Below are positions 1 through 64,000 of a stretch of 64,000 nucleotides of DNA, piece by piece. The notes under the pieces were generated by a model. That model had not been told where the DNA came from, did not search any database, and saw only the letters and a program-made list of their open reading frames with translations. Where the stretch lies: NCBI RefSeq assembly GCF_020085105.1, contig NC_058062.1, forward strand, positions 4,118,945-4,182,944, written 5' to 3'. The stretch comes from Siniperca chuatsi. Lineage: Eukaryota > Chordata > Actinopteri > Centrarchiformes > Sinipercidae. Position numbers and translations under genes: made by a program. Each line of letters begins with the position of its first letter. Position 1 is the first letter of the stretch.

Positions 1-3000
1 GTCAAGACCCTCAACGAGTGGGACTCCAGGGTAAGAGCAAGCGTGAGGGGAAACTGGTTTAGTGGGTTCATCTTCACAGTAAAACACGATGTGAACTGCT
101 GAATTTGTTCAAATGTTGTTTTTATTGATTTCCTGGTGTCATGCAGTAAATAGTTGTCATGACTGAACTTAACATAAAATTAATTTTGAGATCACTAGTC
201 AGAAGTGTCTGTTTCTAAAGCTAAATATCCAGTGACCTAAATTCTTGTCTGTTCTTGTGTTTCCACAAGGGAGTCATGACCTGAGTAAATAGAGACTTAA
301 AGTAAACTTGATAGTAGCAGTAAATCTCCCCAACAGTAAAGGACTTTGCAAGGTCCTTTTACTAGCAAGAGGCCAGTAGAGGCCAGTAGTTGCAAATCTA
401 CCAACCCAGGATGTCCAGACTGCTTGTGTTTTCACAATGGGAAGACTGAAGCTGAATTTCAGTTATTAGACTGTGGTAGTCCTAAAAAAATATTTAGGAC
501 ACATTAAATAAGCATGACTCATGAATAATCAGCATTGAACTATAAACTATGACAAACTGGATCCAGCTGCTCTGTAGTGAAAATAAGTGAAAGTCTTAAT
601 TGTTACGTTTTTTTTAATTTCCAAAACTTGTGTGAAAATTCAAATGTTGATTCAGCCTCTGTAGTAAGCGGACCAATCCTATACGGACCCTTTACCTTTA
701 GTGTCAGTTGAGTTGTTACTGTTAATGTTAAAAGCTTTTGTTGCTCTGCTCTATCATCAGCATTGTAACGGGGTGGACTGGCGTCAGAAGCTGGACTCTC
801 AGAGAGGAGCCGTCCTGGCCACCGAGCTGAAGAATAACAGCTACAAACTGGCCCGCTGGACCTGCTGCGCCATGCTGGCTGGATCAGAGTACCTGAAACT
901 GGGGTGAGGGTCACACACACAAGTGATTCTATCAGACTCCATCTATGGAAGAATACAGGAGATGAAGAGATGGAGGCCAGATCATAATCTTAGCATTTAG
1001 CTTTAGCAAGCTATGTTTTAGCTTCTACCACAGTGTCACCAGGAATATACCATCAGGTAAGACTGAGAGTTAATGTTCATAGTTTATTAGCATTCATAGA
1101 TTTTCTGGAGATATAAATTCAGTTGCCAGTTTATTAGGTACACATGGCTAAAACTAATGCAGACTAATACAACAGTCCTGCAATAAATGTTACCTTCATG
1201 AAGGTTATAATGTTCAGTTCTTGTCGTATTAGACTGCATTAGTTTTAGCTAGGTGTACCTAATAAACTGGCAACTGAGTGTACATCTCCAAATAATCTAT
1301 GAATGCTAATAAACTATCAACATTAACTGAAATGATCTTCATTGACACAGTGTCATTATGCTGAATGTCCTTGCTTGTATATTCTTGGTGACGCTGCAGT
1401 CGAAGCTAAAACATAGTTTTGTATATTTGTATAAGGCTCATCTAGGGAAGGGCATTACAGATTAGCTACGACTATAAATGCTGTGGTATGGGACATTGGT
1501 TCATGTTATATATTTGTCCCTATAAAAATAAACATACATACAACTTAAATAGGTGTTACCAATAATATATAGCGGACTGCTAGCATTAGCTTTGCTAAAT
1601 TCATTGACAGGTGACACACTGGTGTGAGCAGGTTTCCTTTTCATTTTTATGTTACTTTCAGATGCCTGCTCTAAGAAGCAGGTTTATCAAGTTATCTTGG
1701 TAGATTTTCCTGAAACATCGTGGTGTAAAATATCAACTCCAGGTTTTACTCATTAGTGATCAGATCAGCACAAACACTGCCTGGAACAAAACCCATATGT
1801 CTGTGCTTTCACACTGTATACGTTTGCTCTGCTGGTTTCTGGGTTGGATGGCCATGATACAAAACTAATATGACTTTCAAGTGAGTAAAGCACAAACACA
1901 TTCTGCCTGTTGTAAGGAAGGATTCAGTTACCTTGATAGAGACAGTAAGCACAAAGAGCAGTAGTTTGTTAAAGCTTGGACTCGCTGTAGTCATTGCATC
2001 ATTTTGTGTTCTTCAGGTACGTGTCTCGGTACCACGCAAAGGACTCTGCTCGTCACGTCATCCTGGGCACCCAGCAGTTCAAACCCAACGAGTTCGCCAG
2101 CCAGATCAACCTGAGCATGGAGAACGCCTGGGGAATCCTCCGCTGTGTCATCGATATCTGCCGCAAGCTGGACGAGGGCAAGTACCTCATCCTCAAGGAC
2201 CCCAACAAGGTGAGCCGTCAGTTACCATTCCTGCTTTGTTCTAAAGGTAGAGGCCGTCGTGAAGTGTTGAGCTGATGGGTCGACATTCTGCGTTTTTTGT
2301 CAACAGCAAGTGATTCGGGTGTACAGCCTGCCTGATGGGACCTTCAGCTCTGATGAAGAGGAGGAGGAAGAGGAAGATGAAGAGGATGAGGAGGAAGAAG
2401 GTGAGATTCAGCTGTTACTGCTACTTTTACTCCACATGTTAAGTACTTTAATATAATTTACATTTACAGTTTGAGCTTCTGTAGAGTTAAATGAAAATGT
2501 TTTGGTAACACTATTGTTGTTTTTTTAAAGATGACAAATTGTTTTATGCAGTTGATGGATGGGAAATCACTATTATTCACTTTAAGGCTGGGCGATATAT
2601 CGAATTAAATTAAATTAAATATTTTGTTTTTGCTCAATTTGTAAAATGTCTACCTCGTGAAAACCGTGTTATTACAACGGGCACAACATGTTTATTTTCA
2701 GTCTACAAGTAACGTAGATAGCTGGCTATTAAAAAAACTGAACTCTGATCTGAGCTGTTTGTGTTTGTTGACACATCATCTCTGGTTAGACAGATTATTA
2801 AAGTGGACGTCTGTTTAGCACTAACAGTCCATAGCTGTATGGGTTAGCCTGTATTTTTTTAATGTGCATAATGATGACAGCCTTACAGGTGGTGCAGGTC
2901 TTTTTATAATCAATGCTTGCACATAAAATATTATATTTCAATCATGTTTCAGTCTTGTTGCATTTTGTAGAAATAAAATCAATTCAAATCGTGACTCGAC

Positions 3001-3322
3001 CCCAAGCTTTAAAAAGAGAGATTTTATTTCTTTGCCATATCGCCCAGCCCTAATTCACAAAGTAAAACATCCCTGCACCCCTTTAAATTATTATTCTTGC
3101 CTGAGTACAATTTCAGGGGTCTGTTCCACGAACCAGGTTTACACAGTTATCAGGATAACTTGGCTAAAAAAATATAAATAAAATGTTCAAATAAATCCCT
3201 GAACATCAAATCTGCAGTTATCTGATAACTTTGAGAACCTGTTTCCATATTAATCCTGTTTTGTTTACTGATAGAAAACTGTTTTCTTTTCTCTTCTTCT
3301 CATTCTAGATGAAGAGAATTAA
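1..3322 (+). CDS. eif3d: eIF3 subunit D, 3' five exons (5' partial)
   Basis: Translation initiation factor eIF3 subunit D, a cytoplasmic eIF3 component with a cap-binding role on selected mRNAs. Coding exons read 1-30 ([10 protein letters not shown]), 761-903 ([20 protein letters not shown]...), 2017-2209 ([20 protein letters not shown]...), 2307-2400 ([20 protein letters not shown]...) and 3309-3322 (DEEN, stop TAA). All junctions are GT-AG and keep phase: the Gly after YLKL is split 903/2017 and the last Asp is split 2400/3309. The sequence matches vertebrate EIF3D almost residue for residue, including the acidic Glu/Asp C-terminal tail. The 5' exons lie outside the window. No break is seen. 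Neighbour cacng2 on the same strand, 46 kb away, agrees with vertebrate synteny. Confidence 0.97.
1010..1418. repeat. Nested foldback (MITE-like) element in eif3d intron
   Basis: Two arms of about 200 bases form an inverted repeat around a centre near 1200 (ttcatgaa). Outer arms: ctatgttttagcttc at about 1011 answers gaagctaaaacatag near 1404-1418. Inner arms: gccagtttattaggtacac answers gtgtacctaataaactggc. The right arm carries a roughly 25-base unmatched piece near 1345-1370. The inner part recurs at 43149-43430. No transposase is encoded, so this is a non-autonomous foldback. Confidence 0.8.
2585..3051. repeat. Non-autonomous element with terminal inverted repeats
   Basis: It starts with ggctgggcgatat and ends with atatcgcccagcc, a 13-base terminal inverted repeat. 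The inside is AT-rich with no reading frame. This is the GGGCTGGGCGATAT-type MITE common in fish introns (family from memory, probably hAT-like). I could not find a convincing target duplication. It lies in the last eif3d intron. Confidence 0.7.
3117..3247. repeat. Short imperfect foldback in last eif3d intron
   Basis: Left arm gaaccaggtttacacagtta (about 3130) pairs imperfectly with the right arm taactttgagaacctgtttc (about 3225-3244), with ttatcaggataa and ttatctgataa inside. It is a small palindromic repeat with no coding capacity. Confidence 0.55.
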
Positions 3323-3400
3323 AGTGTGGATTCGGCTCCAGTAAACGCAGCAAGCCTTCACCAAACGTATAGAAACACAATTTAATTCCTTTTGACATTC

Positions 3401-3406
3401 AATAAA
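3401..3406 (+). promoter_or_regulatory. eif3d: eif3d polyadenylation signal AATAAA
   Basis: A canonical AATAAA lies 79 bases after the eif3d stop codon, giving a very short 3' UTR. The duplicated block shared with 18590 onward starts at about 3412, so the cleavage site and downstream GU-rich element probably fall at or inside the duplicated unit. Confidence 0.8.
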
Positions 3407-3978
3407 GACGACAGATTGGCCAACTGCATTTATTAGTGTTTTCTGCTCGTGTGTTCAGTTTTTTCCAAACATGGGTCTGAAAGCATTTTGTGATGCATAA
3501 CAACAATTTACACATTAGGAGATACTGTATATGATTGATTGATTGCCCCAGACACACAAATCATCAAAAGGATAAAAACACAATAAAGTCCAAAGGCTTA
3601 TTTCCATTGTGGTCCTTTTTGGGGAGGTAGGGGGTAGGATCATCGTGAAAAGACAGCCAATTGGCTTCTAGCAGTCCTAAACATACATCATTTAATTTGA
3701 AAAGAAAGATCAATCACAGTAACAATGTATAACAAAATTAATCCATAAACATTCCAATATACAGTTACGATAAAATACCGCACTGGTCCCAAATTCCTCA
3801 ATTGAAAAAAATGCCTGGAACATCAATCTTATAAATGTTTCATCGCAGATCTTCCAATCACAATCTTCACGATACAGTGTATAATAAAATTAATGATGCA
3901 AGGCACAGTGCCAGTGCATTTTGGGGTTTTTAGCTTTAAAGGAATAAGAACATCTTATGATTGGTGTGGCTGCTCTGC

Positions 3979-6552
3979 TTATTCCCAGATGAACTTCAGA
4001 GACATATCACCGAGTCTCTCCTGAAGGAGTTGATCCACTCTTTCACTCTGCGCGGCAGTAAAGGTGTTCTTCCAGTCACCGATCTTACCTGTAATGAAAA
4101 AACAAAAACTGGACCTGATATCTGTTTACACGTTTCTGCACAGGAGCTGCAGTTATGATCCGTTACCTTTGCGCATGAAGTCTCCCCTCAGCTTCTCTTG
4201 TGGCAGAAACTCATAGTTGGCTTTTGAGTCTTTCTTCATGTTCTTAAATGTAGATTTTTCTACAACTTGCTCAATGGCTGCTTCACTCAGGTTTTTCCCT
4301 AAGAAAATGCAGATCTTAGTTACTGCCGCCTTCAGGTCCTAAAAGCAGAAGCAGAAGCCCAATAGAGAGCAAGTTTAAATGCTGACAAAGACTCTATTAT
4401 TCTTTTAATTCGAATTTTATTTTCAAATGAACATGGCTCTTTTTAATTCATAGTATTAAATGGATTTGTACACTCCAAGCTACACAACTACAGGAGGAAA
4501 AAAAACACATCTTACCAAAACCATGTCCTCATAGGTTAGGAAGAGGATGTTGTACTGGTCTCTCTTTGAATGCCACACCCTGATGTGGTCGAACCAGGAT
4601 GATGCTCCAACTGTATAATGGTATAATGTGTCCCTTAATTTAGTGTCCCAAAAGAATGCAAATCCAACCAACATGGTACAATAAAAGCCACTACTTTGGT
4701 CCAGACTGAAATATCTCAACATCATTGACTGGATTGCCATGAAATTTCGAAGCCATTCATGGTTCCCAGGGGATGAATCCTTTTGTGATCCCCTTTCCTT
4801 TGAAGTAGCGCCACCAGCAGGTTGACATTTGTGATTGTGTCAAATGTCTTGTCAACTGCTGGATTTCCGTGACATTTTTTGTTCACACATTCATGTCCCC
4901 CTCAGGATGAATTGTAGTAACTTTGATGATTCCTCTAGCGCCATCATCAGGTGAAATTTTCACTTTGTCCGATACTTTGTATTATGACCAAAATACCTGC
5001 AAAACTAATGACATTCAGCCTCAGCTATACTTTGTTAGTGTTAATTAGCAAATGTAAGGATGCTACATTACACTACCATGACGACGTGATCATTCAGCAG
5101 TGAAGGAACCAATACTTACCTGGAAGTGTCCTCGGCCAAAGATTTTAAAAGATTTAAAATTTTAAGTGTTGTCAATATTAAATTGTTGATGAAAATGTTC
5201 AAGATCAAGTGCTCTGTATCTGCAGGTACTGTCAACACAAACACACAATCCACACTTTTTTAACATAAAATTAAAAAATCTTTCTGTCAATTCCAAATAA
5301 TCAGATGGTTATCAATTAAAAATTATCAGCACTGGACTCATCATCCAACTCTGAGGTACCTCACCGTTGCCCATCAAAAACTCCTCAAAAAAGTGCTCAA
5401 AGCTCTTGGGAGTCTCCAGGTCGCCACAGACGCTACTGAAGTGGTAATAGGAGACGATGTTGTCCTTTGGATTACGCATCACATAGATAATCTGACATAA
5501 AAACAAACAACAATCAGCACAGAGATGAAACCAATACATACTATTTTCTCCTCCATGCCAAACTCCATTCAAATAATTCACTATTTAATGATAGCTTAAT
5601 TTGTATCTTGGGAACATACAAAAATTCCTCACAGGAAAAAAAAAAGATTGCTAAATCACAAATTTTAACCTTGTATCTCATAATTACAGCTGAAACAATT
5701 AGTCAATCATTGAATAGTTGATCGACAGAAAAAATGTATCTGCAACTATTTTGATAATTAATGGCCTAAGTATAAAACAAATTGTCAGAAATGCCAATCA
5801 TAGTGATCATTCCAGCTTCTCTAATTACATTATAGTAAATTAAATATCTTTGGGTTTTGGACTGTTGGTTGAACAAAAAATGCAATTTTACGATGTTCTG
5901 GGAAATGATTGTGGGCTTTTCTGACACTGACACCAAACGGTTAATACCTTAATCGATAAAATAATCGGCGGATTAATTTGTTGAAACCCTTCTCATAATT
6001 GTAGTTTACCACAATATATTTATATGTTTTTTCAGATTATAATATATTTTTAAACTTTTATTTGCCTGGCAGGATTGGACTTCCATAAAATACTGACCTT
6101 TGCCTTCTTGTCCTTTAGTCCCGGAGGCATGAGAGCCGGGGTGAGGTGAGAGGCGAAGAGCCGTGGAGAGGGTCGTAGGGCGTAATCTTCTCGACCCTCC
6201 CTGTACTCCAGCCATGGCATCTGCTCCAAGTTGTTTGGATATTCATTCAGACCCCCGTCTAACTCACAGATGGAGATGATGATCTGCTGAGTCCATATAG
6301 TGCCTGTGGGGGGAATTATGAGACATCATACCTGATCAGTAAATCTGTTGCCAGCCAGGACAAAACTGTAAATGCAAATAATGTGATACAGGAGAGTTTG
6401 TCACACTGACCTGACTTTGGATAAGTGACGAGGAATATGTCGCTATCTCGAATTTCAAAGCTTTGGAGTGAATCAATGTACTCTGCAGTTGTGTAACCGA
6501 TGGCAAAGTTGTAGTTTTTATACCTGCAGAGAAAGTCGGTGATCTGCTCCAT
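3979..6552 (-). CDS. Cytosolic sulfotransferase (amine-sulfotransferase-like)
   Basis: Transfers sulfonate from PAPS to hydroxyl or amine groups of small molecules in the cytosol (SULT family). Six coding exons on the minus strand: 6552-6411, 6303-6098, 5491-5365, 4610-4516, 4338-4167, 4088-3979. Phases agree throughout and give 283 residues, normal for the family. Key sites: PAPS loop TYPKSGTIW (about 43-51, Lys46), catalytic His100 in ASHL, PAPS-binding RNPKDNIVS (122-130), and C-terminal [13 protein letters not shown] (246 on). The dimer motif reads [10 protein letters not shown], with Ala where the motif usually has Val. The 127- and 95-base exons have classic SULT sizes; the 206-base exon seems to merge two usual exons. 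Start ATG at 6552 opens a typical SULT N-terminus. The subfamily (SULT3 or another fish SULT) cannot be fixed here. Confidence 0.92.
4650..5060. repeat. Teleost interspersed repeat in sulfotransferase intron
   Basis: Phrases such as catggttcccaggggatgaa and gcgccaccagcaggt recur at 7085-7440, 20640-21260 and, on the other strand, at 56305-56665 and 62758-62990. It is a high-copy fish repeat containing an internal roughly 90-base periodic unit. This segment lies in the part deleted from the pseudogene copy at 19.6 kb. Confidence 0.65.
5680..5985. repeat. Teleost 'TAATCGATTA' interspersed repeat
   Basis: Begins with gctgaaacaattagtcaatc and ends with aaaataatcggcggattaat. The middle contains tctttgggttttggactgtt. 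Further pieces of this family lie at 55045-55235, 56070-56265, 60095-60260, 61200-61385 and 62200-62345. Non-coding; it lies in the intron between sulfotransferase exons 2 and 3. Confidence 0.65.
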
Positions 6553-8324
6553 ATTACTTATGAATCACACAGAAAAATGTTTGCATAAGAGACCAGAGAA
6601 GAACGGAAAAACCTCACAGGTACAGTAGCTGGACTCTGGACTTGTGCGTGTTATTGGCTGCTGGCTTATATGTGAAATACTGACAGCTGGGTACACACTG
6701 CCACCAACAGGAAGCTTGAAATATAGTGATTGTATATATAGAATATAGTGATTTACAGGCATACTATCTATTGGAACCTGTCACTTTTCTATTATTATAT
6801 TATGTATTTATAAATCAGACCCAACTCAGAATAGTTGAGTTTGTGCTGAAAAAAGGATACCATGCATGCGGGGTATGGACAGTTTAAACAGTTAAAACAA
6901 AGACAAATATGAATGTATAGAAAGTCTGCTACAATGAACCAAAATTAACCTGGACTCCAGAGGGTTAAAGGGAGGGACAATAAATAATTATTACTTTAAT
7001 ATTTAAAGTACTTTCAGCTTACTTGAGTGTTATCTTACTTTATTTCAATTGTTATTAAACTTTTTAAAATCTACCTTTTCCAATCTTCTCAATTTTTGCC
7101 TCATTTTTAGCCACACTAGCAGCATTAAATTCTGTACAGATATTCATGGTCCCCAGAGGATAAAACCTACTAACTTTGGTGACCCGTGACCTCTCCTGTA
7201 GCGCCACCAGCAGGATTTTAGAGAAATGTCTTGCCAAATATTGGATGGTTTCTGTGAAATATGGTACAGACACTCATGGTCCCCAGAGGATGAATTCTTA
7301 TGACTTTGTTGATCCCCTGACTGTTCCTGTTGCCCCACCAGCAGGTCAAAGTTTTCACTTATTCTGTGAAATATCTCAACATCTGCTTGATGGATTGGCA
7401 CAACATTTTATACGGACATCCATGATTCCCTGGTGATGAATCCTGCTGGCAATCATCTTGATGAAGATTCCCATTATCCCTCCCCTACTTTTAACTTATA
7501 AAGCACCTAATCCAAAGATAGAGGCTTTAAAACAATAAAAGAATCATGAACACACCACATTGTACATGAGAGGTTACTGTTTATTACTGTAAATGCTAAT
7601 GTATGTGCACAGAGTTTACATTTATTTGGATTTATTTACTGTAATATAGCTCTTTCATGAAGTCAGGAATACAGAAGAGAGCTAAGTACATGTTGAAACT
7701 GGTGTTAGAGATAGATTACCTTGTAAAATTAAGCATTGCAACAATAAGACATTTCAAAGATAAGCAAAACAGGTAAACCATAGCTTTTTAATAACTGATC
7801 CAATTTATCACATTCTGTAAAGCAAAAAATAATAATAATTCAAATCCAACAATGGTATAATTTGACTTCAGTGATGATAAAAGCATAATTGATAATCTAA
7901 TCTAAAATATCTTCAGCTAATCAGTAAATGTTAGTTTACGGTAAGTGAACTACATTAAGCAGCTACAACTCTAAGGTTAACAACCAACATAATTTTATTT
8001 TCACATACAATGATTATTAGTTAAAGCATTTATTACTAAATGTCATATGCATAAGTACTCAAGTAATCTTCATAGCTGCAAAAACTACAGTATATAAACT
8101 TTGACAAGGAACAAAAGACATGGCTATATAATCATTAAAAAATTGGACAGAGTTAAATGGTTTACGTCCTAAGAATCGCAGCTATTTAAGGATTAAGGAT
8201 ACCCTGGAATGATTGAGGATGATCAGTGATTTTGTGCCGTATGCAGGATTCTTTTATAAAAATGGATTTACAAAAAGGCACACTGTGAGTGTTGCCACAT
8301 GCAGTACTGTCTGTTTACTGAGCA
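6553..8324. other. Spacer between sulfotransferase and apoL copy A, with repeat
   Basis: This holds the sulfotransferase upstream region and the apoL A 3' flank. It matches 20320-22261 closely from about 6769 on, as part of the duplicated block. Bases 7085-7440 are the reverse-orientation teleost repeat (ccccagaggatgaattc, gccccaccagcaggtc). A minus-strand AATAAA (TTTATT near 7580) could end an apoL A transcript with a 3' UTR of about 740 bases. No further gene is seen. Confidence 0.5.
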
Positions 8325-11300
8325 CTATTGTGTGTTTTTCTTTTGTTTTTCATCCACTTCATCAGATGGAAATTCTTCTGTTTCTCTTTGTTTCCTCAGC
8401 TCACTCTCCAGATAAAATGGCGTCTCCAGGATAGCTCGGTTCTTCTCTGATGTCAGCAGGCCTTCACACAGGGAGTCATGGATCTTCTGCCATGAGTCCA
8501 TCTCTGAGCGCCACAGTGCAGATCTGGCTCTGATGAACTGTGAGACTTCAGTCTCGCTGCCTTTGGCCAGACTGATGCTGTCTTTACAGATGAAGAAGAT
8601 ATCCATGCCAACGAAAAGAGCATTGACTGCGATGAGACCGGCCCTGGCTGACTTGGAGAGGGCAAGAGACCCTTTGACTGCTGCCTGACCAATATCTGGG
8701 ATATCTGAGGCCACCCTGGGCACGTTACATAATGCTTTTCCTTCCTGGGCCACCACCTTGCCAGCACTTGTAATAAGCTCTTTACTTTTCAACAACTTAA
8801 CAGCAGAGGCAGCATCAACAAGCGAATCAATGCCTTTCAGGACAACACCAGCTTTACAAAGCACCTTGCCTACTCCCACAGCCACACCTATCCGGCTTGT
8901 TTCCTGTTTGGCTATTTGATTGGTCACCTCCTCCAGATAATCCTGGAGACTCTGCACATCCTCCATGAAGCTCTGGAAGACTTCACTGGCTTTCTTTTGA
9001 TGTTTACAGTTTACTCCGATCTCTGTGGCTGTGGTGACAACACTGTTGACTCCGCTGGTAATTCCCATCCCTACCCCGGTCATTGTCAGCGCTAGAGACA
9101 CCCCTGCTGTTACAGGAATTAATGCCAAACCAATGATGGAAAGCACACCTCCAATCGCCCCCACTGAGCTGCCTGCCACACTGGAGATCTTTGCCCCCTT
9201 ATTCATCCTGTCTAGCTGAACAGCACTCTCCTCCAGGTCTTTTAGAAACTCCAGCATCCTGGGCTGTCGCTCGCTGAACTCACTGATGAAGCCAGAACAT
9301 GATTCCTCCGGAAACAAGAATACCGTCCGGAAATGCTGGTTCATCCTGATAAAGAGGAAAGACAACATTAAAGCTCAATAATCAATATTTTTTTATCTTT
9401 GGCCCATAGACTTTGTATTGGGATGATGTCACACACTTTACAATCACTTTTCTGGGCTCTGGGAAAGTTTTACAAATATAAAACCAAAGAGTTGTAATTG
9501 ACTTTGCAGTTCAAAGTGTCCTGTCAACAGTTTTACAGACGTCTCTTTTATAATGGTGGTCTATGGGGAAAAAAATTTCTGGGCTGAGTGGATTATTTTG
9601 ATGCAATACTGTGAGTGGTCACTAGGACAAATTGGCAGCAAAGCTGAGCGGCAGCACCGTGTCAATGGATGTATTCTTAGAACTGGATCCCGGACCCAAA
9701 GATGGTGCCTATTCAGTCCAATGAGAATTGCTCATCTGTTGCATATGCCAAGAAAAGTTTATATCTTCTGGGTTTACTTCCGGAGGGATTCGGCCCATAG
9801 ACTTTACATTGTAATGATGTCATGGATTTTTAAATCACTTTTCTCGGCTTGAAGAAATATAAAACCTACATGGATCAAAAATTCATGATAGAAAGAGTCA
9901 TAATTGACCTGGTTTGCAGTTCGAGCTGTCCTGTCAACAGTTTTACAGACGTCTCTTTTATAATGGTGGCCTATGGGGAAAATGCTTTTTGGCCATGCTG
10001 TATCCAGGTCTTATTATACATCCATGGCCGTATCCCACAAGTATATGCCTTTATATCAAAGTCTTCTTCTTCACTGCCTGTAAATGGGGGCATTGCTACA
10101 TTTCTTGGCACATTACCGTCATCAAACGTCGATCAGTGGAATAGCGTGAAACCAACAGGCAGGATGTGAATTGCGCTGCTTGCTTGCAAATGCATGTGTC
10201 CTTGTGAGCATGCATGATACAAACAAAACAAGGGCTCACTTATAAAAATCTTGCTCTGTAGCAGTACTTGTGGTCAAAAACTCCACAAAGTATCTTTAAA
10301 AACACAAGTTTTGTAATAATTTTGAATAAAAACAAACTTATTATATTATAGTATTTTTAGATTTGATGAAACTATCTGTTAATGAAAACAGTTATCAAAG
10401 AATATATATATACAGTATATATATATATATAATATTAAAGAAAGTTTGTGCAGTGATCCACCACCTTCATTCTTTAACTTTGTATTTCAGACTAATTGAT
10501 CCAATTCAAGTAGTTTTGAACCATCTGCCCAGATGTTTGAAATTTAATTGATCAACTCTTCGTAGCATTCATATTTTTCACATGTGTCTTTATGTATAAG
10601 TATTTGTATGTACTTAATAATCTCCATGATGTTTTTAGAATATTTTTTCATTCACTTTTCAGATTGAAGTATGTGAAATTTTTCTTGTCATAAAGAACAG
10701 CTCATATGTAAAGCCAACTACTTTTTCTTCAAGATGAAAAAATAGCTCATCTGTGCCAAATAATTATTATTCATTTTTAACCTTTCATTTATTTTTATTT
10801 ATTCGTTCTATTGTCTTTGATTGTATGTTCCTTGTCTTCTACTCACTCTTGTACTGTATTTCTTGTTTGTATCATCTTGTCTGCTTGATGTTAATGATTA
10901 CACTTAATTGTATTTGAGATTTATTTCCTTCACATTGGGGAAGACTTTATATGAGCCTCCCTAGGCTTCCTTTCTCCTCTACACATATACATACATACAA
11001 ACAAACAAAAACAGTCAACATTATTCATAGGGACTATTTAAGTTTAGTGTACGTTTATTTCATTTATATAGCACAATAGGTTTTGGTGCAAAGTGCTTCA
11101 CAAAGATAAATATATATGTATACACATACAGGCATACAATCCTATATGTGATAAACAGATGTTGTGGAAAGATAAAGCAAGATTAAAATGGGAAGAAGTT
11201 AAACACAAATTTTAAGACCCAAGGAATCAGATAAAAAATATTTCTTGTATAGAAAGTACAGTTCCAATGAAAACTGTGACGTTTGTGGATTATCCAGAGT

Positions 11301-14300
11301 AACCAGGATATTGTTCTGCCACTGAACTGTGTTGACATGATATTATAACATTTGGCCCCAAACAAACCATACATGTGTAATGCTTACCTGATTTCATCGA
11401 GCTGATTAATGTGATGAAGCATCCTTTGTACATCATCTTCGGAGAAATCCACATCGAGGTTTACCAGAGTTTCTTTGTTCATCTTCAGGCTGAAGTCACT
11501 GAAGGAGCTGTGAAAGACACAGACACTTACTTCCTGAAATAGATTTTTATTTTGAAAAATGTGCAAATTTGTTATGAAGAAGTGTCAGTTTACCTTTTCT
11601 CTAACTTCTCACAGATTTTCTGGGTGGTCTGAATGTATTTGTCCAGCTGATATGACAGCACTTCCACATTCTGAAGTTTGGGAAGGAAGAAGACACTTGC
11701 ATCTCTTCTAAACTCGAGGAGGAATGGGCAGATCAGCCGTGCAGCGGTGATGACAACCTGAACATGTTCAAGGCTGATCCCTTTGGGCAGACGTAACACC
11801 TGGTTCTCCTCCATGAACACATGAAGTGAGGTGACCGCCAGCTTCTCCACTGCATCCAGGAAGTACTCGAGCGTCTCCAGGCCTCCCAGAGTGTCCTTCA
11901 GCACAGCAGCCAGCTTCTTCTCCAGCTCTGCATGCCTGCTGCCTGCAGTCATCTGGGTTGCCCTGTCCTTCATATATTTCCACATAGTATTACCTTTGCT
12001 CTTTGCCTTTTTAGCATGGTTGGTTTTGTCAGCTCTGTCTTTGATGTCATTTATCACGAGTAACTCTGTCTCCCTCCCAAGCATCCATGCAGAGTGCTCC
12101 TTAATGAATCCTCTCACTGTGTCAATGTGGCTGAGGGTATCTGCGGTGTAGCAGCACAAGGCCTCCTGTAGTTCCTTTCTGTAAGACAAAACATCATCCA
12201 GTTTGTAGATTAATCAATTCAGTTCAATTCAATTTAAAGGGGCTTTATTGACATAGGAAACAGACATTTACATTGCCAAAGGAGGTGTGAAATAACAACA
12301 ACAAAAAATAAATAAATGTACATAAACAGAAGGATTTTGCTGTTATAAATATATATATATATGCAGATAAGGAAAATAACTTAAAATAGAAAAAAATGTA
12401 GACTGTGTGAGAACTATATAAACACTGCAACATTTTTTAATGAATGTGTGTTTGTGTGTGTGTGTGTGCGGGTATTACTAATGTTATGGGGACATAAATC
12501 TGTTTACACAGTCACATTGTGGGGACTTGCCTTCCTTATGGGGACAAAATGCAAGTTGCCATAACATATCATTGAATTTTAGGGTGAAGACTTTAAGGTT
12601 AGGGTTAGGTTTAGGCAAGTAGTGGTTAGGGTTAGGGTTACGTCTACAGGGAATGAATTTAAGTCAATGTAATGTCCCAGAAAGTGATGGAAACATGACT
12701 GTCTGTGTGTGTGTGTAGGTCATTCACTGTCCCTCAGCTTGTGGCATGTTGATACATACTAGGCAGCAGGATATGCCCTGTCTCCTTCTCCTAGGAGTAT
12801 TTTTAATGTTGAGAGCTCATTTAGCTCTTTGAAACTACAGAGTCAAACTTGTTAAGGTAATTGTTCCTTATTTCATTGAATGTTTTACATGGTAGGAGGA
12901 ACCAAGCGGCAACCCCCGGGGCTGAAAGATGAAGCCAACTCGAAAGGGCCAAATACTGCAGTTCATCAAATGGCCACTTGAGGCTGGCTCCAAAAGCGAG
13001 TCAATGCCCATAGAGCCCCGTGTTAAAATGTCCAACTTTACAGCAGAAATAAACATGTTTACAGCCTGGTACAAAAAACGGTTTTGATCTCTGTAGCTAA
13101 TTTCCCCGTTCATGACAACTGTGAGGGGGGTGAATTTTTTTATAACTCACCCGTTTAAATTATATTAAGGCTTAAATTAAAGTTCTACATAATTAAGGAC
13201 GTCGGCTTTGGCGGCTTTGAGTGACAGGTGGGTGCCCTCTCAGGTGGCTAGCTGCTAGGTGGTTTGGCTACCAGGCTTCATTCAGCTCCAACTCTTTGCC
13301 CATTTTTGGATTAGCCGGAGTCAGGGACTGCCAAGATGGCGACGGCCGGAGCTCTTCAGAAACCTATGGGTGACGTCACGGACACTACGTCCATGTTTTA
13401 TACATTACACATGGGAAGAAGTGCATCTCTGTCTCAACCTCACATGTCGACCACATATTCTATTTTTTTTTGATTGCCAAGATTTTTTGTGTCTTCCTTT
13501 TTCGATTTTCAGTTTGTGGTCCCTGAGTCTGTACTTGGTCAGGATCTGTCTCTGCTTTCTATCTCTGACAGCAGAGAGATATTCTGCCAATTCATCATCT
13601 CTTTTTAGGGCCAGATAACATTCTCATCTACTTTGGCTTTTAGTTTCTTCTTTCCAATGGTACAAATAGGTTTCTTTACATTGTGTTATAAGTTGGTTTA
13701 CTCTGATTGGTGTTTGGAAAGCAGCGTTGTTGTGAGACTGGTCAGAGTGTGTCTGAGGGGGGGCAGTTAGTCTCAGCACCAACTGACATAGGGGTCTTTT
13801 CTGGGCTCAGCTCTTGGGTTTGGAACGGAGAGTGTCTACATGCATTTGTTGGTGTTTTTCTGTGTAAAGGTAAAATGTATCTGCAGAATTCTGCATGTAA
13901 AGATTCTGTTGGATGTTTGATCCAACTGGTATAACTATGATGACTGAGTGGACCTCATATGTCGCTACCATACAGCGCCGATACATGGGGTGCGCACGCC
14001 ACCAGGCGAGCCACCAGGCGAGCCATCAGGCGAGCCACCGGGGCGCCCCAACTCTATCAAATATTTTAAACCATATTTTAATTGGAATTTGGAAATCATA
14101 AAATTTTCTCTTAATTGCTTTTAGATCTCTTTGAGCTTTTTCTTTTAGTGCATTCACTGCCATGTTGAAACTCCCTGATGCTGTTATGGTTATACCAAGG
14201 TCAGTATAACTCATACTGTGTTCAATGATATGATTATTAATGGTAAACTGGTATTTGTTCTCCTGACATCTGGGGCGTTTTTGAAAAATCATGACATTAG

Positions 14301-15551
14301 TCTTCTTCATATTTACTGCCAGGGCCCAGTTCTGACTTTTCTAATATGTCCAGCTGTTGCTGTAGTCCTTGTTCAAGTAGGAGACAGTAGAACAAGGTCA
14401 TCAGCGTAAAACAGAGACTTCAACTCTCTTTCTAGGAGGGAGAGGCCAGGAGCAGCATATTAATCCAACTGTGCAGCAAGTTAATTTATATATACATTAA
14501 ATAAAGCCTTAAATTGCAGCCATGACGAACACCTCGTCTCTGGGTGAAGGATTCAGTTTGTTTGTCTCCAATTTTAACAGCACACCTATTTTCCAAATAC
14601 ACTCATTTAACCAGATCATACATTTTGCCCCCATACCGCAATGTAGAAGTCTGTAATAGAGCCTTTCATGCCAAATAGGGTCGAAAGCTTTTTTTAAAAA
14701 TAAATAAAGCAAGTGGATATCTTATAATAGTTAATTGTTTTTGATAGTTATTAACAACTATTTACAACTATTTGAGAACATTTTGCACTATATTCTGCAT
14801 GTCAAAGCAGCGACAGCAACCACACAGTAAACAGGAACTAAGCATGAGAACTGAAAGGAGATGAGAGGAAGAGACAACGCCTGAATGTGTCAATATTCAC
14901 ACCTCCCTTTCTCTCGCTTGCCACATGAGCTCTCTATCTCTCTCTGCTGCAAGTCTGCATCACACTTTTTGTCAATTAATTGTTTTTGTAATGCCTAGTT
15001 TTAGGGGGTGTTGAACACACTGTTCAACCATGTACTCCATGTATTTGTTTGTGCCTGTTCTTGTAACTGCCCATAAAATGGAAAGTTCAAATTTTTCAAA
15101 TATGTCTTAAAACAACACTCACATGCCCATATGAACACTGAAAGAGTTTTTGCTTACTGTTAATGCTGGACATTAAGAGATCCCTTCCTAACGTGCTTCC
15201 AATGCAAGTGATGGGGGACTAACTCCACAGTCCCTTTTTTGTATGAAGATGTATTCCAAAGTTTATCTGAAGCTAAATTGAGTGGATATATTCCAAAGTT
15301 GCTGTCCTTTTAGTGTGAAACTTTCATACTAAAAAGTGTAACTTTGCATGATACGTACTTTTAAAACTCTTGAACTTTGGAAAATGTTGTTGCACAGAAT
15401 GAGGAATGTGGACACAGTTCTTAACACAAAGCCATATGCAGACTTCTTTAATTTTATTCTTTTTTAACTTTTGTTTTCATATTCTTATGTAGTTAAATGC
15501 AAAAGAAATCTAAAAAATGACTTGAACCTACCTTGCCATTTCTCCACTCAT
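8325..15551 (-). CDS. Apolipoprotein-L-like protein, copy A (complete)
   Basis: APOL-family proteins are membrane-active, lipid-associated, mostly intracellular proteins linked to membrane remodelling, ion conductance and immunity. Four coding exons: 15551-15532 (MSGEMA plus a split Arg), 12178-11594 (KELQEALCCYTADTLSHIDT...), 11507-11388 (SFSDFSLKMNKETLVNLDVD...) and 9345-8325 (MNQHFRTVF... to ...KKNTQ, stop TAG). Phases match at every GT-AG junction, giving about 581 residues. Residues about 290-355 form the glycine-rich hydrophobic hairpin typical of APOL (SSVAGSSVGAIGGVLS, LALIPVTAGVSLALT). A second hydrophobic segment (GLIAVNALFVGMDIFFI) lies near residue 480 in a helical C-terminus. The first exon is inferred from an ATG and a consensus donor in matching phase; the rest is firm. 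Intron 1 (3.35 kb) is packed with repeats. Confidence 0.86.
9401..9995. repeat. Direct pair of a dispersed repeat in apoL A intron
   Basis: Two related stretches, about 9401-9575 and 9792-9990, share ggcccataga, gatgtca, cctgtcaacagttttacag and acgtctcttttataatggtg in the same order. They look like two copies or two halves of one teleost repeat. Open frames here are shadows. Copies B and D lack this material: their introns diverge from A about 15 bases past the exon. Confidence 0.6.
9996..11387. other. apoL A intron remainder
   Basis: AT-rich intron DNA. It includes a short (AT)n stretch at 10402-10430 and, near 11050-11110, a reversed LINE/SINE tail-like sequence (catttatatagcac, caaagtgcttcacaaag). 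I see no exon. Confidence 0.45.
12230..12890. repeat. Simple and low-copy repeats in apoL A intron 1
   Basis: Contains a (TG)n run at 12445-12469, a piece of the teleost repeat with tggggac and ccttatggggacaaaatg, and a short interstitial GGTTAGGG-like stretch at 12596-12641. That stretch resembles a telomere repeat but is too short and irregular to be one. Confidence 0.5.
12890..13435. repeat. Teleost interspersed repeat in apoL A intron 1
   Basis: Phrases such as ccaactcgaaagggccaaat, tggccacttgaggctggctc and gacggccggagctcttcaga mark a repeat I recognise from teleost genomes. It has no intact reading frame. Family assignment is from memory. Confidence 0.5.
13440..14715 (-). mobile_element. 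Degenerate non-LTR retrotransposon fragment
   Basis: Minus-strand frames in order: KKAFDPIWHERLYYRLLHCG (reverse-transcriptase region, 14712-14509), then a frame with NVMIFQKRPRCQENKYQF and YTDLGITITASGSFN (14310-14026), then a basic C-terminal peptide with LKRDDELAEYLSAVRDRKQR (about 13610-13405). The order fits one LINE ORF2 read from 14715 down to 13440, broken by frameshifts and internal loss. The clade is uncertain (L1/Tx1-like is my best guess). The same 3' end recurs at 16370-16610 and 31020-31260. It lies in apoL A intron 1 in the gene's own orientation. Confidence 0.65.
13997..14040. repeat. 12-bp tandem repeat (about 3.5 units)
   Basis: The unit gccaccaggcga is repeated with one change (gccatcaggcga) and a degenerate last unit. 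It sits at the 3' edge of the LINE reverse-transcriptase fragment. Confidence 0.7.
14716..15531. other. Distal part of apoL A intron 1
   Basis: AT-rich sequence with no recognisable exon or repeat family. It ends at the predicted donor of apoL A exon 1 (minus-strand GCAAG|GTAGGT, junction at 15532/15531). Confidence 0.4.
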
Positions 15552-15990
15552 GTTACTGTCATCAGTTTCATATGTCACGTTTTGGAGGGCAGAAAGAAAC
15601 TCTTACTTGTGTGCATCACAACTAACCACACCCGTTTCCAGTAAGTGATTTGGATATACACATCTTTGAATGCGCCACAGCACACGAGCACTTGAAATGA
15701 GTGCCGGTTTTGCACATTTTGGTGTCCTATACAGGCCAGATGTTCACTGCCGCTCCAGAGGGGACTGATCTGTTCATTATAATATTTTATAACAATCATA
15801 GTACTTTTATAATCTTCTGTCATTTACAATTTAACTTCATTCAGCTGTCCTCATCTTTTCTGCCTCATGTCATCAACATCTGTCATGAACAATAGGGCAC
15901 TCAGGATATGATTATGGGTCTGTATGTTTTGATAGTTTGTTTAGTGGATTAAATCCAAAGTGGAAGAAACGAGAAAAAGAAAGAATTCTC
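15552..15990. promoter_or_regulatory. Presumed apoL A promoter region
   Basis: Bases upstream of the minus-strand ATG at 15551. On the minus strand a TGTATATCC near 15655 could act as a TATA-like element. No other motif is convincing. The start of transcription was not determined. The block homologous to the copy D flank begins further up, at about 16000. Confidence 0.25.
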
Positions 15991-16369
15991 CTCATTTTGT
16001 TTAGCTATATGTACAAAACCAAAATAGACAGTGGCAGAAACAAACTTAATTGGCTATTCCACCTGTGGGCGGGCTTACTCCTGTTACTCCGCTCTGGCAA
16101 TTGTTTTCGCTGTGCCGCCTTCAAAGTATGAGTTCCCTACTCTCCTCTTTCTGTCCAGTCAGATGTATTTAAGTATTTTTTAAATAATCTTAATTCATTA
16201 CATAGTATTTTTTCATTATTATTTTTTATCTATCTGTCTCTCTAAGATATAAATATCTATCCTATAGATTGACAGAAAAAAAATGTTTTGATTGTGCAAT
16301 AAAAATGTGCAGATTGAAAAACGCATATGAATAATGCAAACATGCAGAATGTATTTTGCTATGATTTTT

Positions 16370-16610
16370 TTCCTTTTTCGATTGCCAGTTTGTGGTCCCT
16401 GACTCTGTACTTGGTTCGGATCTGTCTCTGCTTTCTATCTCTGACAGCAGAGAGATATTCTGCCAATTCATCATCTCTTTTTAGGGCCAGATAACATTCT
16501 CATCTACTTTGGCTTTTAGTTTCTTCTTTCCAATGGTACAAAGAGGTTTCTTTATATTGCCTTATAATTCGGTTTATTCTGATTGGTGTTTGGAATTCTA
16601 ACAATTACTT
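16370..16610 (-). mobile_element. LINE 3'-end fragment (flank of apoL copy C)
   Basis: The minus strand again encodes the basic C-terminal LINE peptide (KRDDELAEYLSAVRDRKQR), here with a frameshift near RDR. It is about 95% like 31020-31260 and related to 13440-13640. It belongs to the 3' flank shared by apoL copies C and D. Confidence 0.6.
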
Positions 16611-17184
16611 CCTAGGCTGCTGCACACACACTTTTTTAACTAAGACAAAGGAAACACCAGGCAAATTCTGTTGAAGCTTTTTATTTGCAAGATTGTGCAA
16701 GACAAATTTGCAGATTGACTAATACATATGAATAATGCAGAACATACAGAATTCATTTTGAATAATATTTTGCTCTGATGATATTTTTATATGACAGTGA
16801 TTGCAACTCTATAATTAACAGTTATTTTTCATTACATTTATTTGTTACATTTATTATCAGGTAAAGTATGTAATACTAAATGACACCTATAATGCATTAT
16901 GTTTTAAAACAGGCTTAGCAAAAGGTTGATAAATTCAGCCGTAACAAATATACTGCCCAAATAACAAGTGAAAAAGCTGAGTCAATAAATTGGTTTATGT
17001 TGTGAGAATTACAGCTAATTAAGAATTCCTCAAAGAGACATTTTAATGATGTTCAGTGCTGAACAGTGAGCTGTAAGCAGAGTTAAATTTTCATACGTGC
17101 TTCGATCGCATTAAATGGATCTCATATCTGATCATAGTGTCAGACTTGGCAAAAAGGCACACAGTAATCTCTGTTCACTGAGCA

Positions 17185-17798
17185 CTACTGTATTACACAA
17201 AACTGTTGTTCTTTCAGTTTTTCATCCACTTCATCAGATGGAATTTCCATTTCTGTTTCTCTTTGTTTCCTCAGCTCACTCTCCAGATAAAATGGCGTCT
17301 CCAGGATAGCTCGGTTCTTCTCTGATGTCAGCAGGCCTTCACACAGGGAGTCATGGATCTTCTGCCATGAGTCCATCTCTGAGCGCCACAGTGCAGATCT
17401 GGCTCTGAGGAAGTGTGAGAATTCAGTCTCGCTGCCTTTGGCCAGACTGATGCTGTCTTTACAGATGAAGAAGATATCCATGCCAATGAAAAGAGCATTG
17501 ACTGCGATGAGACCAGCCCTGGCTGACTTGGAGAGGGCAAGAGGCCCTTTGACTGCTGCCTGACCAATATCTGGGATATCTGAGGCCAACCTGGGCACGT
17601 TACGTAATGTTTTTCCTTCCTGGGCCACCACCTTGCCAGCACTCACCTTTAGAGCAGAGGCAGCATCAGCAAGCGAATCAATGCCTTTTCCAACAACACC
17701 AGCTTGACTAAGCACCTTGCCTTCTCCCAACTCCACATCTATCTCACTTGCTTCTTTTTTGGCTATTTGATTGGCCACCTCCTCCAGACAATCCTGGA
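17185..17798 (-). pseudogene. Apolipoprotein-L-like copy C, truncated last exon
   Basis: The minus strand carries only the C-terminal part of the last apoL exon, from LEEVANQIAKKEAS to the stop, about 200 residues. It lacks the membrane hairpin region, the two upstream large exons and exon 1. A further short deletion removes about nine residues before SAGKVVAQEG relative to copies A, B and D. Homology stops abruptly at 17798 (ctggagaat), where unrelated repeat sequence begins. The frame that remains is open, but no start or upstream exon is available, so I call it a pseudogene fragment. Confidence 0.88.
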
Positions 17799-18590
17799 GA
17801 ATGTGTTAATACTCCTGTGCAATATAGTCTTTTCAGTTTAAATTTCCCTATTTATTGATATTGATATTTATTCATACCTCTATTACTGATGTGCAATATC
17901 CTCCGTCTCATTATAAATAAGCTACACTTAACTTGGCAGTTCATGCACTATTACTTTATACCGTATTATTATCATCAACTGGTAAACCCACTTTGTACTT
18001 CACACTTATCTTATTTTATCTTATTCTTATACCCACTTGGTACTTAATTTATTTTCTGATCTGTATTATCCATCCATCCATTTTCTACCGCTTGGTCCCG
18101 TTAGGGGTCGCGGGTGACTGGAGCCTATCCCAGTGACTTTGGGCCTTAGGCAGGGTACACCCTGGACAGTGGCCAACTCGTCGCAGGGCTAACACAGACA
18201 CAGATAAGGACAGACAACCATTCACATCCATTCAATACGGGCAATTTAGAGTTATCAATTAACCTACACATGCATGTCTTTGGACGGTGGGAGGAAGCCG
18301 GAGAACCCGGAGAGAACCCACGGTAACACGGGGAGGACATGCAGACTCCACCCAGAGAGATTGCGTGATGTTGGTCTGGTCCGGGAATCGAACCCACGAA
18401 CCCACGATCTCCTTATTGGGAGGCAGGAGCTTTAACCGCTCTGCCACCATGCACCCCTGATCTGTATTATTGTGTATTATATTTTTTTTTGCTTAGTACT
18501 TCTATTCCTGTGTGCACTGATGTGATAGTGAGCTGCTGTAGCAAACGAGTTTCCCCTCGGGGATCAATAAAGTATTAGATTAGAAGTAGT
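17799..18590. repeat. LINE-tail-like repeat hosting a nested insertion
   Basis: Sequence to 18069 plus 18457-18590 reads as one element. It ends with gagtttcccctcggggatca and aataaagtatt, a 3' end common in fish LINE-derived repeats. The 387-base element at 18070-18456 interrupts it. It separates apoL copy C from the second sulfotransferase block. Confidence 0.5.
18070..18456. mobile_element. 387-bp dispersed retroelement with 14-bp target duplication
   Basis: Starts ccatccatccattttctacc and includes gtacaccctggacag, catgtctttggac and gaatcgaacccacgaac, hallmarks of a very common teleost repeat. Both ends are flanked by ctgatctgtattat (18056-18069 and 18457-18470), a perfect 14-bp target-site duplication, so it moved by target-primed insertion. 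It encodes nothing intact. Class (SINE-like or LINE tail) is uncertain. Confidence 0.85.
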
Positions 18591-19212
18591 AGATTGGCCA
18601 ACTGCATTTATTAGTGTTTTCTGCTTATGTGTGTTCAGTTTTTTCCAAACATGGGTCAGAAAGAATTTTGTGATGCATAACAACAATTTACACATTAGGA
18701 GATACTGTATATGATTGATTGATTGATTTACCTTCTTTACTGATCATTAATATAAACGTGGCCCCTCTAGCCAGAGATGCCCCAGATATACAAATCATCA
18801 AAAGGATAAAAACACAATAAAGTCCAAAGGCTTATTTCCATTGTGGTCCTTTTTGGGGAGGTAGGGGGTAGGATCATCGTGAAAAGACAGCCAATTGGCT
18901 GCTAGCAGTCCTAAACATACTTCATTTCATTTGAAAAGAAAGATCAATCAAAGTAACAATGTATAACAAAATTAATCCATAAACATTCCAATATACAGTT
19001 ACGATAAAATACCGCACTGGTCCCAAATTCCTCAATTGAAAAAAATGCCTGGAACATCAATCTTAAAAATGTTTCATCACAGATCTTCCAATCACAATCT
19101 TCACGATACAATGTATAATAAAATTAATGATGCAAGGCACAGTGCCAGTGCATTTTGGGGTTTTTAGCTTTAAAGGAATAAGAACATCTTATGATTGGTG
19201 TGGCTGCTCTGC
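18591..19212. repeat. Start of duplicated block (second copy of 3412-3978)
   Basis: Nearly identical to 3412-3978, from agattggccaactgcattta on, with one extra stretch of about 50 bases after gattgattgatt near 18720. It is the 3' flank of the sulfotransferase unit. Confidence 0.8.
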
Positions 19213-19780
19213 TTATTCCCAGATGAACTTCAGAGACATATCACCGAGTCTCTCCTGAAGGAGTTGATCCACTCTTTCACTCTGAGCGGCAGTAAAGGTG
19301 TTCTTCCAGTCACCGATCTTACCTGTAATGAAAAAACAAAAACTGGACCTGATATCTGTTTACACGTTTCTGCACAGGAGCTGCAGTTATGATCCGTTAC
19401 CTTTGCGCATGAAGTCTCCCCTCAGCTTCTCTTGTGGCAGAAACTCATAGTTGGCTTTTGGGTCTTTCTTCATGTTCTTAAATGTAGATTTTTCTACAAC
19501 TTGCTCAATGGCTGCTTCACTCAGGTTTTTCCCTAAGAAAATGCAGATCTTAGTTACTGCCGCCTTCAGGTCCTAAAAGACAAGCAGAAGCCCAATAGAG
19601 AGCAAGTTTAAATGCTGACAAAGACCAACTCATCCAACTCTGAGGTACCTCACCGTTGCCCGACAAAAACTCCTCAAAAAAGTGCCCAAAGCTCTTGGGA
19701 GTCTCCAGGTCGCCACAGACGCTACTGAAGTGGTAATAGGAGACGATGTTGTCCTTTGGATTACGCATCACATAGATAAT
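19213..19780 (-). pseudogene. Sulfotransferase pseudogene (exons 3, 5, 6 only)
   Basis: Second copy of the gene at 3979-6552. Exons matching intact exons 6 (19322-19213), 5 (19572-19401) and 3 (19780-19654) remain, with splice sites kept and few substitutions. Exon 4 is gone: sequence jumps from the intron after exon 5 (gctgacaaagac, matching about 4390) straight to catccaactctgagg (matching about 5342). Exons 1 and 2 are also gone: homology leaves copy 1 near 20134 (match 5846) and returns near 20321 (match 6769). Without exon 4, joining exon 3 to exon 5 shifts the frame, and the PAPS loop is lost. It cannot encode an enzyme. Confidence 0.92.
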
Positions 19781-22261
19781 CTGACATAAAAACAAACAAC
19801 AATCAGCACAGAGATGAAACCAATACATACTGTTTTCTCCTCCATGTCAAACTCCATTTAAATAATTCACTATTTAATGATATCTTAATTTGTATCTTGG
19901 GAACATACAAAACATGGAAGGCCATTCCTCCCAGGAAAAAAAAAGATTGCTAAATCACAAATTTTAACCTTGTATCACATAATTACAGCTGAAACAATTA
20001 GTCAATCATTGAATAGTTGATCTACAGAAAACATTTATCTGCAACTATTTTGATAATGGCCTAAGTATAAAACAAATTGTCAGAAATGCTAATCATAGTG
20101 ATCATTCCAGCTTCTCAAATTACATTATAGTAAATTAAATATCTTTATGAGGTATGATAAAATTGCTTTACATGTAAATAGATTATTATAGTTTTATTTC
20201 ATTATTTCATATTTTCCTCTGTTTTTGTGTGTATAAATAGGGAAACTATATTTTATACAACGTTGAACTGTTCTATAATAATATTTTGAGTGATTATTAC
20301 TAAATATTTGTACATTTATATTGGAACCTGCAACTTTTCTATCATTATATTATGAATTTATAAATCAGACTTAACTCAGAATAGTTGAGTTTGTGCTGAA
20401 AAAAGGATACCATGCATGCGGGGTATGGACAGTTTAAACAGTTAAAACAAAGACAAATATGAATGTATAGAAAGTCTGCTACAATGAACCAAAATTAACC
20501 TGGACTCCAGAGGGTTAAAGGGAGGGACAATAAATAATTATTACTTTAATATTTGAAGTACTTTCAGCTTACTTGAGTGTTATCTGTTTCAATTGTTATT
20601 TCACTTTTTAAAATCTACCTTTTCCAATTTTCAAATTTTTGCCTCATTTTTTGCCACACTAGCAGCATTAAATTTTGTACAGATATTCATGGTCCCCAGA
20701 GGATAAAACCTACTAACTTTGGTGACCCGTGACCTCTCCTGTAGCGCCACCAGCAGGATTTTAGAGAAATGTCTTGCCAAATATTGGATGGTTGCTGTGA
20801 AATATGGTACAGACACTCATGGTCCCCAGAGGATGAATTCTTATGACTTTGTTGATCCCCTGACTGTTCCTGTTGCCCCACCAGCAGGTCAAAGTTTTCA
20901 CTTATTCTGTGAAATATCTCAACATTTGCTTGATGGATTGGCACAACATTTTATACGGACATTCATGATTCCCTGGTGATGAATCCTGCTGGCAATCATC
21001 TGACTCTTCTCTAGCGCCTCCATGAGGTTCACATTTGTGTTTTTTTGTGAAATGTCTCAACAACTATTGGATGGCCCAGTGGGTTTCCATGTAATGTACT
21101 GATGTTCATGGTGCCCAAAGGATGAATCCTAATGTCTTTGGTGATCTCTTGACATTGCCTCTAGTGCCACCAGCAGGTCAAACGTTTCACTTATTCTCTG
21201 AAATATCTCTACATCTACTGGCTGGATTGGCACAGACATTCATGGTTCCCAGAGGATGAATTCTAATGGGATGGAAGTATATTTTTTTTTGGCTGCGACC
21301 ATGCCCCACACAAGTGCCTGATGATGGCTATACAAAAAAACTCTCTGAATAACCAAAGATTGCCAAAAAAGGATCTGATTGGACAAAACAATGGATTTAT
21401 TTATACCATTTGTCTTTGTGCAGCATTGTACAAGCCTGTGTTGTGTAATGACAATCAAGCTTAACCTTGAACCATTTAATGAGTGTGTATGAAGATTCCC
21501 ATTATCCCTCCCCTACTTTTAACTGATAAAGCACCTAATCCAAAGATAGAGGCTTTAAAACAATAAAAGAATCATGAACACACCACATTGTACATGAGAG
21601 GTTACTGTTTATTACTGTAAATGCTAATGTATGTGCACAGAGTTTACATTTATTTGGATTTATTTACTGTAATATAGCTCTTTCATGAAGTCAGGAATAC
21701 AGAAGAGAGCTAAGTACATGTTGAAACTGGTGTTAGAGATAGATTACATTGTAAAATTAAGCATTGCAACAATAAGACATTTCAAAGATAAGCAAAACAG
21801 GTAAACCACAGATTTTTAATAACTGATCCAATTTATCACATTCTGTAAAGCAAAAAATAATAATAATTCAAATCCAACACTGGTATAATTCAACTTCAGT
21901 GATGATAAAAGCATAATTGATAATGCAATCTAATCTAAAATATCTTCAGATAATCAGTAAATGTCAGTTTACGGTAAGTGAACTACAGTAAGCAGCTACA
22001 ACTCTAAGGTTAACAACCAACATAATTTTATTTTTACATACAATGATTATTAGTTAAAGCATTTGTTACTAAATGTCATATGCATAAGTACTCAAGTAAT
22101 CTTCATAGCTGCAAAAACTACAGTATATAAACTTTGACAAGGAACAAAAGACATGGCTATATATTCATTAAAAAATTGGACAGATGTAAATGGTTTACGT
22201 CCTAAGAATCGCAGCTACTAAAGGATAAAGATTAAGGATACCCTGGAATGATTGAGGATGA
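19781..22261. other. Duplicated spacer between sulfotransferase pseudogene and apoL B
   Basis: Matches 5492-8324 apart from the exon 1-2 deletion replaced by about 185 bases of AT-rich sequence (20135-20320). Bases 20640-21260 are a longer version of the reverse teleost repeat (ccccagaggatgaattc). Bases about 21260-21480 are an insert absent from copy A. No gene seen. Confidence 0.6.
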
Positions 22262-24882
22262 TCAGTGATTTTGTGCCGTATGCAGGATTCTTTTATAAAA
22301 TGGATTTACAAAAAGGCACACTGTGAGTGTTGCCACATGCAGTACTGTCTGTTTACTGAGCACTATTGTGTGTTTTTCTTTTTTTTTTTCATCCACTTCA
22401 TCAGATGGAAATTCTTCTGCTTCTCTTTGTTTCTTCAGCTCATTCTCCAGATAAAATGGCGTCTCCAGGATAGCTCGGTTCTTCTCTGATGTCAGCAGGC
22501 CTTCACACAGGGAGTCATGGATCTTCTGCCATGAGTCCATCTCTGAGCGCCACAGTGCAGATCTGGCTCTGATGAACTGTGAGACTTCAGTCTCACTGCC
22601 TTTGGCCAGACTGATGCTGTCTTTACAGATGAAGAAGATATCCATGCCAATGAAAAGAGCATTGACTGCGATGAAACCGGCCCTGGCTGACTTGGAGAGG
22701 GCAAGAGGCCCTTTGACTGCTGCCTGACCAATATCTGGGATATCTGAGGCCAACCTGGGCACATTACGTAATGTTTTTCCTTCCTCGGCCACCACCTTGC
22801 CAGCATTTGTAATAAGCTCTTCATTTTTCAACAACTTAAAAGCAGAGGCAGCATCAGCAAGCGAATCAATGCCTTTTCCAACAGCAGCAGCTTTACAAAG
22901 CACCTTGCCTACTCCCACAGCCACACCTATCCGGCTTGTTTCCTTTTTGGCTATTTGATTGGTCACCTCCTCCAGACAATCCTGGAGAATCTGCACATCC
23001 TCCATGAAGCTCTGGAAGACTTCACTGGCTTTCTTTTGATGTTTACGGTTTACTCCGATCTCTGTGGCTGTGGTGACAGCACTGTTGACTCCGCTGGTAA
23101 TTCCCATCCCTACCCCGGTCATTGTCAGCGCTAGAGACACCCCTGCTGTTACAGGAATTAATGCCAAACCAACGATGGAAAGCACACCTCCAATCGCCCC
23201 CACTGAGCTGCCTGCCACACTGGAGATCTTTGCCCCCTTATTCATCCTGTCTAGCTGCACAGCACTCTCCTCCAGGTCTTTTAGAAACTCCAGCATCCTG
23301 GGCTGTCGCTCGCTGAACTCACGGATGAAGCCAGAACACGATTCCTCCTGAAACAAGAACACCGTCCGGAAGTGCTGGTTCTTCCTGATAAAGAGGAAAG
23401 AGGAAATCTCAAAGCTGATCATGTTATTTCAAAATTCTGTTTGGGATTTAGGATCTGCGATATTTTTTCCAATTTATTTCATGAGATAAATTTCAAATTA
23501 TACAGAGGTCCTAATTCCTGCTGGACAAGAACAAGGCCACCCCTAATTTCCTTTAGTTGAAGTAAATTATATTTAAACAAGACCGAGAGTCTACAGCCAT
23601 GCTAGCTGCTCTGTGAGGCTGTGCTTAGCCACAGTGGTGCTTGAGATACATGCTAATGCCAGCTTGCTAAGGTATAATGTTTACCATGGTCATCCTCTTA
23701 GTTTAGCGTATTAGCATGCTAACATTTGCTAATCAGCACTAAACACAATGTACATCTGAGGCTGATGGTACAGAAGCCCTGAGCGGCAAGTGAGAAAAAA
23801 AATTCCATTTTCTAAGTCTGATCTAAATTGTTTTCTCTCCTGTGTTTATGACTTAAGAACAGGTGAAAAAAGGTAGAAAAAAGTTACTTTTTTTCATCTG
23901 TGAAAACAGGTGAAAACAAACGTTTTGGAAGGTAGACTTTGGAAGTGTTTGTTGTTGTAATACTCATTTTGGCCACAAGAGGCTAAAGTGCACCACTACC
24001 CCATGTTCTAAATAGGACTAAAAGCATTCATGTTTTCTTCCACATGAGTTTGAGGGCAAAAAACATACAAGTGGCAATGCTTACCTGATTTCATTGAGCT
24101 GATTAATGTGATGAAGCATCCTCTCTATGTCATGTTCAGAGAAATCCACACCGAGGTTTACCGCAGTTTCAATAGTCATCTTCAGGCTGAAGTCACTGAA
24201 GGAGCTGTTAAAGAAAGTTCAGTTCATTTTAATGTTGTTTATTTTGCAAAATGTGCATATTTGTTATGAACAAGTGTCAGTTTACCTTTTCTCTAACTTC
24301 TCACAGATAATCTGGGTGGTCTGAATGTATTGGTCCAGCTGATATGACAGCACTTCCACATTCTGAAGTTTGGGAAGGAAGAAGACACTTGCATCTCTTC
24401 TAAACTCGAGGAGGAGTGGGCAGATTAGCCGTGCAATGATGATGACAACCTGAACATGTTCAAGGCTGATCCCTTTGGGCAGACGTAACACCTGGTTCTC
24501 CTCCATGAACACATGAAGTGAGGTGACCGCCAGCTTCTCCACTGCATCCAGGAAGTACTCGAGCGTCTCCAGCCCTCCCAGAGTGTCCTTCAGCACAGCA
24601 GCCAGCTCGTCCTCCAGCTCTGCACGCCTGCTGTCTGCAGTCACCTGGGTCGACTTGCTCTTCATATATTCCAGAAAGGCCTTTCCTTTCTTCTCTGACT
24701 GGGAGACATGGCTGATATTCAGGTTGATTTTGTCAGCCCTGTCCTTGATGTCTATTATCATGTGTAACTCTGTCTCCCTCCCAAGCATCCATTTAGATTT
24801 TCTCTCACAGAATCCTCTCACTGTGTCAATGTGGCTGAGGGTATCTGCGGTGTAGCAGTACAAGACCTCCTGTAGTTCCTTT
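22262..24882 (-). CDS. Apolipoprotein-L-like copy B (5' exon not found)
   Basis: Same family and layout as copy A. Exons: 24882-24286 (KELQEVLYCYTADTLSHIDT...), 24204-24085 (SFSDFSLKMTIETAVNLGVD...) and 23384 down to 22262. Splice phases match copy A, with a TAG instead of CAG acceptor before the first large exon. The membrane hairpin (GAIGGVLSIVGLALIPVTAG) is intact. The first codon of the last exon is Lys instead of Met. The C-terminus differs: an 11-T run near 22379-22389 (copy A has TTTTGTTTTT) shifts the frame after VDEK and adds about 40 residues before the next stop. No counterpart of the 20-base exon 1 was found, and the open frame has no upstream ATG, so it may use another first exon or be a decaying copy. 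Confidence 0.8.
23400..24080. other. apoL B intron between last two exons
   Basis: About 680 bases, closely similar to 32862-33660 in copy D but different from copy A. It carries part of a teleost repeat (cagccatgctagctgctctg, gcatgctaacatttgctaat). Confidence 0.55.
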
Positions 24883-26196
24883 CTATAAGACAAAACATCA
24901 TCCAGTTTGTGAGATTTCAAAACAAGTTCAAACAATCCACTGAACTGCTGCTGTGGAGTCTCACATTACAAGACCTAATGTATCTGCACCCTAGGTTTGT
25001 TCTGTGACAGCCGTTGCTGATAAATATAACCGGGCACCCTGACCCCCTTGGACCCGGGGCCAGAGCCTCTGTTTGAAGTAGGGATGTCCTGATTGTGTTT
25101 TATACCCCTAAACCTTATCAGAGTCTCTTAATACTGAGCATCAGCCAACCAAATGCAACCCAGTATTTGTTCTCTGTGTGGTTTTCTTTCATATTACAGC
25201 TGCACAGCCTACTGAAGCTACAGTAACATTTCAATAAAATACAGTAACATTAGTAAAGTCATTTAAAACAGCAGAACAGCTCTGCTTTAAGAAAATATAA
25301 TATGCATCTCAGGTTTTTTATGGTTAAGTATTACAATAGTACAATATCTGTGCAGAGGAGTGTCACTGAAAGAGTCACGAAACGACTACAAAGAGACGTG
25401 AAAAGACAAAAATCAACAACAAAGACACAAAACCGATGAATAAAGTATCTATCTATCTAAAGAACACAATACAGTATCTAAGGTAAATTAATTGTCACAC
25501 TAACTGTATTTATAAACAAATTATAAATGAATGATTAAAATATAACCACAAGGCCACCTATGTATATGAAGGCCTATATGGTCTACATACATCAGTAGTT
25601 CCCAAGATAAATCTGAGGGATTGTGAGATGATCAACAGGATGGAAGAGCAGTAAAAATACTTTGTCAAATTAAATGTATTTCTTCAGATGTTCCTCTAAT
25701 CTTTGCTGTTTTACTTGTGAAATAATGGCTATAATATTAAATTATTATTATTTCATAATTCATACACGTTTTTAACTAGTGACATTGCTTTGTTTTAGGG
25801 GTCACAGGTCTAACAGGTTTGGAACAACTACATAATTCAGGGTGTATCGCTGTTTTGCTTTTTCTTTGCATTTACACAGTTTGACCAGCAGATGTCGCCA
25901 AAGCACACACAGTGTTTCACAGTGACAAAACTGATTGAAGCACTGGGTTTAATGAGTTAAGGTTTCAGAAAACTTAATTTTAACTTTAACGTTTACTTTT
26001 TTATTTTTCAGGGACAATGCACATTGATCAAAAGGCTAATTTTCAACTGTAGTCTCTTGGCTTGATGTTATCCCCTTCAAATGCCGTCGGAAATGTAAAG
26101 ATACACGTTAATTGATCTTGTTCAGCGATATGTACAAAACCACAATAGACAGTGGCAGAAACAAACTTAACTGGTTATAACACCTGTGGGCGGGCT
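24883..26196. other. Upstream region of apoL B to the L2 insertion
   Basis: Bases about 25457-25580 match 34497-34620 upstream of copy D, and 25872-25945 match 35951-36010. Bases 24915-25456 have no match in D. Bases 26122-26196 match 16001-16075 in the copy C flank. No exon 1 candidate for copy B was seen. Confidence 0.5.
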
Positions 26197-26799
26197 GTGT
26201 CGGCATTTCTGTGTACCCGCCAGAAGCTTCGTCTTAAACCACCAGAAACTGACATTTTATTGAGTTTTCTACGCTACACTGTTTTCCTGGCTATTGTTTT
26301 ACCGATATGTTTTAACTTGGTAAAAGTTGTCAGTCATTGGACATATGGATCTTAAGTGATTTTAAGCTGACTGTCAACTCGATGTGGTTTACCGGACTGC
26401 CTCCACTGCTGCCGGTCGCTTTTATTTAGGATTTTAAGCATTTAGCACTTTTATGGACTTTACTGTGGATTTTAAGCTTTGAAACACTCGCACGGACTAA
26501 CTGCAAGCCTGATGGCTGAGTGTGGATCTTGTCACCTTACTGTCTCAAAGCTGAAGAAAAGTATCGCATGTCTGGCAGCCGAGCTCAGAGAAAGAGTTCT
26601 CCACTGTCGTCTCGGCCCAGGCAAAACACCTTGCAGTCCTCAGCTCCTCTGGCTGCGGCAGCCGGACTGCGACCATCCCATCTCGCTCCACTGACTGCTC
26701 CACTCCAGCACTGGACAATGATCCCGCTCTTCCATGGCTCGGCTCCATCATCACTGGCGCCCTGGAGCAGGAAGCCGTTTCAGTTAAGCCTGAAGATCC

Positions 26800-27300
26800 G
26801 TGGCTCCTCATAGGTACAAAGCCCAAAGCAATGGAAATTTCTACTCCTTGCCGAGCCCCAGTGGATGCACGGTCACTGTGGGCGGGGGTGGTGAGAAGGC
26901 TCAGGTGAGTTCGATTCCACGTCAACCGGAGCGCTGGACTGTAGCCTGTAAGGACAGATATGGTGCAAAGCGCCCGACTCCTCCACCTTCACATCGGGAC
27001 CTCCTGCTGGCCAACAGGTTTGACATCCTGGATATGCAGGACTTTCCTCCACTGGAGGGTCGCTCCCTTTTTCCAGCGGTCAAGTCTTCCTCCTCCTCTC
27101 GCCGCAAGTTACTGAAAGAGGTCGTGATCAGGAGAAGCTCTGGAGGTCTCATTCGTCCTGAGACGGCAGAGAACCCCTCTGCTAAGAAGGACGCCGCCCC
27201 CTCGCCCCCGCCCCCAGCAGTCCCCGGCCTCTCTAACAAAATGATTATTTTAAATGATTTTATCTCATCTACTGATTTAGATTTCATGTTTTTAACTTAA
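26800..27300 (+). pseudogene. L2-like LINE ORF1 remnant
   Basis: A 166-codon open frame rich in Pro, Ser, Arg and Lys, with HRDLLLANRFDILDMQDFPP. It resembles the low-complexity, basic ORF1 proteins of fish L2-type LINEs, which bind element RNA. The 5' part (a Cys-containing frame from about 26515) is in another frame. Confidence 0.55.
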
Positions 27301-28598
27301 TCCTGGTTAAGTCCTGGAGATCACAGTCAGCTGGCTGAATTGTGCCCTCCAGATTATGACTGCTTTAGCCGCCCTAGGGACAGTGGTCGTGGTTGTGGTC
27401 TTCTTACTGTCTATAGGAAGCATTTAAAGTGTGACCTCATAGCTTGCAAAGATTTTTCCTCCTTTGAAGTGCTCATGTTTAAACTAGGTGGCCCCCTCCC
27501 GGTCATATTTTCGATCCCCTAAACCAGCTGGCTCCTTCTTGTTGGAACTCCCTGAGTTTTTATCCAGTCTTGTTTTAAATGACGTAAGAATTGTTCTTTG
27601 TGGTGATTTTAATATTCATGTTGATGACTATTGCTAATGCTCTTACTGCTGATTTTTTAAATATCACTAACTCTTTTAACTTTCAACAACAAGTGTCTGG
27701 CCAAACTCATTCCCGTGGCCACACCTTAGACCTAGTCTTTAGTCTGGGCCTGAAAACTCCATCTGTGGGACATGTTTGTATCCAATCACCTATGCATTGT
27801 TTTTAACTGTGAATTACAGGCTGCAAGTACTGTCCTATCCCGCTCTGAGTACATGCGCGTCCTTAATAAGCATAGTGCCTTAAAATTCTGTACACTGTTC
27901 AATTCTTCTGGCAAAGTGTTTCCCAATTCCTCCAACACCAACGATTTGGTTGATTCTTTTAACTACCTGTGTTCTTTATCCTTAGATCTCATAGCTCCTC
28001 TGAAAAATAGACCAAACTCAAAGACTAGAAAACAGCCATGGTTAAATGACAGTATTCAAAGCTGTAAAAGGAAATGCAGAAGAGCAGAACACAGATGGAA
28101 GAAATCAGGTCTCCAGGTCCACTTTGTGGCCATGAAAGAGTTATTACGCCTTTATAACAGGATGATGAAGGATGCAAGAACATATCATTTCTCTGCACTT
28201 ATTTCTGCCCATCAGCACAGATTCCTATTTAGGACTGTGGATCAGTTAGTTAACCCTGCCTCTCTTTGTGCCCCTGCTGATTGTGATGCTGATTGTGAAA
28301 AGCTTCTCTTTTTTTTTCTCTTCTCATAAGAGACATCATGTCTCTTGTGAGAGTGACCCCCAGCCCTATGGACAAAAGTTCTTATTGGAAGTTATGGGTT
28401 GTATTGCGCCCCTTTTGCTAATTATTTTTAACAGCTCACTGTCTACTGGCTGCGTCCCAGATTACTTTAAAACAGCTTGTGTCCAGCCAGTCCTAAAAAA
28501 ACGGGGCTTGATCCTGGATAACTAACGTCCAATCTCTAAACTGCCTTTTTATTTCAAAGATTCTAGAAAAACTTGTATCCAAGCAGCTTCTTGCTGCT

Positions 28599-29916
28599 GT
28601 GGAAAACAATAATACCTTTGAAAAGTTCCAATCTGGCTTTCGTCAACACCACAGCACTGAGACAGCTCTTCTCAAAGTCACTAATGACCTTTTAATGAAT
28701 GAAGACACAGGCATGTGTTCAATTTTTGTGCTGTTGGACTTAAGTGCTGCCTTTGATACAATTGATCATGGCATTCTTTTAGATAGACTGAGGCACTGGG
28801 TGGGCAGATCTGGCACTGCACTAGACTGGTTCTCATCTTATCTGTCCAATAGGAAATTCTGTGTCAGCATTAATAACTTCATGTCATCCTTCTCCCATAT
28901 CAAGTATGGTGTGCCTCAAGGTTAAATTCTGGGACCAATGCTGTTCTCCTTATACATGCTTCCCTTGGTTGATGTCATCCGCAGACATGGGATTTCTTTT
29001 CATTGTTATGCGGATGACACACAGTTGTACCTCCCTGTCAAGCCCACTGACTTTAGTACGCTGAGTTCTCTGCAGGACTCTCACAAAAAACTGGATGTCG
29101 ATACATTTTCTTCAGCTCAACTCAAATAAAACTGAAATCCTTGTTATTGGGCCCCAACACATCACTAAACACATACTGCCATCTACTGGCTACCTGTCAC
29201 AAGAGATCAAGCCTGTTGCAAGAAATCTTGGTGTCCTGTTTGATAGCAATTTATGTTTTGAGCAACATATCACTAAGCTTGTCCAATCATGTTTTTATCA
29301 CCTCAGAAATATTGCAAAAATCTGATCTATTTTAAATCTTAGTGATGCAGAAACTGTTGTGCATGCTTTTATCTCCTCACGCCTCGATTATTGTAACAGC
29401 CTGTTCACTTGTCTTAATCAAAAAACTCTGACACGACTGCAGACTGTACAAAACTCAGCTGCTAGGCTGTTAACCAGGACCGAGAGGTTCGATCATATCA
29501 CACACATTTTAACCTCTTTACATTGGCTCCCTGTTTGTTTTAGGATTGATTTTAAGATCTTGTTGATTACCTTTAAGGCTCTGCATGGCCTGGCTCCATA
29601 CTATATTTTCGACCTTGTAATCCCTCATGAACCTTCACGTAGTTTGAGATATTCTGGCAGGGGTCTTCTATCTGTTCCAGAGTCCAGGATGAAAACTAAG
29701 GGGGGCAGAGCTTTTGCCATCAGGGCCCCGAGGCTCTGGAACAACCTGCCCGAAGAAATGAGGTTGTCTGAGTCAGTGTCTTCTTTTAAATCTCTTCTCA
29801 AAACGCATTTTTATCGGAAAGCATATCCTGATTTTACCTCAGCTGTCTGTTTATTTTATTGTTTTTATGTATTTTATTTATTTTATATTTTATCATTCAG
29901 ACATTGTGATTTGTAG
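28599..29916 (+). pseudogene. L2-like LINE ORF2 reverse transcriptase and C-terminal remnant
   Basis: Reverse-transcriptase blocks are read in three successive frames. The catalytic YADD box is kept ([11 protein letters not shown], about 29005-29037), but a stop follows GVPQG at about 28923, and frame changes occur near 29100 and a stop near 29323. It cannot make a full-length enzyme. Confidence 0.8.
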
Positions 29917-30612
29917 TGAGAGCAGGGAGCAGGTGGAGGAAAATCTAGAGAGATGGAGGTCTGCTCTGGAAAACAGAGGAATGAAGCTTAGCTGCAGTAA
30001 GACAGAATACATGTGTCAATGAGAGGGACCCAGGTGAAACGGTGAGGTTACAGGGAGCAGAGGTGAAGAAGGTGCAGGACTTTAAGTACTTAGGGTCAAC
30101 GGTTCAGAGCAATGGAGACTGTGGAAACAAGGTGAAGAGGCGAGTGCAAGCAGGTTGGAATGGGTGGAGAAAAGTGTCAGGTGTGTTGTGTGATAAAAGA
30201 GTATCAGCAAGAATGAAAGGAAAGGTGTTCAAGACGGTGGTGCTGGAGGTAGCAGAGCTTAAGATGTTGAGGTTCTCTTTGGGAGTGACGAGGACGGACA
30301 GGATCAGGAATGAGGACATCAGAGGGACAGCTCATGTTAGATGTTTCGGAGATAAAGTCAGAGAGGCCAGATCGAGGTGGTTTGGACATGTTCAGAGGAG
30401 AGACTGTGAATATATTGGTAGAAGGATGCTGAGGTTGGAGCTGCCAGGCAGGAGGTCTAGAGGAAGACCAAAGAGGAGATTTATGGATGTAGTGAGAGAG
30501 GACATGAAGTTAATTGGTGTGAGTGAAGAGGATGCAGAGGACAGGGTTAGATGGAGGCACATGATTCGCTGTGGCGACCCCTGAATGGAACAGCCAAAAG
30601 GAAAAAAAGAAG
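29900..30612 (+). mobile_element. Truncated RTE-like LINE nested in the L2
   Basis: A 5'-truncated non-LTR element. The frame at 30042-30584 encodes the ORF2 end (VQDFKYLGSTVQSNGDCGNK, KMLRFSLGVTRTDRIRNEDI, WFGHVQRRDCEYIGRRMLRL, RWRHMIRCGDP), then ggaacagccaaaaggaaaaa as the 3' tail. The pattern is that of RTE-clade elements of fish. The 16-base tatattttatcattca is present intact on both sides (29884-29899 and 30613-30628), a perfect target-site duplication, which places this insertion after the L2. Confidence 0.92.
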
Positions 30613-30713
30613 TATATTTTATCATTCACTGTGGTATTTTATTTTTCTCTTTGTGAAGCACTTTGTACTTTATTTTGATAAGTGCTCTATAAATAAAGTT
30701 TTATTATTATTAT

Positions 30714-31823
30714 TACTCCTGTTACTCCACTCTGCAATTGTTTTCGCTGTGCCGCCTACAAAGTATGAGTTCCCTACTTTCCTCTTTTTGTCTAGTCAGA
30801 TGTGTCTAAGTATTTTTTAAATAATCTTAATTCATTACATAGAATTCTTTTCATTGTCCAATCCTGTTTTTTTTATCTATCTCTCTTAGATAGATATAAA
30901 TATCTATCCTATAGATTGACAGAAAAAAAAACCATTTTATTTGATTGTGCAAGAAAAATGTGCAGATTGAATAATGCATACGAATAATGCAAACATGCAG
31001 AATGTATTTTGCTATGATTTTTTTCCTTTTTCAATTGCCAGTTTGTGGTCCCTGACTCTGTACTTGGTCAGGATCTGTCTCTGCTTTCTATCTCTGACAG
31101 CAGAGAGATATTCTGCCAATTCATCATCTCTTTTTAGGGCCAGATAACATTCAGATCTACTTTGGCTTTTAGTTTCTTCTTTCCAATGGTACAAAGAGGT
31201 TTCTTTATATTGCCTTATAATTCGGTTTACTCTGATTGGTGTTTGGAATTCTAACAATTACTTCCTAGGCTGCTGCACACACACTTTTTTAACTAAGACA
31301 AAGGAAACACCAGGCAAATTCTGTTGAAGCTTTTTATTTGCAAGATTGTGCAAGAAAAATTTGCAGATTGAATAATACATATGAATAATGCAGAACATAC
31401 AGAATTAATTTTGAATAATATTTTGCTCTGATGATATTTTTATATGACAGTGATTGCAACTCTATAATTAACAGTTATTTTTCATTACATTTATTCGTTA
31501 CATTTATTATCAGGTAAAGTATGTAATACTAAATGACACCTATAATGCATTATGTTTTAAAACAGGCTTAGCAAAAGGTTGATAAATTCAGCCGTAAAAA
31601 CAACAAGTAAAAAAGCTGAGTCAATAAATTGGTTTATGTTGTGAGAATTACAGCTAATTAAGAATTCCTCAATGATACATTTTAATGATGTTCGGTGCTG
31701 AACAGTGAGCTGTAAGCAGAGTTAAATTTTCATACGTGCTTCGATCGCATTAAATGGATCTCATATCTGATCATAGTGTCAGACTTGGCAAAAAGGCACA
31801 CAGTAATCTCTGTTCACTGAGCA
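30714..31823. other. 3' flank of apoL copy D (matches copy C flank)
   Basis: About 95% like 16076-17184. Bases 31020-31260 hold the LINE 3'-end peptide on the minus strand (KRDDELAEYLSAVRDRKQR, open here over 81 codons). No other gene is seen. Confidence 0.7.
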
Positions 31824-34467
31824 CTACTGTATTACACAAAACTGTTTTTCTTTCAGTTTTTCATCCACTTCATCAGATGGAATTTCCATTTCTGTTTCTC
31901 TTTGTTTCTTCAGCTCACTCTCCAGATAAAATGGCATCTCCAGGATAGCTCGGTTCTTCTCTGATGTCAGCAGGCCTTCACACAGGGAGTCATGGATCTT
32001 CTGCCATGAGTCCATCTCTGAGCGCCACAGTGCAGATCTGGCTCTGATGAACTGTGAGACTTCAGTCTTCCTGCCTTTGGCCAGACTGATGCTGTCTTTA
32101 CAGATGAAGAAGATATCCATGCCAATGAAAAGAGCATTGACTGCGATGAGACCGGCCCTGGCTGACTTGGAGAGGGCAAGAGGCCCTTTGACTGCTGCCT
32201 GACCAATATCTGGGATATCTGAGGCCAACCTGGGCACGTTACGTAATGCTTGTCCTTCCTGGGCCACCACCTTTCCAGCACTTGTAATAAGCTCTTCACT
32301 TTTCAACAACTTAACAGCAGAGGCAGCATCAACAAGCGAATCAATGCCTTTTCCGACAAGACCAGCTTTACAAAGCACCTTGCCTACTCCCACAGCCACA
32401 CCCATCTGGCTTATTTCCTGTTTGATCACCTCCTCCAGACAATCCTGGAGAATCTGCACATCCTCCATGAAGCTCTGGAAGACTTCACTGGCTTTCTTTT
32501 TATGTTTGCGGTTTACTCCGATCTCTGTGGCTGTGGTGACAGCACTGTTGACTCCGCTGGTAATTCCCAGCCCTACCCCGGTCATTGTCAGCGCTAGAGA
32601 CACCCCTGCTGTTACAGGAATTAATGCCAAACCAATGATGGAAAGCACACCTCCAATCGCCCCCACTGAGCTGCCTGCCACACTGGAGATCTTTGCCCCC
32701 TTATTCATCCTGTCTAGCTGAACAGCACTCTCCTCCAGGTCTTTTAGAAACTCCAGCATCCTGGGCTGTCGCTTGCTGAACTCACTGATGAAGCCAGAAC
32801 ATGATTCCTCCTGAAACAAGAACACCGTCCGGAAGTGCTGGTTCATCCTGATAAAGAGGAAAGAGGAAATCACAAAGCTGATCATGTTATTTCAAAATTC
32901 TGTTTGGGATTTGGGATCTGCGTTATTTTTTCCAATTTATTTCATGAGATAAATTTCAAATTATACAGAGGTCCTAATTCCTGCTGGACAAGACCACCCC
33001 TAATTTCCTTTAGTTGAAGTAAATTATATTTAAACAAGACCGAGAGTCTACAGCCATGCTAGCTGCTCTGTGAGGCTGTGCTTAGCCACAGTGGTGCTTG
33101 AGCTACATGCTAATGCCAGCATGCTAACATGCTGATGTTTAAAAAAGTTTTCTAAGTTACTTTTTTTTTCATCTGTGAAAACAGGTGAAAACTAAAGTTT
33201 TGGAAGGTGAACTTTTTTTGGAAGTGTTTGTTTGTTGTAATAGTCATTTTGGCCACAAGACGCTGAAGTGCACCACTACCCCATGTTCTAAATAGGACTA
33301 AAAGCATTCATGTTTTCTTCCAGATGAGTTTTAATTTCTCCATGCACTCTATCAAGTAGTTGCTGAGATATTCTGACAGACTGTCAATGCCATCCATATA
33401 GCCATGCTGCTAGCATTGCTAATAAAAACAAATCTGAGACTGAATTGCAGCGTTGCTCGAACTGTGGCCTTCATACAGAGTAGAAATGTAAACAAGTAAG
33501 AAAGAAATAATTTTGTACTGCATGTCTCTATTTTCTTGCAGTGTGTATCAAACAGTCTTTTGAACATCAGTCATGCTGATTAGATTTACATTACTGTAAC
33601 TAATAACACCTTGCACACCTCAACATGATATTTGGGGCAAAAAACATACAAGGGGCAATGCTTACCTGATTTCATCGAGCTGATTAATGTGATGAAGCAT
33701 CCTCTCTATGTCATGTTCAGAGAAATCCACACCGAGGTTTACCGCAGTTTCAATAGTCATCTTCAGGCTGAAGTCACTGAAGGAGCTGTTAAAGAAAGAA
33801 AGTTCAATTCATTTTAATGTTGTTTATTTTGCAAAATGTGCATATTTGTTATGAAGAAGTGTCAGTTTACCTTTTCTCTAACTTCTCACAGATTTTCTGG
33901 GTGGTCTGAATGTATTTGTCCAGCTGATATGACAGCACTTCCACATTCTGAAGTTTGGGAAGGAAGAAGACACTTGCATCTCTTCTAAACTCGAGGAGGA
34001 GTGGGCAGATCAGCCGTGCAGCGGTGATGACAACCTGAACATGTTCAAGGCTGATCCCTTTGGGCAGACGTAACACCTGGTTCTCCTCCATGAACACATG
34101 AAGTGAGGTGACCGCCAGCTTCTCCACTGCATCCAGGAAGTACTCGAGCGTCTCCAGCCCTCCCAGAGTGTCCTTCAGCACAGCAGCCAGCTCGTCCTCC
34201 AGCTCTGCACGCCTGCTGCCTGCAGTCACCTGGGTCGACTTGCTCTTCATATATTCCAGAAAGGCCTTTCCTTTGTTCTCTGACTGGGAGACATGGCTGA
34301 TATTCAGGTTGATTTTGTCAACCCTGTCCTTGATGTCCATTATCATGTGTAACTCTGTCTCCCTCCCAAGCATCCATTTAGATTTTCTCTCACAGAATCC
34401 TCTCACTGTGTCAATGTGGCTGAGGGTATCTGCGGTGTAGCAGCACAAGGCCTCCTGTAGTTCCTTT
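31824..34467 (-). CDS. Apolipoprotein-L-like copy D (5' exon not found)
   Basis: Exons 34467-33871, 33785-33666 and 32847-31824, with the same phases as copy A and standard CAG acceptors. The first large exon shares a 4-codon-longer segment with copy B (NLNISHVSQSENKGKAFLEY). The membrane hairpin (GAIGGVLSIIGLALIPVTAG) and second hydrophobic segment are intact. The C-terminus ends EKQFCVIQ, as in copy C. A few residues are missing after CLEEV compared with A and B. All three exons are open. No copy of the 20-base exon 1 lies upstream; homology to the other copies ends near 34497 and a Tc1 element lies at 34623. It may be expressed from a new first exon or be non-functional. Confidence 0.82.
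32862..33660. other. apoL D intron between last two exons
   Basis: Matches the copy B intron but carries about 300 extra bases (about 33333-33640) with no reading frame worth calling. The 5' part contains the teleost repeat cagccatgctagctgctctg. Confidence 0.5.
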
Positions 34468-34622
34468 CTGTAAGACAAAACATCATCCAGTTTGTGAGAA
34501 CACAATACAGTATCTAAGGAAATGTAATTGTCACACTTACTGTATTTATAAACAAATTATAAATTACAAATTATTAATTAATTAATAAATTAATGATTAA
34601 AATATAACCACAAGGCCACCTA

Positions 34623-35943
34623 CAGTGCATCCGGAAAGTATTCACAGCGCTTTACTTTTTCCACATTTTGTTATGTTACAGCCTTAATCCAAAATGGATT
34701 AAATTCATTATTTTCCTCAAAATTCTACAAACAACACCCCATAATGACAACATGAAAGAAGTTTGTTTGAAATCTTTGCAAAATAATTAAAAATAAAAAA
34801 CAAAAAAAATCACATGTACATAAGTATTCACAGCCTTTGCTCAATACTTTGTTGAAGCACCTTTGGCACCAATTACAGCCTCAAGTCTTTTTGAGTATGA
34901 TGCTACAAGCTTAGCAAACCTATTTTTGGGCAGGTTCTGCCATTCTTCTTTGCAGGACCTCTCAAGCTGCAACAGGTTGGATGGAGAGCGTCAGTGCACA
35001 GCCATTTTCAGATCGCTCCAGAGATGTTCAATCGGGTTCAAGTCTGGGCTCTGGCTGGGCCACTCGGACATTCACAGAGGTGTCCCGTAGCCACTCCTTT
35101 GTTATCTTGGCTGTGTGCTTAGGGTCGTCGTCCTGTTGGAAGATGAACCTTCGCCCCAGTCTGAGGTCCAGAGCGCTCTGGAGCAGGTTTTCATGAAGGA
35201 CGTCTCTATTCATTGCTGCCTTCATCTTTCCCTCAATCCTGACCGGTCTCCCAGTTCCTGCCGCTGAAAAACACCCCCACAGCGTGATGCTGCCACCACC
35301 ATGCTTCACTGTAGGGATGCTATTGGCCAGGTGATGACTCCAGACAGGACGCTTGCCATTCAGGCCAAAGAGTTCAATTTTTGTTTCATCAGACCAGAGA
35401 ATTTTGTTTCTAATGGTCTGAGAGTCCTTCAGGTGCCTTTTGGCAAACTCCAGGCGGGCCGTCATGTGCCTTTAACCGAGGAGTGGCTTCCATCTGGCCA
35501 CTCCACCATACAGGCCTGATTGGTGGAGTGCTGCAGAGATGGTTGTTCTTCTGGAAGGTTCTTCTCTCTCCACAGAGAAAAGTTGGAGCTCTGTCAGAGT
35601 GACCATCGGATTCTTGGTCACCTCCCTGACTAAGGCCCTTCTCCCCCAATCGCTCAGTTTCCCGGGCGGCCTGGTTTAGGAAGAGTCCTGGTGGTTCCAA
35701 ACTGAGCTCAATTTTGAGTGTCATGGCAAAGGCTGTGAATACTTATGTACATGTGATTTGTTTCGTTTTATATTTTTAATAAATTTGCAAAGATTTCAAA
35801 CAAACTTCTTTCACGTTGTCATTATGGGGTGTTGTTTGTAGAATTTTGAGGAAAATTTTTAATGTAATCCATTTTGGAATAAGGCTGTAACATAACAAAA
35901 TGTGGTAAAAGTGAAGCGCTGTGAATACTTTCCAGATGCACTG
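34623..35943 (-). mobile_element. Tc1/mariner transposon, inactive
   Basis: A 1321-base element between TA dinucleotides (34621-34622 and 35944-35945). Ends cagtgcatccggaaagtatt and, inverted, cagtgcatctggaaagtatt. The inverted arms run over about 200 bases each (34623-34835 and 35735-35943), as in Tc1 elements with long IR/DR ends. The minus-strand transposase is split: frame 35724-35410, then 35465-35028 with [11 protein letters not shown] (first Asp), [17 protein letters not shown] and [12 protein letters not shown] (second Asp). The segment carrying the third acidic residue is in a shifted frame. The enzyme is therefore broken. Confidence 0.95.
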
Positions 35944-37500
35944 TATGTATATGACCAGCAGATGTCGCCAAAGCAAACACAGTGTTTCACAGTGACAAAA
36001 CTGACTGAAGGACTTCCTGTAGCGCTCTGTGGTGTTTTTTAGGGGGATGAGTCGTTCGCCCCCCAAAATGAGCCATTAAAAGAACCATAAGACACACAAC
36101 ATTTAAAATTACAATAAAGAAAAAGCAAAACATGAAGCAGCTGAACAGGATAAAAAGCTTAGAGGAGTATGGCAGCATCATGCAAAGTAGGACATAAAAA
36201 GCAGGTAATTAATACAAAACAATGTTAAAGTTCAGTGCATGTTAAAACATGACAACATAAAATCACATTATATTACATTTTTGCCATCACTGGGCAATAT
36301 TCTACACACTTTGGGTACAATCATTTTCAGTATAAAGTATTTTAAACTGAGAAATGATTGCACAGTGATGATTCATACAATGTTTAACATAACAGAAGCT
36401 AAGAGGTGCTTATTTCTCTATCTGGTGCCTTTGTTTTTAAGACACAACATTCATTTCTACATTTATTTAATACTAAAAAACAATTTCATAAGGATCAGGT
36501 ATGTGAGTGTGCACTGAGGGTAAAAAAAACCTGTCAACTGTCAGATTTATTTAACATTTTCACAACATATTTAAGAAGTAATTAATTGTGTTGCTTAAAA
36601 TATTGTCCTTGTGTATTGGGGTTTCAGACATTCAGAGATCTGTCTGTATTTTACACTTTGTCGCTTTTCTCAGGTTTTCTGTGTAAAAGTAGTTCGAAGA
36701 TTCAAACTCTTTACCTGGCCGCAGACATGTTTCTCCTCTCGGTAACTTCAGTTCCTTATTGGGGCCTCAGCGTGTTACCTGCGTGGTTAAAGTAAAACAA
36801 TAGATTGGAAATCTGAGCGTTTGCTGTGCTAGAGATCAGTAACTCATTTGCTGACTGAAATAACAAAATCCCCGCTTGGTGGGCAATTTTGTAGACAAAA
36901 CTTCGACAGGCGATGTTCAGGTATGTTTGTTTTCGCTTTCTCTTTTCTCACCAGGCTGAACTCCACCCATTTCTGTACTTTACTCATTCTAGGCACTCAA
37001 GGGTTTTGTTTATTTAGCAGGCCGAAACTGTGCGTGGCAGCAATAATAAAAAGTCCAAGCAGCAATATATTTGCGACTGACAACGGCCTCTGTGTACTGG
37101 AGGGAGACATGCCGGTAATTAAACAAAAGAAGAAGAATGGCCAACAAAAAACGTTTGTGTTGTGAGCATGGATGGGTGTGAGAGGGCGCTGGACAACTGA
37201 AATGGAGGATGTCACACAAAGTCTGCGATTTTCCTGTCTCATTTTTTTTTGGCTTTTTCATCGCAAATTGCACTGCAGTACAAGCTGCTGGTTGCGTCCA
37301 TGTTTGTTTTGGTACAAGAACACGCGACAACTGGCGTGTTCTCGCGGGATTTGCGCCAGAACTCCAGTCGTTACTGACCAGTCATTCAGTGTCTAGTGTA
37401 TTTATGGTATTTACTCAGTGCAAGGTTAATGTTCCTGACTGTGATCTTTCTGTGTGGTTTGTCCAGTCTTTGTAGGTTTCAGCTAGTCTTCCCCAAGCTT
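35944..37500. other. Intergenic DNA beyond the apoL cluster
   Basis: Bases 35951-36010 match the copy B upstream region (ccagcagatgtcgccaaagc). The rest has scattered short frames with no family match and no clear repeat. I see nothing to annotate as a gene. Confidence 0.4.
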
Positions 37501-37962
37501 TAGATGAAAAGATTAATACCATTGTCATGTCTGTACAATAAATACAAGGCTACAGCCAGCAGCTGGTTAGCTTAGCTTAGCATAAAGACTGGAAACATGG
37601 GGATAACAGCTAGCCTGGCACCAGTACTATTAACATGTTATAGCTCCTTGTTTTAATCTATACAAAACCAAATTGTAAAAATTACAAATCTCAGTTTTAT
37701 GGGGTTTATGTCCCGGGCTATTAATCAGCAGAAACTCCAGGAAGTTACTTCTCCCAGCCTACTGATAGTCCGGCACATAACCCCTGGAAAACTGCAAATG
37801 GTCGCATTTACATTTTGGTTTTTGTATAGATTATATTTGTGTATTAATTAGTGAGCTTCACCGGATTTTGTTAACTTTGGACAGAGCCAGTCTAGCTGTT
37901 TCCCCCTGCTTCCAGTCTTTGTGCTAAGCTAAGCTAACCGACTGCTAAGCTAACCAACTGGG
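37500..37962. repeat. Teleost foldback-like repeat, first copy
   Basis: ggttagcttagcttagcata and gactggaaac near the left are answered by gcttccagtctt and taagctaagctaacc near the right, so the element is palindromic at its ends. It is a widely dispersed fish repeat; a second copy is at 59475-59935. Confidence 0.7.
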
Positions 37963-38879
37963 TCGGAGAATTTAATGTATTTTTGACTTTTTGCTGTCCT
38001 TTATTTTTGTTGCACAGCGAATAAGAGTATTTCTGAAAATGATTAAACTATTCCCTAAAGTATCCTGTGTTAGTTTAGTTGCACCTGTTAGAGCAGGACA
38101 ACCTGCAGCTTTCGTTAGCCTCGCAGTGGCCCATTTTAACCTTAAAGAAATCTAATAACTTTAAATACTGTAAATTAAAAGTGCTTTTGAGGTGTCTTTT
38201 GATGTAGAAAATTAAAGATAATAATATATTTAAAGACCAAATAAAAAGTTCATGGTAATATAAAATAAAAAGGGGTGCCCTAATATAAAATAAACTGTAA
38301 TGATGTCTAAAACCTACTTTGTTTTGCCTGCAGGGTTCAGTAACAGTTCACATATCAGAAGTCTTGTGTAACAGCACCATCTGGTGGTGTAGGGCAGGCA
38401 TCTTTGAATCTAAACTTTTTCTTTTTTTACTGTTTGTAAAATTAAATAGTAATGAATGATAATTATTGAAATAGCATGTTTCTATGTTTGGATAGATGTA
38501 ATAGATCAAACACTGCTGTTAAACACTGCTTGATACGCTGGTAGAAACCTTAATTAGATTACCCTTATGAAAGCACAAATGTCAGCGGTGATATCAAGAC
38601 ATCACACACAGTGCAGAACAGTAACCCTGTGCTGTTTCCATGGCAACATGGCATCCAAAATCTGTAATTTTCCCGAGCAGATCTCAGTTCACTCCTCACA
38701 ACTACACGTGGACGACACTATGAATCTGTGCTCACTATGAACAGATCTCAGATCAGTCTCGAGAGGCAACAAATGAAAACAATGTAATGAACTGTCAGAA
38801 AAACAACAAATTTAAGGTTTGATGAAAGCTAATGACCGGCAGCGATCTTATTGTGTATCTCGAAGGAGCGAATGGCTGC
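37963..38879. other. Unassigned intergenic DNA
   Basis: No exon, RNA gene or recognised repeat. AT-rich, with a possible short repeat around 38150-38300. Confidence 0.35.
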
Positions 38880-39370
38880 TGTAAATTGCAAAGGAAAGAA
38901 TAAAGCAAGACAAGAAAGAAAAATAAAAGGAAAGAACAAAGAACTTAAAGAAAAAGACAATATTAAGATATGAAGAAAGAAAGGAAGGAAGGGAGGAACA
39001 AAGGAAAGAAGAAATAATAGAAAGAAAAGGGCATAAAGAACGAAAGCAAAAACAAAAGTAGAATATAACAAGGAGGGAAGAAATTAAAGAAAAAGAAAGA
39101 AAAACAATATGAAGAGAGGAAAGAAAGTAAGAAAGGATGTGCAAATTAAAAAAAGAAAGAAAGTAGGATGTAACAAAGGAAGGAATAAATTAAAGGAAAA
39201 AAGAAAATAGGGATAATATGAAGGTTAAGGTCATATGAAGACAGTAAAGATAGAAAAGACAGAAAAGGGAAAGTAGGAACAAATGTAGAAAATATGAAGA
39301 CAGGAGAGAAAGAAAGGATGAGCAAAAAGAAAGAATGAAAGTAGGAAGGAACAAATGAATTATGAAATTT
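38880..39370. repeat. Purine-rich (GAAA/GGAA) low-complexity tract
   Basis: Almost 500 bases in which the plus strand is nearly all A and G, made of variations on aaagaaagaa, ggaaggaagg and aaagga. The long frames on the opposite strand (Phe/Leu/Ser-rich) are artefacts of composition. Confidence 0.85.
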
Positions 39371-39778
39371 AAGAAATAATGTAACAGAAAAAGTAAGCAG
39401 TGTGATTTAGATGTTAGCAGTGATCACTCGTCGTCAGCCTGCCTTCCTGTTAAAACAGAACAGCAGAATAAAACAGAAACAGACATAAACCGGAAAGTGA
39501 ATCACACACATACAGTAACCTGTGTTTGTTTTTGCCCCGGGGTAAATAGACCTCAACCTGCTCAGCACACAGTCTTCACAGCACAGCACCTGTAGCAACG
39601 CTGCACTGGTGCTCCACTCACAAAGCTCACAGACTGGGACTGAAGCTGACTGCTGACTCCACTCGTTAGCTCAGCTGATGATCATGTGGCTAAAACTGAC
39701 AGTGTGGACCGACCAAAATTCCTTAAAGGGAGACGGTGCTTTGGAAAGAAGAAATAACCCATTCTTTCTTAAGGGGTT

Positions 39779-40220
39779 AAGTAGCAGTACCCCTCTGTAA
39801 CAGTACTCTGTTACAAGTAAAAATCATACATTCAAGACAAAAGTATAAAACTTAAAAGTATTGGCTGGTCAGAATGTTCCCTTTCAGTGTTATATTATTA
39901 AATACATATTATATTATTGGAATATTATTACTGATTTGTTAACACACATTTTAATGTTGCAGCTAGTCGAGGTGGAGCTCATTTTAATACTTCATATGCT
40001 GCTGGATAGTTTAATCTATATCCATGCATCACAGTTTAGGGGTTGATCATATGTTTTGTATGTAAAATCTTAATCTGCAAAGTAACTAGTAACTATAGCT
40101 GTCAAATAATTGTAGTGGAATAAAAAGTACAAATCTTCGATCTAAAATGTAGTGGAGTAGAAGTAGAAAGTAGCATAGAGTTTAAGCACTCATGTAAATA
40201 GCAAGTACCTCATAAGTTTA
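39779..40220 (-). repeat. hAT-like MITE, reverse copy
   Basis: Shares gtaactagtaactatagctg, tgtagtggagtagaag and the general order of the element at 44687-45208, in the opposite orientation. The terminal repeats are degraded. Confidence 0.6.
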
Positions 40221-41210
40221 GCTAACCACAGATTTTGCAGTCTAACTAACATTACTTAAGTTAGTTCACTGTCAATATGACTCTTCTCTACTCTTGTTAC
40301 TGTTACACTAGATATTTCCACCTCACAGGCAATCATTTCAGTGGTTTATCCTAAAATTAAAACAAGAAGTAAACCAATACTTCACCGGAAATAAATAAAA
40401 AAGTCAGAGTGCCATTATCCTGTAATTGCCGCTGTTCAGCAAAAGTTACATAGTCTCGCTTTAAATCTCCCCATATATAGTCGAAATATTTCTCTGATTT
40501 CAGCATTTTATTAAATTGGTCAATCATTCTTTTCCTCCTGCTGGTTGAGTTTCTTCCATGACCACAGATACAAAGACGGTCCATCGTCTTATCATGACAT
40601 TTTGTTGAGTTCAATCTGAATGTTTACATTGGTAATTACTGACATAATCTCAATCCCATGGCCAATTTTTCTGCTTGTTTTAACCCTGGTGTTCTGTTTG
40701 GGGTCCTGGAGAGCCCGGGCCCTCTTTAACATAATTTTTATGTTATTTTATCTTTCTTTTATCACCTTGATACTTTGTGACTTTTCCTAATTTTCTAAGA
40801 ATTGCTTATGAACATGATTTTGAACAGATGACATAGAAAATTATGCATTATGTCTGTTTGGGGTCTCAGAGGTCCCAGCTGTAAACCACGGTTACACAAT
40901 AGATGTTTATCTGTGATTGGTGCTGACAATACTGCTGTTGTACCGCTATCCCTTCCAAATCCAAAATAAGTCTATTATATTTATTAATAAATTGGCTTTC
41001 TGTCATTGGAGTTTTACAGCAGTTTGTTCATAAGAGGCCTAAATGATCCAAAACATTAATAATGTCACAAGAGTTTGACAGGTATGAAGGTTTTTTTGGA
41101 GTGAAGCAATTTTGTAATTGTGATTTTGGTAATTTGATTAATTGCAAATTTGTCTGATCATGTGCAGTGTAATTATAAACTGAGGTGAGTCCTGCATTAT
41201 TAGCTAATTT
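40221..41210. other. Intergenic DNA with an unassigned frame
   Basis: A minus-strand frame at 40614-40357 (CICGHGRNSTSRRKRMIDQF, EKYFDYIWGDLKRDYVTFAE) is open over 85 codons. Part of it (gcgagactatgtaacttttg) resembles a teleost dispersed repeat, so I do not call a gene. Nothing else is seen. Confidence 0.35.
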
Positions 41211-41577
41211 GGTAACACTTAACTTTTCACTTAAACATTTGATTTTTTTTTTTTTACAACACGCTGTAATGTAGTTGGAAGCAGATATAAGTGTTTATTT
41301 ATGTATTTATCAACAACTATAACTCCTCCTGTGGGCACCCGTAAGTGGATGCTGGTGTATAAACAGATAATGAATGACAATATAGTAAAACACAGGTGTA
41401 GTAATATAAAATATGTCTTCACAGGAGAAGTTATAATTGTTGACAAATACTGTACATTAATAAACACTTGAAAACGTCCCTAAATCTGCTTACAACTACA
41501 TTATAGTGTGTTATACACCATTTATTCAATGTTTACATAGTGCTCATAAATTCTAAATACGCAGGGTAAAGTGTTAC
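41211..41577. repeat. Repeat bounded by ggtaacactt / aaagtgttac
   Basis: Ends form a short inverted repeat (gtaacactt and aaagtgttac). The inside contains ctgtacattaataaacactt and ctacattatagtgtgttata. Recognised as a dispersed fish element; non-coding. Confidence 0.6.
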
Positions 41578-42629
41578 TAATTTTGTGTCTTGTAGAGAGA
41601 CCCTATGTCAAATTCAAATTTTCAGAGCTTTAATATTTTGTTTTATATTGTGCTCATATGATGCATATTCTTAATAAAGTTGTGTTTGATCACAAAAAAC
41701 TAAGTATTATTTTAAGCATAGGAGCACTGGTTGCACTGGACTTAATGGGAAAGAGCAACGAGGGTTCATGACTGTTGTTTTGTTTAATGAAGTTGTTGCA
41801 GTTTCTATAGCATAAACTACATTGGATTTCATGCATTTTGTAGTTGATTTGTTAGTCCTCTCGCCTATTGTACCCTAGGTAATGGGTTACAGTCTCACAG
41901 CACATCAGACCAGACAGGTTTTGGGTTGTGTACAAGCTGCCCCGGCACGTCAAGCCCAAACAACTCCAGTTGCTGTGTAACGAAAGCCATAAGCACACCT
42001 CAGCAGAAAGCAGGTTAGGTTGTAGCACACCGTACCAGCAGCACGAGTGGTACAGTGGCAGAAGAATATTGTTGCGGCCTTAAGTTCTACCGGGAACAAA
42101 GAGGATTAAGTAAGTAAGTTGGGGGGGGGCTTCAGCAGGGGCCCGACAGCACAAATTGCCCCAGGGCTCCCAAATAGGTTAATCCGGCCATGAGCAGCAT
42201 GCATGGTGCTGGAGCTGGGCAGAGGACAGTGTGTGTGTGAGGGGCCATGTCAAAACGCTCACTCAGCTGCACTCAGCTCAGCGTCAACACTCAGGGATCA
42301 GGGTGGAAACGCTGCTGACATGGCAGTGTCCTCACACACGCAAGGCAGCGGCAAAACATAGGCAGAACACACGGCAGAACACAGAGCGGGAACAGACGTG
42401 GGTCTGACTGGGAGGAGGAAGGGGAGCTGAGACGCATGTGGCATCAGGATGTAATGCGTAAAAGGAATTCAGCAATCCTACTCATTTATTTATTTAGATT
42501 GTTTGCACTGAAGCATGGTATGGTCTGCGCTGCTTAAAGAAAGAGAAGGAATGATTACAGCAACTAATAACTCCTTTAAATGTACAAGTGGGCATGTGAG
42601 TAATGTTTTGTAATAGGTTCAAAAGTCTT
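41578..42629. other. Intergenic DNA, probable repeat remnants
   Basis: Around 42120-42200 there is a poly-G run and a phrase (ccccagggctcccaaatagg, taatccggccatgag) typical of degraded fish transposons. No gene is seen. Confidence 0.4.
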
Positions 42630-43013
42630 TTAAAGGAGCTGTCTGTAGGATTTACTGGCATCTAGCGGTGAAATTGCAGGTTGCAACCATTTGAATGCCG
42701 CTCGCATCACCCTGCCCTTCCAAGCTTGTAGGAGAAACTACGGCGGTCGCGATAAACGTGAACTGCCCTATCTAGTACCAGCGTTTGGTTTGTCCATTCT
42801 GGGCTACTGTAGAAACATGGCAGTGCAACATGGCGACCTCTGTGAAAGGGGACCTGCTCCTTCGGTAGATATAAACGGCTTATTCTAAGGTAATGAAAAC
42901 ACAACGATTCTTATTTTCAGGTGATTAGACACTAATGAAAACACACTTATCAATATCATATTCCATTTCTGCCAATAGCTCCTCCTAAATGTTACACACT
43001 GGACTACTTTTAA
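42630..43013. repeat. Teleost interspersed repeat
   Basis: Begins taaaggagctgtctgtagga and ends near gttacacactggactac, with gggctactgtagaaacatgg in the middle. A common fish repeat; the open frames in it on both strands are shadows. Confidence 0.7.
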
Positions 43014-43148
43014 ACTCCAGATATCAGCCAGACATATCCACTGCAAGATTGAGCCGCTCGAGTAATTCTTAAAATACTCGTCAGATTCTGATAACGTAAG
43101 CGTATGTTTCAGATTTAATCATTATTTTTAAGGAATGTATTTCATTTT

Positions 43149-43430
43149 TATTAGGTACACCTAGCTAAAAGTAATGCAGTCTAATACAACAGTCCTGCAA
43201 TGAATCCTCCTTCATGAAGGTTATAATGTTCAGTTATTGTTGAAACTGTTTAAGAGTGGTGTTGATTCAACTTTACGATAATTTTAGAGGCCGCAGTTTG
43301 TGGTGCTGTTATACTGACAGGTGTTTCTATTATTTTGTCCACCCCAAATGATTTATATCCATGAGGGTAGACTAAATAACAGAAACACCTCTCTGTGTAA
43401 CGAAATACAGACCAACAGCACCACAAACTA
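43149..43430. repeat. Foldback repeat related to 1010-1418
   Basis: Shares ttaggtacacctagctaaaa and caacagtcctgcaat with the element in the eif3d intron. Its right half has a second inverted pair, agtttgtggtgctgt (43296-43310) and acagcaccacaaact (about 43415-43429). Confidence 0.65.
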
Positions 43431-44686
43431 TATCCCCCAAAATGTATGTTGGCAAATATAAATATTGTAGTACACACTGTACATGTTTTATAGACTTCAC
43501 TTGTATGAACTTTGACCCTTTCTTTATTAATATTTTTGTTGTATTTGTGTTTTCACTTCCAGTTCACTTCAGGTGAAGTTCATGGCTATGGCTATCCTTG
43601 ATAGTAAAAGTTGTTGTTCATATCTGAGATATCCTGCCTTACATATCTTTGTCTTCACTTAATAATCACATCTGAAATATCATTGCTCAAACGTTTTTGG
43701 TTAAAAGATTATTATGAGTCAGTATGATATTATCTGTTTGTTTTTTGGTTTGGTTTGGGGTTTTTTTTTTACCCCCAAATATCCATATCGTTATTGGCCT
43801 CAAAAGTCCCATATCAGTCTGGCTCTTGTCCTTTTTTACCCTGACAAAAAAATTGTGTGAGTAATACTGAATCTGAATTTTTTCATGGAAATGGTCCACC
43901 TCAAAGATAATGAGGAGGACAAAATCCTGTTGGTTGCCAGTTTAAAATCCTAAAACATATATATTATGCATTGTTAAAGAAACATCAAATCCAACCCCTT
44001 CGAACTACTCGCTGTGCAATCTAATTTGTCTTCGTGGAGGGAAGAAATGTTTTTAACCCTGCAGACCAGAGGGCCCATGGGTGCATCCTCACCCAGAGCC
44101 TCCCTCTAATCAGGTTCAATTACTGAGGATAGAAACGTTCAAAGTGCGACCACCTTTTAGAGAGCCTGTGCTGTTTTTCCCTCCGTCTCTCTTCTTTTAC
44201 TCCAGAGGACAATTTACTGGAAGCACTCCCTGAGCCAATGCCTGTGGGGCGCTCTAACAAGGCCCCGATTAGGGCTGGATATGCAGCTTGCTGAGTTAAT
44301 GTCCGATTGGTATAAAGAGTCCACGTGGGACCAGTGTGGGTGCGGGTCTGGGACCTGATTTGCCTGTCAGGGATAATTGTTTAATGAAAGCGAAGGGTGT
44401 CCCAAATCCTGGCAGAGAGGGAGAATCAGAGCGGTCTTTAGTCAGAGCTCAAGGTCTCTCCTCAGGGAAAAGTGTTGCAAGAGAGCTTCTGCTTCAACAA
44501 GAGATTACTGTAGGATTAACACTGGTTTCATAATGTAGTTGTTGAGCAACAGACTTTGTGAAAAGGGGCAAACCTGGACCTGGAAACCTCAGCGACACAC
44601 TACACAGATCTTTGGATCTATTCCTGGCTGTCGCTGATCAAAGTGAGAGCGTAGAAATGTGTGAAGGAAGGAAAATGGGAAGTCAA
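43431..44686. other. Intergenic DNA upstream of cacng2
   Basis: No exon or recognised repeat. Bases about 44030-44560 are less AT-rich and of even composition (ctctaatcaggttcaattac, gaggataatttgcct-like stretches) and could hold a conserved non-coding element, but this cannot be judged from one sequence. Confidence 0.3.
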
Positions 44687-45208
44687 CAGTGGTGGAAAGT
44701 ACATTTACTCAAGTACTGTACTTAAGTACAATTTTGAGGTACTTGTACTTTATTTAAAAATTTACATTTTATACTACTTTAGACTTCACTATAATTCAGA
44801 GGGAAATATTTAACTTTTTACTTCACTACATTTATTTGACAGTTATAGTTCCTGTTACTTTGCAGATTAAGATTTTTACATTCAAAATAAGTTATAATGC
44901 ATTGTTATATAATAAACTACAAGAGTAGTAAAAAGTACAAATATTAACTACTTTTTTAAAAAGTAAAACGTTAGTTAACATTAGCTCCAATTAGGTACTA
45001 TATTAAAATGCTGCGCACATGTTAATGCATCATTATTAAACATATACAACAATACAACACTGATAGAGGGTATTTTTTGATAATTTTGATACCTTGAGTA
45101 CATTTTGCTGATAATACTTCTCTACTTTTACTTAGGTAACATTTTGAATGCAGGACTTGATCGTATTTCTACAATGTATACTTCAGAATAAGAATACTTC
45201 TACCACTG
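44687..45208 (+). mobile_element. hAT-like non-autonomous element
   Basis: Starts cagtggtggaaagtac and ends gaatacttctaccactg, a terminal inverted repeat of about 13 bases with mismatches. The inside (actcaagtactgtacttaag, ttttgaggtacttgtacttt) is the well-known teleost repeat of this type. No transposase and no clear 8-bp target duplication. Confidence 0.8.
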
Positions 45209-47460
45209 CACTTGGTAGGAGGAATCTAGCCATTCGCTTGTGCTGGTCTAGGTTTTTCAATTTTGTTTTTTGACTTCATACTCTCTGCATTAAACATTTC
45301 ACTCTCGTACATGCTTCAACATGCAGCTACTCAGCGGCTCAGAAATGCTAAATGCTGAACTAAGAGAAATCAGCCTGTCCAAACATGTCTCTGACCGGAT
45401 CATCTGAGTATCTGACACGTGGCCCTGAGGCCAGAGAGAAGCATGATGATGACTTTTTTCACAAGGAGACGTCCAACCTGCACAGGCACTCTCTCTGACG
45501 TTGTTGGTTACATGAGCAGCTGCACATTTTTCATCCCCATCATCAGAGCTGTGGGTCTCAACCCAAAAACAAAGCTTAGCTCACGACGCGCTGACACAGA
45601 CACAAATGCAGACGATGGCAAACTCTGACATGAAAATGACCACTTTTTGAACATGGAAGCAGCCATCGTCCTATGAAGTCTTTGATGAAGGCACTTAGCT
45701 CATAAAAGTCAATGAAAGAGGAAATTGTTAGGTCAGTAACTTAATGTTCAATGGTCTTAAGCCCTTTGGGAAATATCAGTTTAAAAAGTAGCAAAAAGAA
45801 GACTTACACAAATCCCCTGGGCGCAGTAAGGTTTCCTGCCAGTCAGACACATGTAGGGAGTACAGGAGGGTTTTCCATAGAGAATTATTTCAGTGGTGGA
45901 AAGTACTGTGCTTAAGTACAATTTTGAGGTATTTCTGTTTATGTTACTTCTACTCCACTACATTTATTTTACAACTATGGTCACTAATTACTTTTCAGAT
46001 GAAGATTTTGCATAAAAAAATGTATAATAAGCTTATAAAATGCACTGCCCAAGATTTAACCAGGGTTAGGGTTAGCCGGTGGATCTCAAACAAACTTTTG
46101 GCTTGTGACCCCTTACAAACAAGCAGTTAGAGCCCCTTATCACGTTTTGAGTCTATAAGAGTTGTTCCACCAAGGAGACTTGTAAATACACAAATATTAC
46201 TTCTAAATAAACAAACAAACAGATAAATCGCCCAGGCCGATGTAGGCTATCCGGCGATATTAGCTTATTGCAGACATATCGGTATTGTTGTATGTGTCGG
46301 CCGTTAAGTAACAAGAAATTGCGATCAAGAAATACCAAACTAGGTTTGAGGTCATTTATAAACAGTCTCACCACTCAACAGTTTGTCCACCAAAGAGCAC
46401 TGACAAGTTGCTTTTTCATGCACCCTGCTGCCCTCAGACCCTCGATTTGGATAAGGAAAAACTCCCCAAACAAAACCGTTAACAGTAAAAAAAATCGGAA
46501 GTAACCTCGGGAAGAGCAGAGGAGGGATCCCTCTCCCCGGACGGACAGACAGGAAATAGATGTTGTGTGTACAGAACAGACCAACATAGTAAAATCACAG
46601 TATGGACGCTCAGGGTGACACAGTTATAGATAGATTGTGAACATATATGAAGAATATGGATCCGGGAGGACGTCGAGCAACTCCAGGTGCCGCCAAACAG
46701 ACCTGAGCCACACCGCCTCCTCTCCACCATGGAGACCTGGAGGAGGACAGACTGCACAAACACACCGCAGGCAAAACTCAAGCACAGCATTCACACAGAC
46801 AGGAGAAAACAGACAAACACACACAGAGGGAGAGAGACGAGAGGAGAGGCTGAATCTCCTGGAGGACGAAGATCCAGATCCAAAACATCTGGAATGAGGC
46901 ACCAACAGCCAGGCGAGAGAGAGGTCCAGCACAGAGAATAGAGACAAGGAGGACAAGATAGGGGGAGAGAGAGGTAGGCACACAGCTTGGACACAAACAA
47001 ACTGAGGGGACTGAAAAACAACAAAGATGTTACAGTTGGGAAGAAATTAAACATGCATGAGAGATCAAAATGCCATTGAAAATAATTTTGCAAAGGGCAG
47101 AAAGGTTATTTTATTAGTTGTAGTAAATACGTTTGAACAGCAGGGGGCGACAAACTCCACGTGGAGAGCAGAGCTGGAGGGAGCTGTCCTTTCAGCACCA
47201 CAGCCTCACACACACACAGACACACACACACATCATCTCTGTGCTAATACCGCACACTAGTTACATAGGAGTCGGTCATTTTTTTAAGAACATGATGAAT
47301 TCAACGAGTTCAGAAATTCAAACCATCAACATGACCAACATCAGACTCCAGCCTCATCCTCGTTGCTAACTGCCATTCATGGAGAATCCTGTAATCAGAG
47401 GATGACACCATAGCTGCCTTTAAAGCTGTGAGCTGCAGCCTGAAATCGCAGTTATTAATG
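45209..47460. other. Intergenic DNA upstream of cacng2, with a partial MITE
   Basis: Bases 45891-46025 are a 5' fragment of the same hAT-like element (cagtggtggaaagtactgtg). Bases 46640-47000 are purine-rich with overlapping open frames on both strands that look compositional. A short (CA)n lies at 47207-47232. No gene is recognised. Confidence 0.4.
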
Positions 47461-49854
<2,394 letters not shown>

Positions 49855-51723
49855 TAAAGCTGTCAGTGTCTTCCTGGCAGGCCACAACACACATGTCTAC
49901 TTTTCCCTTCCATGCCATGCAGTGTGAGGAAGCACCTCAGTGGCTCAGTTTCCCCACATGAAATGCACAGCTGAAGGGTGGTGAGATTATTAAATGGAGA
50001 GAAAAGAAGAAAAATCCTAATTCTGCTTCCACAATTTATGTTTACTGTTCTAACTTTCCTCTAGTTTTTGCTTTTTCCCCCAGTGAAATACTGGATCGTT
50101 TGACTTCTCACAAAGAAAAATCACCTTTCGGTTGAAGTGACAGATGCCAGTAGACACTGCTTCATTTTAAGGGGTCACAAGGGGAAAAAAACTTGGATAT
50201 GGATCATCAAGACTAAAACTCTCCACCTAAATCCAGACTAATATAGTTCTTTTTGGGTGTTGCTCCTGTGGGCAGGGTGAAGCAGGTTTCTGGTTGCAGC
50301 CTGAAGCTGTTGCATAAAAGCCTCCTACACCACTCTGGAACAGTTTCTCTAGTCAGACATTGGAGTTTAAATAATGAAATAATAACATATTCACGAGCTG
50401 TAGGGAGGAACCTTCATCATATATCAGTCTGATGTATTGGCAAACCAATACACTGGTCTAACCCTAATTAAGGGACGCTGCAGGGGTTCGGTCCAGTTAA
50501 AGAGGATGTGACGCTGGACAGGGTGTTTATTTTCATTATGAAGACCCGAAATTAAAGTCATGGCAGCAGAGATGCAGTCACTTCTGTCAGTGTGCCTGAC
50601 CTGTCTGACAACCTTGATGATGGCCAGGCTTAACGCTGCTCATCATGTAACCTTTGACCTGGCCGTGTTCGGTATACCCTCTGAGATGTCTCACAGCCTC
50701 ACGTCCTGAGCACAGGTTTGGAGACGACCTCCCGCGTCTGCCCCATCAGACGGAGGCGGCGTGTTTCCTGCCAGTGGAGGCATTGGGTGCTGACTCTGAG
50801 TGCGGCGCTGTAACCTTGTGAGGGCGTAGAGCATTACAAATCTGCTCATCTTCTTAGCTGTGGAATCCTGAAGGGCCGCGGTGTCCGACTCAATGCTCCT
50901 CTGGCTCCTGCGATAAGCAGCCAGACTCTGTGCACCTTCTGTTCAAAGCTTAATAACTGGTTTGAAGTAACAAGTCCAATTTAAAGTGGCTATAATCAAT
51001 ATTTTTACATTAACAATGTATCAAATGACAACGTGAAAACAATGTGAAAGGGTTCGCTCGTAGTGATGCGAGAATTATCACCTGAATCTGCTGCATCCCT
51101 CGGCTTTACCCGCTGAACACTACCTGCTCAGCAGCAAACAGCAGACAGACACAGTTAGAGACTAACTCTTCAACATAGTGGAGCATTTAGCAGCTAAAGA
51201 GACAGATATTTCCCTCAGGAGCTGGTGGAGACCAAACACAGAGCTAAAAGAGAGAGAGTATTGGACTGACATTCATCAGGTGACACAAACAAAACTCCTA
51301 ATGAATGATAATGTTGTTCCGTAACTGCTGGATGTGTAAATAAGCAACTGTTTGCAAACATTCACCATTCAACTTGGTTAGGTAAAGTTCATCATTTGGG
51401 TTAAAATGACCACTTCATTAAGGTCAGGGGACCTTCGTTGTCACGGTTAAAACATTAACCACTTTGACACAGTGGCCTCCTGTGTCAGAGTCTGCGACAG
51501 TCTCTACCTTTGAGTGGGACTTAGTATCAGACCTCAGTACTTTCTGATTACCGCATTGTGTCCTTGCCAGTATCTGTCCAGTACCAAGAGTTGGCTCTGA
51601 ATGCTTGGTCAGATTCTTAGTCTTGTTTACAGATTTGATCAATTTTTGTATTTATTCAGGCAAAGTTCTCAAATGTGAACAAGAACTTCAAAATTGTACT
51701 TCTGTACAGTAATTATTTACCAT

Positions 51724-51810
51724 TGGTGTGTGTGAATGGGTGAATGAGAGGTTAATTGTAATGTGCTTTGGATTAAAGCACTATATAAATGCAGGTCATT
51801 TACCGATTTG
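51724..51810 (+). repeat. SINE/LINE 3'-tail fragment
   Basis: tgtgtgtgaatgggtgaatg, gtgctttggattaaagcact and atataaatgcaggtcattta match the 3' end shared by many fish SINEs and L2-type LINEs. Only the tail is present. Confidence 0.7.
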
Positions 51811-53172
51811 TAAAATGGGGGGAAAGTGTTCTACCAAGCAGAGTAAGCAAAGTAAGTATCTATACTGAAATTCAAATATCCCATTGCCACCGCTATCGAA
51901 GAAGTTTCATTTGGTATCCACCTCGACTTCTGATCACAGTGTTTACACCTCAGCTGTTCCTGAGAAGCTGCTCAGGTGTCAACAACAGAAAACTGTGGTT
52001 TCACTGGTACGACTCCAGATGTGAGTGTGTTTGTAAGTTTGTGAAGGTGTCACAAAGTGTTTCTGGGAAAAGAGCTCAGGCAACCTTGCCTGAATAGATA
52101 AAAGAGATCACACTGAATGCCGATACAGTGCTCTGGTGTATTAACTGTTCCTACAAGGCCTACATTAATGCACATAGGATTAATCACAGCTGGAGCATAA
52201 TTGTGACAGTGGCTGGCCTTTATCCCTGCCAGGCCATTATTTAATTGGCAAACAAAACGGCAAAGAGTCGAGGCTAGATCAAAACATCACACTCTTGGCT
52301 TGGTGTGTGTGTATGTGTCGCTTTTGTATCGGCACAATGAGCCTCTCCCTTTGAATCCAAGATCAAAATGGCAGGAAATAAACCCAGATTTGTCATTTGT
52401 GATTCATGAATGATCCCCGACCCAGAAGAGGCAAGGAAGTGGAAAAAGGGGGCCAGTGCATTTACTTACCAGGGTCAGATTCATTTAAATTCTAATTCAA
52501 ATGACTTCCTGCTCAGGAAATTGGGTCTTTAAAAGCAAATACATTTAATTATAGGTAGTTTGCACATTTTAGACCAAAAATCGGGGGAAATAGAAAAATA
52601 GAAAAGTACAGAGCGGATGCAGCTGGAGAGAGGCACAGATAAGCAGGCTGCGTGCTGCAAACCCAGCCTTGTTTCAGCATAGATAATCAGGAGGAGTGAT
52701 ATCAAGTTTAACATTTCATATGTTAATTAGGCTTCAGTTTGCAGCTCAGCTCAATTAATTCAAAGTGCCGAGATGACTAGTATTCATCTTTCCCCCAGCT
52801 TTCCTCAAATGAAGTCTGGTGATCAGGCAGCGACTGAGGCTGCAAACGGTTGAAGTAGTCACTCCGTCCTTATCACAGCAGAGAACACAGACTGTGTTTG
52901 GCAGCGCAGGCCCACACATCCTGCTCACCGAGTGGACACAGGTGGGCGACGGTTTGTGTTTGTATAACCAGCTACTGGAGAGGAGAACCTGTGAAAAAGC
53001 AAAATGGGAATACCCACACTGGGTGCTTCAACACCTCGACCTCTGCTTCACTCACTGCTTGTCAGAGAAGCACAATAATCTCACTCCTGGAAAAAGAAAG
53101 GATTGTGTATCTGGTACAAAAGTGTAGGTTTGGTTTCAGAAGTGTGTGGGGGGCAAAATGAAGTCAAATATA

Positions 53173-53231
53173 CAGTGTGTGTGTGTATATATAAATAAAT
53201 ATATATATATATATATATATAGTATATATAT
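53173..53231. repeat. (TG)n-(TA)n compound microsatellite
   Basis: gtgtgtgtgtg is followed by tatataaataaatatatata and more (AT)n. Confidence 0.85.
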
Positions 53232-53439
53232 TAGAGCTGTCCCATCCCAAAGTCCGGGCATATTTGAATGCATCAGTATCGGCTAAAATAAAGCTGATCA
53301 AAATCTGATTCTTTCTTTACTGAACTCTGCTGTGTTTTGTCCACCTCAGCCTGCTAGTGTTGCAGCGCTGCTCTGCTTTACCACAGCTGGGCTCTACAGT
53401 GAAGCATTTGCTCCATATGTGAGTGAACATTAGAGTCTG

Positions 53440-54180
53440 TGATAGGGCGGAACAATATGCAAAAAAAATCATATTACGATTATTTTGACAGATATTGCAA
53501 TTGCGATATGAGTCACGGTTTTAGTTGGGATGGTAATTTTTGCATTTCATTTTCACTGAAAAAAATATAATAATGAAGCGACGCCTGCGAGCTAGTTCAG
53601 GCAGTCAACTCGAGCTGCACTGCATACACATGTGACATGCCTCACACTCCACAGTCATCTACCAAACACACCCTCTCAGTTTGGCAGTCTGTTTAAGCTG
53701 AAAAAAATGTCCCATCTCTCCCTCTGTTCAGTCACACCACTGCTGCCCTGCATCAGTATTGTTGCCCGTTCTTCATCCTCGCCACCATCCCAGCATCCGC
53801 CTTCAGGCTCTGACTGGGGGTTTAATATATTTGCTCCTCCCCAATATCTCTATGTAAACATATCTGCGGGGGTGAAGAGGTCGGAGCCTAGACACCAAAC
53901 TCTGATTATGCTCAACTGCTGTAATAAACATTTCAAACGTGAGTTGTCTGACTGAAATAATGATGATATGATTTTTGCTGGGGGTCTGTACCAAACAAGC
54001 CTTACGTCCGGAGAATATGATTTGTAGGCCGGGACATCTCTGTAGCACCACAATGCTTCATCTATAATGGTATGTTGTGACATATTTTACCTTTATCAAA
54101 AAATTGCAGCCCCTGCGATTTGGAAATTTCGCTTGGCCATATTGCGATTTCGATAATATTTGGATTAATTGTTCAGTCTG
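53440..54180. repeat. Probable non-autonomous element with GGGC-CAATAT-type ends
   Basis: Starts near gggcggaacaatatgc with tattgcaattgcgatatgag, and ends near gccatattgcgatttcgata. The terminal zones are loosely inverted and of the type seen in fish hAT-like MITEs. The inside is of unknown origin; an open frame of 107 codons (53632-53955) shows no similarity I recognise. Confidence 0.45.
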
Positions 54181-55044
54181 TGGATGTGAGAAATTATTTG
54201 GGCACACCTGTGATTGAGTTCAGATACAGAGGTAGACAAAATACACGGATTGGCTGAGCTACAATGCTAATAAGCATTAGCAAAGAGCAGTGTACAAATC
54301 GTTCAGGTAGCATTCTGTTCCCCTTCAGATCGTGTTTCCCTCCCGTTAGAATAGTGTTTCCAGTAGTGCCCCCTCCGCGGTTGGGGTTAGGGGTTAGGTT
54401 GGGGTCATGTTAAGCATCTCAAAAGACTACCGGTTGGGGTTAGTGATAGGTTCAGGGGAAACAGACTTCGACAAAACATCGGCACTGACCGTCACTTTCA
54501 GCCAGTCAAAATGACAAATGTGGCTGGCAGCAGGTCATGTCTGCGGCCGCTATGTGAAGTCCGTGAGTAACTTGGTGACAGGCTAATTAAATTAGCCAAA
54601 GATTAAACTTGGCTATCTGCAAGCCGGTGTCTGTACGCGTCAAAGGTAGTTTGTGAGGGAAGACCGCCACTCTGTAACACCACTGTACAATTTCGAGTGG
54701 ACAGAGTGTTTCTATAGTTCCAACAACTCCAACAGAGTGAGACGTCTGATCTGTAGCGGATCGTGTCACATCAGTTTCAGGAGTCGCATTCTCCCAGCTA
54801 ATCATTCGTTCGTATCATAGCAATAATTTAAGTTCATAAACTTAATAGTTTTGAACCATGACCTTCAATATTTGGATCAAGTAGCTTGTGAAATATAAGA
54901 TCTGTCAGTTTAAGTAGTCTGCAGCTGTTATATCAATGTGTCAGTTACATATTTAATCAACATTATCCTAGTATCAGGTATCAGATATTCAACATTAAAT
55001 TGAGATCAAGGCCAAAAATACTTGATCAGGACACCCCTAATACA

Positions 55045-55235
55045 CACCAGTGGGAGGATTTGCTGCCTTTCTCTGTTTTATGTCTTTGTAATCTGAATAT
55101 ATTCGGGCTTTGGACTGTTGGTCCACTAGACATTTCAAGATGTCGCCTTGGGCTCTGTGGAATTGTGATGGACAATTTGCACTATTTTCTAACATTTTAT
55201 AAACTAAATGATTAATCGATTCATTGAAAAAAAAT
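55045..55235 (+). repeat. Teleost 'TAATCGATTA' repeat fragment
   Basis: ggatttgctgcctttctctg, ggctttggactgttggtcca and aaatgattaatcgattcatt belong to the family also seen at 5680-5985. Confidence 0.7.
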
Positions 55236-56069
55236 GTTGATACAAATCCAAAGTTTAATATCTGAAAATATAATATTAATGTGTCACAACATTTAATTTG
55301 GTAACTTTTTGAGCTTCCCTACAGAAGTTTTAATGTCAGTCAAATGTCCACTTTTATGTGTTCTGTGTTGGTTTCCCTCCATGGGATATTGATCAAGACA
55401 CAGTGAACAGTTTGACTCCATGCTTTCAGCTGTTTCATTTTATCCGCTGCCAAAAGCCAGACGGCAGCTCGGACTTTTTCAGTCTTTGGAGGTAAAATCT
55501 GCGCCTCTTGATCTTCTGCTCTTGATGTTGCAAAGTATTTTGGAAGTGTGCAGTTCAGTCTTACAGTGTGGAAACAGCATTACAAGTTTAGTGATTGTGG
55601 TCCCACAAACACAGTGTGGGTGCAGAGACAGCTGTTGAGACATGAGCGGTGCACACGTAAACATGTGTGTTGCTGATGAATTGGGCCCCGGAGGCCGCCG
55701 CTCCTCCGTCCTATCTGGGACGTCTGTAAGAGCAGCCGCTGTGCCCCCCTGTGCTCTCAACCAGGTGTAGCGCTCTGCGTTTGCTGCTAATCTGAGGCAT
55801 TCATCTTCATTACAGCGCCGCCCTCAGGCTCCACAGTGGCTAGGAGGAGAGAGACAGAGTCAGGGAGGAGGTGTGGGAGACAAATGGGGGACCCTGTGAT
55901 GAAGGAGGGCCACAGTGGTGTCTGAAGTTTTATCTTTTATTACCTGTTGTATGAAGAGACGTGTCGGTTAAGGTTCATAATTCAATGTGCTTGTTCTCTT
56001 CCCTCGCAAATCACAGAGACCTAAACTACAATATGTGCAGTGCAATTTCCTGCAGTGCACATGATATTG

Positions 56070-56265
56070 ATTTTTAGGTCTGCGAGTAATGATTATTTTC
56101 ATTAATCTGCTGTTTACTTTTCGGATTATTTATTTCATCTATGAAATATCAGAAAATTGGGAGAAATGCCCATCACAGTTTCCTAAAGTCGGAGTCATTA
56201 ACTCTTCAAATTGCTTGTTTTGTCTGAACAACAGTCCAAAACCCAAATATATTAAGTTTATCTCA
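56070..56265 (-). repeat. Teleost 'TAATCGATTA' repeat fragment, reverse
   Basis: ttattttcattaatctgctg at the start and ctgaacaacagtccaaaacc near the end are the reverse complement of the same family. Confidence 0.6.
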
Positions 56266-56304
56266 CATTTGAGAAGATAGCACTAGGTCATTTTCGGCGT
56301 TTAT

Positions 56305-56665
56305 CCTCAAACAAGCCTACAGCTATGCTAGCAGCTCTGTGAAGCTGTTCTGTACAGCGGTGCTTTGAGCTAAATGCTAACATCACAATGCTGACAATGA
56401 CAATGCTAACATGTCGATGTTTTTGCAAGTATGTTTACCATATTCACCATCTTAGTCTAAATGCAAAGTAAAGCTGAGGCTGATGGGAATGTCATTCGTT
56501 TTTGGAGGTATTTGGTCATAAACCAAACAAAAATCTTGACCTGATGATGGCACTAGATGAATTCTTGAGGCATCACCAAAGTTATGACAATTCATCCCAA
56601 GCGGGACAGGAGCGTCTGTCCCAAATTTCATGGCAATCCATCCAATAGACAGTCCTTTACTGTCT
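56305..56665 (+). repeat. Teleost interspersed repeat
   Basis: agctatgctagcagctctgt, gctgaggctgatgggaatgt, tgacctgatgatggcactag and catggcaatccatccaatag mark the plus orientation of the repeat also found reversed at 4650-5060 and 7085-7440. Confidence 0.7.
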
Positions 56666-57247
56666 TTGCTATTGTTTATGCCTTACATATAGGCTTCTGT
56701 AAATCAAAATATGATTGTGAAAATATGATACGCTGTTGCTCATAAAGCCTTTTGCTCTGAGCGCAAGATAACAGTCGACGGGAACGTGGATGAACACAGC
56801 TGCGTTTTTATCATCTCAGAGCATTTTTAATCAACTAAACCGATGTTCGGGCACTAAGAGGACACTGTTGAGACAGATTTTAGTGATTCAGGATATCAAA
56901 CTCCAGTGGAAATTATGACCTCGAGAATGCTTATTCCATGTCAATGAAACACTTATTGTCTTCTTTCTCCTTTAGACTGTAGATGTAAATTTGAGTTGTA
57001 GCCATGGCAAGTCTTTGTTTTTACATGCATCATGCACTAAAGTCTTCTTCACCCAACAGAGATTATTTAGAAAAATGTGCTTTCCTTTTTTAGCTAAAAT
57101 GGCTACCACTTCGGTATGGCCTCCCACAGTTCCTGTCAATCACCACAGATCACAGTTCACACATCCTGCCTCATGATTTTATGTATAAGCACGTGGGAGT
57201 ATCAATGTAGTGTACATTCATGCATTTGAAAAAACGTGGGAGTATTT

Positions 57248-57334
57248 TGTGTGTGTGTGTGTGTGTGTGTGTGCATATACGTGCTTTTCTTTTAAACATA
57301 CATGTTTGAATGGTGATGTTTGTGAGTGTATTCT

Positions 57335-57380
<46 letters not shown>
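57248..57380. repeat. Two (TG)n microsatellites
   Basis: (TG)n at 57248-57274 and a longer interrupted run at 57335-57380. The Val/Cys-rich frame across them is an artefact. Confidence 0.9.
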
Positions 57381-57381
<1 letters not shown>

Positions 57382-58943
57382 AGCAGAGAGGCAGGATGAG
57401 AGGCAGGCCTGAGATAAATGCAGATAGCAGAGCAGAGCGGCAGAGAAGTGTGGGATTAGTCTCATAGTCCAATCAGATAAGGATTACCCAGCTGGAGTAT
57501 GCCCACCCAGGCTAATGTCCTGGCCCCAAAGTGGCATTACACTGTATTATGACACCGATCCACTGTGCATCCAGTTGCACGGGCCAGATTACAGTTAGTC
57601 ACAAGTTGAGAGGAGCGTGGATGGAAAGTGTATTCAGGGCCTCGCAGCCACTTGTTGAAGTAGAAACTGAGCCTTCTCTCCTCCGTCAGGATGGTGTCAC
57701 TACTCTGAGCTGCCGCTCCCCCTCAGCTGATAGCAGCTTGTGTAAAGTGCACTGCACTGTCACTCTGCCCTGCAGCTGGCGATGGATGGGATTCATTTTG
57801 CCCTCGTCTGCCTTTCATTGGAGCTCCTCTGAGACTGCAGACAGTCACTGCCGAACACAACTGTTTTATTGGTCTCCACCTTGCCCTCTCTATTGCCCAC
57901 TAAGGCCAAATTACAGGCCAGACATTACTGGATTAGGCTGAGGCCGGAGACAGTCTGAGAACAGTGCAGGACTCTGGCCTGGTCGTATTGCTGTTGCCAT
58001 TTGTTATAATTCTTCAGTTACAGCGATTTGCATCAACAGACTCTGGTACCCGGGTATCAGTGAAGAGTTCATTGATTGTGTTGGAGCACAGCCTCAGGTC
58101 TGTTTAGATTTGATACCAGTGCTGTTGGTGTAGCACTTTAGACAAAGATAGCATGTTACATTCCTATAAATAGTTCTGTATTTATGATTTAAACTGTTTT
58201 ATCATGTTGTTTTTCAGTATTATTTAAATTATTCTCCAACTGACCTTAGGGGCAGCCATTTTAAATTTGCATCACCTCTCCCCAGATTTCTTCTTATTAA
58301 ACAAAACCAAGAGTCTTAACATAAGACAGAAATATAAATATGTATCCTGGGTTGTTGAGCAAGGAAACACCCAAATGCATCCATCATTAGTATTAGCATT
58401 GGACGTGTATTAGCATTTTATTCCACCGACTGAACAGCAGGTTCTCATCACTTCAAATTAAAAAAACATTATATCCTGAATGAAACTTGAGAGGACAATG
58501 AAGGTTTAAAGTACACCCTTAGAGAGGAAGGAGAGACACCATTATGATTCCCCCCTTGTATATTAATAGTCATGTCTTCATGAAGCAGCATTTGTCCGTC
58601 CTGACAGAGTCGCTGAGATGAGATGGACAGTAGACGGGTGTGATGGCATGGTAATTGGTTTAGTGTATGATTAATGGCTCGGATGACTTTGGTCGATGGG
58701 AGAGGGGCTGTAAACTTCGGTGATACTCTCCCATAAATGCTGTCACCCCCCAAAAAAACCCTTCCACAGTCTAGAGAGTAAGAGCCACAGCTATAAATGA
58801 AAATAAAAATAAAAGAACAAGCACTGAAGATGGGACATGTGTCAAAGAGGAGCAGCGTTTCAGTTACTACATAATAATTATCCCCTCTGACCCCCGACAC
58901 ATCGTCATCATCACAGCCAGCAGTGCATGTGTGTACTTTGTTT

Positions 58944-58962
58944 TGTGTGTGTGTGTGTGTGT
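58944..58962. repeat. (TG)n microsatellite
   Basis: A short tgtgtg run in cacng2 intron 1. Confidence 0.85.
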
Positions 58963-59474
58963 TTGTGGCTCTAGCCTTGATTTACACGTGTTATTTTTAG
59001 CTGCAGTTGGTCCTGTTGGGTGGGGTCTATCTTTATCCTACATGACCAGAGAACAAATCAATACAAAACATACCCTGGGCCAGTCTTTGTGTAAGCATAC
59101 TGTGTGGCACCAGAACATGATAGGCAAGGACTGTTGACTGTCTGCTAGCGCGAGCATTTCCATTTGAAACAGGATTTTGGCACGGGACAAAATGCAGTTC
59201 AAATACGAACAGAAGCTTGAAGGAATACTATCATCAACATCATCTATCTATCTTGTTGGCTTGAAAAGTGGCTCTATTGCAACCAGTGTAAGCAAAGCAT
59301 AGTTGCGAGTGACAGATGAAAACAGCTTAGCAATAGCAAAGGCAGAAATATGACTGTCTGGAACATAAAAAGGATGAAGGTGGACAGAGATGTGAATAAT
59401 GCTGCAGAGTGGTTTGAAAAGTTTTACATTTAGGTAGCAAGCCACTTTTCAAGCTTACAGGCAGGCAATGTTTC

Positions 59475-59935
59475 ATAGGTAAAGGAATAGTTCAAAATTT
59501 ACTTTACTGCCACAGTTAGATGAGAAGATCCATACCACTCTTTTGTCTGTACGGATATGAAGATTCAGCCAGCAGCCGGTTAGCTTAGCTTAGCATAAAG
59601 ACTGGAAACAGGGGGAAGCTCACTAATTAACACGTTATATGGGACGGTGTAGTCCCTCATTCGTCCAGGAGTGTTCTATCGTAGAACACGACTACGACTG
59701 AAACCTTTTCTATGATAACACGTTATATGTAAAAACGACAGATTGTGGTATTCTCTGGGGGGGGTTTATGTACCCGACTACTTCTTGGCTGGGACCTGAA
59801 ACTTCCTGGGGTCAACGCTGGTTGCCTGGCAACCTCACGGTGACGACAAGACTGGTAGGCAGATTTTGTTACCTTCAGACAGAGCCAGACTAGCTGTTTC
59901 CCCCTGTTCAGTCTTTGCGCTAAGCTAACTAGTAA
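59475..59935. repeat. Teleost foldback-like repeat, second copy
   Basis: Same family as 37500-37962 (ggttagcttagcttagcata, actggaaaca, then agctgtttccccctgttcag and cgctaagctaac). It is interrupted by a 76-base insertion at 59641-59716. Confidence 0.75.
59641..59716. mobile_element. 76-bp hairpin insertion with 12-bp target duplication
   Basis: Bounded by aacacgttatat on both sides (59629-59640 and 59717-59728). The insert contains gtgttctatcgtagaacac, an 8-base perfect stem with a 3-base loop, and a weaker outer pair gtagtc / gactac. The host repeat copy at 37.5 kb has no such insert. I cannot name the element. Confidence 0.75.
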
Positions 59936-60094
59936 AATTCAAATGTTAGACGAGTGGAAAATATGATGTCATTATTGGCTGAAATCTTCACATATGACGA
60001 CGAGGGAACGAGGGATAAGATTAATTAGATTGTTATATACAAATGCAAGAAAAAGATTTGTTATTCTTATAGGCATACGGAGGTGAAATGATTT

Positions 60095-60260
60095 GTCTAT
60101 GACCGTAAACTGAATATCTTTGGGTTTTGAAGCAAAGCTCAGACAAAACAAGGCACCACCATGGGCTCTTATAGGCATTTCTGACTATTTTCTGAGATTT
60201 TATAGATTCCTTGATTAATTGAGAGAATAATCTGCAGGTCAATCAATACTGAAAACAATC
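60095..60260 (+). repeat. Teleost 'TAATCGATTA' repeat fragment
   Basis: aactgaatatctttgggttt, tgactattttctgagatttt and gattaattgagagaataatc, same family as 5680-5985. Confidence 0.65.
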
Positions 60261-61199
60261 AAAAATAAACCACATACAAGTTGACCAAGCTTTCCAAGCC
60301 ACTGCATTACTCACAGCTCAGAGGTCAAGAGCAGAAGTAGTGAAAATGTGTCGTTAACCAGTGTAATCAGACTCCACAACCATCGTCTTGTATTTGCTCT
60401 CAGCTACTGTTTATCAAACAAATGTTGTTCCCTTGAAAATGTAAAGTTTCCATGTTAAAGTGGCTTGAATAACCTCTCGATTTTCAGTGAGATTGCACTC
60501 TGATTACATAGAATTGATCCTCTTAAAATGAAAGTGTAATTACCAGCAGACCAATCTCTGATTCCATCGCAGCAGAGCTCCTCTCTGTTCCACTTCACCG
60601 GCCGTATCCTTAAGCTGTGGAAACATCCCAAAGAGACCCTGTAGTAAATGATAATTAACTGCAGATACAATCCATTCATTTTAAGGAGGTGCGATTCGCT
60701 CCTTTTTTTCCCTGCAATGGCACGGAGAAAGTACGACAATCTGCCTTTTGATTAATTGGTGGTGTCCGTGGTGCAGTTCATTTGCAATCTATTACACCGT
60801 ATTTGCTTTGTGTCAGAACGCAGCCCAAACACACTGCATCATCTCCGAGTCTGGGGGAAGGAACAGGAGCAGAGTTGGAGTCTGTCTGGTGGTTTGAATG
60901 TACGACCGCCAGCTGATAATGATACTAATGCTAATAATAATAATAACAGTAATGATTGTGTAATGGATATATCACAGCTGTAAGGATTACTTCTTTAACC
61001 CTGATTTATTCTCTCAGAGCTCGTCTGTGTGTAAAGGGTCAGTTCAACCAAATCAAAAGATATGTTTTTTCAGTTACTTCTAGTGCAGTTTTGATTGGGA
61101 ATATTTCTTCTGTAGTGGGACTTTTATCTGACAAAGAAACAGTTCCAATGAAAACTGTTACCAATGAGTAACATTGTTTCTGTAAAGACACACTGCTGT

Positions 61200-61385
61200 T
61201 GAGAACTGATTAGTTAGCAACTCTTTTTCCAACTGTTTTGTTAATCGATAGCTAATTTTAATCATCTTTTAAGCACAAATGCCAAACATTTGTTGGTTCC
61301 AGCTTCTCAAACATGAGAACCTGCTGCCTTTGAGCTCAAAGCTCTGGGAACTTGTGATGGGCATTTTATTTATCAAATGAAAACC
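61200..61385 (+). repeat. Teleost 'TAATCGATTA' repeat fragment
   Basis: aatgccaaacatttgttggt, tccagcttctcaaacatgag and tgggaacttgtgatgggcat are typical of the family. Confidence 0.65.
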
Positions 61386-62199
61386 TTGACGTAAAACCAA
61401 AATGGTCAGCATGACTAGATAGAGTAAATATGTGATTTTTAGTATGAACTAACTGAATACTAAAATGATTGTAGTTGTTTGTTTTTATTGTCACAGTGAT
61501 GAATTTTCATGCATACCTCAGAAAGAATACCTGCTGTGCTGCAGTAGCTTAATGGGATCCTAATAAACAAACAAGCAAACAGAGAGGCGACAGAGATGTT
61601 CCCACCTCTGCAAAGCCCTCTTAGCACCTAGTGGGAGAGCTGCTGACAGCTCTGGTCGCAGAGTCTCAGGCCTGGGCCGAGGCAGGGGAGGGCTGAAGGT
61701 TCCTGTAGCTGAGCTGTGGGTCACCGCCCGAGGCCGGGTGGAGGACGGAGGAGGACGGCTGGAGGTGATGCCAGCAGGGCAGGGTCTGAGTATGACAGAT
61801 GGAGAAGTGAACACAGGGCAAATATAGAGGGCAAGGAGGAAGGAAAGAGATAGCATGATGCACTTCTACAGTAATGTTACACAGCCGGTAAGAGTGGGTG
61901 AAGGTGATCCAGTCCAGATGGCTCAGGATAGTTAAGTTTTGTATCTGTACTTAAAGTGTATATACAAGGCTTTATGGTGTATTTAGATATGAGATGTCTT
62001 TGGACATCCAATATGATCGATTTGTTTTCTGTGCAACAATGCAAAGAAACCAGACAGCGTTGTAATTTCAGACAGACAGTTGATCTGATGGGATCGATTT
62101 TTATCACAGTTTAGGAGTCTGCACTGCAGGGCAGAGGCAATAACAGGTTGTGTTTTTCACCTGTGGCCTCCATGTTTAGCTTACTATCAACCAAAAAAA

Positions 62200-62345
62200 T
62201 GACTTGGCATGAAACTATCTATTATTTTCATTATCAATTAATCAGCTGCTTATTTTTTTGATTAATCGTTTGTTTGGCATTTTTGCTTGAATGAGTAATC
62301 GGTTATCAAATTAGCTGCCAATTAATTGACCAATCATTGCAGCTG
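62200..62345. repeat. Teleost 'TAATCGATTA' repeat fragment
   Basis: tattttcattatcaattaat, cagctgcttatttttttgat and attgaccaatcattgcagct mark terminal pieces of the family. Confidence 0.6.
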
Positions 62346-62643
62346 TAAATAAACATTTTTGTGTTTATGTGCCCATCTTTTCTTTAAACCCATTTTCAAT
62401 GTAAAATATTTGGATTTTTTAAAAGTATTAGATCTGTTGAAACTGATTTTCACTCAGATTTCATGTCCCCTCATCATCCATCCAAAAGTTGTTGTTTCGA
62501 GCTGCAAGAGGACACTGATCGCAATAGTTTAAAATGCTGTAATTAATAGAAAGTAAAGAAATAAATGTGGATTTTGTACTACTGTCTTTCCAAGTAATAC
62601 AAAAATAGAATAAATGGTTGTTTGCACTACAAATTCTGTTTTA

Positions 62644-62652
<9 letters not shown>

Positions 62653-62716
<64 letters not shown>
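62653..62716. repeat. (AT)n(GA)n compound microsatellite
   Basis: About 11 AT units (62653-62674) followed by about 21 GA units (62675-62716), uninterrupted. Confidence 0.95.
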
Positions 62717-62719
<3 letters not shown>

Positions 62720-62757
62720 ATTTTAGTCTCACCCAGCTATTTGTATTTGTTTTTTAA

Positions 62758-62990
62758 TCCATGCTAGCAGCTCTGTGAGGCTGTACTCAGCATACAGTGG
62801 TGCTTTGAGCTAAAACACAACTTGGCTTAGCATGTTAGCATGCTAACATTTGCTAATTAACACTAACACAAAGTACAGCTGAGGCTGGTGGGAATGTAAT
62901 TAGTTTGGCAGGTAATTGGTCATAAACCAAAGTATTGGACAATTCATGGCAATCCATCCAATAGCTGTTGAGATATTTCAGTCTGGACCA
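62758..62990 (+). repeat. Teleost interspersed repeat
   Basis: atccatgctagcagctctgt, gcatgctaacatttgctaat, gtcataaaccaaagtattgg and ggcaatccatccaatagctg, same family as 56305-56665. Confidence 0.7.
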
Positions 62991-64000
62991 ACGTGGTGGA
63001 CCGACTGACTGACCGACATCACCATCCTTGACAATAACTGGTTAAATAATGAGTGTTTGCTCTACAGATTCTATTTTTTTAATTTATATAGTATTATCTT
63101 ATTTTACTTTCAGCTAGATATTTGAATGATATGAGATTGTTTAATCCACTTTCCAGACTGATTTTGGTAAAATAAAAAATTTTAATAATGAAGTAGGTTT
63201 GGTGTCTTCAGAGGTATGGCATGTCCATTGGCGGCCATGTTGATGGCGAAGCCCCGGAGTCACCAAACTGGCCGTTGTGCCTGCCTCCCTGTCTCTGAGG
63301 ACGTCAGAGCTGCCTGTCAGTGTGACGCTGCTCAGATGGTCATGTTTACTGCACTCCAGAGTGAGTATTTACTGCAGTCGACAGGGCTGGCAGACCCCAC
63401 TGTCACAGCAAATGGTGCTGTTGGGAAAACAGTTGTAATGAGACTGTATCGGTCAAATGAGACTACTGAAAACCGCTTCAATCCAGAACACAGAAGTAGA
63501 AGGAGAAAGAGACAAAAGGTTGTTATGTCACAGTGATGAGTTCATTGATGAGGTTAATCTAAGAGCAGTGGAAGTTGACATTTTGGTTTAGTTTATTTTG
63601 GTGTCCATTGGGTAGATCTTCAAACTGCACCACAAAAAAAAAAAAAATTTTTTCATTTTAGCAAAAGTTGAATGTGACTTAACTTTAATTGATTTAGACG
63701 CTGTTTGTTCTATCACTCACACGTCTAGCAGCTTGACAGAGTGAGTTGGGTGTTTAACCTGAAGGATGATGATTTAATAGGCTTCCTACAGGAAATGATG
63801 TAAACCTGGTGTCTAGGAAAGGCTGGCACTCGATTATTCATGTCTGTGGAGGTACATACTGTGACTCTAAAGCTTAGCAGCTGAACTGCTGACGATGCTG
63901 CTGATTTTTGCCAGGATAAAAAGACAATGCCACGCTAATCTGTGGATCAGAATGAATCAGGGAATTTGTCAAAATGAAGTCTCCGCCGTTATCATGCTAC

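Follow-up and report, generated by a model that had tools for sequence, protein, structure and literature searches.

The interval between eif3d and cacng2 in Siniperca chuatsi carries a cluster of sulfotransferase (SULT) and apoL genes that probably arose by tandem segmental duplication of a SULT - apoL-alpha - apoL-gamma segment, with later decay and sequence exchange among the copies. We analysed a stretch of 64,000 nt from NC_058062.1 (the window; 0 N; assembly of 719 Mb), in which SULT_A, SULT_B, apoL A, B and C and the apoL fragment D all lie on the minus strand of that interval, as follows:

1991..2275, plus strand: eif3d C-terminal exon, left boundary (Pfam eIF-3_zeta E 7.2e-31; PDB eIF3d E 3.7e-37)
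3413..17805, minus strand: unit 1, SULT_A, apoL A and the apoL D fragment, colinear with unit 2
3979..6552, minus strand: SULT_A, intact sulfotransferase with 6 coding exons (6552-6411, 6303-6098, 5491-5365, 4610-4516, 4338-4167, 4088-3979)
8325..12178, minus strand: apoL A (exon a 11594-12178, b 11388-11507, c 8325-9345)
17185..17805, minus strand: apoL D, only the 3' part of exon c, cut short at the junction between units
17806..18590, no strand: inter-unit filler, repeat-like by eye, with no self-match in a comparison of 1-42000
18591..36014, minus strand: unit 2, SULT_B, apoL B, apoL C and the LINE and Tc1-like insertions, from self-comparison
18591..20146, minus strand: SULT_B pseudogene; segments matching SULT_A exons 1, 2 and 4 are gone
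22262..24882, minus strand: apoL B, mosaic (exon a 24286-24882, b 24085-24204, c 22262-23384)
26197..30712 (approximate ends), plus strand: LINE in unit 2 (RVT_1 E 6.4e-14 on ORF 28512-28925)
31824..34467, minus strand: apoL C (exon a 33871-34467, b 33666-33785, c 31824-32847)
34618..35948, minus strand: Tc1-like transposon upstream of apoL C (inverted repeat arms of 223 nt with 93% complementarity)
49453..49740, plus strand: stretch that contains the first coding exon of cacng2, right boundary (PDB TARP gamma-2 E 4.2e-29)

The original prediction placed the cluster between eif3d and cacng2, and Pfam and PDB matches for both genes agree; for cacng2, PMP22_Claudin (Pfam, E 9.1e-12) falls on an ORF overlapping the first-exon stretch. 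Our exon and domain analysis likewise recovered the predicted inventory of one intact sulfotransferase, one sulfotransferase pseudogene, three multi-exon apoL copies and one apoL fragment. The predicted span, 3412..36010, corresponds to the edges of self-homology, where 3413 matches 18591 and 35952-36014 matches 25882-25944. Of the proposed head-to-tail blocks, the duplication held, but a single simple repeated block did not: the cluster forms two units, with a single SULT and a pair of apoL genes in each. One apoL of unit 1 (D) is reduced to a fragment, and unit 2 holds the LINE of ∼4.5 kb.

That SULT and apoL were duplicated genuinely, as had been predicted, and fairly recently follows from colinear self-matches, low noncoding divergence and private insertions. 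The copies differ by ∼2-5% in most homologous stretches and by ∼20% in some. Between units, divergence is 1.5-2.8% over SULT and the spacer and 3.4% over the D-C flank; the self-match 7216-7407/21042-21240 (18.5% substitutions), a local repeat overlapping another match, was not counted in the divergence of A and B. In intron a-b, 18/87 sites differ between A and C, which makes alpha and gamma older than the units. A single tandem copying of SULT - apoL-alpha - apoL-gamma into SULT_A/A/D and SULT_B/B/C fits this layout. D-C divergence nevertheless exceeds that of SULT_A-SULT_B and the spacer, which is not expected from a single duplication event by itself. The D fragment would mark the duplication breakpoint. 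SULT_B has lost three exons, and the units differ by the later LINE and Tc1-like insertions. The empty site of the LINE lies near 16075 in unit 1, and a 546-bp stretch present in apoL B is absent from C. The Tc1 label was given by eye, and ORF 35028-35471 within the element has no Pfam transposase match.

All four apoL copies matched Pfam ApoL (PF05461) above its gathering score of 25.9 bits, with 116.2 bits (E 2.5e-33) for A, 118.5 (5.2e-34) for B, 120.0 (1.8e-34) for C and 26.0 (7.7e-6) for the D fragment. Exons a, b and c are in open frame in A, B and C (574, 612 and 579 codons) with splice sites kept, including the AG acceptor of exon a in 3/3 copies. The stops counted in the A and C stretches matched to B arise because the B frame continues beyond the A and C stop codons, and the single TGA counted in the A match sits upstream of the exon a acceptor. 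Coding indels among the three copies are multiples of three up to the last codons. The C-terminal tails differ, with a one-base indel making the B tail longer than that of A. The 5' exon a (195-199 codons) was found by search at this locus only within this genome. It gave no Pfam match above the cut-off (E 0.045 or worse) and, for copy B, no match among PDB sequences at E <= 1; in NCBIfam, scanned with B and C, the only match was one below threshold for B (E 0.022). In PDB, exon c of copy B likewise recovered no ApoL relative at E <= 1, and we regard its two thioredoxin reductase matches there as chance. For exon c of copy C, homology to the MakA model (NCBIfam) was not accepted (E 0.0018; score 17.3 bits where the cut-off is 320). 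The AlphaFold models (mean pLDDT 44.9 for exon a and 32.8 for exon c) were of too low quality to judge the fold, with exon a predicted as helical at low confidence.

The motif GMDIFFICKDS (D-x6-D) is present in 4/4 apoL copies and would correspond to APOL1 D348/E355. The hydrophobic insertion hairpin has no acidic residues in all three copies that reach that region; insertion at neutral pH, as for APOL3, is therefore predicted. PMC8358165 describes what APOL1 D348 and the acidic residues of the hairpin do. By domain and motif, the apoL products would be putative channel-type ApoL-family membrane proteins of innate immunity. An interferon-response-element scan was uninformative, with 1 site upstream of the apoL copies (∼36.9 kb) and 13 window-wide.

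Recent selection, which the expansion had been taken to suggest, was not borne out: whole-gene dN/dS is 1.06 (A-B), 1.06 (A-C) and 1.28 (B-C), not significantly above 1, with Fisher p values for nonsynonymous excess of 0.45, 0.46 and 0.30. An adaptive expansion, in which positive selection keeps and diversifies the copies, chiefly within exon a codons 25-102 and mid exon c, is nonetheless a reading that we entertain tentatively. The apoL frames stay open despite 64-117 differences. Within two segments picked post hoc, dN/dS is 0.254/0.200 (A-C) and 0.258/0.214 (A-B) for exon a codons 25-102, and dN is 0.055-0.069 against dS of 0.024-0.037 for exon c codons 361-480. Copy-number and balancing-selection reports for stickleback APOL (PMC4159527, PMC2829049) point the same way. 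Against this reading, besides the whole-gene result, bootstrap support for pN>pS in codons 25-102 is 0.71 (A-B) and 0.75 (A-C), the 0.99 for B-C rests on 4 versus 0 changes, and dN/dS is disturbed by conversion.

Alternatively, the array may simply be decaying, its apoL copies 5'-truncated or unexpressed and drifting neutrally. We consider this unlikely, although dN/dS is about 1 and SULT_B and D are already broken. A simple splice scan found no first ATG exon ∼1.3-1.8 kb upstream of each apoL copy, so each may lack its 5' end; the nearest conserved in-frame Met after that is ∼30 codons inside exon a. Against decay, 574-612 codons are free of stops in three copies, indels come in threes until the last codons, and the splice sites of exons a-c are kept. 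In simulation, the probability of no stop was 0.02, 0.03 and 0.10 (2-10% by chance), with the caveat that the pairs are not independent. These open frames argue against plain neutrality of the apoL copies.

Windowed comparison of A, B and C revealed that apoL B is a mosaic. It resembles C from a point upstream of exon a to within intron b-c, and it resembles A past the stop codon of A and on across the spacer and SULT; B and C do not align over part of intron b-c. A and C show little difference over exon c and over the 3' half of exon a, which are set among segments that are ∼20% diverged; this points to gene conversion. For instance, A and C differ in exon a at 46/222 positions in codons 25-102 versus 2/288 in codons 103-198 (Fisher 5.8e-16), and A and B at 47/222 versus 9/288 (Fisher 8e-11), the split at codons 102/103 having been chosen after inspection of the windowed differences. 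Similarly, dS in exon c is 0.038-0.046, well under the divergence of intron a-b. The alike exon segments would stem from gene conversion or unequal crossing-over. A cassette-like diversification, in which an N-terminal module private to the locus (the first half of exon a) diverges freely while conversion keeps the ApoL channel exon uniform, is in our view doubtful.

Similar tandem blocks are a typical site of assembly errors, and haplotypes placed in tandem might mimic a duplication. This is very improbable here: the window has 0 N, private insertions and large deletions distinguish the units, and ordinary fish heterozygosity is under 1-2%, which the private indels and divergence of 1.5-2.8% (SULT, spacer), 3.4% (D-C flank) and ∼20% (A-C intron a-b) exceed.

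SULT_A has a CDS of 852 nt including the stop and GT-AG introns in 5/5 cases. Its best match among solved structures is the amine sulfotransferase 7v1o, matched over the full length at E 8.2e-84 (next-best 6e-62). We take 7v1o to be mouse SULT3A1. Forty-four solved sulfotransferase-type sequences match SULT_A at E <= 1e-20, and Sulfotransfer_1 (Pfam) was found in 2/2 scanned SULT exon ORFs. Likeness to the SULT3 amine sulfotransferase extends to the TYPKSGT and RKGxxGDW motifs, both present in SULT_A. SULT_A is a predicted cytosolic sulfotransferase that would have been co-duplicated by linkage; a functional tie to apoL need not be assumed. A co-regulated, functional SULT-apoL pairing is hardly credible even though the two were copied as one block, since linkage alone explains the block, SULT_B is dead yet apoL B and C are open, and no SULT match lies in the 50 kb around the apoL matches on C13 and C22 (places on C8 and C3 left out).

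Other duplicated fish SULT genes include 'cytosolic sulfotransferase 3', reported as duplicated in two cichlid species (PMC3944005); unlike here, a search of that paper's text gave no apoL. The stickleback work describes raised APOL2 copy number in freshwater fish (PMC4159527) and two APOL genes in a region for which balancing selection has been proposed (PMC2829049); those genes lie on groupXI and LG III. Zebrafish apol1, also of the ApoL family, is reported as a single locus on chr2 (PMC4492502), in contrast to the multi-copy cluster here. Like the primate APOL1-4 cluster (22q12), the fish locus shows tandem multiplication of ApoL-domain genes and the pore-lining Asp motif. Unlike the primate genes, the fish copies sit between eif3d and cacng2, have a 5' exon with no significant family match and are joined to a SULT gene. 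The human neighbourhood, which we presume to run APOL1-MYH9-TXN2-FOXRED2-EIF3D-CACNG2, is presumably similar to that of the fish locus. An sstr3-like gene lies ∼13 kb left of the window and fits the human 22q12-q13 block, but in a different order; the apoL position therefore need not be new. Among the papers listed, no title or opening of an abstract names the locus, and no listed paper combines three of the four subjects EIF3D, CACNG2, apolipoprotein L and synteny.

Taken together, the locus is a clear instance of gene-family turnover, though a fairly ordinary one, in which a block of SULT and two apoL genes was copied and reshuffled. Outside primates, it offers a clean example of apoL birth, decay and inter-copy exchange, set in surroundings reminiscent of the human APOL region. 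The exon at the N-terminus has no known family and sets these genes apart as a fish apoL subtype that merits expression. Should individuals differ in copy number, the locus would parallel the stickleback APOL2 case. Were the cassette reading true, array recombination would yield new combinations of N-terminus and channel against parasites or microbes, and apoL B would be one such product.

The cluster is bounded by eif3d at the left and cacng2 at the right, and all six of its members lie on the minus strand: the sulfotransferase SULT_A, apoL A, the apoL fragment D, the second sulfotransferase copy SULT_B, apoL B and apoL C. The assembly comprises 719 Mb in 65 contigs, and the window, at 4118945-4182944 of contig C21, is without any N; its gene content points to a fish. 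The gene content of the original prediction, with SULT_A intact, SULT_B dead, three apoL copies and one apoL fragment between eif3d and cacng2, was confirmed. An sstr3-like gene lies ∼13 kb left of the window (a 511-codon ORF at 5100-6632 of the flanking piece L020; best solved relative, somatostatin receptor 3), a FAM83-type gene with a SACK1 domain lies farther left, and a cytohesin-like ORF in the left context was recognised by eye only. We take the set of sstr3-like, FAM83-type, eif3d and cacng2 genes to be reminiscent of human 22q12-q13, with a different gene order. Hairpin-like palindromes, possibly MITEs, were seen at 1068-1328 near eif3d and at 37558-37946 before cacng2, and AT skew is strong (+0.269) at 46001-48000, directly upstream of cacng2 exon 1.

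Colinear self-matches, which include 3413-9362 against 18591-23401 (in pieces) and 16075-17805 against 30713-32456, fit one unit made up of a sulfotransferase and two apoL positions, alpha and gamma, that would be present twice, as SULT_A/A/D and as SULT_B/B/C. Substitutions between units 1 and 2 amount to 1.5-2.8% in four sulfotransferase and spacer segments (the sulfotransferase ones partly coding) and to 3.4% in the flank shared by D and C. These matches and divergences uphold the duplication that had been proposed for the locus. Fragment D breaks off within exon c, the last of the apoL exons a, b and c, at 17805, followed by 785 bases of filler and then the start of unit 2; a duplication breakpoint within apoL exon c would explain this end.

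Features of the two units
∼26197-30712, unit 2 only: LINE that includes a reverse transcriptase domain and has a tail rich in ATT; unit 1 is uninterrupted at the corresponding empty site, near 16075
11594-12178, minus strand: exon a of apoL A
24286-24882, minus strand: exon a of apoL B
33871-34467, minus strand: exon a of apoL C
(exon a: 5′ exon of 195-199 codons, no significant family match)

Exon a measures 585 nt in A and 597 nt in both B and C, with an AG acceptor and a GT donor in each, and exon b is 120 nt in all three. Joined from exon a onward, the copies hold 574 (A), 612 (B) and 579 (C) open codons, the C-terminal tail being longer in B than in A owing to a one-base indel near the C-terminus. 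Exon a starts at its acceptor, and a simple scan ∼1.3-1.8 kb upstream of the copies, skipping a Tc1-like element, did not find a first exon with a start codon. The Pfam ApoL domain was found on exon c at 116.2-120.0 bits (cut-off 25.9), and exon c has further genomic matches at 27-40% identity, at least two each on contigs C13 and C22 and at least one each on C8 and C3. One exon c (31824-32891) also matched the model of MakA, a pore-forming toxin of bacteria, weakly and far below cut-off (E 0.0018). For exon a, no match above cut-off was obtained from Pfam (three copies) or NCBIfam (two copies scanned), nor any match from the PDB (one copy searched). A protein search of the genome, with five candidates scored, returned three exon a matches, each within the cluster, and none elsewhere. 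Exon a, which has no family name, is the least ordinary feature of this finding.

Differences among the copies are unevenly distributed. Between A and C, codons 25-102 of exon a show 46/222 differing sites and intron a-b 18/87, against 2/288 in codons 103-198 and 34/993 in exon c (a Fisher test between the two exon a segments gives 5.8e-16, with the split picked after viewing windowed differences). The corresponding A-B counts are 47/222, 17/83, 9/288 and 38/1005. From exon a through exon b, B and C differ at 17 of 835 sites; in intron b-c they differ at 8/171 in the piece closer to exon b and 5/276 in the 3′ part, with poor alignment between. All three copies are roughly equidistant from one another in exon c (B vs C, 37/993). 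Downstream of A's stop, B and A differ at none of 76 columns, whereas C is alignable in only 15, 7 of them differing; A-B homology continues through the spacer and sulfotransferase, and C's 3′ flank matches D instead. Slow protein evolution does not account for the exon c likeness, since synonymous divergence there (0.038-0.046) is well below intron divergence. Gene conversion or unequal crossing-over accounts for the mosaic most simply, with apoL B as a recombinant.

SULT_A has six coding exons, GT-AG borders in 5/5 introns and a CDS of 852 nt. Its best solved relative is the amine sulfotransferase 7v1o (E 8.2e-84; second-best, 6e-62), which we take to be mouse SULT3A1. SULT_B retains segments homologous to 3413-4392 and 5341-5851 of unit 1 and lacks counterparts of 4393-5340 and 5852-6768, where exons 4, 2 and 1 of SULT_A lie; it is therefore a pseudogene. 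Around the apoL matches on C13 and C22, two of the contigs with such matches, 50 kb of DNA contained no sulfotransferase match, one C13 apoL match being near the edge of the DNA examined. Since SULT_B is dead while neighbouring apoL frames are open, and given this absence, SULT_A is most simply read as a linked passenger.

Recent selection, suggested originally from the apoL expansion, was not borne out: dN/dS over the CDS (Nei-Gojobori) is 1.06 for A-B, 1.06 for A-C and 1.28 for B-C, and the nonsynonymous excess is not significant (p 0.45, 0.46 and 0.30). The simulated chance of staying stop-free under random substitution is 2%, 3% and 10%, in a simulation that ignores indels and conversion and whose three pairs are not independent. 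In the middle of exon c, a segment picked post hoc, dN is 0.055-0.069 against a dS of 0.024-0.037. A fair reading is that the apoL frames are maintained while the protein sequence varies freely; positive selection on the copies is possible but unproven.

The motif GMDIFFICKDS is present in 4/4 apoL copies, and the hairpin is without acidic residues in all three copies that reach it; we presume that motif and hairpin equate with human APOL1 positions. On the strength of both, the copies are predicted to be APOL3-like channel proteins. According to PMC8358165, human APOL1-4 form cation conductances; gating and selectivity depend critically on APOL1 Asp 348, a residue conserved across APOL1-6; and APOL3-5, which have neutral residues where the APOL1 hairpin has E201 and E209, insert at neutral pH. 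Other reports describe, not necessarily for this locus, a higher APOL2 copy number in freshwater stickleback (PMC4159527), two stickleback APOL genes within a proposed balancing-selection region (PMC2829049) and duplication of 'cytosolic sulfotransferase 3' in two cichlid species (PMC3944005). The cluster is a well-preserved, ordinary instance of an immune-type family in which a tandem duplication was accompanied by exchange between the copies.
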